This document shows positions 1-64,000 of a stretch of DNA of 64,000 nt, in pieces. Each line of letters begins with the position of its first letter. The first letter of the stretch is position 1. The stretch covers positions 11,257,001 through 11,321,000 of the forward strand of contig NC_083515.1 in the NCBI RefSeq assembly GCF_032362555.1, read 5' to 3'. Both the position numbers and the translations under genes were made by a program. The notes under the pieces were generated by a model, which worked only from the letters and a program-made list of their open reading frames with translations, was not told the DNA's origin and searched no databases. This stretch comes from Amyelois transitella. Its lineage: Eukaryota > Arthropoda > Insecta > Lepidoptera > Pyralidae.

Positions 1-1958
1 TCTAACTCCCAAAACTGTTTGAGTAAAAAGTCTTCTTTGACCTGAATATTTAAACTTACCATTTTTGTGACATCAGTTGGTGCTCCTTGCGGCACCTTAC
101 CTGAAATGATCCACCCAAAGATAGTGTTTTGTGCTAATAAGTGTCCCTCTGGGTGTTTGATGATGTCATTCAAAATGATGTCGCCGTATACTTCGGCTCC
201 TAGTAAAACGTCGATTCTACCAGGTGAAATAAATCCTGGATCGGCCAGTGATAGGTTCTCGATTTCTGACCAATCAGGTGATAAGGGTTTGCTAGAAGGC
301 AAACGCGAAATAAGAGATCTTAATACGTAAGCAGAAATTTGAATACATTTACTTGGGTCCCTACGAGACTCAATAGGGAAAGAAACCATATGTCTTATAT
401 GCAGTCGACCATCTCCTACCCCTGACACACAGCCGCTAACAGGTATACGTTTAAGGCCTAACGTCTGAACAGTCTCTTCTGTTACAAAGGAGGCTTGAGA
501 GCCTTGGTCGATCAAGGCACGCAGTAGACAATACTTCCCGTTGAATGAATACGCTTTCACAATGGCCGTTGCCAAAAGAACGTCAGCTGAACCGATGACC
601 GTTTCTTCCTTCGCAAAATTGGCAACGACGTTCACGCCATGATTGGGTGATGAATGTTGAATATCTGCTTGATTTTGTCGCTGTGATTTTGTGTGCGAGT
701 GATTGTTTTCCGAATTATTTGTAAGCTCTTGCTGTTTCTCCTTCTCTAGATGAAGCAAGGAGTGATGTCGTCTACCACATCTACGGCAACTTGTTGTGTA
801 ACGACATTTGTATACTGAGTGAGTGGGTGATAAGCAGTTATACATACATAGCGATTTGTTCTTTACGAACTCTTGTCTCTCACGTGGTATTAGTTGTCCA
901 AAGCTCTTGCATTGGTAGAGAAAATGATCCCCCGAACACATAGTACATTGATGTTTTGTAATGCTGTCTTGAACATATGCAAATGAATTAACCTTCTCTG
1001 TACGTTTGTTTGTATAAGGAACCTTGGAAATTTGTTTACCACTGTCAATCATTTCCAGTGTCCGAAAACGAGATTCTAAAAATAGTACCAGATCAGACCA
1101 CGAAGGTAAGGCATCGGATGCAATTCCACTGGTATTGACTTCCCATTGACGGAGTGATTCATTGTCTAGCTTGGACACCACTAAGAAAATGAGGATGACA
1201 TCCCACTGCTTTGTCTCGATTCCTAAATTATTAATTGAGGTGATGCACGACGTTGTCGTATCCAACAAACATCTAATTGCATGGGCTGATTCGCTAGTTA
1301 TATGTTTCTGACTGAATAAATTCTTGAGTATTATGTTTAAGTTATACCTTTTGTTGTTGTATCGAGCTATCAATTTTTTCCAGGCAGCATCGTAATTTAA
1401 ATCCGTGGTGGGCAAATTTCTTATAAGAACTTCCGCTTCGCCTGATAAAGTACTTTTAAGATAGTGCAGTTTTTCTACAGCGGACAAGCTACGGTTCTTG
1501 TGTATAAGTGAGGTAAAAAGATCAAAATATTGCTGCCAGTCTTCATATTTACCACAGAATTTTGGTAACTCGATTTTTGGTAATTTGACTTCGTTGGACC
1601 TGTGTTTTTCTACGACAGACTGAGATTCCATGGACCCTTGGGCTTCCTCAAAGACATCTCCCGTTCCACGAAGAGCCTCTTTCAAACAGCCCTTGTAGTG
1701 AGTGTAAGTTTCTTCAAAAATATCGTATATCCCTTTAACAAAATACTCCTGAGTTTTAATTTCTTCTGTAGTTGCTGAACCGTAAATATTGTAATGCTCC
1801 TGATTAAATTCTTTCCATAAAGCATCAACATTTTCTAGTCTAGTTTCTATATATCCTCGTGTTATTCTGTCCTTCGGACTCTTTTTGTAATTACTTTCAG
1901 CTTTTAATAACTTGGCAAGTCTTTCTTTTTGGATAACGATTGATTTATTTACACTCAT
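1..1958 (-). CDS. BEL/Pao retrotransposon Gag-protease (partial, runs off left edge)
   Basis: One reading frame stays open from an ATG at 1958 to the left edge (about 652 codons). The N-terminal half resembles the BEL/Pao Gag-like region found in insect elements. It is followed by Cys/His knuckles around 780-960 (CTMCSGDHFLYQC and CRRCGRRHHSLLH). Next comes an aspartic-protease-like segment with the DQGSQASFV motif (about 490-520), then the FGWIISGK motif (about 90-115) that typically precedes reverse transcriptase in these elements. The reverse transcriptase, RNase H and integrase should lie left of the window. No stop or frameshift was seen, so this is probably a young copy. A primer-binding site and LTR lie just upstream. 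It is a transposable element gene, not a host gene. Confidence 0.88.
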   Translation of the reverse strand, partial: MSVNKSIVIQKERLAKLLKAESNYKKSPKDRITRGYIETRLENVDALWKEFNQEHYNIYGSATTEEIKTQEYFVKGIYDIFEETYTHYKGCLKEALRGTGDVFEEAQGSMESQSVVEKHRSNEVKLPKIELPKFCGKYEDWQQYFDLFTSLIHKNRSLSAVEKLHYLKSTLSGEAEVLIRNLPTTDLNYDAAWKKLIARYNNKRYNLNIILKNLFSQKHITSESAHAIRCLLDTTTSCITSINNLGIETKQWDVILIFLVVSKLDNESLRQWEVNTSGIASDALPSWSDLVLFLESRFRTLEMIDSGKQISKVPYTNKRTEKVNSFAYVQDSITKHQCTMCSGDHFLYQCKSFGQLIPRERQEFVKNKSLCMYNCLSPTHSVYKCRYTTSCRRCGRRHHSLLHLEKEKQQELTNNSENNHSHTKSQRQNQADIQHSSPNHGVNVVANFAKEETVIGSADVLLATAIVKAYSFNGKYCLLRALIDQGSQASFVTEETVQTLGLKRIPVSGCVSGVGDGRLHIRHMVSFPIESRRDPSKCIQISAYVLRSLISRLPSSKPLSPDWSEIENLSLADPGFISPGRIDVLLGAEVYGDIILNDIIKHPEGHLLAQNTIFGWIISGKVPQGAPTDVTKMVSLNIQVKEDFLLKQFWEL

Positions 1959-2297
1959 GATGATAGGCAAGTTTGTTTAGTGAAAAGTCAATGGAATACC
2001 TATTGAAACTAATCAAAATATATGGAATATTTAATTAAATTCTTTATAAATGTCTCTCTTAAAACGTTTGTGTATGTATTTCCCGTCTAGTCACTCGGTA
2101 TAACTCGAATTATTCAAAGTTAATGAAATCACTTAAATTTTTTAAAAGTTCATATAACTTCGTGAAACTCGCAAGTCCAATAATTAGTTAATTTTATAAG
2201 TTCATTTACTCACAGTTTTATGGTCCAAATTAGCTTGATTTATAGCACTCACCACTACCACTTCATAGAATGTTTCATAAGTCTTTTTGAATGTTAT

Positions 2298-2315
2298 TCC
2301 CGGGTTTCGGCACCA
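2298..2315 (-). other. BEL/Pao primer-binding site
   Basis: On the minus strand an 18-base stretch starting TGGTGCCGAAACC lies between the LTR end and the Gag ORF, where a tRNA primes minus-strand DNA synthesis. It begins with TGG, the complement of the CCA end of a tRNA. I did not identify the tRNA. Confidence 0.75.
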
Positions 2316-2319
2316 ATTT

Positions 2320-2622
2320 TGTTCAATTCGCGAACTACGATATAAGAGCTTTACAACAAATAAAAACGCACACACACTTTAAATAATATATATTGAAAAA
2401 TAAAAGCGACCCTAAAATTATGTATCTCTTTGATGAACTATTGCGTTGTTAGTTTTTTATATTCAAATTTTTTCACTAAAGTTCCTTAATAAAAAACAAA
2501 ACATGTAACTTTTTATAACTGGCCAGTAACATGTGAAAAAGAGGTTGATACTATTTAATGTATAGACTTAATAGGATGACAAATAGAGGGAAATGAAGTG
2601 ATTCTTTACATAAATTTCAACA
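2320..2622 (-). repeat. 5' LTR of the BEL/Pao element
   Basis: AT-rich stretch upstream of the primer-binding site. Read on the minus strand it begins TGTTGAAATT (2622) and ends GAACA (2320), giving about 303 bp with TG...CA ends. The right boundary is supported because SINE sequence resumes immediately to its right. The second LTR would be outside the window, so exact ends are inferred. Confidence 0.6.
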
Positions 2623-2713
2623 CTATCCCTTAGTCGCCTTTTACGACATGCATGGGAAAGAGATGGAGTGGTCCTATTCTTTTTTGTATTGGTGCTGGGA
2701 ACCACACGGCACT
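2623..2713 (-). repeat. SINE family A fragment, interrupted by the BEL/Pao element
   Basis: Shares near-identical sequence (cttagtcgccttttacgac ... gtcctattctttt ... ggtgctgggaacc) with at least eight other copies in this window. The consensus continues leftward in intact copies, but here it stops at the LTR, so the retrotransposon landed inside this SINE. The minus strand is taken as SINE sense because intact copies end in an ATGT-rich tail in that orientation. Confidence 0.75.
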
Positions 2714-2758
2714 CATACATACAACCATCCATAGTTCACGTGAAGTAAAGCAACTCAC

Positions 2759-5700
2759 TGTTGGGATCGTTCTTGGAGCGGTCGTCGGTGGAGGTCCCGA
2801 ACTGGTCGGTCACCAGCTGCGCCAGACCTGCGCACACGCACACACCGTCACACACTGACACCGACGCACATTGCACAAACATGACGATACAGTGAGGGAA
2901 ACCATTTGAAGTGATAAAGTGTGTGTAACTTACAAAAGTTTGCAGTGTACACATTTTTTTGGATTATAGAACTACTTTTAATTATAATTTGAAGATGTAA
3001 TTCTATACTGTATTAAGTATAACGAATGCTAAGTAAGTCAACCAAAAAACAATTATAGTCAATTACGAGTAAGCAATGGATACCATTTATGCATAAATAA
3101 CATGTTCAAAAGCTCATGTCAACCATAAAACTAAAATATAGAGATAAAAAGTGAAGTTATAAATGACTAGCAATTGCGCAAGGCTCCCCTCACGTGAGAA
3201 TTATTCCTTAAGGTCTATTCTATCTGTGTACCAAATTTCATCGAAATCAGCGCGACTTTCTTCGTGTGTTTAAAGTGCGGCTCAATGTATTTATTGGAAA
3301 AATTTATATGTTGGCGCGGTGTATGATGTGAGAAACTTACTGTATATAGGTTGGGCGGGCGGCGGGCGGTAGTCGGGCGCCGGCAGCACCGGCAGCGCGC
3401 GCCACGCCGCCACTAGCGCCGGCTCCGTGCTGCCTCCCACCGGCCTGCGAGCGGGAATTAAAAGTAATTAATTACATTGTATTTAATTGAAGACAGACAG
3501 ACTTTTAAGTTCAAATCTATTGTTTTGAAGTACGGTAAATCAAATTGAATAAAACCAAAATATACTAAATTAAATTTACAAAACCGCTTGCCACTTAAAA
3601 TTTTGCTTTAATTGCTCCTATGGAGTTCATGATGTGCCCATTTCTATGCCAGTGACATTGTTCTAGTAAGAACAGAATCGTACAATATGATATGCAATGA
3701 ATAAACGGTCGTGCGCGTTGAGGAGCGCCAGCGCGGAGATGTACGTGTGTCCGTGTGTATGTGACCTGTAGACGAGCACGTGGCCCGTGTGCGAGGCCAC
3801 GGCGAGCAGCGCGCGGTCGTGCGCGTTGAGGAGCGCCAGCGCGGAGATGTACGTGTGTCCGTGTGTATGTGACCTGTAGACGAGCACGTGGCCCGTGTGC
3901 GAGGCCACGGCGAGCAGCGCGCGGTCGTGCGCGTTGAGGAGCGCCAGCGCGGAGATGTACGTGTGTCCGTGTGTATGTGACCTGTAGACGAGCACGTGGC
4001 CCGTGTGCGAGGCCACGGCGAGCAGCGCGCGGTCGTGCGCGTTGAGGAGCGCCAGCGCGGAGATGTACGTGTGTCCGTGTGTATGTGACCTGTAGACGAG
4101 CACGTGGCCCGTGTGCGAGGCCACGGCGAGCAGCGCGCGGTCGTGCGCGTTGAGGAGCGCCAGCGCGGAGATGTACGTGTGTCCGTGTGTATGTGACCTG
4201 TAGACGAGCACGTGGCCCGTGTGCGAGGCCACGGCGAGCAGCGCGCGGTCGTGCGCGTTGAGGAGCGCCAGCGCGGAGATGTACGTGTGTCCGTGTGTAT
4301 GTGACCTGTAGACGAGCACGTGGCCCGTGTGCGAGGCCACGGCGAGCAGCGCGCGGTCGTGCGCGTTGAGGAGCGCCAGCGCGGAGATGTACGTGTGTCC
4401 GTGTGTATGTGACCTGTAGACGAGCACGTGGCCCGTGTGCGAGGCCACGGCGAGCAGCGCGCGGTCGTGCGCGTTGAGGAGCGCCAGCGCGGAGATGTAC
4501 GTGTGTCCGTGTGTATGTGACCTGTAGACGAGCACGTGGCCCGTGTGCGAGGCCACGGCGAGCAGCGCGCGGTCGTGCGCGTTGAGGAGCGCCAGCGCGG
4601 AGATGTACGTGTGTCCGTGTGTATGTGACCTGTAGACGAGCACGTGGCCCGTGTGCGAGGCCACGGCGAGCAGCGCGCGGTCGTGCGCGTTGAGGAGCGC
4701 CAGCGCGGAGATGTACGTGTGTCCGTGTGTATGTGACCTGTAGACGAGCACGTGGCCCGTGTGCGAGGCCACGGCGAGCAGCGCGCGGTCGTGCGCGTTG
4801 AGGAGCGCCAGCGCGGAGATGTACGTGTGTCCGTGTGTATGTGACCTGTAGACGAGCACGTGGCCCGTGTGCGAGGCCACGGCGAGCAGCGCGCGGTCGT
4901 GCGCGTTGAGGAGCGCCAGCGCGGAGATGTACGTGTGTCCGTGTGTATGTGACCTGTAGACGAGCACGTGGCCCGTGTGCGAGGCCACGGCGAGCAGCGC
5001 GCGGTCGTGCGCGTTGAGGAGCGCCAGCGCGGAGATGTACGTGTGTCCGTGTGTATGTGACCTGTAGACGAGCACGTGGCCCGTGTGCGAGGCCACGGCG
5101 AGCAGCGCGCGGTCGTGCGCGTTGAGGAGCGCCAGCGCGGAGATGTACGTGTGTCCGTGTGTATGTGACCTGTAGACGAGCACGTGGCCCGTGTGCGAGG
5201 CCACGGCGAGCAGCGCGCGGTCGTGCGCGTTGAGGAGCGCCAGCGCGGAGATGTACGTGTGTCCGTGTGTATGTGACCTGTAGACGAGCACGTGGCCCGT
5301 GTGCGAGGCCACGGCGAGCAGCGCGCGGTCGTGCGCGTTGAGGAGCGCCAGCGCGGAGATGTACGTGTGTCCGTGTGTATGTGACCTGTAGACGAGCACG
5401 TGGCCCGTGTGCGAGGCCACGGCGAGCAGCGCGCGGTCGTGCGCGTTGAGGAGCGCCAGCGCGGAGATGTACGTGTGTCCGTGTGTATGTGACCTGTAGA
5501 CGAGCACGTGGCCCGTGTGCGAGGCCACGGCGAGCAGCGCGCGGTCGTGCGCGTTGAGGAGCGCCAGCGCGGAGATGTACGTGTGTCCGTGTGTATGTGA
5601 CCTGTAGACGAGCACGTGGCCCGTGTGCGAGGCCACGGCGAGCAGCGCGCGGTCGTGCGCGTTGAGGAGCGCCAGCGCGGAGATGTACGTGTGTCCGTGT

Positions 5701-8700
5701 GTATGTGACCTGTAGACGAGCACGTGGCCCGTGTGCGAGGCCACGGCGAGCAGCGCGCGGTCGTGCGCGTTGAGGAGCGCCAGCGCGGAGATGTACGTGT
5801 GTCCGTGTGTATGTGACCTGTAGACGAGCACGTGGCCCGTGTGCGAGGCCACGGCGAGCAGCGCGCGGTCGTGCGCGTTGAGGAGCGCCAGCGCGGAGAT
5901 GTACGTGTGTCCGTGTGTATGTGACCTGTAGACGAGCACGTGGCCCGTGTGCGAGGCCACGGCGAGCAGCGCGCGGTCGTGCGCGTTGAGGAGCGCCAGC
6001 GCGGAGATGTACGTGTGTCCGTGTGTATGTGACCTGTAGACGAGCACGTGGCCCGTGTGCGAGGCCACGGCGAGCAGCGCGCGGTCGTGCGCGTTGAGGA
6101 GCGCCAGCGCGGAGATGTACGTGTGTCCGTGTGTATGTGACCTGTAGACGAGCACGTGGCCCGTGTGCGAGGCCACGGCGAGCAGCGCGCGGTCGTGCGC
6201 GTTGAGGAGCGCCAGCGCGGAGATGTACGTGTGTCCGTGTGTATGTGACCTGTAGACGAGCACGTGGCCCGTGTGCGAGGCCACGGCGAGCAGCGCGCGG
6301 TCGTGCGCGTTGAGGAGCGCCAGCGCGGAGATGTACGTGTGTCCGTGTGTATGTGACCTGTAGACGAGCACGTGGCCCGTGTGCGAGGCCACGGCGAGCA
6401 GCGCGCGGTCGTGCGCGTTGAGGAGCGCCAGCGCGGAGATGTACGTGTGTCCGTGTGTATGTGACCTGTAGACGAGCACGTGGCCCGTGTGCGAGGCCAC
6501 GGCGAGCAGCGCGCGGTCGTGCGCGTTGAGGAGCGCCAGCGCGGAGATGTACGTGTGTCCGTGTGTATGTGACCTGTAGACGAGCACGTGGCCCGTGTGC
6601 GAGGCCACGGCGAGCAGCGCGCGGTCGTGCGCGTTGAGGAGCGCCAGCGCGGAGATGTACGTGTGTCCGTGTGTATGTGACCTGTAGACGAGCACGTGGC
6701 CCGTGTGCGAGGCCACGGCGAGCAGCGCGCGGTCGTGCGCGTTGAGGAGCGCCAGCGCGGAGATGTACGTGTGTCCGTGTGTATGTGACCTGTAGACGAG
6801 CACGTGGCCCGTGTGCGAGGCCACGGCGAGCAGCGCGCGGTCGTGCGCGTTGAGGAGCGCCAGCGCGGAGATGTACGTGTGTCCGTGTGTATGTGACCTG
6901 TAGACGAGCACGTGGCCCGTGTGCGAGGCCACGGCGAGCAGCGCGCGGTCGTGCGCGTTGAGGAGCGCCAGCGCGGAGATGTACGTGTGTCCGTGTGTAT
7001 GTGACCTGTAGACGAGCACGTGGCCCGTGTGCGAGGCCACGGCGAGCAGCGCGCGGTCGTGCGCGTTGAGGAGCGCCAGCGCGGAGATGTACGTGTGTCC
7101 GTGTGTATGTGACCTGTAGACGAGCACGTGGCCCGTGTGCGAGGCCACGGCGAGCAGCGCGCGGTCGTGCGCGTTGAGGAGCGCCAGCGCGGAGATGTAC
7201 GTGTGTCCGTGTGTATGTGACCTGTAGACGAGCACGTGGCCCGTGTGCGAGGCCACGGCGAGCAGCGCGCGGTCGTGCGCGTTGAGGAGCGCCAGCGCGG
7301 AGATGTACGTGTGTCCGTGTGTATGTGACCTGTAGACGAGCACGTGGCCCGTGTGCGAGGCCACGGCGAGCAGCGCGCGGTCGTGCGCGTTGAGGAGCGC
7401 CAGCGCGGAGATGTACGTGTGTCCGTGTGTATGTGACCTGTAGACGAGCACGTGGCCCGTGTGCGAGGCCACGGCGAGCAGCGCGCGGTCGTGCGCGTTG
7501 AGGAGCGCCAGCGCGGAGATGTACGTGTGTCCGTGTGTATGTGACCTGTAGACGAGCACGTGGCCCGTGTGCGAGGCCACGGCGAGCAGCGCGCGGTCGT
7601 GCGCGTTGAGGAGCGCCAGCGCGGAGATGTACGTGTGTCCGTGTGTATGTGACCTGTAGACGAGCACGTGGCCCGTGTGCGAGGCCACGGCGAGCAGCGC
7701 GCGGTCGTGCGCGTTGAGGAGCGCCAGCGCGGAGATGTACGTGTGTCCGTGTGTATGTGACCTGTAGACGAGCACGTGGCCCGTGTGCGAGGCCACGGCG
7801 AGCAGCGCGCGGTCGTGCGCGTTGAGGAGCGCCAGCGCGGAGATGTACGTGTGTCCGTGTGTATGTGACCTGTAGACGAGCACGTGGCCCGTGTGCGAGG
7901 CCACGGCGAGCAGCGCGCGGTCGTGCGCGTTGAGGAGCGCCAGCGCGGAGATGTACGTGTGTCCGTGTGTATGTGACCTGTAGACGAGCACGTGGCCCGT
8001 GTGCGAGGCCACGGCGAGCAGCGCGCGGTCGTGCGCGTTGAGGAGCGCCAGCGCGGAGATGTACGTGTGTCCGTGTGTATGTGACCTGTAGACGAGCACG
8101 TGGCCCGTGTGCGAGGCCACGGCGAGCAGCGCGCGGTCGTGCGCGTTGAGGAGCGCCAGCGCGGAGATGTACGTGTGTCCGTGTGTATGTGACCTGTAGA
8201 CGAGCACGTGGCCCGTGTGCGAGGCCACGGCGAGCAGCGCGCGGTCGTGCGCGTTGAGGAGCGCCAGCGCGGAGATGCGCCCGCGCGCCCGCGGCCAGGC
8301 GCCCACCATCAGCTTGGCCGCCGTGCCCCAGTCCCACACGCCGAAGTTGTCCTGATAACACACGCACAACACAATTCTAAATGGGATACCAGGTGTCGCT
8401 TAGTCATGTTAAAGTTAATAAATAACTTATTTATCTGTCGTTACATACGAGGGCGGCACTGAAAATTCGGGAATCAAGGAAGTGACACAAGATCACTATA
8501 AAAAAAGTTCTTTGTCCCTCAAGAGCAATAGTCGCAACGGCCGGTTTTGGAGACAAACGTTGCCACCATTTTTTTTTTTGCAATACTCCGTGAGCGAACA
8601 ATTTTTGTTGGCTTTAATTCATTATCGAACATTTAAACTCGTGCCTGTTTTTTGTTTCGGGTTCGTACGCATAAATCCAGGATTCGTCCCCTGATACGAT

Positions 8701-11700
8701 GTTGTATACAGCATTTGAGGATCCTGCGTGGAATCTTTCAAGAGTTCTGACGCACCAAGTAATGCGAACCACTTTTTGCTCTTCACGGAACGAATGCGGT
8801 ATCCATCGGGAAAACAACTTTTTTACACCTAACAGTTCATGCAAGATTATTTGTATTTGACTCATGCCATTGTCGAAAGTTGCTTGAATTTCGCGGTATG
8901 TCACATGTCGATCTTCCTCAATCAGCCTACGCACAGCATCAAAGTTTTCTTGGGTGACTGCAGTTTTTGGACGACGGGGATCATCACCGAGTTTGACACG
9001 TCCACACAATTCAGCAAACCAGCGATAAATTGTGCTTTTGAATGGGGCTTCATCACCAAATGCAAAAAGCATCCGATCAACACACTCTAAAGTTCTAAAG
9101 TCATAATAAATCATCGCTCTTGAATTTTCTCGAGTCAATTCTATTTTCTCAAAGACTAAACAAGTTTGACAAGACCTCGTGAAAAGACCGCGAATCTATT
9201 TTTAAATAAATAAATGGTATTCGATTTTTGAAACCAAGGAGTTTTCAAGTAAATTTTTTTAATATGACAGGAACAGTGAAATATTCCATTCTTACAACTT
9301 TCAGTGCAGCCCTCGTAGATTTAAGATCAGCATTTGTAAATTTACGGATGGTGAAAATACTTCAGTGTAAAGCGGTAGTAAATATAATAGGGATGATGAC
9401 AAGGTCTTAAAACAATATTAATTATTCTATTAGGATAGAGTACACGTTATTAAATAGGTATGTTACGTTCTTAGAATTTTGACGCTCTATATGTTTTATA
9501 TACTATCAAAGTACGATGGGAAAGTCCATTTAAAAAAATCTAAATTATTTGAAAATAACTATGCCAGGAGTGAATAAACAAAAATATGGAATACCTTTTA
9601 TTAGGACTGTTTATGTACTGTCTTTGATAAATGGTATTTTACGTGGAACTGTATTAATAAAACAATTAAAACTTTACTTTTCCTATACTTATATTTTACT
9701 GTATTCAATTTCCACAAATATATACATAGCATTTATCTTGTACTTTTTTAATTATTAAAATACAATCAGATGGTAAAATTTGCTCTTGAATTCGTCTGAC
9801 GATCGTCACTTTTGGACTCGTCCAAATGATGTTTTATGTTACTTCGTATATCTCAGCTAGTTTATTGATGCCATTATTTGACCAATGTTTTAGTTGTTTT
9901 GAAACTAAATTCACATCAAAACAAAAAAAAATTGTCATCATGCCTATTATACTTTAGTTATGTTGACGTCAATAAGCGATGTATTTGAAAAAAAAAATTT
10001 TTATTTTATTGTTAAGTGTTCCTCAAAAAACGTCAGCCAACAAGACGGCAACATAGTTCATTATAACTAACGAGCTAAATAAGTTACCTTGGAAGCTACG
10101 GTGAGGTGCTGGTCGTAGGGGTGGAACAGCACCACGGCGGGCGGCAGCGCGCTGCGCGAGTGGAAGGCCTGGCTGTCCAGGCGCGGCACCCGCGCGCGCA
10201 GCAGGGCTGCTAACAGTCACCAACTTCGAATACATACTGCTTACACGTATAAAGACGGATGGAGTTCACTATACAGCAAAATGAAGCACCAATAGTATGT
10301 TACACGCCTCACGCACACACTCTCACCAATAGTGGCCCATTACGGCATAGTTGCGTCTTAGATTATCTCACGAAATGGCAAGTTTTCTGTCACTCACACA
10401 TCCATACCACGCTGCAATAACGATGCTTCACTTTTTTTCAAGACACACTCCGTCCGCCTTTTTTTCTACGTCTATAACCTACTGTTTCTTTGTAGTTTGT
10501 GTAAGTGGCAGAACTGATACACTTGATGTAGTATGCATACGGGACTTAATGACAATAAATAATAACATAAGCAGAAGGGACCCTCTCTCGGATAACTGGA
10601 AGGTTGGTAGAGCCATGGGTTGATGGAGGGAAACGCAAAAATCATGTTTTATTATTTCAAACAAATCAGTGGTCAAATCAGGTGAACGTGGCCATTCAGT
10701 CTTTTCGTGACTATTGGCTCTGTCTACCCCGTAAGGGATATAGACGTGACTATATGTATGTATGTAAATCAGCGGTCATTATGAACAGCTCTCACACTTG
10801 CACAGTTCACGCGAACTGTACTCTCTTAGTCTGCCACCCTGACCCTCACTATGACAAGCTGACCCTGGCTGACCTCTGGCCTCGGCGCGCAGACTGCTGT
10901 TCCGGCAGTATCGCCACACTCGCTCGTGGTGGGCCCTACTCTCGCAGTCCGGCGACCCCTGACCCTCACTATGACAAGCTGACCCTGGCTGACCTCTGGC
11001 CTCGGCGCGCAGACTGCTGTTCCGGCAGTATCGCCACACTCGCTCGTGGTGGGCCCTACTCTCGCAGTCTGCCCCCCTGACCCCCACTATGACAAGCTGA
11101 CCCTGGCTGACCTCTGGCCTCGGCGCGCAGACTGCTGTTCCGGCAGTATCGCCACACTCGCTCGTGGTGGGCCCTACTCTCGCAGTCTGCCCCCCTGACC
11201 CCCACTATGACAAGCTGACCCTGGCTGACCTCTGGCCTCGGCGCGCAGACTGCTGTTCCGGCAGTATCGCCACACTCGCTCGTGGTGGGCCCTACTCTCG
11301 CAGTCTGCCCCCCTGACCCCCACTATGACAAGCTGACCCTGGCTGACCTCTGGCCTCGGCGCGCAGACTGCTGTTCCGGCAGTATCGCCACACTCGCTCG
11401 TGGTGGGCCCTACTCTCGCAGTCCGGCGACCCCTGACCCTCGGCCCTGGAGAACATGCTGGACGCCCACTCCACGAAGTTCGTGCTGACAATAGGCTTCT
11501 TCGGTTCCTTTGGTTGACCTGCAAACATAACATTATTATAATTTGCATTATGTTACTAGAAGGGTATTTACAAGATTCATACACACTCTTCCACTCCACA
11601 TTCAGACACATTGCCTATATTTTTTCTTCTTGTTTACTTTCTCTCACCAGAACGACCTCGATTTGATTGAGGTACATTTCGTTAGGTATCGGCAAGCGAT

Positions 11701-14700
11701 TTGTTTTTATTTTCAGGAAGTTCATTGAGTTGATAAAATGTGGGGATTATGTGGGGATACGGGACTGAAATAAGACGTGAATAAGAAAGGTTGTACAAAT
11801 TCAGTAAACTAATAATGATAGTCTGATATAATGATGTTTGGTTGACGATGAGATGAACTCACTAGAGTTTGAAGAGGTGGAGTCCCGTTCTCGACTTCCA
11901 TCGCGCTCGGCGGCCGGGACAGAGTCCTCCGAGATTGTGTGGGACAAGCTTGCTTTGACGCGGCGATTACCTGTTAAACAGTATTATATCATAAGAACTG
12001 ATGAGCGTCGAATGACAATGTATAGCTGAATTTTTGGATTCCCTGAAAGTCCCAAATCTATCCTTGAATAATAGCAGGTATTATCAATTTGACCATCAAA
12101 GAGTCTCATGCCCGGAGTACAAAAACGATGGTGAATCGGAGGTTACTTCAAGAAGAAGAGTTACTTCTTGTAGCGACATCGTCGTACATACAATCAGCAC
12201 ATAACCGGATAAGGCACACTATAAGATAAAGTTTAGAGATTAAGTTAGATAGCAAAACGCACGTCCTTTATTAGTATATAAGCAACCGATATATGTAAAA
12301 TAGACACACTTAAAACCATTACGCGTTTCACTACATCTCCTTGCCGGACCAACGGCAAACTTCTCAACACTTTGTTAATCTTGTTTATGCAAATGAAGCG
12401 GCGGCAGGGCCGAGCTGTTCCCGCTGCTGCTAATGTTGTTACAGTGTGTACGTACTCATGGCGGGCAGCGTGCGCGTGTGCTCGGAGAGCGGGCAGGCGC
12501 GCGTGTTGGGGGACGGCGGCAGGGACGAGCTGTTCCCGCTGCTGCTAATGTTGTTACAGTGTGTACGTACTCATGGCGGGCAGCGTGCGCGTGTGCTCGG
12601 AGAGCGGGCAGGCGCGCGTGTTGGGGGACGGCGGCAGGGCCGAGCTGTTCCCGCTGCTGCTAATGTTGTTACAGTGTGTACGTACTCATGGCGGGCAGCG
12701 TGCGCGTGTGCTCGGAGAGCGGGCAGGCGCGCGTGTTGGGGGACGGCGGCAGGGACGAGCTGTTCCCGCTGCTGCTAATGTTGTTACAGTGTGTACGTAC
12801 TCATGGCGGGCAGCGTGCGCGTGTGCTCGGAGAGCGGGCAGGCGCGCGTGTTGGGGGACGGCGGCAGGGACGAGCTGTTCCCGCTGCTGCTAATGTTGTT
12901 ACAGTGTGTACGTACTCATGGCGGGCAGCGTGCGCGTGTGCTCGGAGAGCGGGCAGGCGCGCGTGTTGGGGGACGGCGGCAGGGACGAGCTGTTCCCGCT
13001 GCTGCTAATGTTGTTACAGTGTGTACGTACTCATGGCGGGCAGCGTGCGCGTGTGCTCGGAGAGCGGGCAGGCGCGCGTGTTGGGGGACGGCGGCAGGGA
13101 CGAGCTGTTCCCGCTGCTGCCGCTCAGCGTTCGCGCGGTCACCTCGTTCTCGCGGCTCACGTTGTCCACCTGTGCACAAAATAGGTGATCAAAATCAATT
13201 GTTTGTAAAACAAAATCCCCGACGGGGTTCAGACTACAATTCAAAGAAATGTTTTGACGTTAAGCCACCTTTACTGTCTTTTTCCAATCATTCGTCGACA
13301 GAATGGAAACCTACTTCGACGAATCGTTGAAAGACTTCCTATCGTCCATTCTCCCAATGACGAATAGTGATGTGGTAGAGCAATCGACCATCGCACAACA
13401 GTTTCACACTCATTTTCTGTGACCTAGATGCTTCGTTAACACAAAAAGACTGGGACTACGAAATGTGTATGTAGTGTCAAGTATACCTGGTTGGAGATGT
13501 GGTTGATGATGTCGTTGGCCATCTGCGAGACCTGCGGGTGCGGCTCGCGCGCCATCGCGCACAGCGTGTGCCACAGCTTCATGTACACCGAGCCGAAACC
13601 TGATTCACCAAAAACATATATCAATATGATAACATTTATGATATAGCACGTAATCATCATCAATGTCATTTTAAATCAAATTGTTTGTGCACTGACTTTG
13701 ATAAATGGTATTTTACGTGGAACTCATATATAAAAAGGAGCTATATTATACATGGAAAGTGTGGAGGGAAAGGTCGGGGTGGGAAGGCCTAGACGAATGT
13801 ATCTTGATCAAATTAAGGACGACCTGGCAAAGGGTCAGGTCAAGAGTGCCCGAAACCGCCAAACTTGCATGAAGAGAGTTATGAATGTGGATAAAGCAAA
13901 GGAAGTAAGATCGTGGCAAGTGGGAAGAGGTAGTCTTTGCCTACCCCTCTAGAGTATAATTAGAGTATAGTAGAGTGTAGTAGCGTATAATAGAGAGCGG
14001 TAGAGTGTAGTAGCGTATAATAGAGAGTGGTAGAGTGTAGTAGCGTGTAGTAGAGTGTAGTGGAGTGCAGTAGAGTGTAGCAGAGAGATGGAGCTCACCG
14101 ATGGCGGGCAGCTGCAGCGGGCGCTGGCGGAGCGGCGCGGCGCGCGCGGCGCCGGGCTGCAGCGCGTCCTGCCCCACGGCCACCGGCTGCGAGCCGCCGT
14201 TGCCGGAACCGGAACCCACCACGCTACAAACATACACCTTACTGTTGGCCGTCATCTACTTTTGACACGATACCAAAAAAAGACATGCAGCGATCAAAAA
14301 ATTGTCAAAGAATACGACGCTAAGTTATTGCAAAAACCCAAGGTCTAATTTTCTATTTCGAGCATAGAAAATTGGACCTTGGGTTTTTGCAATAACTTAG
14401 CGTTAGGTGCTGTGAAACGACATTTTTTTGAAAAAAATTATAAATAGCGTAATATTGATGCAAATTAACATTATATATTAAAGTAAAGGCAAACATATCT
14501 TTGCTATAATACTCTCAGCATATAAAGCTAAAAAAAGCTAAAATTTGCCGCTACGTCTGAAACATTCAATACTCTTAACATACAGCATAAAAAGCTAAAA
14601 TTTGCAGCTACGTCTGAAACATTCTTAAAATGCACATCACTCCCTGATACCCTGTAAACCGCGAATCAAGCAATTCCTTATGAACCGTGATGAATAAAGC

Positions 14701-17700
14701 TGATCATACGCACACGTTAGTGCTCCTGCGCAGGCGCTCCTGCATGTACACCGCGATGAAGTGCTGCTCGAAGATCAGCACCGGCCACTGCAGCGCTGAG
14801 AATTCAAATACATATTGACATCAGTCAAACAATACTGTTTTCTTCTTACATACATATAATCACATCTATATCCCATGCGGGGTAGACAGAGCCAACAGTC
14901 TTGCAGGCTACGTTCAGCTGTTTGGCTTAATAATAGAATTGAGATTCAAATAGTGACAGGTGCTAGCCCATCGCCTAAAAAATAAAGAATCGCAAGTTTA
15001 CAAGCCTATCCCGTAGTCGTCTTTTACGACATCCATGGGAAAGAGATGGAGTGGTCCTATTCTTTTTGTATTGGTGCCGGGAACCACAAACAATATTGTT
15101 CCCTAACGTAATTCCGATCCCATCCCCACCTTCTGTAGAAAAACCCTGGGTTTTGTCTTTTGACCATGTTCCTGGATTGGGTAAGACAAGATAGGTCAGA
15201 CGGGAGTCGTGTAAAACGACCTCCGCAACCTTAACACGGATCATGGTAAAATCTGAACTAGATGAAAGCGCTTATGTTCTTAGTCATATTTTACTACATC
15301 CGTGGGAAAGAGAAGCAGTGATCCTATTCCAAAGGAAATCGGCATTTTTGCGCATAAATTACCTGAATATTATATTAGGTTCTTACATATGAAATTAGCA
15401 TTTTATTGTACTGGCCACTTTAATCACAAATTTCTCCTCTTTGGTTAGGAATTCCAAATTCAAATTTATGCAGCTATTTTTCTATTTGCATTGCTTAGTT
15501 AAGAAAATAGAAAACTTAAAATATCGCGTTATTTAAGAGTACGAGTTCCAGCGTGGCAGATGTGCTGCGGAAAGGCTCGAGGGGTTAATGATATTGTATA
15601 TAACGGTCACATTCAGATGTGAAAGCTCTACTCACCCGCCAAGATTTCAGCACGGACGTGATGCGAGAAGTCTTGAGACAGTCTCGCGGCCAGCACTATA
15701 GCGACCTGGTATACAAATAGGAATTGTTCTAAAACGTGCACACGCATTTACAATTACAAACATACATATAGTCACGTCTATATCCCTTACGGGGTAGACA
15801 GAGCTAATAGTCCCGAAAAGACTGACTGGCGACATTTAGCTGCTCGGCTTAATGATTGCCAGCCTATATATGCCAGCCTATAAATGGATTAGGTGCTAAG
15901 ATTAAGGAAACACTCCAGAAAACATTATATAAATGTTTTCTGGAGGTGGGCGTTGAGATCTACGACACAGTTTCATAACTTCTGCAGATGTTATCGTTAT
16001 CCTATGTTACTTAAATTGTACTTGTTTTTGTTTCCAAATAAAATATTTTTCATTTTCATTTTTTTTCATTGCCAGCCTATCGCTTAAAAAAGAATATAAG
16101 TAAGTCTATCCCTTAGTCGCCTATTCTTTTTGTATTGGTGCCGGGAACCACAAAATTATTTATCATTTACAATTACAAACTTGAAATTGGTTCAAAACAG
16201 TCCAATTTAAGCACTGGAGAGACTGTATGAATGCGTGTACCTGGTGGTCCAGCGCGTTGGCGTGGTCGGTGCGCGGGCGCGCGCCGCCCGCCGCCACGAA
16301 GCAGCCCAGCGCGAAGGCGGCGGCGGCGCGCAGCTCGGCGCGGCCGGCCGCCAGCGCGGGCGCCAGCTTCTCGTGCGCCAGGTCGCGCGCGCCCGCCCAG
16401 CGCGCCGCGTCGTAGCCGCGCCACAGCCGCCCCACGCCGATGCACGCCCACTGCTGCAGCGCCGTCTGCTGCTCTCCAGCGTCCTCTCCCGCGCCAGCGC
16501 ACTCGCCCAGCTGCTCCAGGCAGATCGAGATCATCGAGCCCTGATACACACGTATACAACACTTGTCATAAAAACACATCAGTATCCTTTAGACACAAAG
16601 GCCTCCTCTAGATCTTTCCACGTTTTCCCGTCCCACATATAAATTAATACAAACATTTTAAACTTTAATTACTCGCTGTTTAAAATTGTAGAGCACACTG
16701 GCCGTTTAGAAAAAAAAAGTTAATATTTAAGTGAAAAAAAATAGTGATCTTCTTTTGTTAATTTTTCACAATGGTTGCCAGGAATTAAAATTTGTTCACA
16801 TTCACGATATGTTTTAGGTCTTTATATTATAGTTTTTTTCTTTGATCACTCGCAATGATGTCCCTAACCTGACATTCTTAACATCTCTTAGCGTGTCTTC
16901 TAATGTAACATTCTTCAAATGTGTCATACTTCACATATCAATGACTTGTAGCTAAATAATCTGAAGTGACAAGTATCAATAGAGACCTGCAAGGCGGCCT
17001 CCTGCCCCGCCGGGTAGTTGTCCACGATGCCGGCCAGCACGTACGCCGCCAGCGTTCGGTGCGTTATCTACGGAAACAACAATTATATTAACATACATAA
17101 TACATATTGGCACGTCTATATCCCTTGTGAGGTGGACAGACCCAAGAGCTGTATGACAAAAATAATGGAATTGAAATTCAAATAGCAATAGGTTGTTAGT
17201 CCATTGCCTAAAAGAATCCCAAGTCATGAACAAATGGCAGGTGAAATGTTTTCTATCTCGTTCATAAGGTAGGTAATAGACAATCCTATTTAAAAACAAA
17301 ATTATTTTATAGTTTTAATTCGGTTAAATTCAGCAGCAGGTTGCGCTATACTGCCGAGGCAACTCACAGACGTGACGTAACAAGCAAATTCGCTGTTCTC
17401 GTTCTGTGGTTCATGCGCTTCGTTTATAAATAATACCTGTATTATTATAAATAATATAATGTAAATCTAATATATTTATTGTGCAACACAGGTAACAATA
17501 GCCGTAACATATTTGTGAGCATCGCTATAAGCTTAATATAACGTGAAAGTTTAAAATGAGTGGCTACTCACATCAACTGTAGGGTCCTGGAGGATCGCCA
17601 GGAAGTACTTGTGGCCCTTAGCGTTCACCAGATCCACCTGACACGTCTGCAAATAAACATATCATTCCTGGGATGGATTCTCTGAAGCAAAAAGCTGTGA

Positions 17701-20700
17701 CTATTGAAGAATAAAAAATGACAAGTGGAAAGTGGTAGACTTTAGCGTACTCGTTTGGTGTTTGGTCGCGCAACTCAGCAAACATCGAGAAGCACACAAA
17801 CATGTTTGCTTTTTATTATCTTGGGTCTGCTGGAAGAGATTTCTTTTGAATTAAGCAGATCCTATGTAATTTTGTTTTTTGTGTTTATCAGTTTCGATGT
17901 TTTCTGTGTACATAAATTAGTAAATAAATTAGTTGAACATAAGATATGATAACATGAAGGAAAAGAAATTAAATAATCTAGATGTTAGAATGTTGTGGTT
18001 CCCGGCAGTGCCGTATGGTTCACGGCACTAATAAAAAAAAAAGAATAGGACCAATCCATTCATCTCGTTCCCAAGGATGTCGAAAAAGGCGACTAAGGAA
18101 TAGGAATAATAAATGTTGGTATTATACAAAGCCTATCTTTTAGTCACCTTTAACGAAATATGGAGTGGTTCTATTCTAGTATGCCGGAGATGCCATTAGC
18201 ATTAGAGAGTGTCACCGACCGGGTCGACGGCGATGATCTTGGCCCAGATGTAGACCATGGAGGCGCGCAGGTCGGGCGCGGCGGCCTGCAGCAGCTTCAG
18301 CATGTAGGGGAAGATGCCCACCGCCAGCACCGCGCGCACCGCCCACGCGCCCAGCGCCAGGAAGCGGCACAGGATCTGCAGCGCGCGCACGCGGTGCAGC
18401 GTGCTCAGCAGCACCTGCAGCACCATGGGCAGCTGCTCGGGCGGCGGCCGCGCCGGGGAGCACTTGCCGAGCTCGAGCCACACTTGGAAGGCGGAGAGCT
18501 GGTCGCGGAAGAAGGGCGAGTGCTGGTAGAGCTGCGGCGCGGGCAGCAGCAGCGGCAGCTGCGCCAGCGACAGGTCCAGCGTGTGCTCCCAGGCCGCCCA
18601 CAGCGGGTGCCGCGCCAGCGACGGCAGCGCGGGCGACGACACCGGCGTGCAGTTGTACGACCTGCGGGCAGTGCTAGCGTCAGACCTTACTACTTACTAT
18701 TTAAAAAAAAACAAATAAGGCATTCCAAATTTGAAACTATTTTCCTTTTCAGTCACGACAACACCGGCTAAAATTGGTAAAATATATTCCAAATTTAAAG
18801 TTAAATTAAAACTGCCAGTACATTTAAAAAGTAAAAGTACTCTCAAACTAGTTAAGTTGCAATAGGTTACTGCCCTGATAATTTGTCATACAAATCTTTA
18901 AAGTGGAGTTGCACCATTTGCTAAGGAGATATGCTACATACACAGTAACGACTTCAAAATCATAAAATGGTATACACAGACCTCATAATGCGGTCAGCAA
19001 GCAGAAAGTTCCGACAGAGACTGGCCGTGAGGAGATCAGCCCGGAACAGCTGCTGGAACAGCTCCGGCGTGAGGGAGCTCCAGGCGATGGTGTCCGTGAT
19101 GGCCGTGAAGATCCAGTTCAGCTCGCCCAGCATGGTGCGCCGGTCCGTCACCTGGCCCGGGATCCTGAAAAACAAATGCGTTCACTGATAAATGAGTTAT
19201 TTCACGTGATCGCTGTGGCACAGATACACTTTACGATAGCTCGTCGGTCTCTCATCTTTACATCGTAACTAAAGTAACATAATAGTAAGTACAAATGTGC
19301 TGATTCTCCCACAATCACATTGTGTGATAATCTAGTGAAGGACAACATCGTGGGGAAACCTGTACATTTAAGCAACTGTATAAGTAACATGTATGGGTAA
19401 GAATCACCTGCAAAGTTTCAAACACCAACTTACTCCATCCAGGATTGCATGTGATCATCGACTCATAAGAGCTCACCCCAGGTAACTTTCCAGATAAGTG
19501 ACGGGATAGTATGTACACCAACGTGGCCACGTACTTGTCAATGAGGTCCATGAGGTCCTGCTGCGCGGCGCGGCCGCGCGTGCGCAGCACGAACCACTTC
19601 ATGGCCATCTTGACGGGCGTGGTGAGGCAGGCCGTGAACAGGTCGGCCGGCAGCTCGGGGTTCATGGGCAGGCTCTGTCCGGCCGCACACGCCGCCAGCT
19701 GGATGCAGTTCCGGTACGATACCGCCGGTGGGGGAGGCCCGCTCGACGCTTCTGTACTTTTCGCGTTTAGAGCCGCCTGGAAAGTAATTAAATGAAATAA
19801 ATAAATATATACTTACAGAACAAATTACACAGATTGAGTTAGTCAGAGATCCGTATTTACTACCTAACTAGACCAGGTTACTGTTTTGATCGCCTAGCTT
19901 AGGTAAGATTAAATAATATCTAAAAATTCAAAAAGATAGTGTCACACACAGCTGTAAAAATGGCGCTTTTGTCGCTATTAGCCTATATCGCAGCAACACT
20001 GAGAAGGTTAGGTTAGGTTAGGTTACACTGAATGACTTCTGTGACCCTCACGGGCGAGACTGAGTCATGTCACACATCCTGTGCGGCTGCGAGTCGGGGT
20101 TACCTCGTGCTCCCGCTCGTGCTGCTCGGCGAACTGGCTGAAGTTGTCCACGATGACGCCCGCGTTGGAGCAGTCGTACACGTACAGCGACGGCGCGCCC
20201 ATCCACGTCTGCAGGTCGTACATCGACAGCGGGATGTACTGCGTGTACGACTGCAATTTTATTATTATTATTTATTAGAAAGTACTGTTAGAAGAAACGA
20301 GAAGCTGCCTGCGACTTCGTCCGTGTGGAAACCTTGTGATAACTTAACAATCAATCCCGCGGGAACTCCGCGATAAAAAGTAGCCTTTATGCCATTTATT
20401 CTGGATCTTCAGCTACCTACAATATTGGTGATGAACTTTGGTAAGTTCATCGTAATTGGTTCAGTAGTTTTTGCGTGAAAGAGTAACAAACATCCATACT
20501 GACATACTCACAAACTTTCGCATTTATAATATAAGCAGGATTAAACAGTGTCATGGTCTTTAGCATTTCAGTGTAAGTGTCGGTAACCATTGTAGTGGAC
20601 GCTAGCCCCGCTCTTCGGCGTTAGGTTCATTTACTGTAAGTGTTGATAACCCACCCGGTTGAACACCCAGATCTCGCCCTGCGCCGTGGGCTTGGGCACG

Positions 20701-23629
20701 CCGTGCCCGTTGTAGTGGAACAGCACCCGCTCGTCCTTGGCGTTGCGCCGCAGTGAGCAGCATAACTTTTTCACCTGAACATGAAGAGTGGGATATTAGA
20801 AAAAATAAATTACTCTTGGCCGATTTATAGCTACTCAAAGAGAATGCTAAAGTGAACTGGGAACTCGTTTTTCCACAGAATGTTGTGGACACATTTATCA
20901 GAACAGTCACTAGCGGCAACTTTTGCCAAAAGAGAAATTCGAAAAATTTGTTTTACAAAATGACTTGCCAAACGAATGGAGACAAATTTTGTTATATACA
21001 GACATCAATAGATATCAGATCTCTACTCAGATAGAAAATTCGCACGTGAACCCGAAACTTGCGAACGTGTTTTGGACAGTTGTGTAATAAATTAGACTAA
21101 TTAAAACTACAGACGCAACATCAGTCTGTCGTACGGCGGGGGGCAGATTATCGGCGAGGTCGCGGGCGGCCTCATTAACTAATTTATGCTAATTCGCGCC
21201 CGCCCCCACGCCGTCAGACGCACCTTTGTTTCAATTTCAGCTAATGTCTTTTATACTATTTTTAGTATCTACAAAGTTTGAAGAGCTATTTATTGTAGAA
21301 CTAGACATTTGTTCCAAATATTTAATATTACCCATGCATGCAAAATTGCATTAAATAATCCCCAATGCACGTTTAGGTCAGGCAGGCCTTATTAGAAAGG
21401 TGGTATCACCTTTTTTTTTGCAGCATTGTTTCAATTGTTTTGAGCTTTGACAGGGCGCAGTTGGCTGTTTCCTGTGATTGTCATTGTACCTGCCCAAATT
21501 GCTAATAGTAAAAGAGAGGCTTTTTGCTTTAGACATTGCAAGAATGTCCTAAATGTCCTCATCAACACATGCAAATTCAACTAAGTGTGTGTTTGTTAAA
21601 TTTTATAACACCATTTCGTTCCTTGCTCTGCTTCATCGGGGAACTGGCATAATTAGACTAAAGCTGATCCACGCTCCACGTAAAATGGGCCACAAGCCCA
21701 TTGGTGGAAGTTAGAAGAAGTACCATTAACTCTAATATATTAAGATAAAAATAAATGTAACCTCGTCACTAGTGGGGTCCAGCGACTGCTTGTAGCGAGC
21801 GCGCGGCTGCCAGCGCTCGTACTGGGACTGCAGGGAGTGGCCGATGCTCTCCAACGCTTTGCTGGGAGACAGCGAGTTTGGATCTATAAAGAAACAAAAT
21901 TGGTTGTCCATGCAATCAGATAAAAAAATTTTTTCTATTACTTAATCTTCACTTTGAAGTGTGTCTTATTAATTTAAATAAAAATTCAAAACAAAATACT
22001 AGATAACTCACACATTGCAAAATGAAAAGAAAAAAAAATTATAAAAGAACTAAACTGAACACAGAATAAGGCCATGAAGCCACACTCACCAATCCAGCAT
22101 TCGAGCCGGGCACACGGCTGCGTCTTCACTACGTCCGGGGGATCCACGCCCACGTTGAGGCACAGTACTAACGCTACACAATGGGTCTTGTACTAAAACA
22201 TAAAAAAAAATCATTAAAAGTTAGCTTCTACTTATAATATATGATAGCTATGACCAAAATAATATTTCCAGGATATGCAATTGAGTCAACTAAGAGAGGC
22301 ATAATAGGCATATTTATATTTTAAATTTTGACACCATAAATGTTTTGTATCTCCTCAACATTGGAGTGTGAGAAGGTGAAAGTGAGAAAAGTTAACTCAG
22401 ATGGAAATGTCCATTTTAAACATTCCAAATTATTATTAATAATCAGTGAATAAAAAAAATATGGAACAACTTTAATTAAGACATCAAATCCATGAACACA
22501 TTAAGGTTAATGACCATACAAGAAACTCAGGTCTGACTCGTTTTATAATTGCCTTTTGGACTCAGCCAAATAATGTGTTATGTTCTTCCTTTGGGCTGAC
22601 TCAAATTTAATGGTTACAATATAAAACCTAATATTATATATTTACAACAACTAAATAAATTTCAAATTCAAAGGATAATAATTTATCTTCACAATGCTTA
22701 TTAATCTTGATACTCTCTCTACATATAAGTTCTTTCCATTTATTGTGAAATGTTAACTCATTGTTATCGAGCTCTCAGTGAACTGAGTAATCTGTAAGGT
22801 TATCACATCATTATAATTAACAGATTTCACAGTAAAAGTAAAAAAACTAAAAAGCAATTTTGTTAAAAATATTAAAAGAATCAAATTAGAAAAAACATAA
22901 TTTTTTAACTGCTTCTTTGATAAAAAAAACACATAATTTTATAAGCCTTACAAATGAAACCTAGGTGAGCCATTCAAAGAAAACATGAGGTTAAAAGAAT
23001 GTATCATCTAAGACAGGTGATGGTGCCAAGACAAAAACACTTTCCTGAAAACCATACATAAAAATTTATGTGCATAAACTATTTATGGACTAGAATAAGT
23101 TGGAGAAGAATAAGAAAATTCCTATTTACTAAAACTCAATCAAATATACGTTATATTTTATTTAAAAAGAATACAATTAGTCTAAAATTTTATAACTGAA
23201 AATATACTACACTCATTAGCCCACAAAACAAGTAAATTTACTTATTGTAATGTCAATGGTATGGTGTTTAAACCAATTTATTGAGCTTATTTACATATAG
23301 AACTGAATAAAAAAGAACCAAAACGAATAGGATCTAAGGATTCACAGAGCCACAGAGGACCATGTGCGTTTGTTTTCATTGTGCCAAGTGACTGCATTGC
23401 ATACGCAGTTATGCAGTCCAAAGTTTACTGCTTAAAAAAATTGGCGCACCTTTTCTTTTACTCGCCAAGAGTGCTCCACGCGTTCAGCTCCCTTGATAGG
23501 CTCAAGATGCCTTGGTTTATTAAAACACAAAGGTAAATCCCAATCATCTATGTCCGAGGAAGTTTCACTATCGCCCTGATCACTCTTCTCCTCATCTTTA
23601 ACCGGGAGATAAGGAGGCATGTCTGTCAT
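2759..23629 (-). CDS. raptor: Raptor, regulatory-associated protein of mTOR (3' end off window)
   Basis: Scaffold of mTORC1 that recruits substrates and binds Rag GTPases at the lysosome. 22 exons with consistent phases: 23629-23450, 22192-22090, 21883-21762, 20774-20655, 20250-20104, 19776-19535, 19164-18982, 18661-18220, 17646-17572, 17067-16987, 16540-16241, 15705-15636, 14795-14714, 14223-14099, 13599-13487, 13169-13031, 11970-11863, 11518-11348, 10206-10088, 8351-8194, 3444-3341, 2827-2759; about 1,084 codons. The N-terminal RNC caspase-like domain keeps [11 protein letters not shown] and YVYDCSNAG, the His and Cys positions of the fold. HEAT repeats follow ([35 protein letters not shown]), then a low-complexity linker and the start of the WD40 propeller ([12 protein letters not shown]). 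Start: ATG at 23629; a second in-frame ATG is at 23620. About 250 C-terminal residues should lie to the left. The final exon (2827-2759) has the right phase but no clear vertebrate counterpart. Exons 16, 18 and 20 end in tandem arrays. Confidence 0.95.
3709..8280 (-). repeat. 108-bp tandem array (~42 copies) straddling the exon 20 donor of Raptor
   Basis: The same 108-bp unit recurs from 3709 to 8245 with essentially no divergence (4,536 bp = 42 periods). On the minus strand each unit is the last ~72 bases of the WD40 exon, its donor (CTACAG|GTCACA), and 36 bases of intron. The exon proper is at the right end (8351-8194). The array stays open in the exon frame, coding 36-residue modules ([20 protein letters not shown] then TGHVLVYR and a His/Thr-rich linker), and is open in a second frame as well. 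Each unit holds one CACGTG. Whether any copy beyond the first enters mRNA cannot be told from sequence. Confidence 0.97.
8447..9150 (-). pseudogene. Degenerate mariner-type transposon in a Raptor intron
   Basis: The minus-strand frame 9138-8614 codes a mariner-like transposase N-terminus: helix-turn-helix ([20 protein letters not shown]), the WIPHSF motif, and [13 protein letters not shown], which carries the first Asp of the DD34D triad. It stops soon after, so the second and third acidic residues are missing and the copy cannot be autonomous. The left end (cgagggcggcactg, near 8450) resembles a mariner inverted-repeat terminus. It lies between Raptor exons 19 and 20. The rest of that intron (9150-10087) shows no further feature. 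Confidence 0.8.
10679..10772 (+). repeat. SINE family A, 3' fragment
   Basis: The tail part of SINE A (ggctctgtctacccc, gggatatagacgtgac, then an atgtatgt-rich tail) shared with 25586-25850 and other copies. Lies in Raptor intron 18 beside the 118-bp array. Confidence 0.7.
10840..11447 (-). repeat. 118-120-bp tandem array (5 copies) straddling the exon 18 donor of Raptor
   Basis: The marker gaccctggctgacctctgg recurs at 10861, 10981, 11099, 11217 and 11335 (spacings 120, 118, 118, 118). On the minus strand each unit holds the 3' part of exon 18 ([18 protein letters not shown] ...), the donor GCCAGAG|GTCAGC, and about 40 intron bases. The rightmost copy is the exon that splices in phase to exon 19. 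The period is not a multiple of three in most copies, so read-through would shift the frame. Confidence 0.93.
12398..13120 (-). repeat. 115-bp tandem array (6 copies) straddling the exon 16 donor of Raptor
   Basis: The marker cgtactcatggcgggcag recurs at 12451, 12566, 12681, 12796, 12911 and 13026, exactly 115 bp apart. Minus strand: each unit is the 3' end of exon 16 ([22 protein letters not shown]), the donor ATGA|GTACGT, and roughly 40 bases of intron. Copies differ mainly by one A/C substitution. The rightmost copy joins exon 17 in the right phase. 115 is not a multiple of three. Confidence 0.95.
13735..13952 (+). pseudogene. Non-LTR retrotransposon ORF 3'-end remnant
   Basis: A short frame (13752-13952) codes [19 protein letters not shown] and further residues, resembling the conserved C-terminal tail of LINE polyproteins (G-R-P-x-x-x-W/Y-x-D-x-I-x-x-D-L). 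No upstream reverse transcriptase is present, so this is a 5'-truncated copy. It lies in a Raptor intron, opposite to the gene. Confidence 0.6.
13955..14085. repeat. Degenerate tagagtgtag minisatellite beside the Raptor exon 14 donor
   Basis: About 13 degenerate copies of a 10-bp unit (tagagtgtag, tagcgtataa and variants). On the minus strand it begins about a dozen bases after the exon 14 donor (GTGAGC at 14098-14093). The unit holds no exon sequence, unlike the larger arrays in this gene. Confidence 0.8.
14318..14402. repeat. Near-perfect 39-bp inverted repeat (hairpin) in a Raptor intron
   Basis: The arm 14318-14356 (begins cgctaagttattgcaaaaac) is the reverse complement of 14364-14402 with one mismatch that is a G:U pair in one strand's RNA. 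The loop is 7 bases. The size resembles a miRNA precursor or the ends of a foldback element. No target duplication is evident. Confidence 0.9.
14838..15090 (-). repeat. SINE family A, near full length
   Basis: Runs on the plus strand from tacatacatataatcacatc through gtagacagagccaacagtc and tagcccatcgcctaaa to ggtgccgggaaccac. Reading the minus strand gives the sense order, ending in an ATGT-like tail. This is a dispersed ~250-bp family with at least ten copies or fragments here. I see no clear pol III boxes, so calling it a SINE rests on size, tail and copy number. Lies in Raptor intron 12. Confidence 0.75.
15095..15250 (+). repeat. Fragment of SINE family D
   Basis: Shares cctggattgggtaagac and the 'gacgggagtcgtgtaaaacgacctccgcaa' type segment with 53505-53760 and 63103-63430. 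Only the non-tRNA 3' part is present; it abuts SINE A. The order of its parts differs from the other copies, so it may be rearranged. Confidence 0.5.
15750..16155 (-). repeat. SINE family A copy split by a ~200-bp insertion
   Basis: The left half (15750-15867) and right half (16069-16155) are consecutive parts of SINE A. Between them is unrelated sequence ending in an aataaa signal and T-rich tract. The bases ttgccagcctat occur on both sides (about 15855-15867 and 16069-16081), consistent with target-site duplication by retrotransposition. A small inverted repeat (15913-15945, 14-bp arms) lies in the insert. Confidence 0.7.
17095..17225 (-). repeat. SINE family A, diverged copy
   Basis: Carries gcacgtctatatcccttg, the gtggacagaccc and 'tagtccattgcctaaaagaatcccaagt' type segments of the family, with more substitutions than other copies. 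In Raptor intron 9. Confidence 0.65.
17998..18176 (-). repeat. SINE family A fragments, two in opposite orientation
   Basis: 17998-18105 reads gtggttcccggca ... aagaataggacc ... aaaggcgactaaggaata on the plus strand, the opposite orientation to 18125-18176 (cctatcttttagtcacc ... ggagtggttctattct). The two form an imperfect inverted pair ending 44 bp before the Raptor exon 8 donor. Confidence 0.6.
20006..20025 (+). repeat. Interstitial telomere-type repeat (GGTTA)4
   Basis: Four exact pentamers of the insect telomere repeat TTAGG in a Raptor intron. Too short to be an active telomere or to prove a fusion point. Confidence 0.8.
20302..20542 (+). repeat. Dispersed repeat family B
   Basis: Shares gcgacttcgtccg, aatcccgcgggaact, gataaaaagtagcct, tcagtagtttttgcgtgaa and gagtaacaaacatccatac with 24388-24600. 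I recognise this as a common type of lepidopteran interspersed repeat end but cannot name the family. Confidence 0.75.
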
Positions 23630-24387
23630 TTTCACTACACACGTTGTCACAATCTCGTCAATTATTAACGCTAACGAACATATACAACAAACAACATTTT
23701 TAAAACCTCACAAAAACCAGCATCATGTGCGCGTCCATTTTTCGACACCACATGGGAATAAACAATAAGATTTGTGTCTCCAACTCCAAAAAAAAGTTTT
23801 CCAAAATAATTTTACGGCATTTAGAGTCAGAGCACTTTTATGCATTTTAGTAAATCTGGTGAAAATATTGCATTTTGTGGTTTTCACTAATTATTAATAC
23901 ACAAAAATATTTTCACAATACAATTAAATTAATGAAATTTTCATTTATGGACAAATGATACATAACATAAAATTTTCTTAATACGCATTTTTTAAAAGGA
24001 ATTTGGTTTTTTATTGTATGTGTTGTATAAGCTACTACAACAACTTTCTTATCTAATTTATCACTATGCAAATTTAGGGGGAAATCTCGTAACTTAGAAA
24101 CCCAGCATACCAAAACGCCGTTCCGTTCCTCCAAGAAGTTGATAGTCATATAAAGGGTAGCGGTTATATTCTCTGATAAAAACGAACACTGAAAAAAAAA
24201 TCCTATATCTTATAATTGGTTTATTTTTTATTTTACGAACATGTTTTCAAGTTCTTTAGGTGTCTAGACAACTAATATAAAACGTGAACTACATACAAAC
24301 TTTAATTCAAATTCCAGACCTCGTTGAAAGGCATTTACACGGTTCCGATTCCCATCCCATTATCGTTCCCATTACATTTAATTAATA

Positions 24388-24600
24388 CTAGAGGCCGCCC
24401 GCGACTTCGTCCGCATGGAAACCCTATCAATCCCGCGGGAACTCTGGGATAAAAAGTAGCCTATGTGTTATTCTGGGTCTTCAGCTACCTACATACCAAA
24501 TTTCATGGTAATCGGTTCAGTAGTTTTTGCGTGAAAGAGTAACAAACATCCATACAAACTTTCGCCTTTATAATAGTAGTAGGATAGTAGTAGGATAGGA
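24388..24600 (+). repeat. Dispersed repeat family B
   Basis: Second copy of the family at 20302-20542, about 210 bp, better preserved: gcccgcgacttcgtccg ... aaattt-catggtaatcgg ... tttataatagtagtaggat. It ends in a short tandem duplication of tagtaggata. Confidence 0.75.
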
Positions 24601-24723
24601 TGTGGTGGTTCCCATTCATCTCAATGCGTTTTCTCAAAAAAAGTTACATGCCCACCAAAGACATTATTGATCCCTTCAAATAATGTTTTTAAATATTGAT
24701 CCCAACTTATATTAAAATCATAA

Positions 24724-25074
24724 ACTAGCGACCCGTCCCGGCTTCGCACGGGCTTTTTTTAGTAAATTTTGCGACAAAGCGTAGCGGTTATTGAGGCGTA
24801 GGTACCCTGAGCCCCGAAACACTTCTGTGGAAGAGCATGCAGAGATGAGGGAGAAAGCGTAGCGGTTATTTACTCTTTTGTTTGCGATGATCTCTACATA
24901 GTATAAAACAAAGTCGCTATTTTAGTCTGTCTATATGCTTAAATCTTTAAAATTACGCAACGGATTTTGATGCGGTTTTTTGTAACAGGTAGAGTGATTC
25001 AAGAGGAAGGTTTTTATGTATAATAACATTTATAATTTTGCACCCGTGCGAAGCCGGGGCGGGTCGTTAGTTGA
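24724..25074. repeat. MITE-like repeat family C with ~30-bp terminal inverted repeats
   Basis: Starts actagcgacccgtcccggc and ends with the imperfect reverse complement (gaagccggggcgggtcgtta). Size ~350 bp with no coding capacity. The right half is nearly identical to 50363-50543 in a TSC2 intron. It may be a palindromic MITE or two opposed copies fused. Confidence 0.7.
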
Positions 25075-25378
25075 CAATAAACTAAAGCATTTCTGTGTAT
25101 ACCTACCTCCTAATCATTTATATGGTTTTTAGTATTTTATATGGTTTTTGTGACTTCATTGATTTTTGTTTTTACTACTTTTTTAACTGACTTGATAAAA
25201 GGAGGATATCGTTTGAGAGTGGTTTTTTTTTATAAAAGTTATTATATGGGTTTCCCACAGGTTTTTTCTGACGTCCACCGAGCACCAATCGATCACCCAG
25301 GAACTACAAAATAAAAAGGGATCTACAGAATAAAAGTTAACTTATATTCAGAACACGATGATGTAAGAATTAAAATTA

Positions 25379-25425
25379 ATGAAAGAAAGTGAGAAGAACC
25401 CTTAGTTCTTCTCACTTTCTTTCAT
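25379..25425. repeat. Perfect 21-bp inverted repeat, 5-base loop
   Basis: The arm atgaaagaaagtgagaagaa+c (25379-25399) and its exact reverse complement (25405-25425) flank cctta. Intergenic, upstream of VPS41's 3' end. Could form a cruciform or short hairpin RNA. Confidence 0.9.
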
Positions 25426-25585
25426 CCCAGAAAAAGACTGCGCGGGGGAAGCCACAAGTAAAAGCTTGTATTGTATATATAAGTAAAAGTACACTAGAGG
25501 ATGTCCGCGGCTCCGCTCTCGTAAAACGTAAAATCACCTATATAGCGGTTCCCACTGGAATTCTGGGAAATCGTCTCTCACACTA

Positions 25586-25850
25586 GACCCTAGTAGTTCC
25601 CGGCACCAATACAAAAAAGAATAGCACCACTCCACCTCTCACCTATGAATGTCTTAAAAGGCGCCCAAGGAAAAGCTTATTTATAAACTAGTTATTTTTT
25701 TTTGGGCGATGGGCTATCAAGTTGTCACTATTTGAATCTCAATTCTATCATTAAGCCAAACAACTAAATGTGGCCTATCAGTCTTTTCCAGACTATTGGC
25801 TCTATCTACCCCGCAAGGGATATAGACGTGAATATATGTATGCATGCATC
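25586..25850 (+). repeat. SINE family A, near full length
   Basis: Best-ordered sense copy: ttcccggcaccaatac ... ggcgatgggctatcaag ... tatttgaatctcaattcta ... ctaccccgcaagggatatag ... atatgtatgcatgcatc tail. It defines orientation and the approximate 260-bp length of the family. Confidence 0.78.
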
Positions 25851-26249
25851 CTAGACCACATAAAGTTTGAGCTGTGTGTTGAAATGTCAGTGAGTCATTC
25901 ACTTCTTAATATTTAGAACGGTTATGTTAGCACCATATCTACATTTCAAACATAACTATGCTAGGGTTCACAGGATGCTCAACTTGCAAGCTAAACTAAA
26001 CAAAATAGTGTGGAATATGTTTAATTGGATTTTTATTATTAATCATAAATCAGGAAAATAATACAAAAGCCACTTTATTATAAAAGCACCAAATAGTGTT
26101 ATCAATTAAACCTCATCAATTAGTTCAACCAATGGCAATTAATAAATAGGTCGTTATAATTTGTTATCACTAGTTACATGTAAAAATATTATTCAAATTG
26201 TTCAAGTCTCTACCACTTAAGAACAAATATTGAGCTCACTGTCTGTACG

Positions 26250-29128
26250 TCACATCCTGACCGCACTACATACAGGACAACTATTGGACTCCGCACCTTC
26301 AGGCAAGCATTCTATGTGAAATGAATGCCTGCAATTATACACTTTTAGGTTTGAAGCATTAGACAAGTCCTTGAAAATAATGCGACCTTGACAAACACAA
26401 CACAGGAAATCATCAGTCACTGAGATTCCTCTCCGCTGACCGATAATGAGCTTCTCATGAATCTCAAAGAAATTCCGCAGTGTGATCACTTTGCAGGCCT
26501 CCTGCACTGATAGCTGGAGCCTGTAATCACACATCATCTTCGCCAGAGAGTCCTTCAAGTCTTTGATTTCACATCCAGACTTAATGTTCTGTATTAACAT
26601 CCGAGGGTCCACATAGTTCCCTATCCTTTTCAAGAGCAATGTGACATACTCGGGTTTGTCTACAGTTTGCTTGATGAGATCCGTCCAGAGCTCCTTGTCG
26701 TTGTGCTCCTGGCAGAAGTTGATGGCTTGCTTGATGTCGTGGAGCTGCTCGATGATGATCTGCAAAGCTTCTCTAGTGTTGCCGATGCGACCAAGCAGAA
26801 ACACCATTTCTGGATAGAACTCATTGCTCTGACACACATCCAGTGCCTCCTGGATGGGATAGTTGTCACTGCACTTGAGGAACGGCAGAAGTTTCTCTTT
26901 ATCATACTTGGCATAGAGCTTCACCAGTTTCCCGTGATACTTGCCATTGGGTTCCCTCTTACTGTAAGCATGCAGGTACTGGAACAACAAGTAGTCATGT
27001 TTCTCCAGCTGCTTCTCAACCACTTCAACTGGAATTTTATTTTCCAGAAGCAAGGATATTGCTTCATTGCAGTCCAAGGTCATTAAGTCTAATATTTTGT
27101 CATGAATCACATTATACATTTTGTAATCGGAAATGAGTTTGAATACATCTTTATGCTGAAGCTTGAGGTATGCATTGAGGGCTTTGTCATATTTCCTCTG
27201 ATAGCAATACAGCATGGCTAAGGCCTCCAGGTAAGTGTTTTTGTCCACTTCTGTCGTCAGCAAGTGATCCAGCACCCCTTTTATAATAACCCCTGTGTTG
27301 TACAGCCTGTGATTCCAATCCTTCACCAGCCTGAGGAATCCTTGTGGATCCACTTTTAAGAACTCATAAAAAATAAGTTCATAAATGTGTGGGCTCAAGC
27401 ACTGCTCCGGATTTTTAGGTACATAGGGGCTGATAGCCCTGAGCTGATTGACTTCAGCAAACTTTACAATTTGGTTTTCCCACAAGGCCTTGTCATTCTT
27501 GCAAATGCGGGCGCAGAGGATGGCCGCCTCCTCAAACAGGTGCTCTGATAATAAATGGTCCAAATATTGCACTCCAACAATGACTAACGAGTGCTTTGCA
27601 GTCTTCCCTCCGACTTCCTCCAGCACCGCCATGGCTTTGTCAAATCTGCTGTGTTCTGTGAGCCAGGTTATTTTTTCATCAATATCATAGGGACTAGCTA
27701 CAAGTATATCTTTAGGAGATACAATAAAAAATCTATTTTCTTCAATGAGCATATCTAGAAAGTAGTCATTACAAGAGTATTCTTCATAACCCCGAATATT
27801 GAGGAAGTCAGTGGACACTTCACAAAATTCACAATCTTTGTAATCAGCGACCATCAGAACCGGCCGCTGGGCCTTGCCTGTCTCAGGATCATAATCCTTT
27901 GGCACTCCTAGCAATACCAGCTGGTCCTCCAGCGGGCCTAGTCCACTAATATAATAGTCTGTCTGGAAGGTATATACAGGATCTACTAAGTACTCAGTGA
28001 CATCTCTGGTCTGAAGCTCAATTTGACTACGCTTTCTTATAACACATATCCGAACAGTGTCAACCCAACCAATCATTAAAGTCTTGGGGGCTGACCACAG
28101 TAGATTGCAGCGGTAATCCTCAATAGATCTGTTGGGACACTTTTCCCACTGGATGAGACCTAGGGAGCATCTTGCTTGGAGGTCGTAGACCCGGACACCA
28201 ACCTCACTGGCCCAAGCTATGAAGCGGTCATGCCAGGAGATGGCCTGCACGTAGCCTTCACATTCAAACAGCACAGTACTACGGATGCGGTTCAGAAATG
28301 TCTTTTCGTATAGTGTGAGTTTAGTGTCACCTGAAACAATATTATAATTCAAAATTTATTCAATGAAGCTGGAGATAATGGTAGAGGAGCTTCCACATAC
28401 ATACATATAATCCCGTCTATATCCCTTGCAAGGTAGACAGAGCCATCAGTCTTGAAAATCTGAAAGGCCATGTTCGGTGGTTTGGCTGAATGATAGAATT
28501 GAAATACAAATACTGACTGCCAGCCCATCACCTAAAGAAGAATCCTAAGTTTGTAAGCTTATCCCTTAGTCGCCTTTTACGACATCCGTGTGAAAGAGAT
28601 GGAGTGGTCCTATTCTTTTTTATTGGAGCCTTTAAAAAAATGTACCTGTACTGGTAATTGTAATACAAAAGAGAAATCACACTCTATATTACCAGTGAGG
28701 AATCTTCTTCCAGAACCTGATTTAAAGTATAATGGATCTAATGCCACAGATTTGATCACTCTTCCGAGAGGCAAGCTGTGGGCATTATCACTCGAGTAGA
28801 GTCCGTACACAAGCACTTTCCCATCATCAGAACAGCTAGCGATGTAGTCTCCGTTCAGATCCACGGAAATCTTGTTCACGGCGATAGCGTGAGCTCGCAA
28901 CTCCTTATCCTTCCCGTCTTGTGAAATTGGCACAGTATTTCCTTCGTGGTCCAGCAGGTGTATCACCCCCCATTGCGTGCCAAGACAAATGAACTTTGTA
29001 TGAACACAGATACAGCTCACTGCATCCTTCTGTAGGATGTTTTGCACATCATTACCCATTCTATCGTATTTCAACTTTGGCTCCTCATCTGGAGGCAAAC
29101 TGTCACAGCTCTCCAAATTCAGAGCCAT
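26250..29128 (-). CDS. Vps41: VPS41, HOPS tethering complex subunit (light)
   Basis: HOPS subunit that binds Rab7/Arl8-positive membranes and tethers late endosomes, AP-3 vesicles and autophagosomes to lysosomes. In Drosophila the gene is light. Two exons: 29128-28693 and 28330-26250, joined in phase 1 (FLTG|DTKLTLYEK), giving 838 residues, close to the ~850 of animal homologues. The N-terminal half is a WD40-type propeller (KLKYDRMGNDVQNILQKDA; SCSDDGKVLVYGLY). The C-terminal half is a clathrin-heavy-chain-type alpha solenoid (HKDVFKLI; YDKEKLLPFLK; DKELWTDLI). It ends in a RING-H2-type zinc finger (CCVCQGRI ... CRHSFHIECLP ... CPVC). Intron 1 contains a SINE. Unlike Raptor and TSC2, its exon is a single 2-kb block with ordinary base composition and no arrays. 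Confidence 0.96.
28395..28626 (-). repeat. SINE family A in VPS41 intron 1
   Basis: Contains catataatcccgtctatatc, gtagacagagccatcagtc, cagcccatcacctaaag and cgccttttacgacatccg. It fills most of the 362-bp intron, so the intron size is largely due to this insertion. Confidence 0.78.
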
Positions 29129-29880
29129 GATTTAACTTTCACAATAAACGTAGCGATCACATATTATTTAAACCAATCTTATCCTATCCTCCTTTCAGTG
29201 ATTCAATTTTTAGTTTTCTTTCTGACGAGTTTTCCTTTTGCAAATATTATTGACATATATACCTTTAGGTGACAATGGCAACTCTTATATATTTTTTTTT
29301 AAGTATGTAGAGGCACAATCATCCATTCAGACACTATACTCAAACACTGCCGTACCATCCAAATCCAAAGGGGGAATAACCTATCACTTATAAGTAGGTA
29401 CATAAAAAATCGACACTCCAAAGAGTAAAGTAATACTACTCATTGCAAAAACCCAGCGTAGTAAACAATTAGGTACTTAGCTTAGTGTAGATACCTATCA
29501 TTACTATTTAGAGATAAACAAGCAGCTCCATAAAGACTTGGCTAGTTCTTTACAAAATGTTTTTGGTAGGATGCTTTATTTATATTATATTATTTGTATC
29601 ATATTTATTAGACATCACTAGTATCATACATAATAACATAACACACTCAAACCACACGAACCACACGTCATTACATATCAGTTTTGTTTGTGTGCGAGTC
29701 ATTTGCATTGCACACATAGTTATATGTAAATAATTTCAATCACATAATGTACATACTGATAAGACAGTACTTACAGATAAACAACCTCATGCTACAAAGT
29801 TAAATAAGTACCTACTTTTTTAGACAATCTGTACTGTAGCTATTATTTTAGTATATTGTTACCTACCTAACATTAATGTC
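29129..29880. other. Divergent intergenic region between VPS41 and the enoyl-CoA hydratase gene
   Basis: 752 bp between the two start codons, AT-rich. It presumably holds both promoters and 5' UTRs. I see no coding frame or named repeat. Confidence 0.6.
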
Positions 29881-31059
29881 ATGATTTTACTAAAGTTAGC
29901 ATGCAGGCCCGTGATAAAGCAGGTCCGTCGTTTGCTGTCCACGCAGCAGAGGAGCATAGGGCCGGTGGTGTTCCACAAGTTGGAGGGCGCGGACCGCGGC
30001 GTCGCAGTGTACGGCCTCAACAGCCCTAAGGACAGGAACGCTCTGGGATTCGACCTTATCAAGGCCATGAAAGAAGTCCACAAGCTGATAAGAGAAGATT
30101 CAGAAATATCTGTTGTCATACTGCACAGCATGGTGCCAGGCATTTTTTGCGCCGGTAACACATTCACACATACATATTTTCTTTACAAATTATTTAGTAA
30201 TTGTAAATCCTAGACTAATGGTAACAATGGATTATTAGTATTCCAGGAAATTTAGTTAGATTTTTGTGACCAAGATTTAAGCTGGCAGAAGCTACTTACT
30301 CTTAATGAAATTTATTTAAATATAGTATTCAAAATTTATTGTTTCAGGAGCCAACTTAAAGGAGCGCTTCCAAATGTCTGATGCTGAAGTTGCAACTTTT
30401 GTGAGAGGTCTGCGTGGAACATTTATAGAAGTGGAAGACCTGCCCATGCCAACTATAGCAGCAGTTGAAGGTGCAGCTGTTGGTGGAGGCCTGGAGCTGG
30501 CCTTGGCTTGTGACCTCCGTGTAGCAGCTCACACAGCCAAGCTAGGGCTTGTGGAGACTGGTAGAGGTCTCATACCGGGTGCTGGTGGTACTCAAAGGCT
30601 ACCCCGAGCCATACATGTAAATGTTGCTAAGGAATTGATATTCACTTCTCGAATCATTGATGGTGATACAGCATTTTCATTAGGTAGGTGTTTATCACAT
30701 AATAAACTTAGTGGATAAACTGATAGTAAACTGAGTGGCTGAAAATCTTTATAACTGCTTAATAAATGCTTTTAATACTCGTATATGTTCCAGGATTGGT
30801 TAATTACAGTGTGCCGCAAAATAGTGAGAAGAATGCAGCTTTTGAAAAGTCTTTGAGTCTGGCTCGGGAGATCATCCAGAATGCACCAATAGCACTGAGG
30901 TGTGCCAAGCAGGCTGTCAACGAGGGTCTGCAGCTGGACATTAAGCAGGGCTATGATGTGGAGCAGAAGTACTACGAGATCAATATCCCAACCAAGGACA
31001 GGCAAGAGGGAATGATCTCTTTTTTAGAGAAACGAAAACCCAAATATCAAGGACACTGA
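29881..31059 (+). CDS. Enoyl-CoA hydratase/isomerase family, mitochondrial (ECHDC2/AUH-like)
   Basis: Crotonase-fold enzyme that hydrates enoyl-CoA thioesters; AUH acts on 3-methylglutaconyl-CoA in leucine breakdown, and ECHDC2 is its less characterised paralogue. Three exons: 29881-30154, 30348-30683, 30794-31059, phases consistent, 291 residues. The N-terminus is rich in Arg/Lys/Ser with no acidic residues in the first ~20, as in mitochondrial presequences. Crotonase oxyanion-hole segments are present: [14 protein letters not shown] (split by intron 1) and [18 protein letters not shown]; the acidic site is in [20 protein letters not shown]. That last segment is closer to ECHDC2 than AUH from memory, so the paralogue choice is tentative. 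A polyadenylation signal aataaa lies at 31186-31191. Confidence 0.92.
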
Positions 31060-31398
31060 TCTGTGATACATGATGATTCTGGTTCTTAATAAGTGTTCAT
31101 ATTTGTTACTATTTGAATAAGTTTTAGATGTATATTTTTGATACCTTTTCAGAATGTTAAAGTTAAGTATTAAGTTTCAAGTTAAAATAAAATCTTTCTC
31201 CTTCCATCATCTTCTTTGTGTAAAACATTTTTAAATTTGCACTGGTATGTAAGCGTTAACATAAAAACATCTGTATAACATGTAACTTTTTATTTCCTTA
31301 CAAGTCAGTTCTTTCACATATTACAAATTAATTTCATCATTCTCCTTACTATGTACACAAATAACAAGCCTTATCACAGCAGCCTCTTACAGTCAGTA
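31060..31398. other. Convergent 3' region between the hydratase and phosphomannomutase genes
   Basis: 339 bp between the two stop codons of convergent genes. It holds aataaa on the plus strand at 31186-31191 and on the minus strand at 31289-31294, so the transcripts may end close to each other. Nothing else seen. Confidence 0.7.
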
Positions 31399-32151
31399 TT
31401 AGCTGAGTTTGAGGCATTCCTTCAGCTGTTGTTTAGTGTCATCAGGGGAAGTCACTCTGTGTCCAATAGTTCGAGGATCATTGTAAATCTCATGGTCATT
31501 GCCTCCGGCTTCTGTTTTATCACCAAAAAAGTGAATCTCCTCAAAATTCTCATCTACAACATGTCTGAGACAATATGTCTTGTCCCACCCTGTGGGGAAC
31601 ACATCCACGCTAATCTGCCCACCCAGGGCAAATGTTAATGGTGTATCTTTAAATTCACTTACAAGAGCAGCAACAAATTGTTCCCTTATCTTATGTTCTT
31701 TGTCAAAAACTGAGAATTGTTCCCTCTCAGCCTGATTGCAGGAGCGGCCCACCGGGCAGAGGTTGATCATGCTGGATCGAAACTCCACAAAGTTGCCTCT
31801 CTTGGCTGGGAGCTCCAACATAGACATGTATCTGAGAGCAAAATTGATGACTTTTTGTAACATCTGCTCCCCCAGGCAGCTGAGGATGCTCTCGGAGCTG
31901 CGCAGCTCACCCGCGCGGTATTGCACCACGCCATTCTCACAGAACACGTAATCGAACTGCGATGCCACACTCTCGCCGCCCATCTGCTCCACAATTTTTG
32001 CGTAGTCTGAACCACTAACGAGACCCACGGATGCGCGCGGCTTCACTTCATCCAGCAAAAACTTCTTCAGTGGCTCTGTGATAATTTGCCGCGGCTTCGT
32101 CAGCGTACCGTCCACGTCGAATAAATATAATGAGGTTTTGCGAGTCGCCAT
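31399..32151 (-). CDS. Pmm2: Phosphomannomutase (PMM2-type)
   Basis: Converts mannose-6-phosphate to mannose-1-phosphate for GDP-mannose, needed for N-glycosylation and GPI anchors. A HAD-superfamily enzyme whose nucleophile Asp is in the FDVDGTLT motif near the N-terminus. Other family segments: VGLVSGSDYAKIVEQMGG, VFCENGVVQYR, SMINLCPVGRSCNQAER, and the metal/cap region IHFFGDKTEAGGNDHEIY. A single intronless frame of 250 residues from ATG 32151 matches the usual ~246-250. The frame is open to an upstream ATG at 32241, but those 30 residues are not typical of the family. Shares a 154-bp divergent promoter region with SGSH. Confidence 0.96.
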   Translation of the reverse strand: MATRKTSLYLFDVDGTLTKPRQIITEPLKKFLLDEVKPRASVGLVSGSDYAKIVEQMGGESVASQFDYVFCENGVVQYRAGELRSSESILSCLGEQMLQKVINFALRYMSMLELPAKRGNFVEFRSSMINLCPVGRSCNQAEREQFSVFDKEHKIREQFVAALVSEFKDTPLTFALGGQISVDVFPTGWDKTYCLRHVVDENFEEIHFFGDKTEAGGNDHEIYNDPRTIGHRVTSPDDTKQQLKECLKLS

Positions 32152-32305
32152 GTCGTTCTGCAGGCAACGTTTGAATTTTGGAGCCAAAACAAACAAGAGG
32201 TCAATAACTGGGCGCGTTGGCCGGAGCGCGAATGCTAACACTTCAATCGGGTAGTAGCTGGGACGTCACGTCAGTCCTGACTTTGCTGTCAAAACAATTG
32301 CCGAC
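32152..32305. promoter_or_regulatory. Divergent promoter region, phosphomannomutase / SGSH
   Basis: Only 154 bp separate the two start codons, so both core promoters and 5' UTRs must fit here or overlap coding sequence. GC-rich patches (ggcgcgttggccggagcgcg) and no obvious TATA box. The assignment is by position. Confidence 0.7.
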
Positions 32306-35300
32306 ATGGCACAGCGCTCAGGCGCCGCTTGCGCCCTCGTCCTGTGTTTTATCACCACTATCGCTCAAACTGTGACGACAACAAAAGGAAAAAATGTACT
32401 TTTTCTATTAGGTATGAAATAAATCTATATCTTTTCTGCAGATTTTTTTTGCAACACAAAATATTGTTCCACCAAAACGTTGATGTCCCAAATATGATAT
32501 TGTTGTTCTGAAACAATGTTATTAATTTATAATATTTAAGACTCTGAAACTTGCTCGAATAAATTGCACAGATATTATTGTATTATTTATTTTATATTGA
32601 TAGAAATTATATGAAAAGAATGACAATGACAACATAGAATATATTTTTTATTGTTTTACAAGCAGTGACATAAAAATAAAATATAGTATGTATGTAAAAA
32701 AGTCTTCAAGAAACACTTAATATGAAAAACACTTGAAAATTAACGTCATACTTAGGTGATTAATGGGTTGGTATCCCACCTACCTATAATAATTTCTAGA
32801 GCGCCATTAAATAAGTGTAATACCTATGTTGGGCTTTGATGTGCGATGTCATGTCAATTGGCCGGTTTTTTAAATATTTTTACTTAACTGCAGAGTTAAT
32901 TCCGTCTGTTCTGTTTTGCGGAGTTCCCTGGAATATTTTCCACTTTTAAGACCGTTTTTTTTATGGGACCACCCGGACTATACCACTCATTGTAATGCAA
33001 ATAAATTATTTAAATCGGATGATAAATAACAGAGATATACCGTAACGTAACATAATTACATATAAAATATAGTCCAATTGAGAACATCCTCCTTTTTTGA
33101 AGTCGGTTAAAAATTACCATAGGTAGGTAATCTGTTTGTAGTATGTATGTTCTTGTAGTTTTCCATTTCCTGTAACTGTAAGTAATAATGCACCTTCTAT
33201 ACACCTGAGCGTTGTGAGGACTCCAATGATACCTCGTCTTTGAAAATGAGCCAGGAGCATGCTATGCGTGCTATACATACTAAGCCATACAGCTGAACGT
33301 GGCCTTTCAGTATTTTCTGTTCGCTCTGTCTACCCGGCAAGAGATGCAGACGTGATTATATGTATGTATTAATATTTGGCGAATCCCGTCTGGCAAGCGA
33401 TCACGATCCTAATAAAAACCATCTATATTGTGGCTATTATGTCCGGTCGGCTCATGACATCAACTACTAGTGATATAGGAATATTTATCTTATGTAACTA
33501 TGTACCAAAACCGGATCTGCCACAGCTAGCGCAGACGTGAGAGATAGGTTACAATAGAATAGATTTATTTTCAAAATTGGATACAAGATATCACTTATGA
33601 CGTCACCAAAATTACGGTTCTCGAAATTACCTGAAAAGAACATTTCATTATAAACCTGTTGCCAGCGGATGACGGCGGGTTCGAGCTGGGTGCGTACCTG
33701 AACAAGATCTGCCAGACGCCGAACATAGATGAACTGGCACGCCGGAGCCTACTCTTCAATAATGCCTTCTCATCCGTCAGCAGTTGCTCGCCAAGGTTAC
33801 TCTTAGAAAGTATAATTCTCGTAGATTAGCTATACCTAAGGGTAACATATTGGTAAAGCTTTATAGAATGACGTATCTACATGTGGTTTGAATGCCAATG
33901 GATGCTCTTACGTTGAAGGAACATATTGTGAGAAAACTGGCACAGTCACAGTCACGGTGAAGTGGCTGTCGGTCTATTTGAGGTCATTGACACATAGAAA
34001 GACTTCCAGCTTCTCCTCATTCACGTGGCAACCGGGAAAGACGTCAGGAAAACGTTACCGATTTGATATTGGTTCCTTTCATACATCTGTTTCTGCTTCG
34101 CAGCCGCGCCGCCCTGCTGACGGGCACTCCGAGCCACCAGAATGGCATGTACGGACTGCACCAGGGCGTACACCACTTCAACTCCTTTGACAACGTCTCT
34201 AGTCTGCCTAACGTTCTTCGCGATCATGGGGTCTTCACTGGTATGAATATTTTTTTTATTGATTCTAGGCATTTTCTAGCCGTATAAAGACTTTACAACG
34301 ACTTATGGCGGCCTTCCTCTAGTAGATATCAACTTAGCAACTCTTCTTTGAGAATTTGAAATCTTCCATAAAAATTATTGTCATTTAGCTATTTATCTCT
34401 TAGGAGGCTCCAGTAATCGCTTATGATCACGACTCAAGTGTGCAAAATATGAAGTAAATAAGCACCTACATGTTGTGATTCCAGGGATAATCGGCAAGAA
34501 ACACGTAGGGCCCAGCAGCGTGTACCGCTTCGACTACGAGCAGACGGAGGAGAACAACCACATAGACCAGGTGGGCCGCAACATCACGCACATCAAGCTG
34601 CTGGCGAGGCAGTTCCTCCGCCGGGCCAAGAAGGCTCAAAAGTTAGTACCTACATTTAATTTATGAATGGAGGCGAATCCCCCAGGGGTCACGCTAAAAC
34701 ATCTACCTATTAACCACAAGGGCTATTTTGCCACTTAAATAGAAAACAATCTTTATTTGCTTTGAACAAGGGTTTACAAAAGGTGTAGCATACAACATAT
34801 TTTAGCCATTAATATAGCATACAAATATTATAATATTGAACATAAGTCAAATAAATTTAATCTAAATAAAATGATGATATTGTTATGTCAATTAAACTAT
34901 AAATAGTAATTTCATATTAATCAATTTTTGATTTCAATTAAATAAAAATAATTATGAATAATTAAATTACTATTTAAAATTGAGGAATTCATGGACTGTG
35001 TAAAAAGTATGTTCCATAAGCCAGCTAAATATATTTTTTTAATAAATTTTAGTTCAATCATTTAATCTCTTCTGATATTTTGTTAAATTTGGATATGAAC
35101 ATAAATAACAATTCTTTTTAAATCTTTAATTTTTCGGTATTACATCTAACACTAATCTATGCACATTTCGTGTTCTTCTTGGGTAGGTATACCTCTCGAG
35201 ACTCTTTGAACAATTTGTAATTAGTTTTACAAATTTGCCAATTTCAAATAAGTAGGTACCTACAGACAAGGATGTGGAAGAATGTAGAGGCTTACACGAT

Positions 35301-38300
35301 ACGTCTGGTGCTACTCCATAAATGACTCGTATACATTTTTTTGCACAATAAATGTTTGCTCAATCGTAGTACTATTTCCAAATATCACGAGACCATATCA
35401 GAGGACGGACTCCACAGGCATGGTAAGCTATTTCAGCTGCAAGTTTGTACAACGAAAATGTTTGCAATAAAATCAACAAGATTTTGTTGCAAACATTTTC
35501 GGGCTGTTTTTTCCAATCTAAATTTTTGTCAAAAGCTAGAAATTGTAAATTTTTTACCCTATGCAATTTTATTCCTTCGTATGTTATATTTAGATCACTC
35601 AGATTAAAATTTACGTTAAATGTCTGTGTATGAATGTGTGTGTGTTGTCCGTATTGTAGGTAGATATGATACATAAAGTTAAAAAAAAATATGTGTTATT
35701 TGTAAACCCGTATATTTGAGACGTTTGCCTCATCTTGTGGTAACACCGCTGTCCGCTAGCTGGGACTGGGGTCTTCCTCTATACTTGACTCATTTTTTGC
35801 TTCCCTCGGTCCGGCGCCGGAAGCTGCTAAGTCCGGAAGTACTGCGAACTTATATCCCCTCAAAGTCGATAGTTGTTTCGTTTGAAAGCTATTTACCTGC
35901 AACAAGTTGATAAATAACATTGGTTCCAGGCCATTTTTCCTGCTGATCGGCTTCCATGACCCGCACCGCTGCGGACACAATGAACCTCAGTACGGCCCCT
36001 TCTGCGAGAGATTCGGCTCCGGCGAAGAAGGCATGGGGGTCATTCCCGACTGGAAACCTTGGTACTACCAGTGGGAGGAGGTGCAGCTGCCGTACCACAT
36101 CCAGGTACAAATAACATTACCTATCTATTTTTCTTTAAGTTTAACTTAAACATAGAAAGTGCGATAATTTACTCCTGCTTTTATTTTGCTTCAGGACACA
36201 GAGGCCGCGAGAAGAGACGTCGCTGCGCAGTACACCACAATGTCCAGGCTCGATCAAGGTGAAAACTTGTTTTTATTATACAACAGAACACATATGTACT
36301 TACTTTTATCGAGATTATTTTTACTAAAATAAAATCAATTTTAAATGCAATGCATTTTGCATCTGATTAGTCGATCTGGGTATTCACCTGACTACCAAGT
36401 CGCCAGATTGCTACCTTCTGTTCTACATCACCATACATCCCCCTACACGTCACGCTCCGCAGGTGTGGGTCTGGTCCTCAAGGAGCTCGCAGCGGCGGGC
36501 CATCTGGACGACACGCTGGTGATATTCACATCAGATAACGGCATCCCGTTCCCGGGGGGCCGCACCAACCTGTACGAGGCGGGGCTCCGCGAGCCGCTGC
36601 TGCTGGCGTCGCCGGAGCCCGGGGCGCGCCGCGGGGAGGCCTCCGGGGCGCTCGTCAGCCTTCTCGACCTCATGCCCACCGTGCTCGACTGGTTCCACAT
36701 CCCGGCGAAAGAACAGGATTCTAATGAAATCAGGGAGCCTGATGCACCGAAAAGTCTGCTGCCCATACTTGAGAAAGGTAGCTAAAATTCTGCATAACCT
36801 TATGTAGCTTCTCCAGCTTTTGTTGTGAAGCGTGGTAAATAGTTCAAAGCATCAATCATCAAAACCATCTTTGTCATTAGGCTTATTATGGGACCTGAAT
36901 TACCTTAGACCTTATATTGATTAATTAGATTTTTTAGATTAGATAGATTAATTTGAGCCTTAAACAAATTTCAGTAAAATTTAATATTAAAATTGCCAAT
37001 CCATATAAAGTTATATTTTTTATTATTTATATTTCATGTATTCTCTCGTCCACATTTCTATTCTAACTTTGGATAATTGTGAAGTTGACGTTATTAAAAA
37101 AAAAACGCTGCAGTGCAGTTTGTTGGTTCTTCTGCACTGACACTTTGAAAGCGGCAGTAAACTTAGTTTTAAGGGACTTATTGGACGTCAACCAATGTTG
37201 TGAAAACAAAAGATATGACAATTATTAAGTGATATTGAAATGTCCTATAATGATGAATAAGAGTTTTGAATTTGAATTCAATGAAGCTTAGGTAAGTTTA
37301 AAGTTATATGCATTCTTCAGAGCCGCCAGCTTCGGAGTCCGATGCGGTGTTTGCGTCGCAGACGCACCACGAGGTGACGATGTACTACCCGATGCGCGCA
37401 GTGCGCACGCGCCGATACAAGCTCATACACAACCTCAACTTCGGCATGCCCTTCCCCATCGACCAGGACCTCTACGTCTCGCCTTCCTTCCAGGTTAGTT
37501 AGCTCAGAGGGCTACAGTTATTGTTGCCAATTTATGAGCTCTACCATCCTACTACCAAGGGTGCGAAAGTCAGGATACATGAAGCAACAAGGAAACCTTT
37601 TAAGAAATCACCTTTTACCTCAGGAAAAAGACAGTGGTCCTTATTAATAGAAAACTTTTAAATAAAAAGGGTGAGAGAATTAATGTTATGGTAATAAGAC
37701 TTGTTGTTTGCAGGACATACTGAACCGCACGCGCAGCAAGCAGCCGTTGCCGTGGTACAAGACGCTGAAGCAGTATTACTACCGGCCGCAGTGGGAGCTC
37801 TACGACGTCCAGCGCGACCCGATGGAGCTCAACAATCTGCACGGTTCTTTCTTTGATATTTTCATTAATATAAGTTACCGACCGCAGGATGACTCTGAAA
37901 TCGCGTTGCAATTTGAAAGAAGGCACTCAGTATCTGATTCTCCTTCTCAATAATTAGCAAAAATAGAGTGAAAGAAGAAGTGTGGGAATCCACGCCGGCG
38001 GTGTGCAGACAAACGAATTCAAACGCGACTAGGCAGCGAATTGACAATTTTTTTTTTTTTTTTCTAAATTAAGTTGTGTGTATTTTGTTTACTTATTTTA
38101 TGTTAAGTTAAGCGTATAAGCGTGTTCATGACATGAAATATGTCTTTAAATATGGAACGCGATTTACCAGACGGACACCATGTACCTTTTTTTTTTGTCG
38201 AAGAGAACACCTAACTACGCACATTTCCATGCTGGTAATGAGAAAAACATTACAGACGTGATTATATGTACATATACATACATAAATTACGTAATATCTC

Positions 38301-38524
38301 TGCTACAGCTATGTCCACGTCTACCACGTACTTTAGAAATAAAGGGGTGACCGTATTTGTTCGCAGGCAAGCCGTCGCTGAGCGCGGTGGAGGCCGAGCT
38401 AGCGTCGCGCCTGCGGGCGTGGCAGCGCGCCTCCCGCGACCCGTGGCGGTGCGCGCCCGGCGCCGTGGCGGAGCGCGCGCCCGGCGCCCGCGCCGTCTGC
38501 CGCAGCCTCGACAACGGCCTGTAG
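32306..38524 (+). CDS. Sgsh: N-sulfoglucosamine sulfohydrolase (sulfamidase), lysosomal
   Basis: Removes N-linked sulfate from glucosamine at the non-reducing end of heparan sulfate in the lysosome. Ten exons: 32306-32411, 33666-33795, 34104-34240, 34485-34641, 35930-36104, 36195-36258, 36463-36777, 37321-37493, 37714-37843, 38367-38524. All phases agree, giving 514 residues (human is about 502). Exon 1 is a hydrophobic signal peptide leading into the strand before the metal-binding ADDGG. The sulfatase signature [11 protein letters not shown], whose Cys becomes formylglycine, is split by intron 2. Other family segments are [72 protein letters not shown]. The last exon is very GC-rich and least conserved. 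A possible polyadenylation signal lies near 38631. Confidence 0.96.
33290..33372 (+). repeat. SINE family A, 3' fragment in SGSH intron 1
   Basis: agctgaacgtggcc ... ctctgtctacccggcaag ... gacgtgattatatgtatgta. The remainder of this 1.25-kb intron (32412-33665) shows no other feature. Confidence 0.65.
35453..35501. repeat. 22-bp inverted repeat with 5-base loop in SGSH intron 4
   Basis: The arm cgaaaatgtttgcaataaaa+tc (35453-35474) pairs with 35480-35501 with one mismatch around the loop aacaa. The intron (34642-35929) is otherwise AT-rich and featureless. Confidence 0.85.
37110..37282 (+). repeat. Dispersed repeat family E in SGSH intron 7
   Basis: Carries gcagtgcagtttgttgg, ttcttctgcactgac, ggacgtcaaccaatgttgtg and attaagtgatattgaaatgtc. 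The reverse complement recurs at 53000-53190 in TSC2. About 170 bp; family not named. Confidence 0.7.
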
Positions 38525-39424
38525 ACTGTTGTTACCCGGCGTAACCTCTTCCCACTCTAATAAGAATTATATTAAACCCCATGTTGAACGTCTTATCTCT
38601 CTCCATCACATGAATCAACCAGAGTGATACAATAAAAATGTTGGAGGAAATCAAGCCGCATATGCCTTGCCAACCTTAAATAGAATTTCGTCAGTTTTTA
38701 ATAAAATTGATAATATTTTTATTTATATTATGATATTATAGGCTACCATTACTACACTCTATTTTATAAAAATACTGATGTTAATGTTTGTATAGATTTA
38801 CTTGAAGATTAAACACTTATTTAACATTAAACTGAAAATGAGATGACTGGTCAGTGTAAAGAAAAGTATGAGTAGAAAAGGAGTGACCAGTGTGATGGCA
38901 AAATGACAGAAGAAACAACTACTATACTGTGTCACCCCCACTCCAAAAGTGGGGGAAGGTATCATCATCATCATCCTGTTTAATCTATTATAGTTGTTAA
39001 AGAAAGAAATGAACATTTGATTTTGATTGCGATTTATTGAGAAACAAGAAATAATAAATAAATAATACTACTCACCTTCAAGTCCCCTGTTTCATTTTCA
39101 TATATAATACATTTACATTTATATCAATAAGTACCTTTTGGAACAAAATAAATATTATATCACATTCAGATGCAGATCTCTTAGTAGAGATTGTACTAGT
39201 GACAAATATATTAGCCACTTCTTTTTTAATAATTTTCATTTTTTTTACAGCATTAAACAGAAATAAACTCTTGAAACTCAACCTAATTTATCATAACTTT
39301 GGTAAAGAAATTTACAACACACAATGCAACAAAAACATGAAATTATTAGCACCAAAAAATAAATATCGTAACTACAAGAGATTCAATGCCAATAGCTGCC
39401 CGTTGTCTGTCAAATGCAGCCGAT
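38525..39424. other. Convergent 3' region between SGSH and the small membrane protein gene
   Basis: About 900 bp. Holds the SGSH 3' UTR, and at 38855-38960 a LINE 3'-end fragment (gtatgagtagaaaaggagtga ... ctgtgtcaccccc ... atcatcatcat) that also occurs at 62872-63000. No gene recognised. Confidence 0.6.
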
Positions 39425-39912
39425 TCAGTCGTTGTATCTGACATTAAGTAACTCCAGATTGGTGGCGAGCCTCGAGTCCATTATGTGCAAGTTACTCATC
39501 ATCTTTTCAGTCTCTGAGGCCTGCAAAAACAAAATAGCTTGTTTTTAGGAGAGCTATAAATAAATTGATATAAAGGCACAGAAATGATATAAATCTTGGT
39601 ATAAATTGATATATGTATCTAAATCTACTTACCACAGCTTTAATACTGTTGAGCTTCTGGTTCTTTATATAAATGGCTTTGATGTAAATGAGAAAATAAA
39701 CATAGCCTGCCAGGGCTACCAGCATAGCTAAATATTTTATCTTTGATGACCAATAATTAAGCATTTTGCTCTGAAAATAAAAATAAATAATGCGTTCATG
39801 GCGTTGATGAAATATTTCTTTTTCAAAATAGGTACCTATTTTGAAAAAATATTAGAATCACACTTACTGGTTTAACCACTACCTCGGGAATATCCGTTGC
39901 AAAGAGAGGCAT
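39425..39912 (-). CDS. Small single-pass membrane protein, unknown function
   Basis: Three exons, each in phase 0: 39912-39868, 39770-39633, 39520-39425; 92 residues. Splice sites are clean (CCA|GTAAGT, TTTTCAG|AGC, GTG|GTAAGT, TTTGCAG|GCC). The start MPLFATDIPEVVVKP is followed by one hydrophobic segment (YLAMLVALAGYVYFLIYIKA), a Lys/Asn linker and a predicted helical tail (SETEKMMSNLHIMDSRLAT). I do not recognise the family. Codon boundaries, phases and lack of stops argue it is real. It is divergent from the MRPS33 transcript, so they probably share a promoter. A mitochondrial inner-membrane role would fit the size and neighbour but is only a guess. Confidence 0.7.
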
Positions 39913-40440
39913 TCAGATAAAATTGCAATAAAAATATTTTGCTTTATCAGCAAATTCGCCTCGCCTATCTAGAGGGTGCGTTATAGACTTAAAGTAAACT
40001 ACGTTTGTAACGTAATATCAACTTGTTATAAAATTTATTTCGGTTATAAACTCAGTGTTTTTATAGCAAATAAATACTGAAACTACAGTACAGTAGATAG
40101 ATACAGTTTGTTTATATCTATCTTTGTGGATGTAGGTCAATGAATATAACTATCATATGGAAATGCCGTAATTGTTCAACTTGACTCAGAAATAACAATG
40201 ATATATCTGTCTCTTTCTCACAACAGTAGTTTTACGAAAGAAAAAACATGTATACTCTTTTATCAGCACCCTTTTCATTGGCTTCGATTTTCTTTTGCTG
40301 CCGCTGACGCCATCGAACTTTACCGCTTTGTTTACATGTGGAAAGTTGTCATCGTGATGTTTTTACGTTTTCCCTTGTTTTTTTGACTTTGTACGAAGCT
40401 ATGCTAGGATTAATCGCTAAACTATAAGATGAAGTAATGT
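39913..40440. promoter_or_regulatory. Divergent promoter region, small membrane protein / MRPS33
   Basis: AT-rich gap between the ATG of the minus-strand gene and the presumed MRPS33 non-coding exon, which ends at the donor ACCG|GTAAGT (40487/40488). Assigned by position; no factor sites are claimed. Confidence 0.5.
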
Positions 40441-41805
40441 TGTGGCCTATACCAAAGCAAAAATAGGCCGAATCTAACCTTTCACCGGTAAGTGATTAAT
40501 ATATCATTAAATTATTGTCTATCACAAAGTGTATTTATAAAAATATGTTTTAAAACTTTTAATCTTGTTTTGTGAGCTTTAGAAACTTGTAATATTCTCA
40601 ATATTTCATTCAAATCGAAAACAACATGACGGGTGCTAGTGTCGAACATCATCGAACATAGAATCTTATCGATATATTAGGGTCTAAGTTATGTTATATT
40701 TTTCTTCGCGTTTTTGTGTATCAAGGAACGAATCTTGGCTTTAAATGATTCGCATAGAGAAAATCCGGTCAGGGACAAAACATATCCATTTGTGCCTCGG
40801 ATCTCCAGGCATAACACCTTACCTAGCGGAAGATCTTCCCTTGGTGGCGGTTGAGCCCGAATCATCGCTTACTAATTGCTAAGATAGTAAGGATTCCCAA
40901 TGTAAAACCAAATAGACATATCATAATTTATAGTTACGACTGTGTCTGTGATCCATCTATAAAATGTTTTCGACTAAACATACAAGTGAACATCTCTGGT
41001 CCACCATGTTGGTATCCCGGTTTGTTTATTTAGGTATGCAGGAAAAGTACATGCATAGGGCACTTCCACAGAGAATCGGACTGACATCAGCCGAATAAAA
41101 TTTCTAGACTTGCCCGGTAGCAATTGCTGCGAGCTCATTGGGCTGCCGCAACACAAAACCAACATATGAGGAGGTTTTTTTTTATAAGCAAAGGAAAATG
41201 AGACTGACTTTGCATGCTAACTATACCTACCTACCTTTACACCATTCATTTTTTATTACTACAGAATAAAAGGCTCAGTACAGTACCCGATACAGTGGTA
41301 CGATGAATTATGATAGTATACTTTTCCCATTGTTTTACGTTAAGTAATATGTTTTTGATTCAATCATGCATTCATTGATTTTTATTTGATCCTTTTTAGT
41401 GTGTGAAATTTAAGCTTATGCTCCCCTTCACTTCTTTTAATTTAGTTTAGCACGCTGCTGACTCTACTGGATTTTAAAAGTCACTGAGATAGGATTTTTT
41501 TTATTTATCTCGTCTCATTTGTCAAAGTCAACGGCATTATGAGTCAATACAATATAGTATAGGTAATGTGTCAATAAGGCTCAGCTGTTGGAGGCAGTAT
41601 CTCTAATTCTCTATCTATATTGTAGCCTGGAGGTTTGCAATAAGTATTTAGTTATTTTATTTGTATTTTTAAACTAATTTGTGTTAATTTTTATTCGGAT
41701 TTTTGTAGGTATTCATTCATAGAAACATCTTTCTCTTATACTCTTTAAATTTGTATAATCTACTGTCTGTAAGTATAAATAATTTTTTGTTACAGACTCA
41801 GAAAA

Positions 41806-42150
41806 ATGGCAACAAACTATGCTAAATACGCTCAGTTAATAAATGCGTCGACGAACTATGCGCACCGCATGAAGCGGCTCTCCAATAGAATATTCGGGGA
41901 AGTGGCAATTCCCACTAACTCCAAGTCAATGAAGGTGGTCAAGATGTTTTCGGAGCGGCCACTGCATTCCAACGAGGAAATCGTACACTATTACCCGCGA
42001 CACGTGGAGACGCACGCGCTGATGCTGAAGCTGCGGGAGTACGGGCTGTTCCGCGACGAGCACCAGGACTTCAAGGAGGAGATGAAGAGACTGCGGGAGC
42101 TGCGAGGGAAGGTCAAGGTGTGGCGGCGGACGCTCGATAAAAAAGAATAG
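41806..42150 (+). CDS. mRpS33: Mitochondrial ribosomal protein S33
   Basis: Small-subunit mitoribosome protein. The single coding exon gives 114 residues, with family segments YAHRMKRLSNRIFGEV, PTNSKSMKVVKMFSERPLH, GLFRDEHQDFKEEMKRLREL and RGKVKVWRR close to animal MRPS33 (~106 residues). The coding exon begins after an acceptor (tttttgttacag, ending 41795), 10 bases before the ATG. A 5' non-coding exon probably ends at 40487, leaving a 1.3-kb UTR intron with no recognised feature. aataaa lies at 42216-42221. Confidence 0.96.
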   Translation: MATNYAKYAQLINASTNYAHRMKRLSNRIFGEVAIPTNSKSMKVVKMFSERPLHSNEEIVHYYPRHVETHALMLKLREYGLFRDEHQDFKEEMKRLRELRGKVKVWRRTLDKKE

Positions 42151-42488
42151 TTGCTATATGTTTTAATAGATGTGTAAATATTACAGCAATGTATATACCT
42201 ATAAATATTAGACCAAATAAATCCTTAGGTTTCTATGCCGAATGATTAGAATTTCTTTTATATCTGTAACCACTCTTGCGAATTTCATAAAATTCTGTGC
42301 ACTCTTTTCACTTTTACCAAGGAAAAATTTCAATTTCCTACTCAGCTGCACATTTTCTTTCAGTCCTCATCCTGGCCAATGGAACTTTGCAAACAGCATC
42401 AGATTAATATTAGTTGGTTTTGCATCAAGTACCTACCTACATACTCTCAGATTTGCAAAAATTTTAACTGTTTGGTTCCAGTCATTTT

Positions 42489-42690
42489 ATTAGAATAGGA
42501 CCATTCCATCTTTTAAGTTGGTAACTTACGGTGGATGTCGTAAAAGGCGACTAAGGAATATGCTTATAAACTTGGGATTCCTCTTGTAGTTGATGGGCTA
42601 GCTGTCACTATTTGAATCTCAATTCTACAATAAAATCTGAACATGTCTACCCCGCAAGGGATATAAACGTGACTATATGCATGTAGTAAA
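42489..42690 (+). repeat. SINE family A, diverged copy downstream of MRPS33
   Basis: gaataggaccattccatc ... gtcgtaaaaggcgactaagg ... tgatgggctagctgtcac ... ctaccccgcaagggatataa ... atatgcatgtag. The following 42691-43352 is AT-rich with no feature seen. Confidence 0.7.
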
Positions 42691-43357
42691 ATAAATAAAA
42701 GAAGACATAAAATAGCCATCATTTATTTGATTACAAAATGTCAGGAAATAAATTGCTAGGTAGGCAACAACAAATGCTTAACAAGTCGGCTGCGGTGCGG
42801 AGCGGCGGGCTCGACAGCGTGACATAGTACTTCATATATTAATATTACTCAGTTCAAAACCTAAATTAATCTAAAACTGGTTCCTACAATAAAAATAAAT
42901 ATGACAGTTGAATCGTCTGCTGCATGTTTTCCTTTGCAGACACAGTGTTCTGCCACTCATTTGCTCAGTGCGCAGGGTTCTTTTGTTTGGTGTGTGATTG
43001 GTCCGGATGATGGGTTAGTTTCCAACGAAAGCAGTGTTCAGCAGCATGCAATCCATTTGGTTTATTGTATACTTTGACCATAAAAATAAAAGATACCTAT
43101 CTCTAAGATGCAACTTTTTTAGCTAGATTAACTATTTTTTTACAAAACAGGCAAATCATTTTTCTATTCAAAGTAATATTTGCATTATGTTTATGACCTG
43201 GCTATGTACTTCTAATTTAATTAATATTTAATTACATTAGGCCTAATTGATTTGATAGATTTGATGAGTAAAGGAATTAATGATGGATAGTAATGAATGA
43301 ACGAAATGATGAATGGATGTCACCGGAAAATAACAAAAACCGCAAATATATATATAA

Positions 43358-43727
43358 TGAATTATCAATATGCCTGTTTATTTAGAAATAAAGACGTAAT
43401 TGCGTTTCTGTGAACAAAAGATTTATTTATTTACAAAAGTTTTTTAACACTTTGATAATGACATAAGCTTATAAACTAAACATTTACTCACCTGTGAACA
43501 AAAGAAACAACATTTAAAGCCCTTATTTCGGGTCTATTTTAATAATTTCACAGGCAAGATTCTTACAATAAAATATCTGTTACACTACCTACACAAAATA
43601 TTTCTAACCTCAATAATCACACTTGACATCTCCTTGACGTTTAAGCTGCCAGCGACCTCAACTAATTAACGCGGCAAAATTTAAATTGCATACATTACAT
43701 AAAGAATACCTATAAGTTTTCTTTACA
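43358..43727 (-). repeat. 3' LTR of the Ty3/gypsy element
   Basis: 370 bp, matching 48057-48426 base for base as far as I can compare. The minus strand begins TGTAAAGAAAACTTATAG. It abuts the polypurine tract at 43728. Confidence 0.93.
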
Positions 43728-43750
43728 TTTCCCCTCCCGGAGAAAAACAA

Positions 43751-46700
43751 TTACAAGTATGTAGTTGTTTGTGTATCAACTGGCAATGGAGTGAGTTTTG
43801 TAACATGGAACAAATTTGATTCTTCCTTTTTGTGACCAGCATCTACTTCATAAATTGTATTAGATATTTTTCTCAAAATCTCGTAGGGTCCAATTCGTAA
43901 TTCATCAGTTTTCTTCCTATTTAAACGATTACCATTCTCCACATAAACTCTATCTCCCTCTTTAAAATCATGTTCCCTCCTAAGCAAGTCATATTTTTTC
44001 TTATTATAATCATGAGATTTTATGGTATTTTTATATGCCAATTTTCTATCACTTCTTAGGTCTTCATTTGAACATTTTGTTTTTAATTCTGGTGGTAGAA
44101 TGTTTACATCTTCTCCTTCTAGTAGGTATTTAGGTGCAAATTTGGTAACAGTATGTTCAGTCTCATTATATTTTTTTACACAATTCTGTGCGATAGTTGT
44201 CCATGCAATTTTCTTTCCTCTTTCATTTATTTTGCATCGTATCTTATTAACCAAAGTTTGGTTTAGCCTTTCATTAAGACCATTAGAAAAAGGAGTATCC
44301 ACAGCAGTAAAAATTATTCTTATATTATTATCTTTCAGAAATTCTTTAAATTCTTTGGAGTTTATGCCGGGATATTGGTCTGATAATATCATATCAATTT
44401 TATGACTTTGTGTCACTTCCCGAATAAGTTTAATAAAATTGTTAGAGCTTTGGTTCTTTGACGTTAAAATATAAGCATACCTAGTGAAATGGTCAACTAA
44501 AAGATGTAGATACTTTTTTGTCGACCGTGATCCTCCAAAACCGCCAATTGTATCAATTGATACAATTTCAAATGGATATCTTGCTGGTCCTAAATGTGAC
44601 ATTAGACCATATTTTGGCTTTCTCCTTGTTTTGTTTTTTATACATATTTCACATTCTTCGCAAGTTTGTTTTATCTTTGTGATTATATTCTTTGCTGAGT
44701 AGAATGGGGTTAATTTATTTATCATTTGTGTGCTTCCTAGGTGGCAATAAGTAATGTGTACATTTTTTATCAGTGTTTTGCTTAGTTCTTCTGATAATAT
44801 AATTTTGTCTCTTCCTTTATTTTTTTTATAGTATATTTCATCTTTCAGTATTAGTTTGTTTATCCTTTTTTGTATTTCTTCATTTGCGTTTTGATCACTT
44901 TTTATCTGTTCTATAGTTATTAAGTTTACCACTTTCAATGCATCATCAGTATTTTCAGTTTCATCTAGAACAGGATTTCTGCTTAAGCAGTCTGCCTCTT
45001 GATTTGTTTTTCCAGGATTATATTTAATTTTAAAATTGTATTGAGATAAATAATATGTTAGGTCACCGAGTTCCTCATCAGTTCTTGATCTAATATTCAT
45101 GTTTTCTAGGGGTTTATGATCGGAATACACCGTGAACTCCTTTCCCATGAGCCAGTGCTGCCAATATTTTACAGCTTCTTTTATTGACAGGCATTCTAGG
45201 TATATTGCCTTTTTCTTTTTTTGTGCTTCTGATAATTTTTTTGAGAAATAAGCAACTGGCTTATTGTTTCCATTTTTATCAGTCTGTTTTAACACTGCTC
45301 CTATTCCTTTTATACTTGCGTCCGTGTAAATGTTTATTGGTAATCCTGGATCATAAATTTTCAAAATTGGTTCGGAGCATAGTAATGTTTTTATTTCATT
45401 AAAAGATTTTTGACATTCTTCGCTCCATATGAATTTCACATCTTTCCTTAATAAGTTATGTAATGGTTCCAGGATGATTGCACTGTGTGGTATAAACTTA
45501 TGGTGAAAATTTACCTTTCCTAGAAATTGCCGTATATTTTTCCTTGTTTCTGGTATTGGAAAGTCTTTTACTGCTGCTAAATAATCCTTTAGAGGTCTCA
45601 CTGTATTGTTTTCTATTATATGGCCTAAATACTTGGCATAATTGTTTGCAAATATACACTTGGTAAATTTTAATCTAAGCCCCTCCATTTCTATTGCCTC
45701 CAGAAATTTTGTAATATGTGATATATGTTCTTCAAAGGTTTTCGAAAAAATGAGTATATCGTCTATAAAGTTTACTGCAAAATTAGAAAGCTTATTTTTT
45801 CTTATTATGTTACTCATTATTCTCTGAAAAATGGCTGGAGCCGTTTTTAATCCAAATGGTAAGCATGTCCACTGGAAATGTCCTTCCTGAGTAACAAAGG
45901 CAGTTTTATATCTATCTTGTATTTTCAAAGGAATAGACCAAAATGCTGAATTAATGTCAAATGTTGAGAAATATTTAGAGTTCACTGTTTTTATCATTAA
46001 ATCCTCAATTAATGGGAATGGCTGTGATTGTGGGACGATTATTTTGTTTAATTCTCTGAAATCTATACATAGTCTTGTTTTACGTTCATCTTCTTTTTTG
46101 TAAGCCAGAGTTACTGGGGCGGCAAACGGGCTATATGATTCCTCAATCAAATTTTTTTTTAATAGTTTCGATATTTGTTCTTCTATTTCTCTTCTATCTT
46201 CAACTGTGCATCTATATGGTCGTTTGCAGCAGTATTTATCCATTATGAGGTCAATATGTGCTTCATAATCTCGTACGGTGCCAATATCATATTTATCCTT
46301 GGCAAATACAGTTTTAAATTTTTCTATGAGCTTGTCAATCTCTAATTGTTGCTGCTTATCTAGATGATTAGCAATCTTTTTAAATTTATCAGTTTCAATG
46401 TGTTCATTGAAATTTATTTCTTGTTTCACTTTCTCCGTTTTAGGACTTAATAAACTTGGCTCAGTTTTGTCTCCTAGTGCATCAGGAATGTTGACATTTC
46501 TATTGCTTTTTGTATTGACATCTTCTTTTTGATTAGCTTTTTGTATGATCTTTAGGTCTTCATTTTGGATAAGTCTGAATTTTTTAATACAATCTAATCC
46601 AATTAAAAAATCATAATTAAAGTTTTCTTTGTCTATGACGAAAATATCCATGTTTTGTTCTATATCATATATTTTAATTTTTAATGTCACAATACCTTTT

Positions 46701-46903
46701 GTTTTTTTCTCACCATTAATAGTCTTTAAATTTACTATTTGTGTATTCGTTGTAGATTTTTCTTTATTCTTTAAGTTTAACAATTTTGCGTTTATCAACG
46801 ATACATTTGAACCCGAATCATAAATTCCAGTTATTTCTATGGCATCATTCAATAGCAAATTTATTTTTATTAATGGCGGTACCTCTAGTTTTTTGGATCT
46901 TTG
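43751..46903 (-). CDS. Pol polyprotein (protease, RT, RNase H, integrase)
   Basis: The frame is open from 46903 to the stop at 43751, about 1,050 codons. There is no ATG at its head, and it overlaps the end of gag in the -1 frame, so it should be made as Gag-Pol by frameshifting. Order: aspartic protease (GIYDSGSNVSLI), reverse transcriptase (RLCIDFRELN; NFIDDILIFS, the YxDD box with Ile), RNase H (IYTDASIKGIGAVL), the integrase zinc region (His pair then CEECEIC), and the catalytic core with VSIDTIGG, ILSDQYPG and NGLNERLNQ. A short C-terminal chromodomain-free tail follows. All key residues are present, so it may be active. Unlike host exons it is AT-rich. Confidence 0.93.
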   Translation of the reverse strand, partial: QRSKKLEVPPLIKINLLLNDAIEITGIYDSGSNVSLINAKLLNLKNKEKSTTNTQIVNLKTINGEKKTKGIVTLKIKIYDIEQNMDIFVIDKENFNYDFLIGLDCIKKFRLIQNEDLKIIQKANQKEDVNTKSNRNVNIPDALGDKTEPSLLSPKTEKVKQEINFNEHIETDKFKKIANHLDKQQQLEIDKLIEKFKTVFAKDKYDIGTVRDYEAHIDLIMDKYCCKRPYRCTVEDRREIEEQISKLLKKNLIEESYSPFAAPVTLAYKKEDERKTRLCIDFRELNKIIVPQSQPFPLIEDLMIKTVNSKYFSTFDINSAFWSIPLKIQDRYKTAFVTQEGHFQWTCLPFGLKTAPAIFQRIMSNIIRKNKLSNFAVNFIDDILIFSKTFEEHISHITKFLEAIEMEGLRLKFTKCIFANNYAKYLGHIIENNTVRPLKDYLAAVKDFPIPETRKNIRQFLGKVNFHHKFIPHSAIILEPLHNLLRKDVKFIWSEECQKSFNEIKTLLCSEPILKIYDPGLPINIYTDASIKGIGAVLKQTDKNGNNKPVAYFSKKLSEAQKKKKAIYLECLSIKEAVKYWQHWLMGKEFTVYSDHKPLENMNIRSRTDEELGDLTYYLSQYNFKIKYNPGKTNQEADCLSRNPVLDETENTDDALKVVNLITIEQIKSDQNANEEIQKRINKLILKDEIYYKKNKGRDKIILSEELSKTLIKNVHITYCHLGSTQMINKLTPFYSAKNIITKIKQTCEECEICIKNKTRRKPKYGLMSHLGPARYPFEIVSIDTIGGFGGSRSTKKYLHLLVDHFTRYAYILTSKNQSSNNFIKLIREVTQSHKIDMILSDQYPGINSKEFKEFLKDNNIRIIFTAVDTPFSNGLNERLNQTLVNKIRCKINERGKKIAWTTIAQNCVKKYNETEHTVTKFAPKYLLEGEDVNILPPELKTKCSNEDLRSDRKLAYKNTIKSHDYNKKKYDLLRREHDFKEGDRVYVENGNRLNRKKTDELRIGPYEILRKISNTIYEVDAGHKKEESNLFHVTKLTPLPVDTQTTTYL

Positions 46904-48018
46904 TTATTTAAATCTGTTTCTATTTCAGAGTTATTTACTGATTTCACTATTGATTTCCGAGTTCTATCTTTAAACCAACAATTCTCCTCTGGATGATAAC
47001 GTTTCCCTTTTTTTTCATTGATACAAATTTGGCATGGCTGTTTTTCTTCTATTTTTTTTTGTTTATTGTCGGAATTTGTAAATACTTTTTTTTCATACTT
47101 ATTTTTTATGACAAGGTGTTCCAATTTTCCTATTTCATTATATAGATCTTCTGTTTCTTGCAAAGCTTCTCTGTCAATTTTATCAGCAACAAAATTTGGC
47201 AAGCCGAATGCTATAAGATCAATAAGAATTCCAGTATCTATTTCCTTCCTAACTTCTAATAATAATTTTTCTTTCTTTAGGGCATATTCAAGTAACGAAC
47301 CTGCTTGATATTTAAAGGCAAGAGCATATCTTATGGGTGACCAACCTTTATTTGTAAATGTCTCACAAAATGATTTCTCCCATTGGTTCCACTCTGATTC
47401 CACCGTGTGTTTTATTAACATACAATCATACCAATGTAGACTCGAAGATTCCATAAAATTTTTCAAAATTTCTATTTTTTTTCTGTCTTCGTTAATTTTG
47501 AAACGTTCACATTCCTTATTAAAATCTTTAATCCACTGGTAAGCATTTGTGGTTTTAGTTGTGAATTTTTGTATCATAAAATCTTTAGCAACCTTGCCTA
47601 GATTTTGAATTTCTGATTTTTTCTCTTTTTCTTCAAGTAATTTTTCTAACAATTTTTCCAAAGTGTAGTTAGAGCTGCTAGAACTAGACATAGTCTCTGG
47701 ATCACTTTTAGTTTCTATTATTTCTTCTAGATACATATCATTAAATTGCAAATTTTGTTCTTTATCCAAATACACTTCTGAAATCTTATCTGTCAAAGTT
47801 ATCCAGATTTTCCTTACTTGGTGTCTTCTTTGTAATGTTTTTTTTATTTTGGCATAGTTTGGAGTACTTGTAATTGCTTGATGTTGAGTAATTGATTGAT
47901 AATCGGATGGTATTCCATAGACCTGCCCGCTAGGCGTGGCAATTGAGGTTAAACATAAAATGTTTGTTTTTCCATCAGATGCTGTCTTCACAGCAAAATC
48001 AAATCTTAATTTATCCAT
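46885..48018 (-). CDS. Gag-like protein of the Ty3/gypsy element
   Basis: 377 residues from ATG 48018, only 38 bases inside the 5' LTR. The N-terminal part has no strong match I can name. The middle is a helical capsid-like region (AYQWIKDFNKECERFKI; WNQWEKSFCETFTNKGW). Near the C-terminus is a variant Cys/His motif, CX2CX9HX4C (CQIC ... YHPEENC), in place of a standard CCHC knuckle. The stop codon at 46887-46885 follows directly after a slippery heptamer. Confidence 0.88.
   Translation of the reverse strand: MDKLRFDFAVKTASDGKTNILCLTSIATPSGQVYGIPSDYQSITQHQAITSTPNYAKIKKTLQRRHQVRKIWITLTDKISEVYLDKEQNLQFNDMYLEEIIETKSDPETMSSSSSSNYTLEKLLEKLLEEKEKKSEIQNLGKVAKDFMIQKFTTKTTNAYQWIKDFNKECERFKINEDRKKIEILKNFMESSSLHWYDCMLIKHTVESEWNQWEKSFCETFTNKGWSPIRYALAFKYQAGSLLEYALKKEKLLLEVRKEIDTGILIDLIAFGLPNFVADKIDREALQETEDLYNEIGKLEHLVIKNKYEKKVFTNSDNKQKKIEEKQPCQICINEKKGKRYHPEENCWFKDRTRKSIVKSVNNSEIETDLNNKDPKN
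46888..46894 (-). promoter_or_regulatory. -1 ribosomal frameshift site A_AAA_AAC
   Basis: On the minus strand gag ends CCA AAA AAC TAG. The last seven bases before the stop form a canonical X_XXY_YYZ slippery heptamer. A -1 slip gives AAA AAA CTA GAG and enters the open pol frame. The two frames overlap only from 46903 to 46885, so the site is placed where it must be. I did not establish a downstream pseudoknot. Confidence 0.85.
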
Positions 48019-48040
48019 AATTCTCTCAAAATATGTGCAA

Positions 48041-48051
48041 AAATGTTGTTT
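48041..48051 (-). other. Candidate self-primer binding site of the Ty3/gypsy element
   Basis: No TGG-starting tRNA primer site follows the 5' LTR. Instead AAACAACATTT (minus strand) lies 5 bases inside the LTR. Its exact 11-base reverse complement, AAATGTTGTTT, lies within the LTR (48214-48204), as expected if the transcript's own 5' end folds back to prime, the Tf1-type mechanism. Confidence 0.5.
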
Positions 48052-48056
48052 TATAA

Positions 48057-48426
48057 TGAATTATCAATATGCCTGTTTATTTAGAAATAAAGACGTAATT
48101 GCGTTTCTGTGAACAAAAGATTTATTTATTTACAAAAGTTTTTTAACACTTTGATAATGACATAAGCTTATAAACTAAACATTTACTCACCTGTGAACAA
48201 AAGAAACAACATTTAAAGCCCTTATTTCGGGTCTATTTTAATAATTTCACAGGCAAGATTCTTACAATAAAATATCTGTTACACTACCTACACAAAATAT
48301 TTCTAACCTCAATAATCACACTTGACATCTCCTTGACGTTTAAGCTGCCAGCGACCTCAACTAATTAACGCGGCAAAATTTAAATTGCATACATTACATA
48401 AAGAATACCTATAAGTTTTCTTTACA
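48057..48426 (-). repeat. 5' LTR of the Ty3/gypsy element
   Basis: 370 bp, same as 43358-43727. Contains AATAAA-like and T-rich segments. Transcript start unknown; the self-priming model would put it near 48214. Confidence 0.93.
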
Positions 48427-48431
48427 TATAA

Positions 48432-49216
48432 TTATCTTAACGAGAGATGAAATTCATTTCTTTAAATTAGTAAACTTGCCGAACTCACGCGTAAAATAAT
48501 AAGTAAGCAATAACCAAACGACATCTGCGCTCTGATTGGTTGAATAAATGACGTGTTCCATCTCTTTCCTTTCCTCCTCCGAAAGTTATAAATTTCCTAG
48601 GAAGTTTATAAATTGCGTTCTTGTAATTTTTTGGTGACAGATACACAATTATTAAAATTAATGATTAATAAATTAATTATGAATTTCTATTGGCCAAAAA
48701 GACAAATATGGTCATATTTGCAAGAGAATGTATGTATATGAGTTCACTTACACATCACAAGTTTTAATTAAGACTGGAAAACGTAATCCGAGTTTATACA
48801 GAGCTCAATGTTAGTTTCAAATTACTAATATTTAACCCTGACACACCTTACTAAATTTACCTACTGTCTTTCCCTATTTTGTAAATGTAGGCATGCTGAC
48901 GGGGTCAACAAATTGACGAGTCAATAAAAAATATGTTTAAAAGATGTTAATGTGTGAAAGAATAGATACATGTTAAAAAGCATTGACTCTTTATTTAAAT
49001 TATCAATATGTTTCTCAATACTGCTATAAGTGAGAAGTATCTGCCTGTCCGGAGATAATGTGATCAAGTTTTATTATTTCTGAATTGTAAAAGGTCAAAG
49101 AACTAATTAGTGTCGGCGAACCGCGAGTAACGGCTGTTAGAGTGGGGGTTTCAGTTAAAAAATGAATATTTAGTACTGTCCGCATATGAGACGGTACGGG
49201 AGGCGGCAGTGCGGAG
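48432..49216. other. Intergenic region between the LTR element and TSC2
   Basis: AT-rich, about 785 bp. Should contain the TSC2 3' UTR at its right end. No repeat family or gene recognised. Confidence 0.6.
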
Positions 49217-52200
49217 TCAGGCGTAGTCGTTGAAGTCGTCGATGGCGATGCGCTGCGCCTGGTCGGGCGAGCTGTAGCTCATGGCGTGCGGGCGCGCCAC
49301 GGCCGCCTCGCGCTCCGCCTCCAGGCGCGCGCGCAGCCGCTTGATGAGGCGCAGGCGCTCCAGCGCGTTGGACGCGAACGGCGGCGCGTTCAGCCGCAGG
49401 GATTGCGCCACCTGCACGACACCGCCTTTCAGTATATTGGGCTCTCTTGTACGAATATGTTCTAACCAATCTGAAGTTGTTTCAACAGTACCTCACTGAT
49501 TCAAAGACTTTCAATGTCAATTTGGTCGAATATATTTTGTACCCTTCCTGCTTCCAAGGTATAAGGCTTATAAGGTTTTTTTAAATTTTAAGTCTAAATA
49601 TTGACCTTCAATCATTTCTCAGTCACGAGAAACCTATTACATAATGTGCCACCGCGTCGGACACGTGGTAGGTGTGGAGGTGAGGCAGGAGGTATACCTG
49701 TGCTGCGAGCGAGCAGTGGAGCGCCAGCTGGCGGGCGAGCCTGGCGGCCACCGCGTCGGACACGTGGTAGGTGTGGAGGTGAGGCAGGAGGTATACCTGT
49801 GCTGCGAGCGAGCAGTGGAGCGCCAGCTGGCGGGCGAGCCTGGCGGCCACCGCGTCGGACACGTGGTAGGTGTGGAGGTGAGGCAGGAGGTATACCTGTG
49901 CTGCGAGCGAGCAGTGGAGCGCCAGCTGGCGGGCGAGCCTGGCGGCCACCGCGTCGGACACGTGGTAGGTGTGGAGGTGAGGCAGGAGGTATACCTGTGC
50001 TGCGAGCGAGCAGTGGAGCGCCAGCTGGCGGGCGAGCCTGGCGGCCACCGCGTCGGACACGTGGTAGGTGTGGAGGTGAGGCAGGAACTCGCGCACGCGC
50101 GCCTCCTTGCTGAGGACCACCACGCGGTTCATGGCGTGCTCCAGCGGCTCCACCACCACCACGCACAAGTTCGCCTGGCCCTAGGAAGTGCATTAACTCG
50201 GATGAAAAACATCATATTTTATTTTAATTTAAATTTCACTACGAAACTCAGGGTCCTATCATATACATGTATACAGGTAAGGATATTCTGACAAAGTGAA
50301 TCAAATCATGAAATCAACCCGATTCAGAATTCAAATTTCAAAATCTTCCAGAAAATATCACTACATAGTATAAAACAAAGTCGCTATTTTAGTCTGTTTG
50401 TCTGTATGCTTAAATCTTTAAAATTACGCAACGGATTTTGATGCGGTTTTTTGTAACAGGTAGAGTGATTCAAGAGGAAGGTTTTTATGTATAATAACAT
50501 TTATAATTTTGCACCCGTGCGAAGCCGGGGCGGGTCGCTAGTATTGTTTAAATTGCAAGGATAATAACTAAAAAAGTCACTTTAATATCAAGGTTACAAG
50601 GCAGAAGATCAGATTGGTCTAGCTTCCAGTTGCGTAGGATCGATTCTCTCATGATACAACAAGTTACTCTTCTCGCTATCATACCTACGCGCGTTAAACT
50701 ATAAACACAAACCTTGATGGTCTGGATGTCGAACTCCTCGCCGGAGTCGTTGTACACGATGGACACGAGATCGTTGCCGATGTACTTCCGCTTCTCGTTG
50801 CAGTTGGGGTCCTTGGGCGACGTGGGCATCAGCGTCGCCACGTGGAACAGCATCTGCATGACGTCGTCGCGCCACACGTAGGTGTGCGAGCCGTCGCGGC
50901 CGCCGCGCTCCATGGTGAGGAACAGGTCGGGCTCCGGCGCGCCCAGCGCCAGCGGCACCACGGCGCCCAGCGCCGCCACCAGCGCCGCGTAGCGCACCGA
51001 GCCGTGCGCGTTGCGCAGGATGGCCGTCTCGTTGTCGTGCTGGCCGCGCGCCACGTACAGCACGCCCACCTTGTACGTGTCCACGGGCGGCACCAGGTCC
51101 AGGTTCTTGATGGTGCGCTCGTGCTGCACGCCCAGCACGCGCAGCGGCCGCTCCAGCAGCGGGTGCGCGCGTGGCGGCGGCTCGCCGGGCACGGCGCCCG
51201 TCAGCGGCGTGGCCTTCAGGTTGTGGTACAGCTGCAGGAAGAAGAAGGACGGCGTCAGCCCCGCGCCGCCCAAGCCCAGCCCCGCGTCCGCGCCGCCCGC
51301 CGCGCCCGCCGCCGCGCCGCGCGACAGCTTCTCCCTGCAACGGACGGACTCGTTACAGGCCGGCTCCGACGGCGCGCCCGCCAGCCCGCCAGCTCACTCA
51401 CCGGTGCCGCCGCGTGGGGCTCATCACGGAGATGGTGTGCGACCGCCTGGAGCGCGACAGCGGCGGGAGATCGTCGCCGTCGCCCGCCGCTGCAGCGCTG
51501 CCGCCCGCCGCCGCGTTCGGAGCTGCAGCGCTGGATGTGCTCGCCGCAGCGCTGGATGCACCCGCAGTAGCGCTGGATACGCCCGCTGCAGCGCTGGAGG
51601 CGGGCGATCGCGGCGGCTTTGAACTTGAGGGCACTGTGCTGTCACTCGCCGTCTGTGCCGACCAGCGATATAAAGACATTAAGAATACACGTCACATATT
51701 TATCAATACTTAATAATAATTATACAAGTAATACATGTCAAATAAAGACTTCAAATGGTAGAAAGTTTATGTATCTTAGATCTTAAAATCCAAACCTATT
51801 CTATGGCCGTCATTCTTAAACTATATTTTTACTTCCCTGTCAGCTAATTTTATTGCTTTCTCAATTTAAATCTGAGAAATAAATAGTACGTACTTTTTGT
51901 AATTGATGGTGGGTTTGTGTCGATGATTGCGTCGGCTCCGCACCTATAACGATATATATTTAATCGAGTTTTATACTTTGGATTTATCTGCCACATACCT
52001 AGAAGAAACCTATCGTCATTAAATATTACACGTAAGATAATGATGTCAATGAAATTTGTTTGACCCAGGGTACTGCCTTGCGCCTTTCGTAAGTTCTCGC
52101 ATATTAAGACATAGATGTTACAGAGCTCCTTAATAAATTTCAAATGCTCTGTGCTGCTATTAGAGTAAAGAGTTTTCAATACCACAGTATCCCATAAAAC

Positions 52201-55200
52201 ATCAAAAGCTCTTGCTAGATCTAAAAATTTATTCGGACTTATACTCATAATGATATATATTTGCAACTTTAAACGCGAAGCCAAATTCATTATTGTCTTA
52301 CAAGGTACAGTAAATGAAAATATGCGTAACATGACAACGTTAAATTTATATGTGGATCCAATTGGTCTTACCAGGGTCAGACTTGTAAGTCATGAGATGC
52401 GGATGCGCGTCAGGCTGCGTGCGCCCCGCCGCGAGCGGCGACGTGCCCATCTCCTCAGGAATCGCTTCACACGACACTCGCATGTCGCTCTTCTTGGCCG
52501 CCTTCTTGCTCGCGTGTAGCGCCATTGACATCGTGCCGCTGGGGAAGGCATACATCGTGTGAAAAAAATATTGTAACCAATGGAAAATCTCGCATTAAAC
52601 AAGGAAGCCTCGACTTTGACTCTCATCTTTGCGTGTTCTCATTCGAACTACCGCCGCTGTGCTTCAAGGCTTTGCGTTCTGCTTTTTTGACATTTCTATC
52701 TCCACTTTGTTTGGTCCCAGGTAGAAGTGTAAAGATAGGTTGCATATGATATCTGGCGTAATGAACCCCTCCTGTTGGACAGCACGTACGCGGGCTCGCA
52801 GCTGGGCAGCAGGATGTCGTCGTCCAGCTCGGGCGAGTCGCGGGCCAGCTTCCACGAGGACGACATCTCCGGGGACGAGTTCGAGCGCCGCACCGGGTGC
52901 CGGGACTTGCCCTGTCAAATAACAAAAACAATCCTTACAATTACTCGAAAGCACCAGATTAAAACAGTTAAAGATTTATAAGCTAGATGGTCATCATGTA
53001 GACGTTAATCAAATTTAAATTCAAAACTTCTATTCAACATTATGGGACATTTCAATATCACTTAATAATTGACATATCTTATGGTTTCACAACATTGGTT
53101 GACGTCAAATTCTTCTTTTTCCAAAACGTCAGTGCAGAAGAAGCGGTGAAACCTGCACTGCAACATTTCCTTCAATAACGTAAACTTTACAATTATCCAA
53201 ACTGAGAATAAAAATCCGCTTGCATATCTACTACTCTTGATGCATCGTCTAGATACACCACTGAAGTAAAGTACACACGCCAATGCCTCCGTCCAGCTCA
53301 TACTGACCTCCGGCACGATGAGAAGCAGGTCGTCGTCGTCGGTGGTGCTGGACGAGCTCTGTCGCTGCGGTGAGCTCGGGATGTTGATCGGTTGAGTACT
53401 GCTCCTTTACATGTATAAGTGTATCAGTTAATTTCTTTCTTCCTCCTGGCTTCAGTCCCACTTGCATCCTCACTGCTCTGGAAAGGAGCCTGGGGTATGC
53501 CTTTAAACATGGATCTTAGATTGGATGAGTAAGGTTTTTACACGAAGCGACTCCCATCTGACCTCCGCAATCTTAGCAGGTAAACATAATCCGTATTGGA
53601 TCGATCATGGTCACACATCCAGTTGCCTGAGCGTGCCGGTTTGATGTTCTTCCTCACCGTAAGAGCATCGGTTATTTATTAAATTAATGTACTTCGTAAA
53701 CCGTCATTGCTACATGGCCGAGGTGGGTTTCGAACTGTGCCTTTTTGCGCTACAGGGCTTATTTAGTGCAACATTTAATTAAATAAACCGTAACAAAAGG
53801 AAACAATTGCTTGCAGCCAAACCTGACGGGATGCGGCGGCACGATGCAGTGCGAGGCGGCCAGCGGCGGGCGCCGCTCGCCGGACACCACCGAGTCAGAG
53901 CTGCACAATCACATTACAGTCGCAGATGTAAACTTGTTGAACAAAACCATCTCAAATCTGATGCTGACGCGGGTTTAAGTATTTGCCGTTTCCATTTATA
54001 TGACGTAATACATCGACGTCGATGGGTCGTGACTTCATAGCACGACCGATCGACGAGCATATAACATGTTTTACAGAAATTGATACAAATTCATGGTAAG
54101 TAGGTAATTTTATTAAAAAACTACTTAGAAAAATTTCTAAAGAAATGACGCCTTTTGCAATAGTAAACTAAAGATTGAATAGTAAATCACAAAAAAAGCA
54201 TGTGTAAGGTTACCTGGACTTGTGCAGATCCTGCGAGCGGCCCTGGGTGGAGCCCGAGCCCGAGCGCGAGCGCGGCGGGCTCTCCGACGTCTGGACAACA
54301 ACTCACTTTCAACATCTTATGTTTGCAGAGTGCAATTGTTAATATAGGTTGACAAACAAATGTAACAAATACCTCCATAAAATCATCTTAATAAAATAAC
54401 GAAAATAAACTTTACTCTGCATAATCCAGTCAACAGTCTAAAAAGACTGATAGCACACGTTCAACTATTTGGCTTGATGATAGAATTGAGGTTCAATAGT
54501 GACAGGTTGCTAGCCCATCGCCTAAAAGGAGAATTCAAAGTTTATAAGTCTAATAAAATATATTTCAAAGTAATTGAGATAATCCGGCTCGAAGGACCTA
54601 TAAGATTCTCTTTGAGCTGACCTGGTCGTGGGTGGCGGTGGCGGCGCCGGTGGCGGGCTGCAGCATGGCCGCCACGTCCAGCAGGCCCCACTCCATCAGC
54701 TGCTCGAACGTCTCCTGTCACACACGACAAGTCATTTTTGACGAGAAATAAACAGTTCCCATCGGTCGATGCGTCCACCATTCTTACAGCGTGTGCTCTG
54801 ATTGTAAAGCACACGCTATAAGTATGGTGGGCGCGTATGGAGCGCTGGTAATTGGGTGTATTAGCTCACTTATTTCGTTACACGCGTTATACGCGAACGT
54901 TGTTCAACGTTCGCATAGGTGTTTTTCATTTTCTTTTGTCTCTCTTTCTACCATCTCGGTTAACATTAAAGCTAGGGAGCAAGAGAAGAGAGACATTTGC
55001 CTTTGCCAGTTAAATTGCCAGTCCCATAACTTGGTCTCGAGGTAGGTTGCGCTATTCATCGCCGGCGGCAGTACTGTACCGCCGCGGTCAGAAGCCCCCG
55101 GGCCGCTGGAGCCGCTGGAGCCTGGTGCTGTACCTGGTTCTGGCCGCGCACCAGCCAGCTGACGTCGCCGGTGGGCGTGCGCACGTGCAGCTCGGCCCAG

Positions 55201-58200
55201 TTGGCGCTCCAGCACGGGCACGCGCCCGCCGCCGCTAGCGCCGCCGCCCGCGACACCGGCTCCTCCGTGTCCTGGGAACACAATAATATAAGAAGATCGA
55301 GTATTATCCGACAGGTGACAGATGTTTGGTATGAACCCTTCGAGTTCTCACTAGATTCGACCGTCACCCACGTTGTCTCTTGATGGCTGCTATGTACGTG
55401 AAGACCACGAATAGTCTCCCCGTTGATGGCGTGGTTTCAGCCCCTTCGTACACGAGGCTACAAAAATCTTCGTCGGTCAGGTCGAAGGTGTCTCTGGCGA
55501 TCGGGTAGACCAATGGTTAGCAGCTTAATTTCATCGCGATGCAGCTTATCTGGACTCCTTCGGGAACCTGATAACTGGATCCATTGTTTATAGGGTTCAA
55601 GATTTGGGTTTCGGACCCCTCGCTGCGTCTCCCCGATCGCCAGAGCCGCTACAGCCTGGCCGACGACGACCTCTTTGCAACCACCAGTTCAACCCGGAGC
55701 TGCTTTCGTTCTGCCGGCGCACGAGAAATACGGCTTACGATACATGATCTATTTCATAACCTATTATTATATTTCATAGTGAGACTCCTTGGTTTCATTT
55801 AAACTTGAGTACGCTATAATACGCGAGGATGATATATAGACGACATTATCGAAATTGTTTTGAATAAAAAAATTAAGCTAAACCAAAGTAAGTATAACAA
55901 CAACGTACAATTTCTTTGCACCTCTTCTCGAACTGCTGCGCGAACTTCGCGAACGTTTCCGCGACCGAGTCGCTCTGCTTGTTCTCCGATGAGTTTTGTC
56001 TACAAATATCAAACAAATGCAATTACATATCCACTTTGTACTTCATTTTTGCAAAAAGTATTCACTAGAAAAACAACTATTGAAAAATAAATATTACTAG
56101 GTGAAGTTTTGACGAACGCTTCCTTGTAGCAAGACGTTTGTGTGAAAGTAGTGAATGAAATGAAATGAAACAGGTATATAAATGACATGCATGAATCAAC
56201 GCTATTTTTAACACCAAGCAAAGATGGAATAGCTCTCCAAATATGTTTCAGCTCATTTTAGTCTAAAGCTTAATATGCGAGTCCTTTAAATTTTATTGGT
56301 ACAATAAGTAAACTGCGTAACAGTAAAAACATCGTTTCGCAGAACTTTAAGGCGTTAATGTCAAAAAACGTAATGTTTTTTTTTTTTGGTTAATGGTTAA
56401 TCAATATGGACCGCGAGCTAGGAACTGATTCGAGTGAGGTATTCCACCAATCCAAACAGGAAGCGGTGCATGCACAAGTGGTGGGGGTGGGCACCTGGCC
56501 ACGGGTCCGTCCGCCAGCGCGCCGTCGCTGGCCGCCAGCGAGCCCGGCGCGGACGCGTCCACCGAGCGCGAGTGCTGCAGCGAGTGCTTGCTGTAGCTGC
56601 GGTCACACTCCCCACGTGTTACATCACACTGACACTGCATTTTTGCTCACTTACGCGCTTTACATTAACGCTTTTAATGACTAATATGTACCTAACTAAT
56701 GATTTTTGTAAAGAAAATATAAAGAATTTATTATATCATTCGTATGTTATGATTTACAATGCGTTAAAACTCGTATTAAACAAAAATGCAGCGTTATAAA
56801 AAGCAAGACATCTCCCGCTTAAGCTGGTCCCCTGTTAATAGAGCGGCGAAGCGATGTCAGTTAGAAGTCAGTGTTCTGCACGCTATCACACAGCATATGA
56901 CAACAAGAATCACACGGAAAACAGTTATTTCTTACATGCAATTTCAACAATATTTTTTAGTCTTTTTTCACAAATTTACTACGTTTATTATCACTTGGAA
57001 GCGATAATTATACTTAACACTAGTTATATTTTAAATCTATCTCAATCCACGATATTAAGCCAGACACGTTACTTTCAGATGATAGAAAAGCCAAGAGAAG
57101 AATTTTCTTTATAACCACAGCAACATTAAAGTGTGTGAAAATGCCGATAAGCGGCTTTTAAATTATATTAGGCCATTTTGCAATATAAACTCAATCGCGT
57201 AACACACGCCAAACAGTGACAACGTTAATGCAAGTACTCACCGCTTGACTTCCGGCGGGTTCCCCACTTGCAGCTGGTTGTTCCCGGAGCTCTCCGTCTC
57301 GCTCGACTGCGCCTGTAGTCGGTGTATAGGTACAATAAGCCGTACATCCCACTGCTGCCCCGTAATCAGTGACGAGTGGAGGGAGGGGATCAAATTTAGA
57401 TGCTCCGCAGAGATCGACAATGTGCATCCCCCTGCTGCACCCAAAAACCAAGTAAAACGGGGGGCAGCAGGGGGATCACATTTGTATGCTCCGCAGTGAC
57501 CGACAATGTGCATCCCCCTGCTGTACCCAAAAACCAAGTAAAACGGGGGGCAGCAGGGGGATCACATTTGTATGCTCCGCAGTGACCGACAATGTGCATC
57601 CCCCTGCTGTACCCAAAAACCAAGTAAAACGGGGGGCAGCAGGGGGATCACATTTGTATGCTCCGCAGAGATCGACAATGTGCATCCCCCTGCTGCACCC
57701 AAAAACCAAGTAAAACGGGGGGCAGCAGGGGGATCACATTTGTATGCTCCGCAGTGACCGACAATGTGCATCCCCCTGCTGTACCCAAAAACCAAGTAAA
57801 ACGGGGGGCAGCAGGGGGATCACATTTGTATGCTCCGCAGAGATCGACAATGTGCATCCCCCTGCTGCACCCAAAAACCAAGTAAAACGGGGGGCAGCAG
57901 GGGGATCACATTTGTATGCTCCGCAGTGATCGACAATGTGCATCCCCCTGCTGCACCCAAAAACCAAGTAAAACGGAGAGCAGCAGGGGGATCACATTAA
58001 TTTAATTAGATTAAAAAAATATTATGAGGTGATGTGGTAACCTGAGCGCTGTCGAAGCTGTCCTGCTGGTCGCGGCACAGAGCGGCGCAGCGCTCGCAGG
58101 GCCCGGCTTGCGGCGAGTTCTGCAAGCAGCCCGCCGTCGTGATCGTCACCACCTTGTGCCCCACTACCCACGTCATCGACTGACCACCTGTCAGATGATA

Positions 58201-61200
58201 CATACATACATTATTATATGATAAAAAAAACGTGTTATGTATGCTATACAGGACGTGTAATTACTTGCCTTGCTCTCGAAAGAAGCGACATCATAGATGA
58301 ATTTTTGGCTTTATACGTTAGAAGGACGCAACTGGGATTAAGGCTAGGAGGATGGTGATGGAAAGTATTGTCTCCGTCAGCTCCACGTGGCAGGCTGACA
58401 CCACACACTGCTGGAGAGAGTACCTGCGAAGAGAAAGTCTGCGATGTCGAGCCGCTGCGGCTTGCAGCTGACGCGGGAGGAGGTGTACCGCGTCAGCAGG
58501 TCCACGCAGGTCTCCGTCAGCTCCACGTGGAAGGCGGCTGAAGCTCCGCCCGATACTGACAGTGGCGCCCGGGGCACCGCTCGCGAGCCCTGCAATACAC
58601 ACGTTACTGTCAAGGCGAGATACCCAGGATGCAGCCAAGTTCTGGGTACCAACTATAATATCTATACATATACTATACAGAAATACGGAATTCATGAGTT
58701 ATAATTATAAAATACATAATAATGCACTGACCAGACTTGAACTACGTTGTCGGTTGGAAGAATCTTCGTTCGCGGCTTGTCTTAGACTCTTGTTGGACCT
58801 GTTCTGCAGCTGCTCCTCGAACGGAACTATCACGTAGTTGTGCAGACCCTGGACAACGCGAAACATTATTAGAATACGGATAAATTGTGATGGCATCATG
58901 GTAGACACGTGTGCTAGATGTATTTGCGGCGTTCCAAAAGTAAAACAGCCGGGAGTGTGGGGCGGTGCGGCCGTGACTCACGTGGATGATGAACTGCACG
59001 AAGTTGCGGCGGTAGCTGAGGCGGCACTTGAGGAACCAGGCGGCGATCACGTGGTGCGCCAGCGACACCACGTAGTGGTTGTAGCGCGACGGGTTGGTGT
59101 ACGGCAGCAGGATCGCGAACACCGACATGTACTGGTCCTCCACGAACGACGCGAACACCGCGGGCAGGCGCGTCAGTGCTGGGGACACACGGTTGCGGGA
59201 TGTTATGTATCGGTGTGACCTCACATCGAGGCGAATGATAGACAGAACACTCACTGGACAAGAATTCGAGCATCGGGCTCGCGATCGCCTTCGTGTCCGA
59301 AATCTTGGAGAGATCCAGCAGCACCTCGGGCAGCATCTTGATCATGGTGTCGCGCGTCTCCAGCGTGAACACCGTCAGCGCGTAGATGTAGGGCTGCGCG
59401 TCCAGGAAGGGCTGCGCGGCGCGCAGGCGCATGCCGAACTTGAGCAGGCAGCGCACCACGCGCTTCTGCGTGGGCGGCTCCAGGTACTTGTGGTAGGGCG
59501 CCAGCGCCGCCAGCGCGGGCAGCGCGGCGCCGTGCACCTCGGACGTGAGCGGGCGGCGCTGCTGCGGCGCCGCGCTGCGCTCCGCCACCAGCGCGCACAG
59601 CGTGCCGGCCAGCAGGTCCACGTCGGGCGCGCGCCGGCCCACGGCGGGCGCGCGCGCGTGCAGCAGCGCGGGCAGCGCGCGCAGCACGCCGCACTGCACG
59701 GGCCAGTCGCGCTCCGCCGTCAGCGCCAGCCCCAGCGCGCGCGCGCAGCGGCTGGCGGGCAGCAGCGCGGCGCCGGGCGCGGGCTCGCGCGCGGCGGGCG
59801 GCTGTCCGCGCCGCGCGGCGGGCTCCACCAGCAGCGCGGCCGCGCACACGGGCCGCAGCCGCGCCGCCGCCGCGCCCCACACCGGCGCGCCGCTGCCGTC
59901 CCAGCACACGCCCACGCAGCACAGCGCGTTGGCGCGCAGCGTGTACAGCAGCTCGAAGATCTTCACGCGGATGCTGGGGTGGTGCTGCAGCATGGCCGGC
60001 TTCTTGTAGTGCTGCTCCAGGTGGTCGAGCAGCACGAGCAGGCAGCGCGCGGCGTGCGAGGCGGGGCTGCTGTACATCTTGTCGTAGAACAGCTGGATGA
60101 GGCCGGCGGCCGCCAGGTGGATGTCGGCCGCCTCGGCCTCGCCGGCCGGGACCGGCACGTCCAGGACGAATATGTCGAACGGCCTGTACCGGAGACAAAC
60201 AGTTTGCATTCTATCACGATCTACACTGAAACATGTTTAAGAGGCCAGTGAGTCACCTGTTGAGTATCTTCTCGAGCAAGTCGATGAGATCGGTGACGGC
60301 GTCGCTGGTGCTCTGCCGCGCCAGCTCCACCAGCGCGCTGGCCGCCGCCGCCCGCAGCGCGCAGTCCGGGTCGGTGGCACACGCGCTCAGCACCGGGAGA
60401 CCCACCAGCTCCAGTAATTCCTCGCCGAACAGCGTCCTAAGAGACAAATGTTATGTTACATGAGAGAACCCCAGAATCCTTCATCCGCTTCGGAGGGACT
60501 ATCTTTCAGAAGTGTCACGTCGACTACAGTTCACAGTGAGCGAGCGGTAATAAACTTCGGCAAGATGTCGAGAGTACCGGCGTCCTCTTCGGGGTTTGGG
60601 CGTTGTTGGTGACGCACATGGCGGTAACGTTTGCTGCGACAACAAAAAACTTTAGACGGTTCCTAGCCCCTCAATCACCCATGAGTTGCATGGTAACAGA
60701 GGTCGAGAATACTATGCCAGACCAGGGTTGGAATTCGAGAAGGTGTATAGTAATGCGTTGGCCTCAGCATCGAGACTATGTAACTGTAGTGTGTGCGTGG
60801 GGTCGGCACTGGTCCACCAGCTGAAGCGCGCAGGTCTACCTGTGCCTGGTGACGAAGCTGGCTATCTGCTGCAGCGTGTGCGTGCGCACGCGCCGGCGCG
60901 GCTCGTGGCGGATGTAGCGCTCGGCCAGCGCCAGCGCGGACGCCACCCAGTCCCGCTCCGCCATCGCCAGCCGGCCCGCCAGCAGCGACACCAGGCGGAT
61001 CGTGGACGCCTGCCGGGCACAACATGTTTCGTTTAAATAATGACTCATGATCGCTTGTCAAATTTGTACCTACAAAAAATTTCGTCACACACACACACAC
61101 AGCGTCACCTCTGGCCGCTCGTGGCCGCAGTAGTCCAGCAGCGCCAGCAGCGAGTCCTCGTTGCCGCAGTACCGGAGACGAGCTCGCTATCACACACACA

Positions 61201-64000
61201 CACACAGCGTCACCTCTGGCCGCTCGTGGCCGCAGTAGTCCAGCAGCGCCAGCAGCGAGTCCTCGTTGCCGCAGTGCCGGAGACGAGCTCGCTATCACAC
61301 ACACACACACAGCGTCACCTCTGGCCGCTCGTGGCCGCAGTAGTCCAGCAGCGCCAGCAGCGAGTCCTCGTTGCCGCAGTACTGGCCCGCGTCGTGCAGC
61401 TGCTCCAGCGACGAGATCAGCGCGTGCAGACGCGAGTGCAGCAGCTCGCTTCGAGGGTCCTGGCTCGCTGCCGGTAAAACATCACATCGTTAAACTTTTT
61501 TGGTATCAGAATTTAGATTTGAACAGACGCACAGTTAAGTCGAGTCATGTAATTTAGAGTGTCAATTAGTTATGTATCCGGGCAACCTGCAGCCTCCCGG
61601 TCCTGGTCGACGACGGCGCGCACGGCGGCCAGCACGAGGTCCCAGGCCGGCTGCTGCAGCTCGGCCGCCGCGCGCGACACCAGGCTCTGCAGCGCCAGCG
61701 TCACCTCGTACGTCACCACCGACTGCTTGCGCTCCACCGCCTGGAAACAAACATTCACTACACGGTCTTGACGACGTCGCGGAGCACATCAATCGTAAAT
61801 TCCTAAATATATCAATCCCGGAAAATCAGTTTTCTCATAGAAATAATTTATCTTTAATTAATAATAGACCTTGAGCAGCGCGGGCAGCACGCTGTGGAGC
61901 GCCACCTGCAGGCCGGGCACGCGGCTCGGCCCCCACAGCGCGCGGTGCACGCAGAACACGGCGCCGCGCTGCAGCCCCGCGTTGGCCTCCTCGGCCAGCA
62001 GCCGCGCCAGCTCGGCCAGCGCCGCGTGCCCCGCGTCCGCGCCCAGCACGATGCGCATGAGCTTCCAGGCGGGCTGGCAGTAGCGCTCCAGGTTGACGCA
62101 GCGGCACAGCGCGGCCACGAGCGCGCGCAGCCCGTCGCGCGGCAGCATGGAGTAGCCCACCACGGCCTCCAGCAGCGCCAGCGACACCAGCACCACGCCC
62201 GGCTCCTCCGCGAACACCGCCAGCTCGCACGCGTGGCTGGCGGACATCAAACGTCTCGCATCAAAACGCCCCGCAAAACTGACCTTCACTTCTCATTCTA
62301 CTCTACATATGTTCTACCATCTTGTGGGAGACGATATTGAAGTTAGCAGTAAGCTAATGAATAAACGGCCCCAGTACCCGAACTGTAGAAGAACTGGCAA
62401 AGATGAGAGGGACAGGGAGAGACATACTAACAATAATAAGAACAACCAAACAAAATAGATGTAGATATTATTAAAAAAATTATTTTTTCATGTATGCAGT
62501 GCTGTTTAAAAGTATTTCTACAATGAAACTGATAAAGATCAGTTGTCAAAATCAGAGTAGCTAACTGCCTGTCTTTTTCTAAGCTTTCTTCTTTCCAAGA
62601 AAGTTATTGCAAACAATTTATTCTCGACAGCTTACACAAACAGGGGTTCACTAATCACAGAATAATATAAGTCTACCGAACACTCACCTCACAAAAGCGT
62701 TGACAATATCTTCGTCCAAGTATGTGGCGTTGAATTTGACGACGTTAATGACGAGCTGCAGGAACTCCTCCGTCAGCGCGGGGTCCTGCACCTGCGGCAG
62801 CCACTCCAGCAGGAACGCGCCGATCTGGAAGGATATTGATTCGTTAAAACACCGCTACAGGCGCTACAGGCGGCGTAAAGGAAAGTATGAGTAGGAAGAG
62901 CGTGACCAGTGAGATGGCAAGTGACAGAAACAATTGGAAAAAACTAACATACTGTGCCGACCCCACGTAGAAAGTGGGATAACGTAACGACAAAGAAGAA
63001 GTATTGGCTAACTGAACAAAGGTCTGTCACTGCTTTGAAACTTTCGTGTTGTATCATACTTTTTAAAAATATTTACTAACAATTCAATAATGAAAGTCAA
63101 GCGTTGGTGGTCGTATTGGTAAGGTGCCCGGTTAAAATTCGTGTTGCGCAGAAAGGCACAGGTTCGAATTCCACCCCCCATGTATCAATAACAGATTTCG
63201 AAATAAATTAGTTTGAATACTAACCGATGCTTGATACATCCAGTCTCCTGAATCATTTGCCTTAATTATTATGCATTAGCTATAACGGTTGTATAACCAT
63301 GATCGATCCAATACAGGTTAGGTTCCCCTGCAAATGTTGCGGTGGTCAGACAGGAGTCACTTCATGTTAAAACCTGATTCACCCAATCCAGGATGGTGCT
63401 ATGGTCTATCCATGGCACACCCTGGTCTTCTCTCTAAAGGAATGCTGATGCAACTAAGACTAATGCCAGGAGGAGGAATAATTTCAATAAAAAAAGACAA
63501 CCCCCTGTATTACCCCTCTAGGGAAGGGGATTTTTGTATACCAATTTTTAAGCACATTTGAGAAAACAGCATTCAAATCGGAACAATAGTATTCGCTTCA
63601 TGGATGTACTGCCATGCAAACAGACATTCTAAAAATCCTTATTACTAGAACCAGAAAAACATCTAGCTTGAGCTTGGCGCAGGAACCTCGTAAGGATTTG
63701 TAGGTTTCAAATTTCAACAAAATAGTTAGAGGCGTTTTTATAACAGGGTACAAATATTTGTATATGTATATACATATTTCTCATATAATAGTATATAGAT
63801 CCTCTACATTCATTTGTTAACAATGCCTATCAAGTACAGACATAAGTCAGTTATTTTATGTATGGATATGATCACTTACTTGTTCTTCGTAACACTTGAT
63901 ATTCTTCCCTGTGTTGGTCAGAGAGTGCAGCAGCTTGAACCGGAGGTGCTCGTCCTCGGGCGGGTGGTTGGGATGCGATTCTCGCAGGTAGCGCAGGAAC
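49217..64000 (-). CDS. gig: TSC2/tuberin (gigas), N-terminus off right edge
   Basis: GTPase-activating subunit of the TSC complex; it turns off Rheb and so mTORC1. Exons (phases agree): 64000-63880 partial, 62824-62688, 62236-61870, 61740-61587, 61467-61319, 61009-60840, 60436-60257, 60183-59255, 59178-58982, 58848-58732, 58589-58424, 58187-58042, 57312-57242, 56596-56495, 55999-55909, 55271-55134, 54714-54622, 54290-54214, 53900-53823, 53398-53308, 52911-52790, 52538-52372, 51633-51402, 51334-50713, 50180-49995, 49411-49217. About 1,700 codons. N-terminal HEAT solenoid ([37 protein letters not shown]), a tuberin domain ([15 protein letters not shown]), Ser-rich linkers, and a C-terminal Rap-GAP domain with the Asn-thumb segment [17 protein letters not shown]. 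It ends in the family tail ([10 protein letters not shown] ... IDDFNDYA). The T-rich acceptor of 51633 is weak. Two exons end in tandem arrays. Confidence 0.95.
49650..50095 (-). repeat. 99-bp tandem array (~4.5 copies) straddling a TSC2 Rap-GAP exon donor
   Basis: ccgcgtcggacacgtgg recurs at about 49652, 49751, 49850, 49949 and 50048, 99 bp apart, with near-perfect identity. Minus strand: each unit is the last ~90 bases of exon 50180-49995 ([30 protein letters not shown]), the donor CAG|GTATAC, and ~9 intron bases. 99 bp is 33 codons and the frame stays open through the array. Four GTATAC donors lie at 49989, 49890, 49791 and 49692. Each unit holds one CACGTG. Confidence 0.96.
50363..50543 (+). 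repeat. Dispersed repeat family C, half copy in a TSC2 intron
   Basis: Nearly identical to the right half of 24724-25074 (cgcaacggattttgatgcgg; gtagagtgattcaagaggaa; gcccgtgcgaagccgggg type end). Ends at gggtcgctagt. Confidence 0.75.
51529..51605 (-). repeat. 24-bp coding repeat (4 copies) in a TSC2 linker exon
   Basis: gcagcgctggat and variants recur every 24 bases, coding an 8-residue Ser/Ala motif ([18 protein letters not shown]) in the disordered linker before the Rap-GAP domain. In frame, so it alters only linker length. Confidence 0.75.
51850..52332 (-). pseudogene. Non-LTR reverse transcriptase remnant in a TSC2 intron
   Basis: The frame has [20 protein letters not shown], resembling the RT block FxDxxKAFD, and [14 protein letters not shown], resembling the GxPQGSxLGPxLF block. 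Catalytic YxDD and most of the domain are absent. A decayed LINE fragment. Confidence 0.6.
53000..53190 (-). repeat. Dispersed repeat family E in a TSC2 intron
   Basis: Reverse complement of 37110-37282: gggacatttcaatatcac, cacaacattggttgacgtc and gtcagtgcagaagaa are shared. Confidence 0.7.
53505..53760 (-). repeat. tRNA-derived SINE family D
   Basis: On the minus strand it begins gcgcaaaaaggcacagttcg, a B-box-like segment followed by aaacccacctcggccat, then the body (ccgatgctcttacggtgag; atgatcgatccaatacgg; ctgctaagattgcggaggtc). Matches the body of 63103-63430. Confidence 0.68.
54425..54550 (-). repeat. SINE family A fragment in a TSC2 intron
   Basis: ccagtcaacagtct ... tgatagaattgaggttcaa ... 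ctagcccatcgcctaaaag ... gtttataagtct, middle part of the family. Confidence 0.68.
54777..54829. repeat. Inverted repeat, ~22-bp imperfect arms
   Basis: accattcttacagcgtgtgct pairs with agcacacgctataagtatgg+t around tctgattgtaa; two or three mismatches. A second short palindrome, gcgaacgtt-gttc-aacgttcgc, lies at 54893-54914. Both are in the TSC2 intron between exons at 55134 and 54714 and may be the end of a foldback element. Confidence 0.75.
57378..57998. repeat. 86-bp tandem array (7 copies) in a TSC2 intron
   Basis: tgtgcatccccctgct recurs at 57421, 57507, 57593, 57679, 57765, 57851 and 57937. Each unit contains atccccctgctg and, ~35 bases on, its reverse complement cagcagggggat, so every unit can form a 12-bp hairpin. 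The run ggggggcagcaggggg is G-rich enough for quadruplex formation. Two linked variants (gaccgac with tgtac; gatcgac with tgcac) alternate. No exon sequence is included, unlike the other arrays. Confidence 0.95.
61087..61420 (-). repeat. 105-bp tandem array (3 copies) straddling a TSC2 HEAT-exon donor
   Basis: agcgtcacctctggccgctc recurs at 61101, 61206 and 61311, 105 bp apart. Minus strand: each unit holds the 3' end of exon 61467-61319 ([20 protein letters not shown]), the donor CAGAG|GTGACG, and intron bases including a (GT)n run. Although 105 is a multiple of three, the exon frame meets TGA soon after the donor, so read-through would truncate. Confidence 0.94.
62872..63000 (+). repeat. 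LINE 3'-end fragment in a TSC2 intron
   Basis: aaaggaaagtatgagtagga ... ctgtgccgaccccacgtag ... gataacg ... gaagaagaag, shared with 38855-38960. Resembles the 3' end of RTE-type LINEs with a short simple tail. Confidence 0.55.
63103..63430 (+). repeat. tRNA-derived SINE family D, near full length
   Basis: A head with an A-box-like stretch (cgtattggtaaggtgcccgg) and a B-box match (ggttcgaattcc, about 63160-63172) about 35 bases apart, then the body shared with 53505-53760 (tgatcgatccaatac; ggtggtcagacaggagtc; acctgattcacccaatccag). Lies in the first TSC2 intron of the window. The remainder of that intron (63431-63879) shows nothing further. Confidence 0.72.

Follow-up and report, generated by a model that had tools for sequence, protein, structure and literature searches.

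Coding VNTRs, such as mucin repeats, are built of tandem units derived from exons. Human VNTRs with a GC content above 60% and units longer than 15 bp are enriched 21-fold within 5 Mb of chromosome ends (PMC7608644). Tandem genomic duplication of exon segments bearing AGGT is a route of intron gain (PMC3443670), and at a double-strand break either CST/Pol alpha fill-in or polymerase theta can give rise to small tandem duplications (PMC8355091). Exon minisatellites that straddle splice donors were not found as a class in the literature searched, most subscription journals lying outside its reach, and the first-pass annotation of the present DNA had likewise known of no such described class.

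The locus considered here is a stretch of 64,000 nucleotides (the window), C11:11257001-11321000, in the 327-Mb, 33-contig assembly of Amyelois transitella. Contig C11 terminates at 11,365,000 in (TTAGG)n, which places the window 44-108 kb from the chromosome end. Positions given below without a contig name are window coordinates.

Gene models and the five donor arrays

The top protein match of the Raptor query is Amyelois transitella Raptor (P0001, 1301 aa), which maps exactly, end to end, onto C11, and that of the TSC2 query is P0121 (1810 aa). Exons were placed by spliced mapping of these two predicted proteins with a script that permitted only GT or GC with AG and demanded the correct residue at split codons. 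The mapping comprises 26 Raptor and 28 TSC2 exons (54 in total), both genes lying on the minus strand, with GT-AG at 52 of 52 junctions. The window holds 47 of the 52 donors and 48 exons, the remainder being in the flanks; this agrees with the 'about 48' traced exons of the first-pass annotation.

TRF, run over the window, detects five arrays with units of 99-118 bp, 96-100% matches and a unit GC content of 0.65-0.70. Each starts within a coding exon and repeats the end of that exon, the GT donor and the first bases of the intron. All five arrays previously placed at donors are thus recovered by TRF and spliced mapping, at Raptor exons 20, 18 and 16 and TSC2 exons 27 and 7, all on the minus strand. 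Array 1 (3706..8277, a 108-bp unit × 42.3) is located at the donor of Raptor exon 20 (8194..8351; CTACAG/gtcacata, last exon base 8194), and its unit consists of 84 nt of the exon end and, on the donor side, 24 nt of intron. Array 2 (10819..11439, 118 bp × 5.2) is found at the donor of Raptor exon 18 (11348..11518; CCAGAG/gtcagcca, last exon base 11348); its exact run has 76 nt of exon and 42 nt of intron, an underestimate of the exon part because the array contains unit variants. Array 3 (12399..13120, 115 bp × 6.3) occupies the donor of Raptor exon 16 (13031..13169; CCATGA/gtacgtac, last exon base 13031), with 90 nt of exon and 25 nt of intron by exact runs. The 99-bp unit of array 4 (49648..50086, × 4.4) is made up of 92 nt of TSC2 exon 27 (49995..50180; GCACAG/gtatacct, last exon base 49995) and 7 nt of intron. 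Array 5 (61085..61382, 105 bp × 2.8) begins in TSC2 exon 7 (61319..61467; CCAGAG/gtgacgct, last exon base 61319), and its unit has 62 nt of the exon end with the donor and about 43 nt of intron that include a TG run.

The first donor is used in all five gene models, and P0001 and P0121 contain one copy of each exon tail and no array-derived residues. According to these predicted models, the array copies are intron sequence. The acceptor of every array-bearing intron (5/5 by mapping) falls outside the array.

Placement of the arrays and their surroundings

Across Raptor and TSC2, an array lies at 5 of 52 donors and at 0 of 52 acceptors (TRF and mapping), which bears out the earlier statement that none spans an acceptor. 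In an edge scan, local alignment of each exon edge (up to 200 nt) with the neighbouring intron (up to 600 nt) places copies on the donor side at 6/52 and on the acceptor side at 0/52. The sixth donor belongs to TSC2 exon 13, where 26 nt of the exon (58510-58535) recur on the minus strand, 96% identical, at 58370..58395, 140 bp further on in the next intron, as an incipient donor-side copy. The alignment scan reveals no whole-exon or acceptor duplication in either gene. Other BLAST neighbours of exons within the 208-kb region were dropped: those of Raptor exons 10 and 25 are flank words that recur widely, that of Raptor exon 14 is the 10/30-bp array described below, and those of TSC2 exons 10 and 25 lie within the exon.

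Other arrays in the window provide a contrast. An 86-bp × 7.1 array (57385..57998) lies entirely within a TSC2 intron, which it almost fills, and the 10/30-bp array (13950..14087) begins 11 nt past the donor of Raptor exon 14, whose last exon base is 14099. A 21-bp array (× 3.7, 80%) lies inside TSC2 exon 25 at 51525-51602, so the earlier remark that no internal exon is hit holds for the five long-unit arrays, all at donors, but not for this short-unit one. The unit lengths of off-donor arrays are 48, 70, 86, 104 and 114 bp; they include a 48-bp × 4.0 array in the left flank, and those of 70, 114 and 104 bp, found elsewhere, are AT-rich. The narrow range of unit lengths pointed out before, 99-118 bp at donors, therefore stands as a description, but it overlaps the off-donor arrays and is not donor-specific.

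Donor placement extends beyond the window, the 91-kb left flank containing two more arrays on predicted donors; both donors are exon-finder predictions made without a mapped protein. One array, C11:11218160-11218573 (142 bp × 2.9), lies near exons matching GH85 (endo-beta-N-acetylglucosaminidase), and its further copies were also given an acceptor-like site by the exon finder. The other is C11:11182022-11183879 (93 bp × 20).

Placement was evaluated, in tests that are all post hoc, against a null in which the five unit lengths were slid over both genes with the arrays collapsed. The probability that five of five fall at a donor is 2e-5 under random placement, 2e-4 to 9e-4 when a unit GC content of at least 0.55-0.64 is required, and 0.015-0.022 when placements inside exons are ruled out as well. 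A one-sided, GC-conditioned comparison of donors with acceptors only has a p of 0.04 at 5:0 and of about 0.011 at 7:0, the latter count combining the five window arrays with the two left-flank arrays on predicted donors. Most of the surprise is therefore gone once a GC-rich substrate is assumed and coding duplications are taken to be purged; the preference for donors over acceptors remains. Extreme as the excess is against random placement, the contention that the pattern is hard to explain by random slippage is too strong at the value of about 0.02 that follows GC conditioning and exon-internal exclusion. The exon tails of the five arrays have a GC content of 0.69-0.74 versus a median of 0.66 for the others (p 0.12).

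The neighbourhood contains several other elements. A 20-bp satellite with TTAGG-like words, GGCGGGGTTAGGTTAGTAGC (about 400 copies, 100% matches), lies outside the window at C11:11346161-11354156 (89161-97156 in window coordinates); from there the contig end is about 11 kb away. Two long ORFs (1050 and 391 aa) on the minus strand at 43751-48060, beside TSC2, are presumably those of an LTR retroelement, and a 193-aa ORF on the minus strand at 8614-9195, beside array 1 in a Raptor intron, resembles a mariner-type transposase. A family A DNA polymerase (Pfam DNA_pol_A) is indicated by predicted exons on C11 about 18-22 kb to the left of the window start. Raptor and TSC2 matches fall on contigs of the same listed length in several species, Plodia interpunctella, Mythimna loreyi, Helicoverpa zea, Battus philenor and others, which suggests that the linkage has long been kept across Lepidoptera.

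Tandem donor motifs elsewhere in the genome

A 92-kb sample from outside the C11 end, a large part of it close to chromosome ends, contains 36 predicted exons whose GC content is at least 0.6; none of the 36 has a donor array. Weak alignment matches in the sample (three donor-side and one acceptor-side, scores 13-14.5) were taken as noise, as were the similar weak matches of another edge scan and one between two neighbouring predicted exons (15). Twenty kinase-exon loci that form part of the sample, in which the exon finder recognised only 7 exons, contain one array with a unit of at least 15 bp, an AT-rich 27-bp repeat (L028).

A donor pattern of three AGGTRAG words 85-115 nt apart was compared with the same pattern reversed. 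It gives 236 + 83 = 319 matches versus 37 + 311 = 348 for the control and, with an added D, 115 + 75 = 190 versus 33 + 298 = 331, so that neither version has an excess of raw matches over the reversed control; the raw counts of both patterns are dominated by a few arrays. The donor word and its reversal occur equally often, at 167 and 160 per Mb of the sequence examined. At the level of arrays on C1-C13, among the matches listed, the added-D motif yields 7 multi-match long-period arrays versus 3 for the reversed motif (p 0.34), or 10 versus 4 with single matches included (p 0.18). An entry at C11:11306678 was removed from the donor-motif set, being array 4 on the antisense strand.

Eight tandem-donor places among the matches listed, from C1 to C5:2.63 Mb, were read, and five of them (C2:5345462, C3:10898048, C3:13033161, C4:1503794 and C4:12848306) look donor-straddling: in each, the start of an intron leads into a GC-rich open frame. 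Of the other three, C4:1575538 and C5:2630845 are short-period and C1:4043308 is a single match in AT-rich sequence. The five donor-like places have coding scores of 11-25 bits; since the score discriminates poorly, the short-period C4:1575538 also reaching 15, these distant places are only putatively coding. Five peptides of 20-22 residues from the five distant arrays have no match in Pfam, and one that was compared with the PDB has none there. FG-GAP matches occur on the same strand as the C4:1503794 array, about 70 kb downstream of it; they would fit an integrin alpha gene, in line with the resemblance of the peptide, but prove nothing. The C5:2630845 place is a large 56/59-bp minisatellite that runs to at least 2635247, with a unit beginning AGGTGAGCATCTG and no coding signal by score.

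Across the whole genome, the acceptor word TTTYCAG matches 40 times, at 28 places. These include one clear multi-match long-period array (C21:1907653), a doubtful one (C15:2513047, which also has a 33-bp offset) and three short-period places; the rest are single matches. The donor motif has at least 13 multi-match long-period arrays, 11 of them from the version with the added D and 2 more from the plain one, although TTTYCAG is the commoner word, a contrast that is confounded by base composition and in which single matches are unsorted. A strong intron-side consensus and an AG exon end rarely coincide at the 52 Raptor and TSC2 donors, and since AGGTRAG is present at only 1 of the 52, no genome-wide extrapolation is drawn from the motif counts. 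Confinement of such arrays to chromosome ends was ruled out, tandem-donor arrays being found well inside chromosomes.

Origin of the arrays and relation to known systems

The placement of these arrays is unusual, and the most economical account is that they are ordinary GC-rich minisatellites filtered by splicing, of which the donor-straddling copies survive; a probability of about 0.55 is assigned to it. They would have arisen when stretches of about 93-142 bp of GC-rich exon DNA were duplicated in tandem. Repair of a break or a stalled fork would copy an exon tail, sometimes only tens of bases of it, to a place shortly downstream, and slippage or unequal exchange between the resulting direct repeats would multiply the unit. 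With the most upstream donor used, as the gene models predict, the added copies would be intronic and the protein unchanged. Exon-internal duplications would alter the protein and be lost; in the transcript of an acceptor-spanning one the wrong acceptor would come first, and such duplications would probably be lost more often. Donor-straddling arrays would be the survivors and, once intronic, free to grow.

This account is favoured by the use of the first donor in all five gene models with acceptors outside the arrays, by the edge-scan counts, by the two further arrays on predicted donors in the left flank, and by the fall of the donor excess to p ~0.02 on GC conditioning and exon-internal exclusion. 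It is also favoured by the similar unit lengths found off donors, by the GC-richer exon tails (in the same direction, though at p 0.12) and by the nearness of the TTAGG telomere, human GC-rich VNTRs being enriched towards chromosome ends (PMC7608644). Several arrays end mid-unit, with terminal partial units of 36/108, 43/99, 86/105 and 97/142. These ends, together with the one-plus-fraction-copy state at TSC2 exon 13, are what a direct-repeat precursor would leave; later trimming would also fit the mid-unit ends, two histories that look alike in one genome, whereas plain two-copy duplication with unequal exchange would keep whole units. Junction microhomology, as read from the printed junctions, is 0-2 nt.

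Three observations weigh against parts of the same account. A splicing filter alone does not predict the 7:0 asymmetry between donors and acceptors; we argue that an acceptor penalty lies behind it, and the asymmetry would be explicable without a hotspot if the first transcribed donor is the right one and the first acceptor of a duplicated pair the wrong one. The acceptor-like calls in the C11:11218160 array mean that its unit may act as a whole cryptic exon. The subtelomeric part is weakened by the lack of donor arrays in the 92 kb sampled elsewhere and by the tandem-donor arrays inside chromosomes.

An unlikely alternative mechanism makes donors themselves mutational hotspots, at which transcription or splicing at the 5′ splice site would cause breaks or fork stalls and repair would duplicate about 100 bp; polymerase pausing, U1 binding and the exon-to-intron GC step are the proposed triggers. 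It is equally doubtful that 5′ splice sites are duplication hotspots in the moth generally, with co-transcriptional events at donors seeding, time and again, tandem duplications of about 100 bp that would recurrently make new intron from exon ends genome-wide. A hotspot would account for the seven long-unit exon-touching arrays at the C11 end, all on donors and none on acceptors, for the 6/52 versus 0/52 of the edge scan, for the five of eight places read among the matches listed and for the few arrays of TTTYCAG; however, the p of 0.015-0.022 under the strictest null, raw motif matches not above the reversed control, non-significant array-level counts among the matches listed and the array-free GC-rich exons elsewhere all speak against it. 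R-loops over GC-rich exon ends, suggested by the first-pass annotation as a cause, are disfavoured by composition: the seven arrays have coding-strand GC skews of both signs (-0.23, +0.23, -0.27, -0.31, +0.19, -0.05 and +0.14), four of them negative, where a G-rich non-template strand would be expected, and none of the seven has a G4 motif. Chance combined with selection by the reader, that is, a few ordinary minisatellites fallen on donors in one GC-rich locus, is quite improbable. The non-donor arrays of the same window, the p of only 0.04 for 5:0, the array-free exons sampled elsewhere and the motif counts, not significantly above the reversed control, are in its favour, and the two adjoining donor arrays and the five places read elsewhere, among the matches listed, are against it.

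An assembly or polishing artefact that added copies is still less probable. The full copies of array 1 (42 of 42) and array 4 (4 of 4) are identical, as it would predict, but those of arrays 2, 3 and 5 and of both left-flank arrays differ, and the arrays are bordered on both sides by non-repeated flanks in a contig that reaches the telomere. The idea least to be credited is selection for extra donors, raised earlier as a possible cause, which would secure the splicing of weak donors or produce isoforms lengthened by repeat units. In arrays 1 and 4 none of the three coding-strand frames has a stop and the unit is divisible by three, so that later donors could give in-frame additions there; in arrays 2 and 3 the unit is not divisible by three and stops interrupt every frame, in array 5 they interrupt two of the three, and unit sequences differ between the genes. 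The seven array donors score like the other 47 of both genes (p 0.66), and compensation for weak donors was dropped for this reason.

Were the arrays a general class of survivors, splice-site layout would decide which tandem duplications persist, and what a duplicated donor costs in fitness, compared with a duplicated acceptor, could be measured directly from long-read genomes. Were donors true hotspots, splicing or transcription would shape germline structural mutation. Either way, such arrays would conceal variation in intron length within important genes, here Raptor and TSC2 of the TOR pathway, and would be apt to mislead gene annotation.

The arrays share with coding VNTRs their exon-derived tandem units and differ from them in that the copies are absent from the predicted proteins, P0001 and P0121 carrying one copy only. 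Their highly similar head-to-tail units of 99-118 bp are those of minisatellites. Like GC-rich subtelomeric minisatellites and VNTRs (PMC7608644), they have long GC-rich tandem units near a chromosome end and within genes, although tandem-donor arrays are also chromosome-internal; unlike the human repeats, their unit is an exon end, a donor and an intron start, and the abstract of the human study makes no mention of donors. Duplications formed by break fill-in or polymerase theta (PMC8355091) could supply the first duplication, and the junctions in the moth have the short microhomology given above; the moth arrays are set apart by their many copies, often ending mid-unit. The likeness to AGGT-mediated intron gain (PMC3443670) is that exon sequence is tandemly duplicated beside splice signals and the extra copies are spliced out. 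In that process, two copies supply the donor and the acceptor; in the moth there are many copies and no new acceptor, the acceptors lying outside all five arrays.
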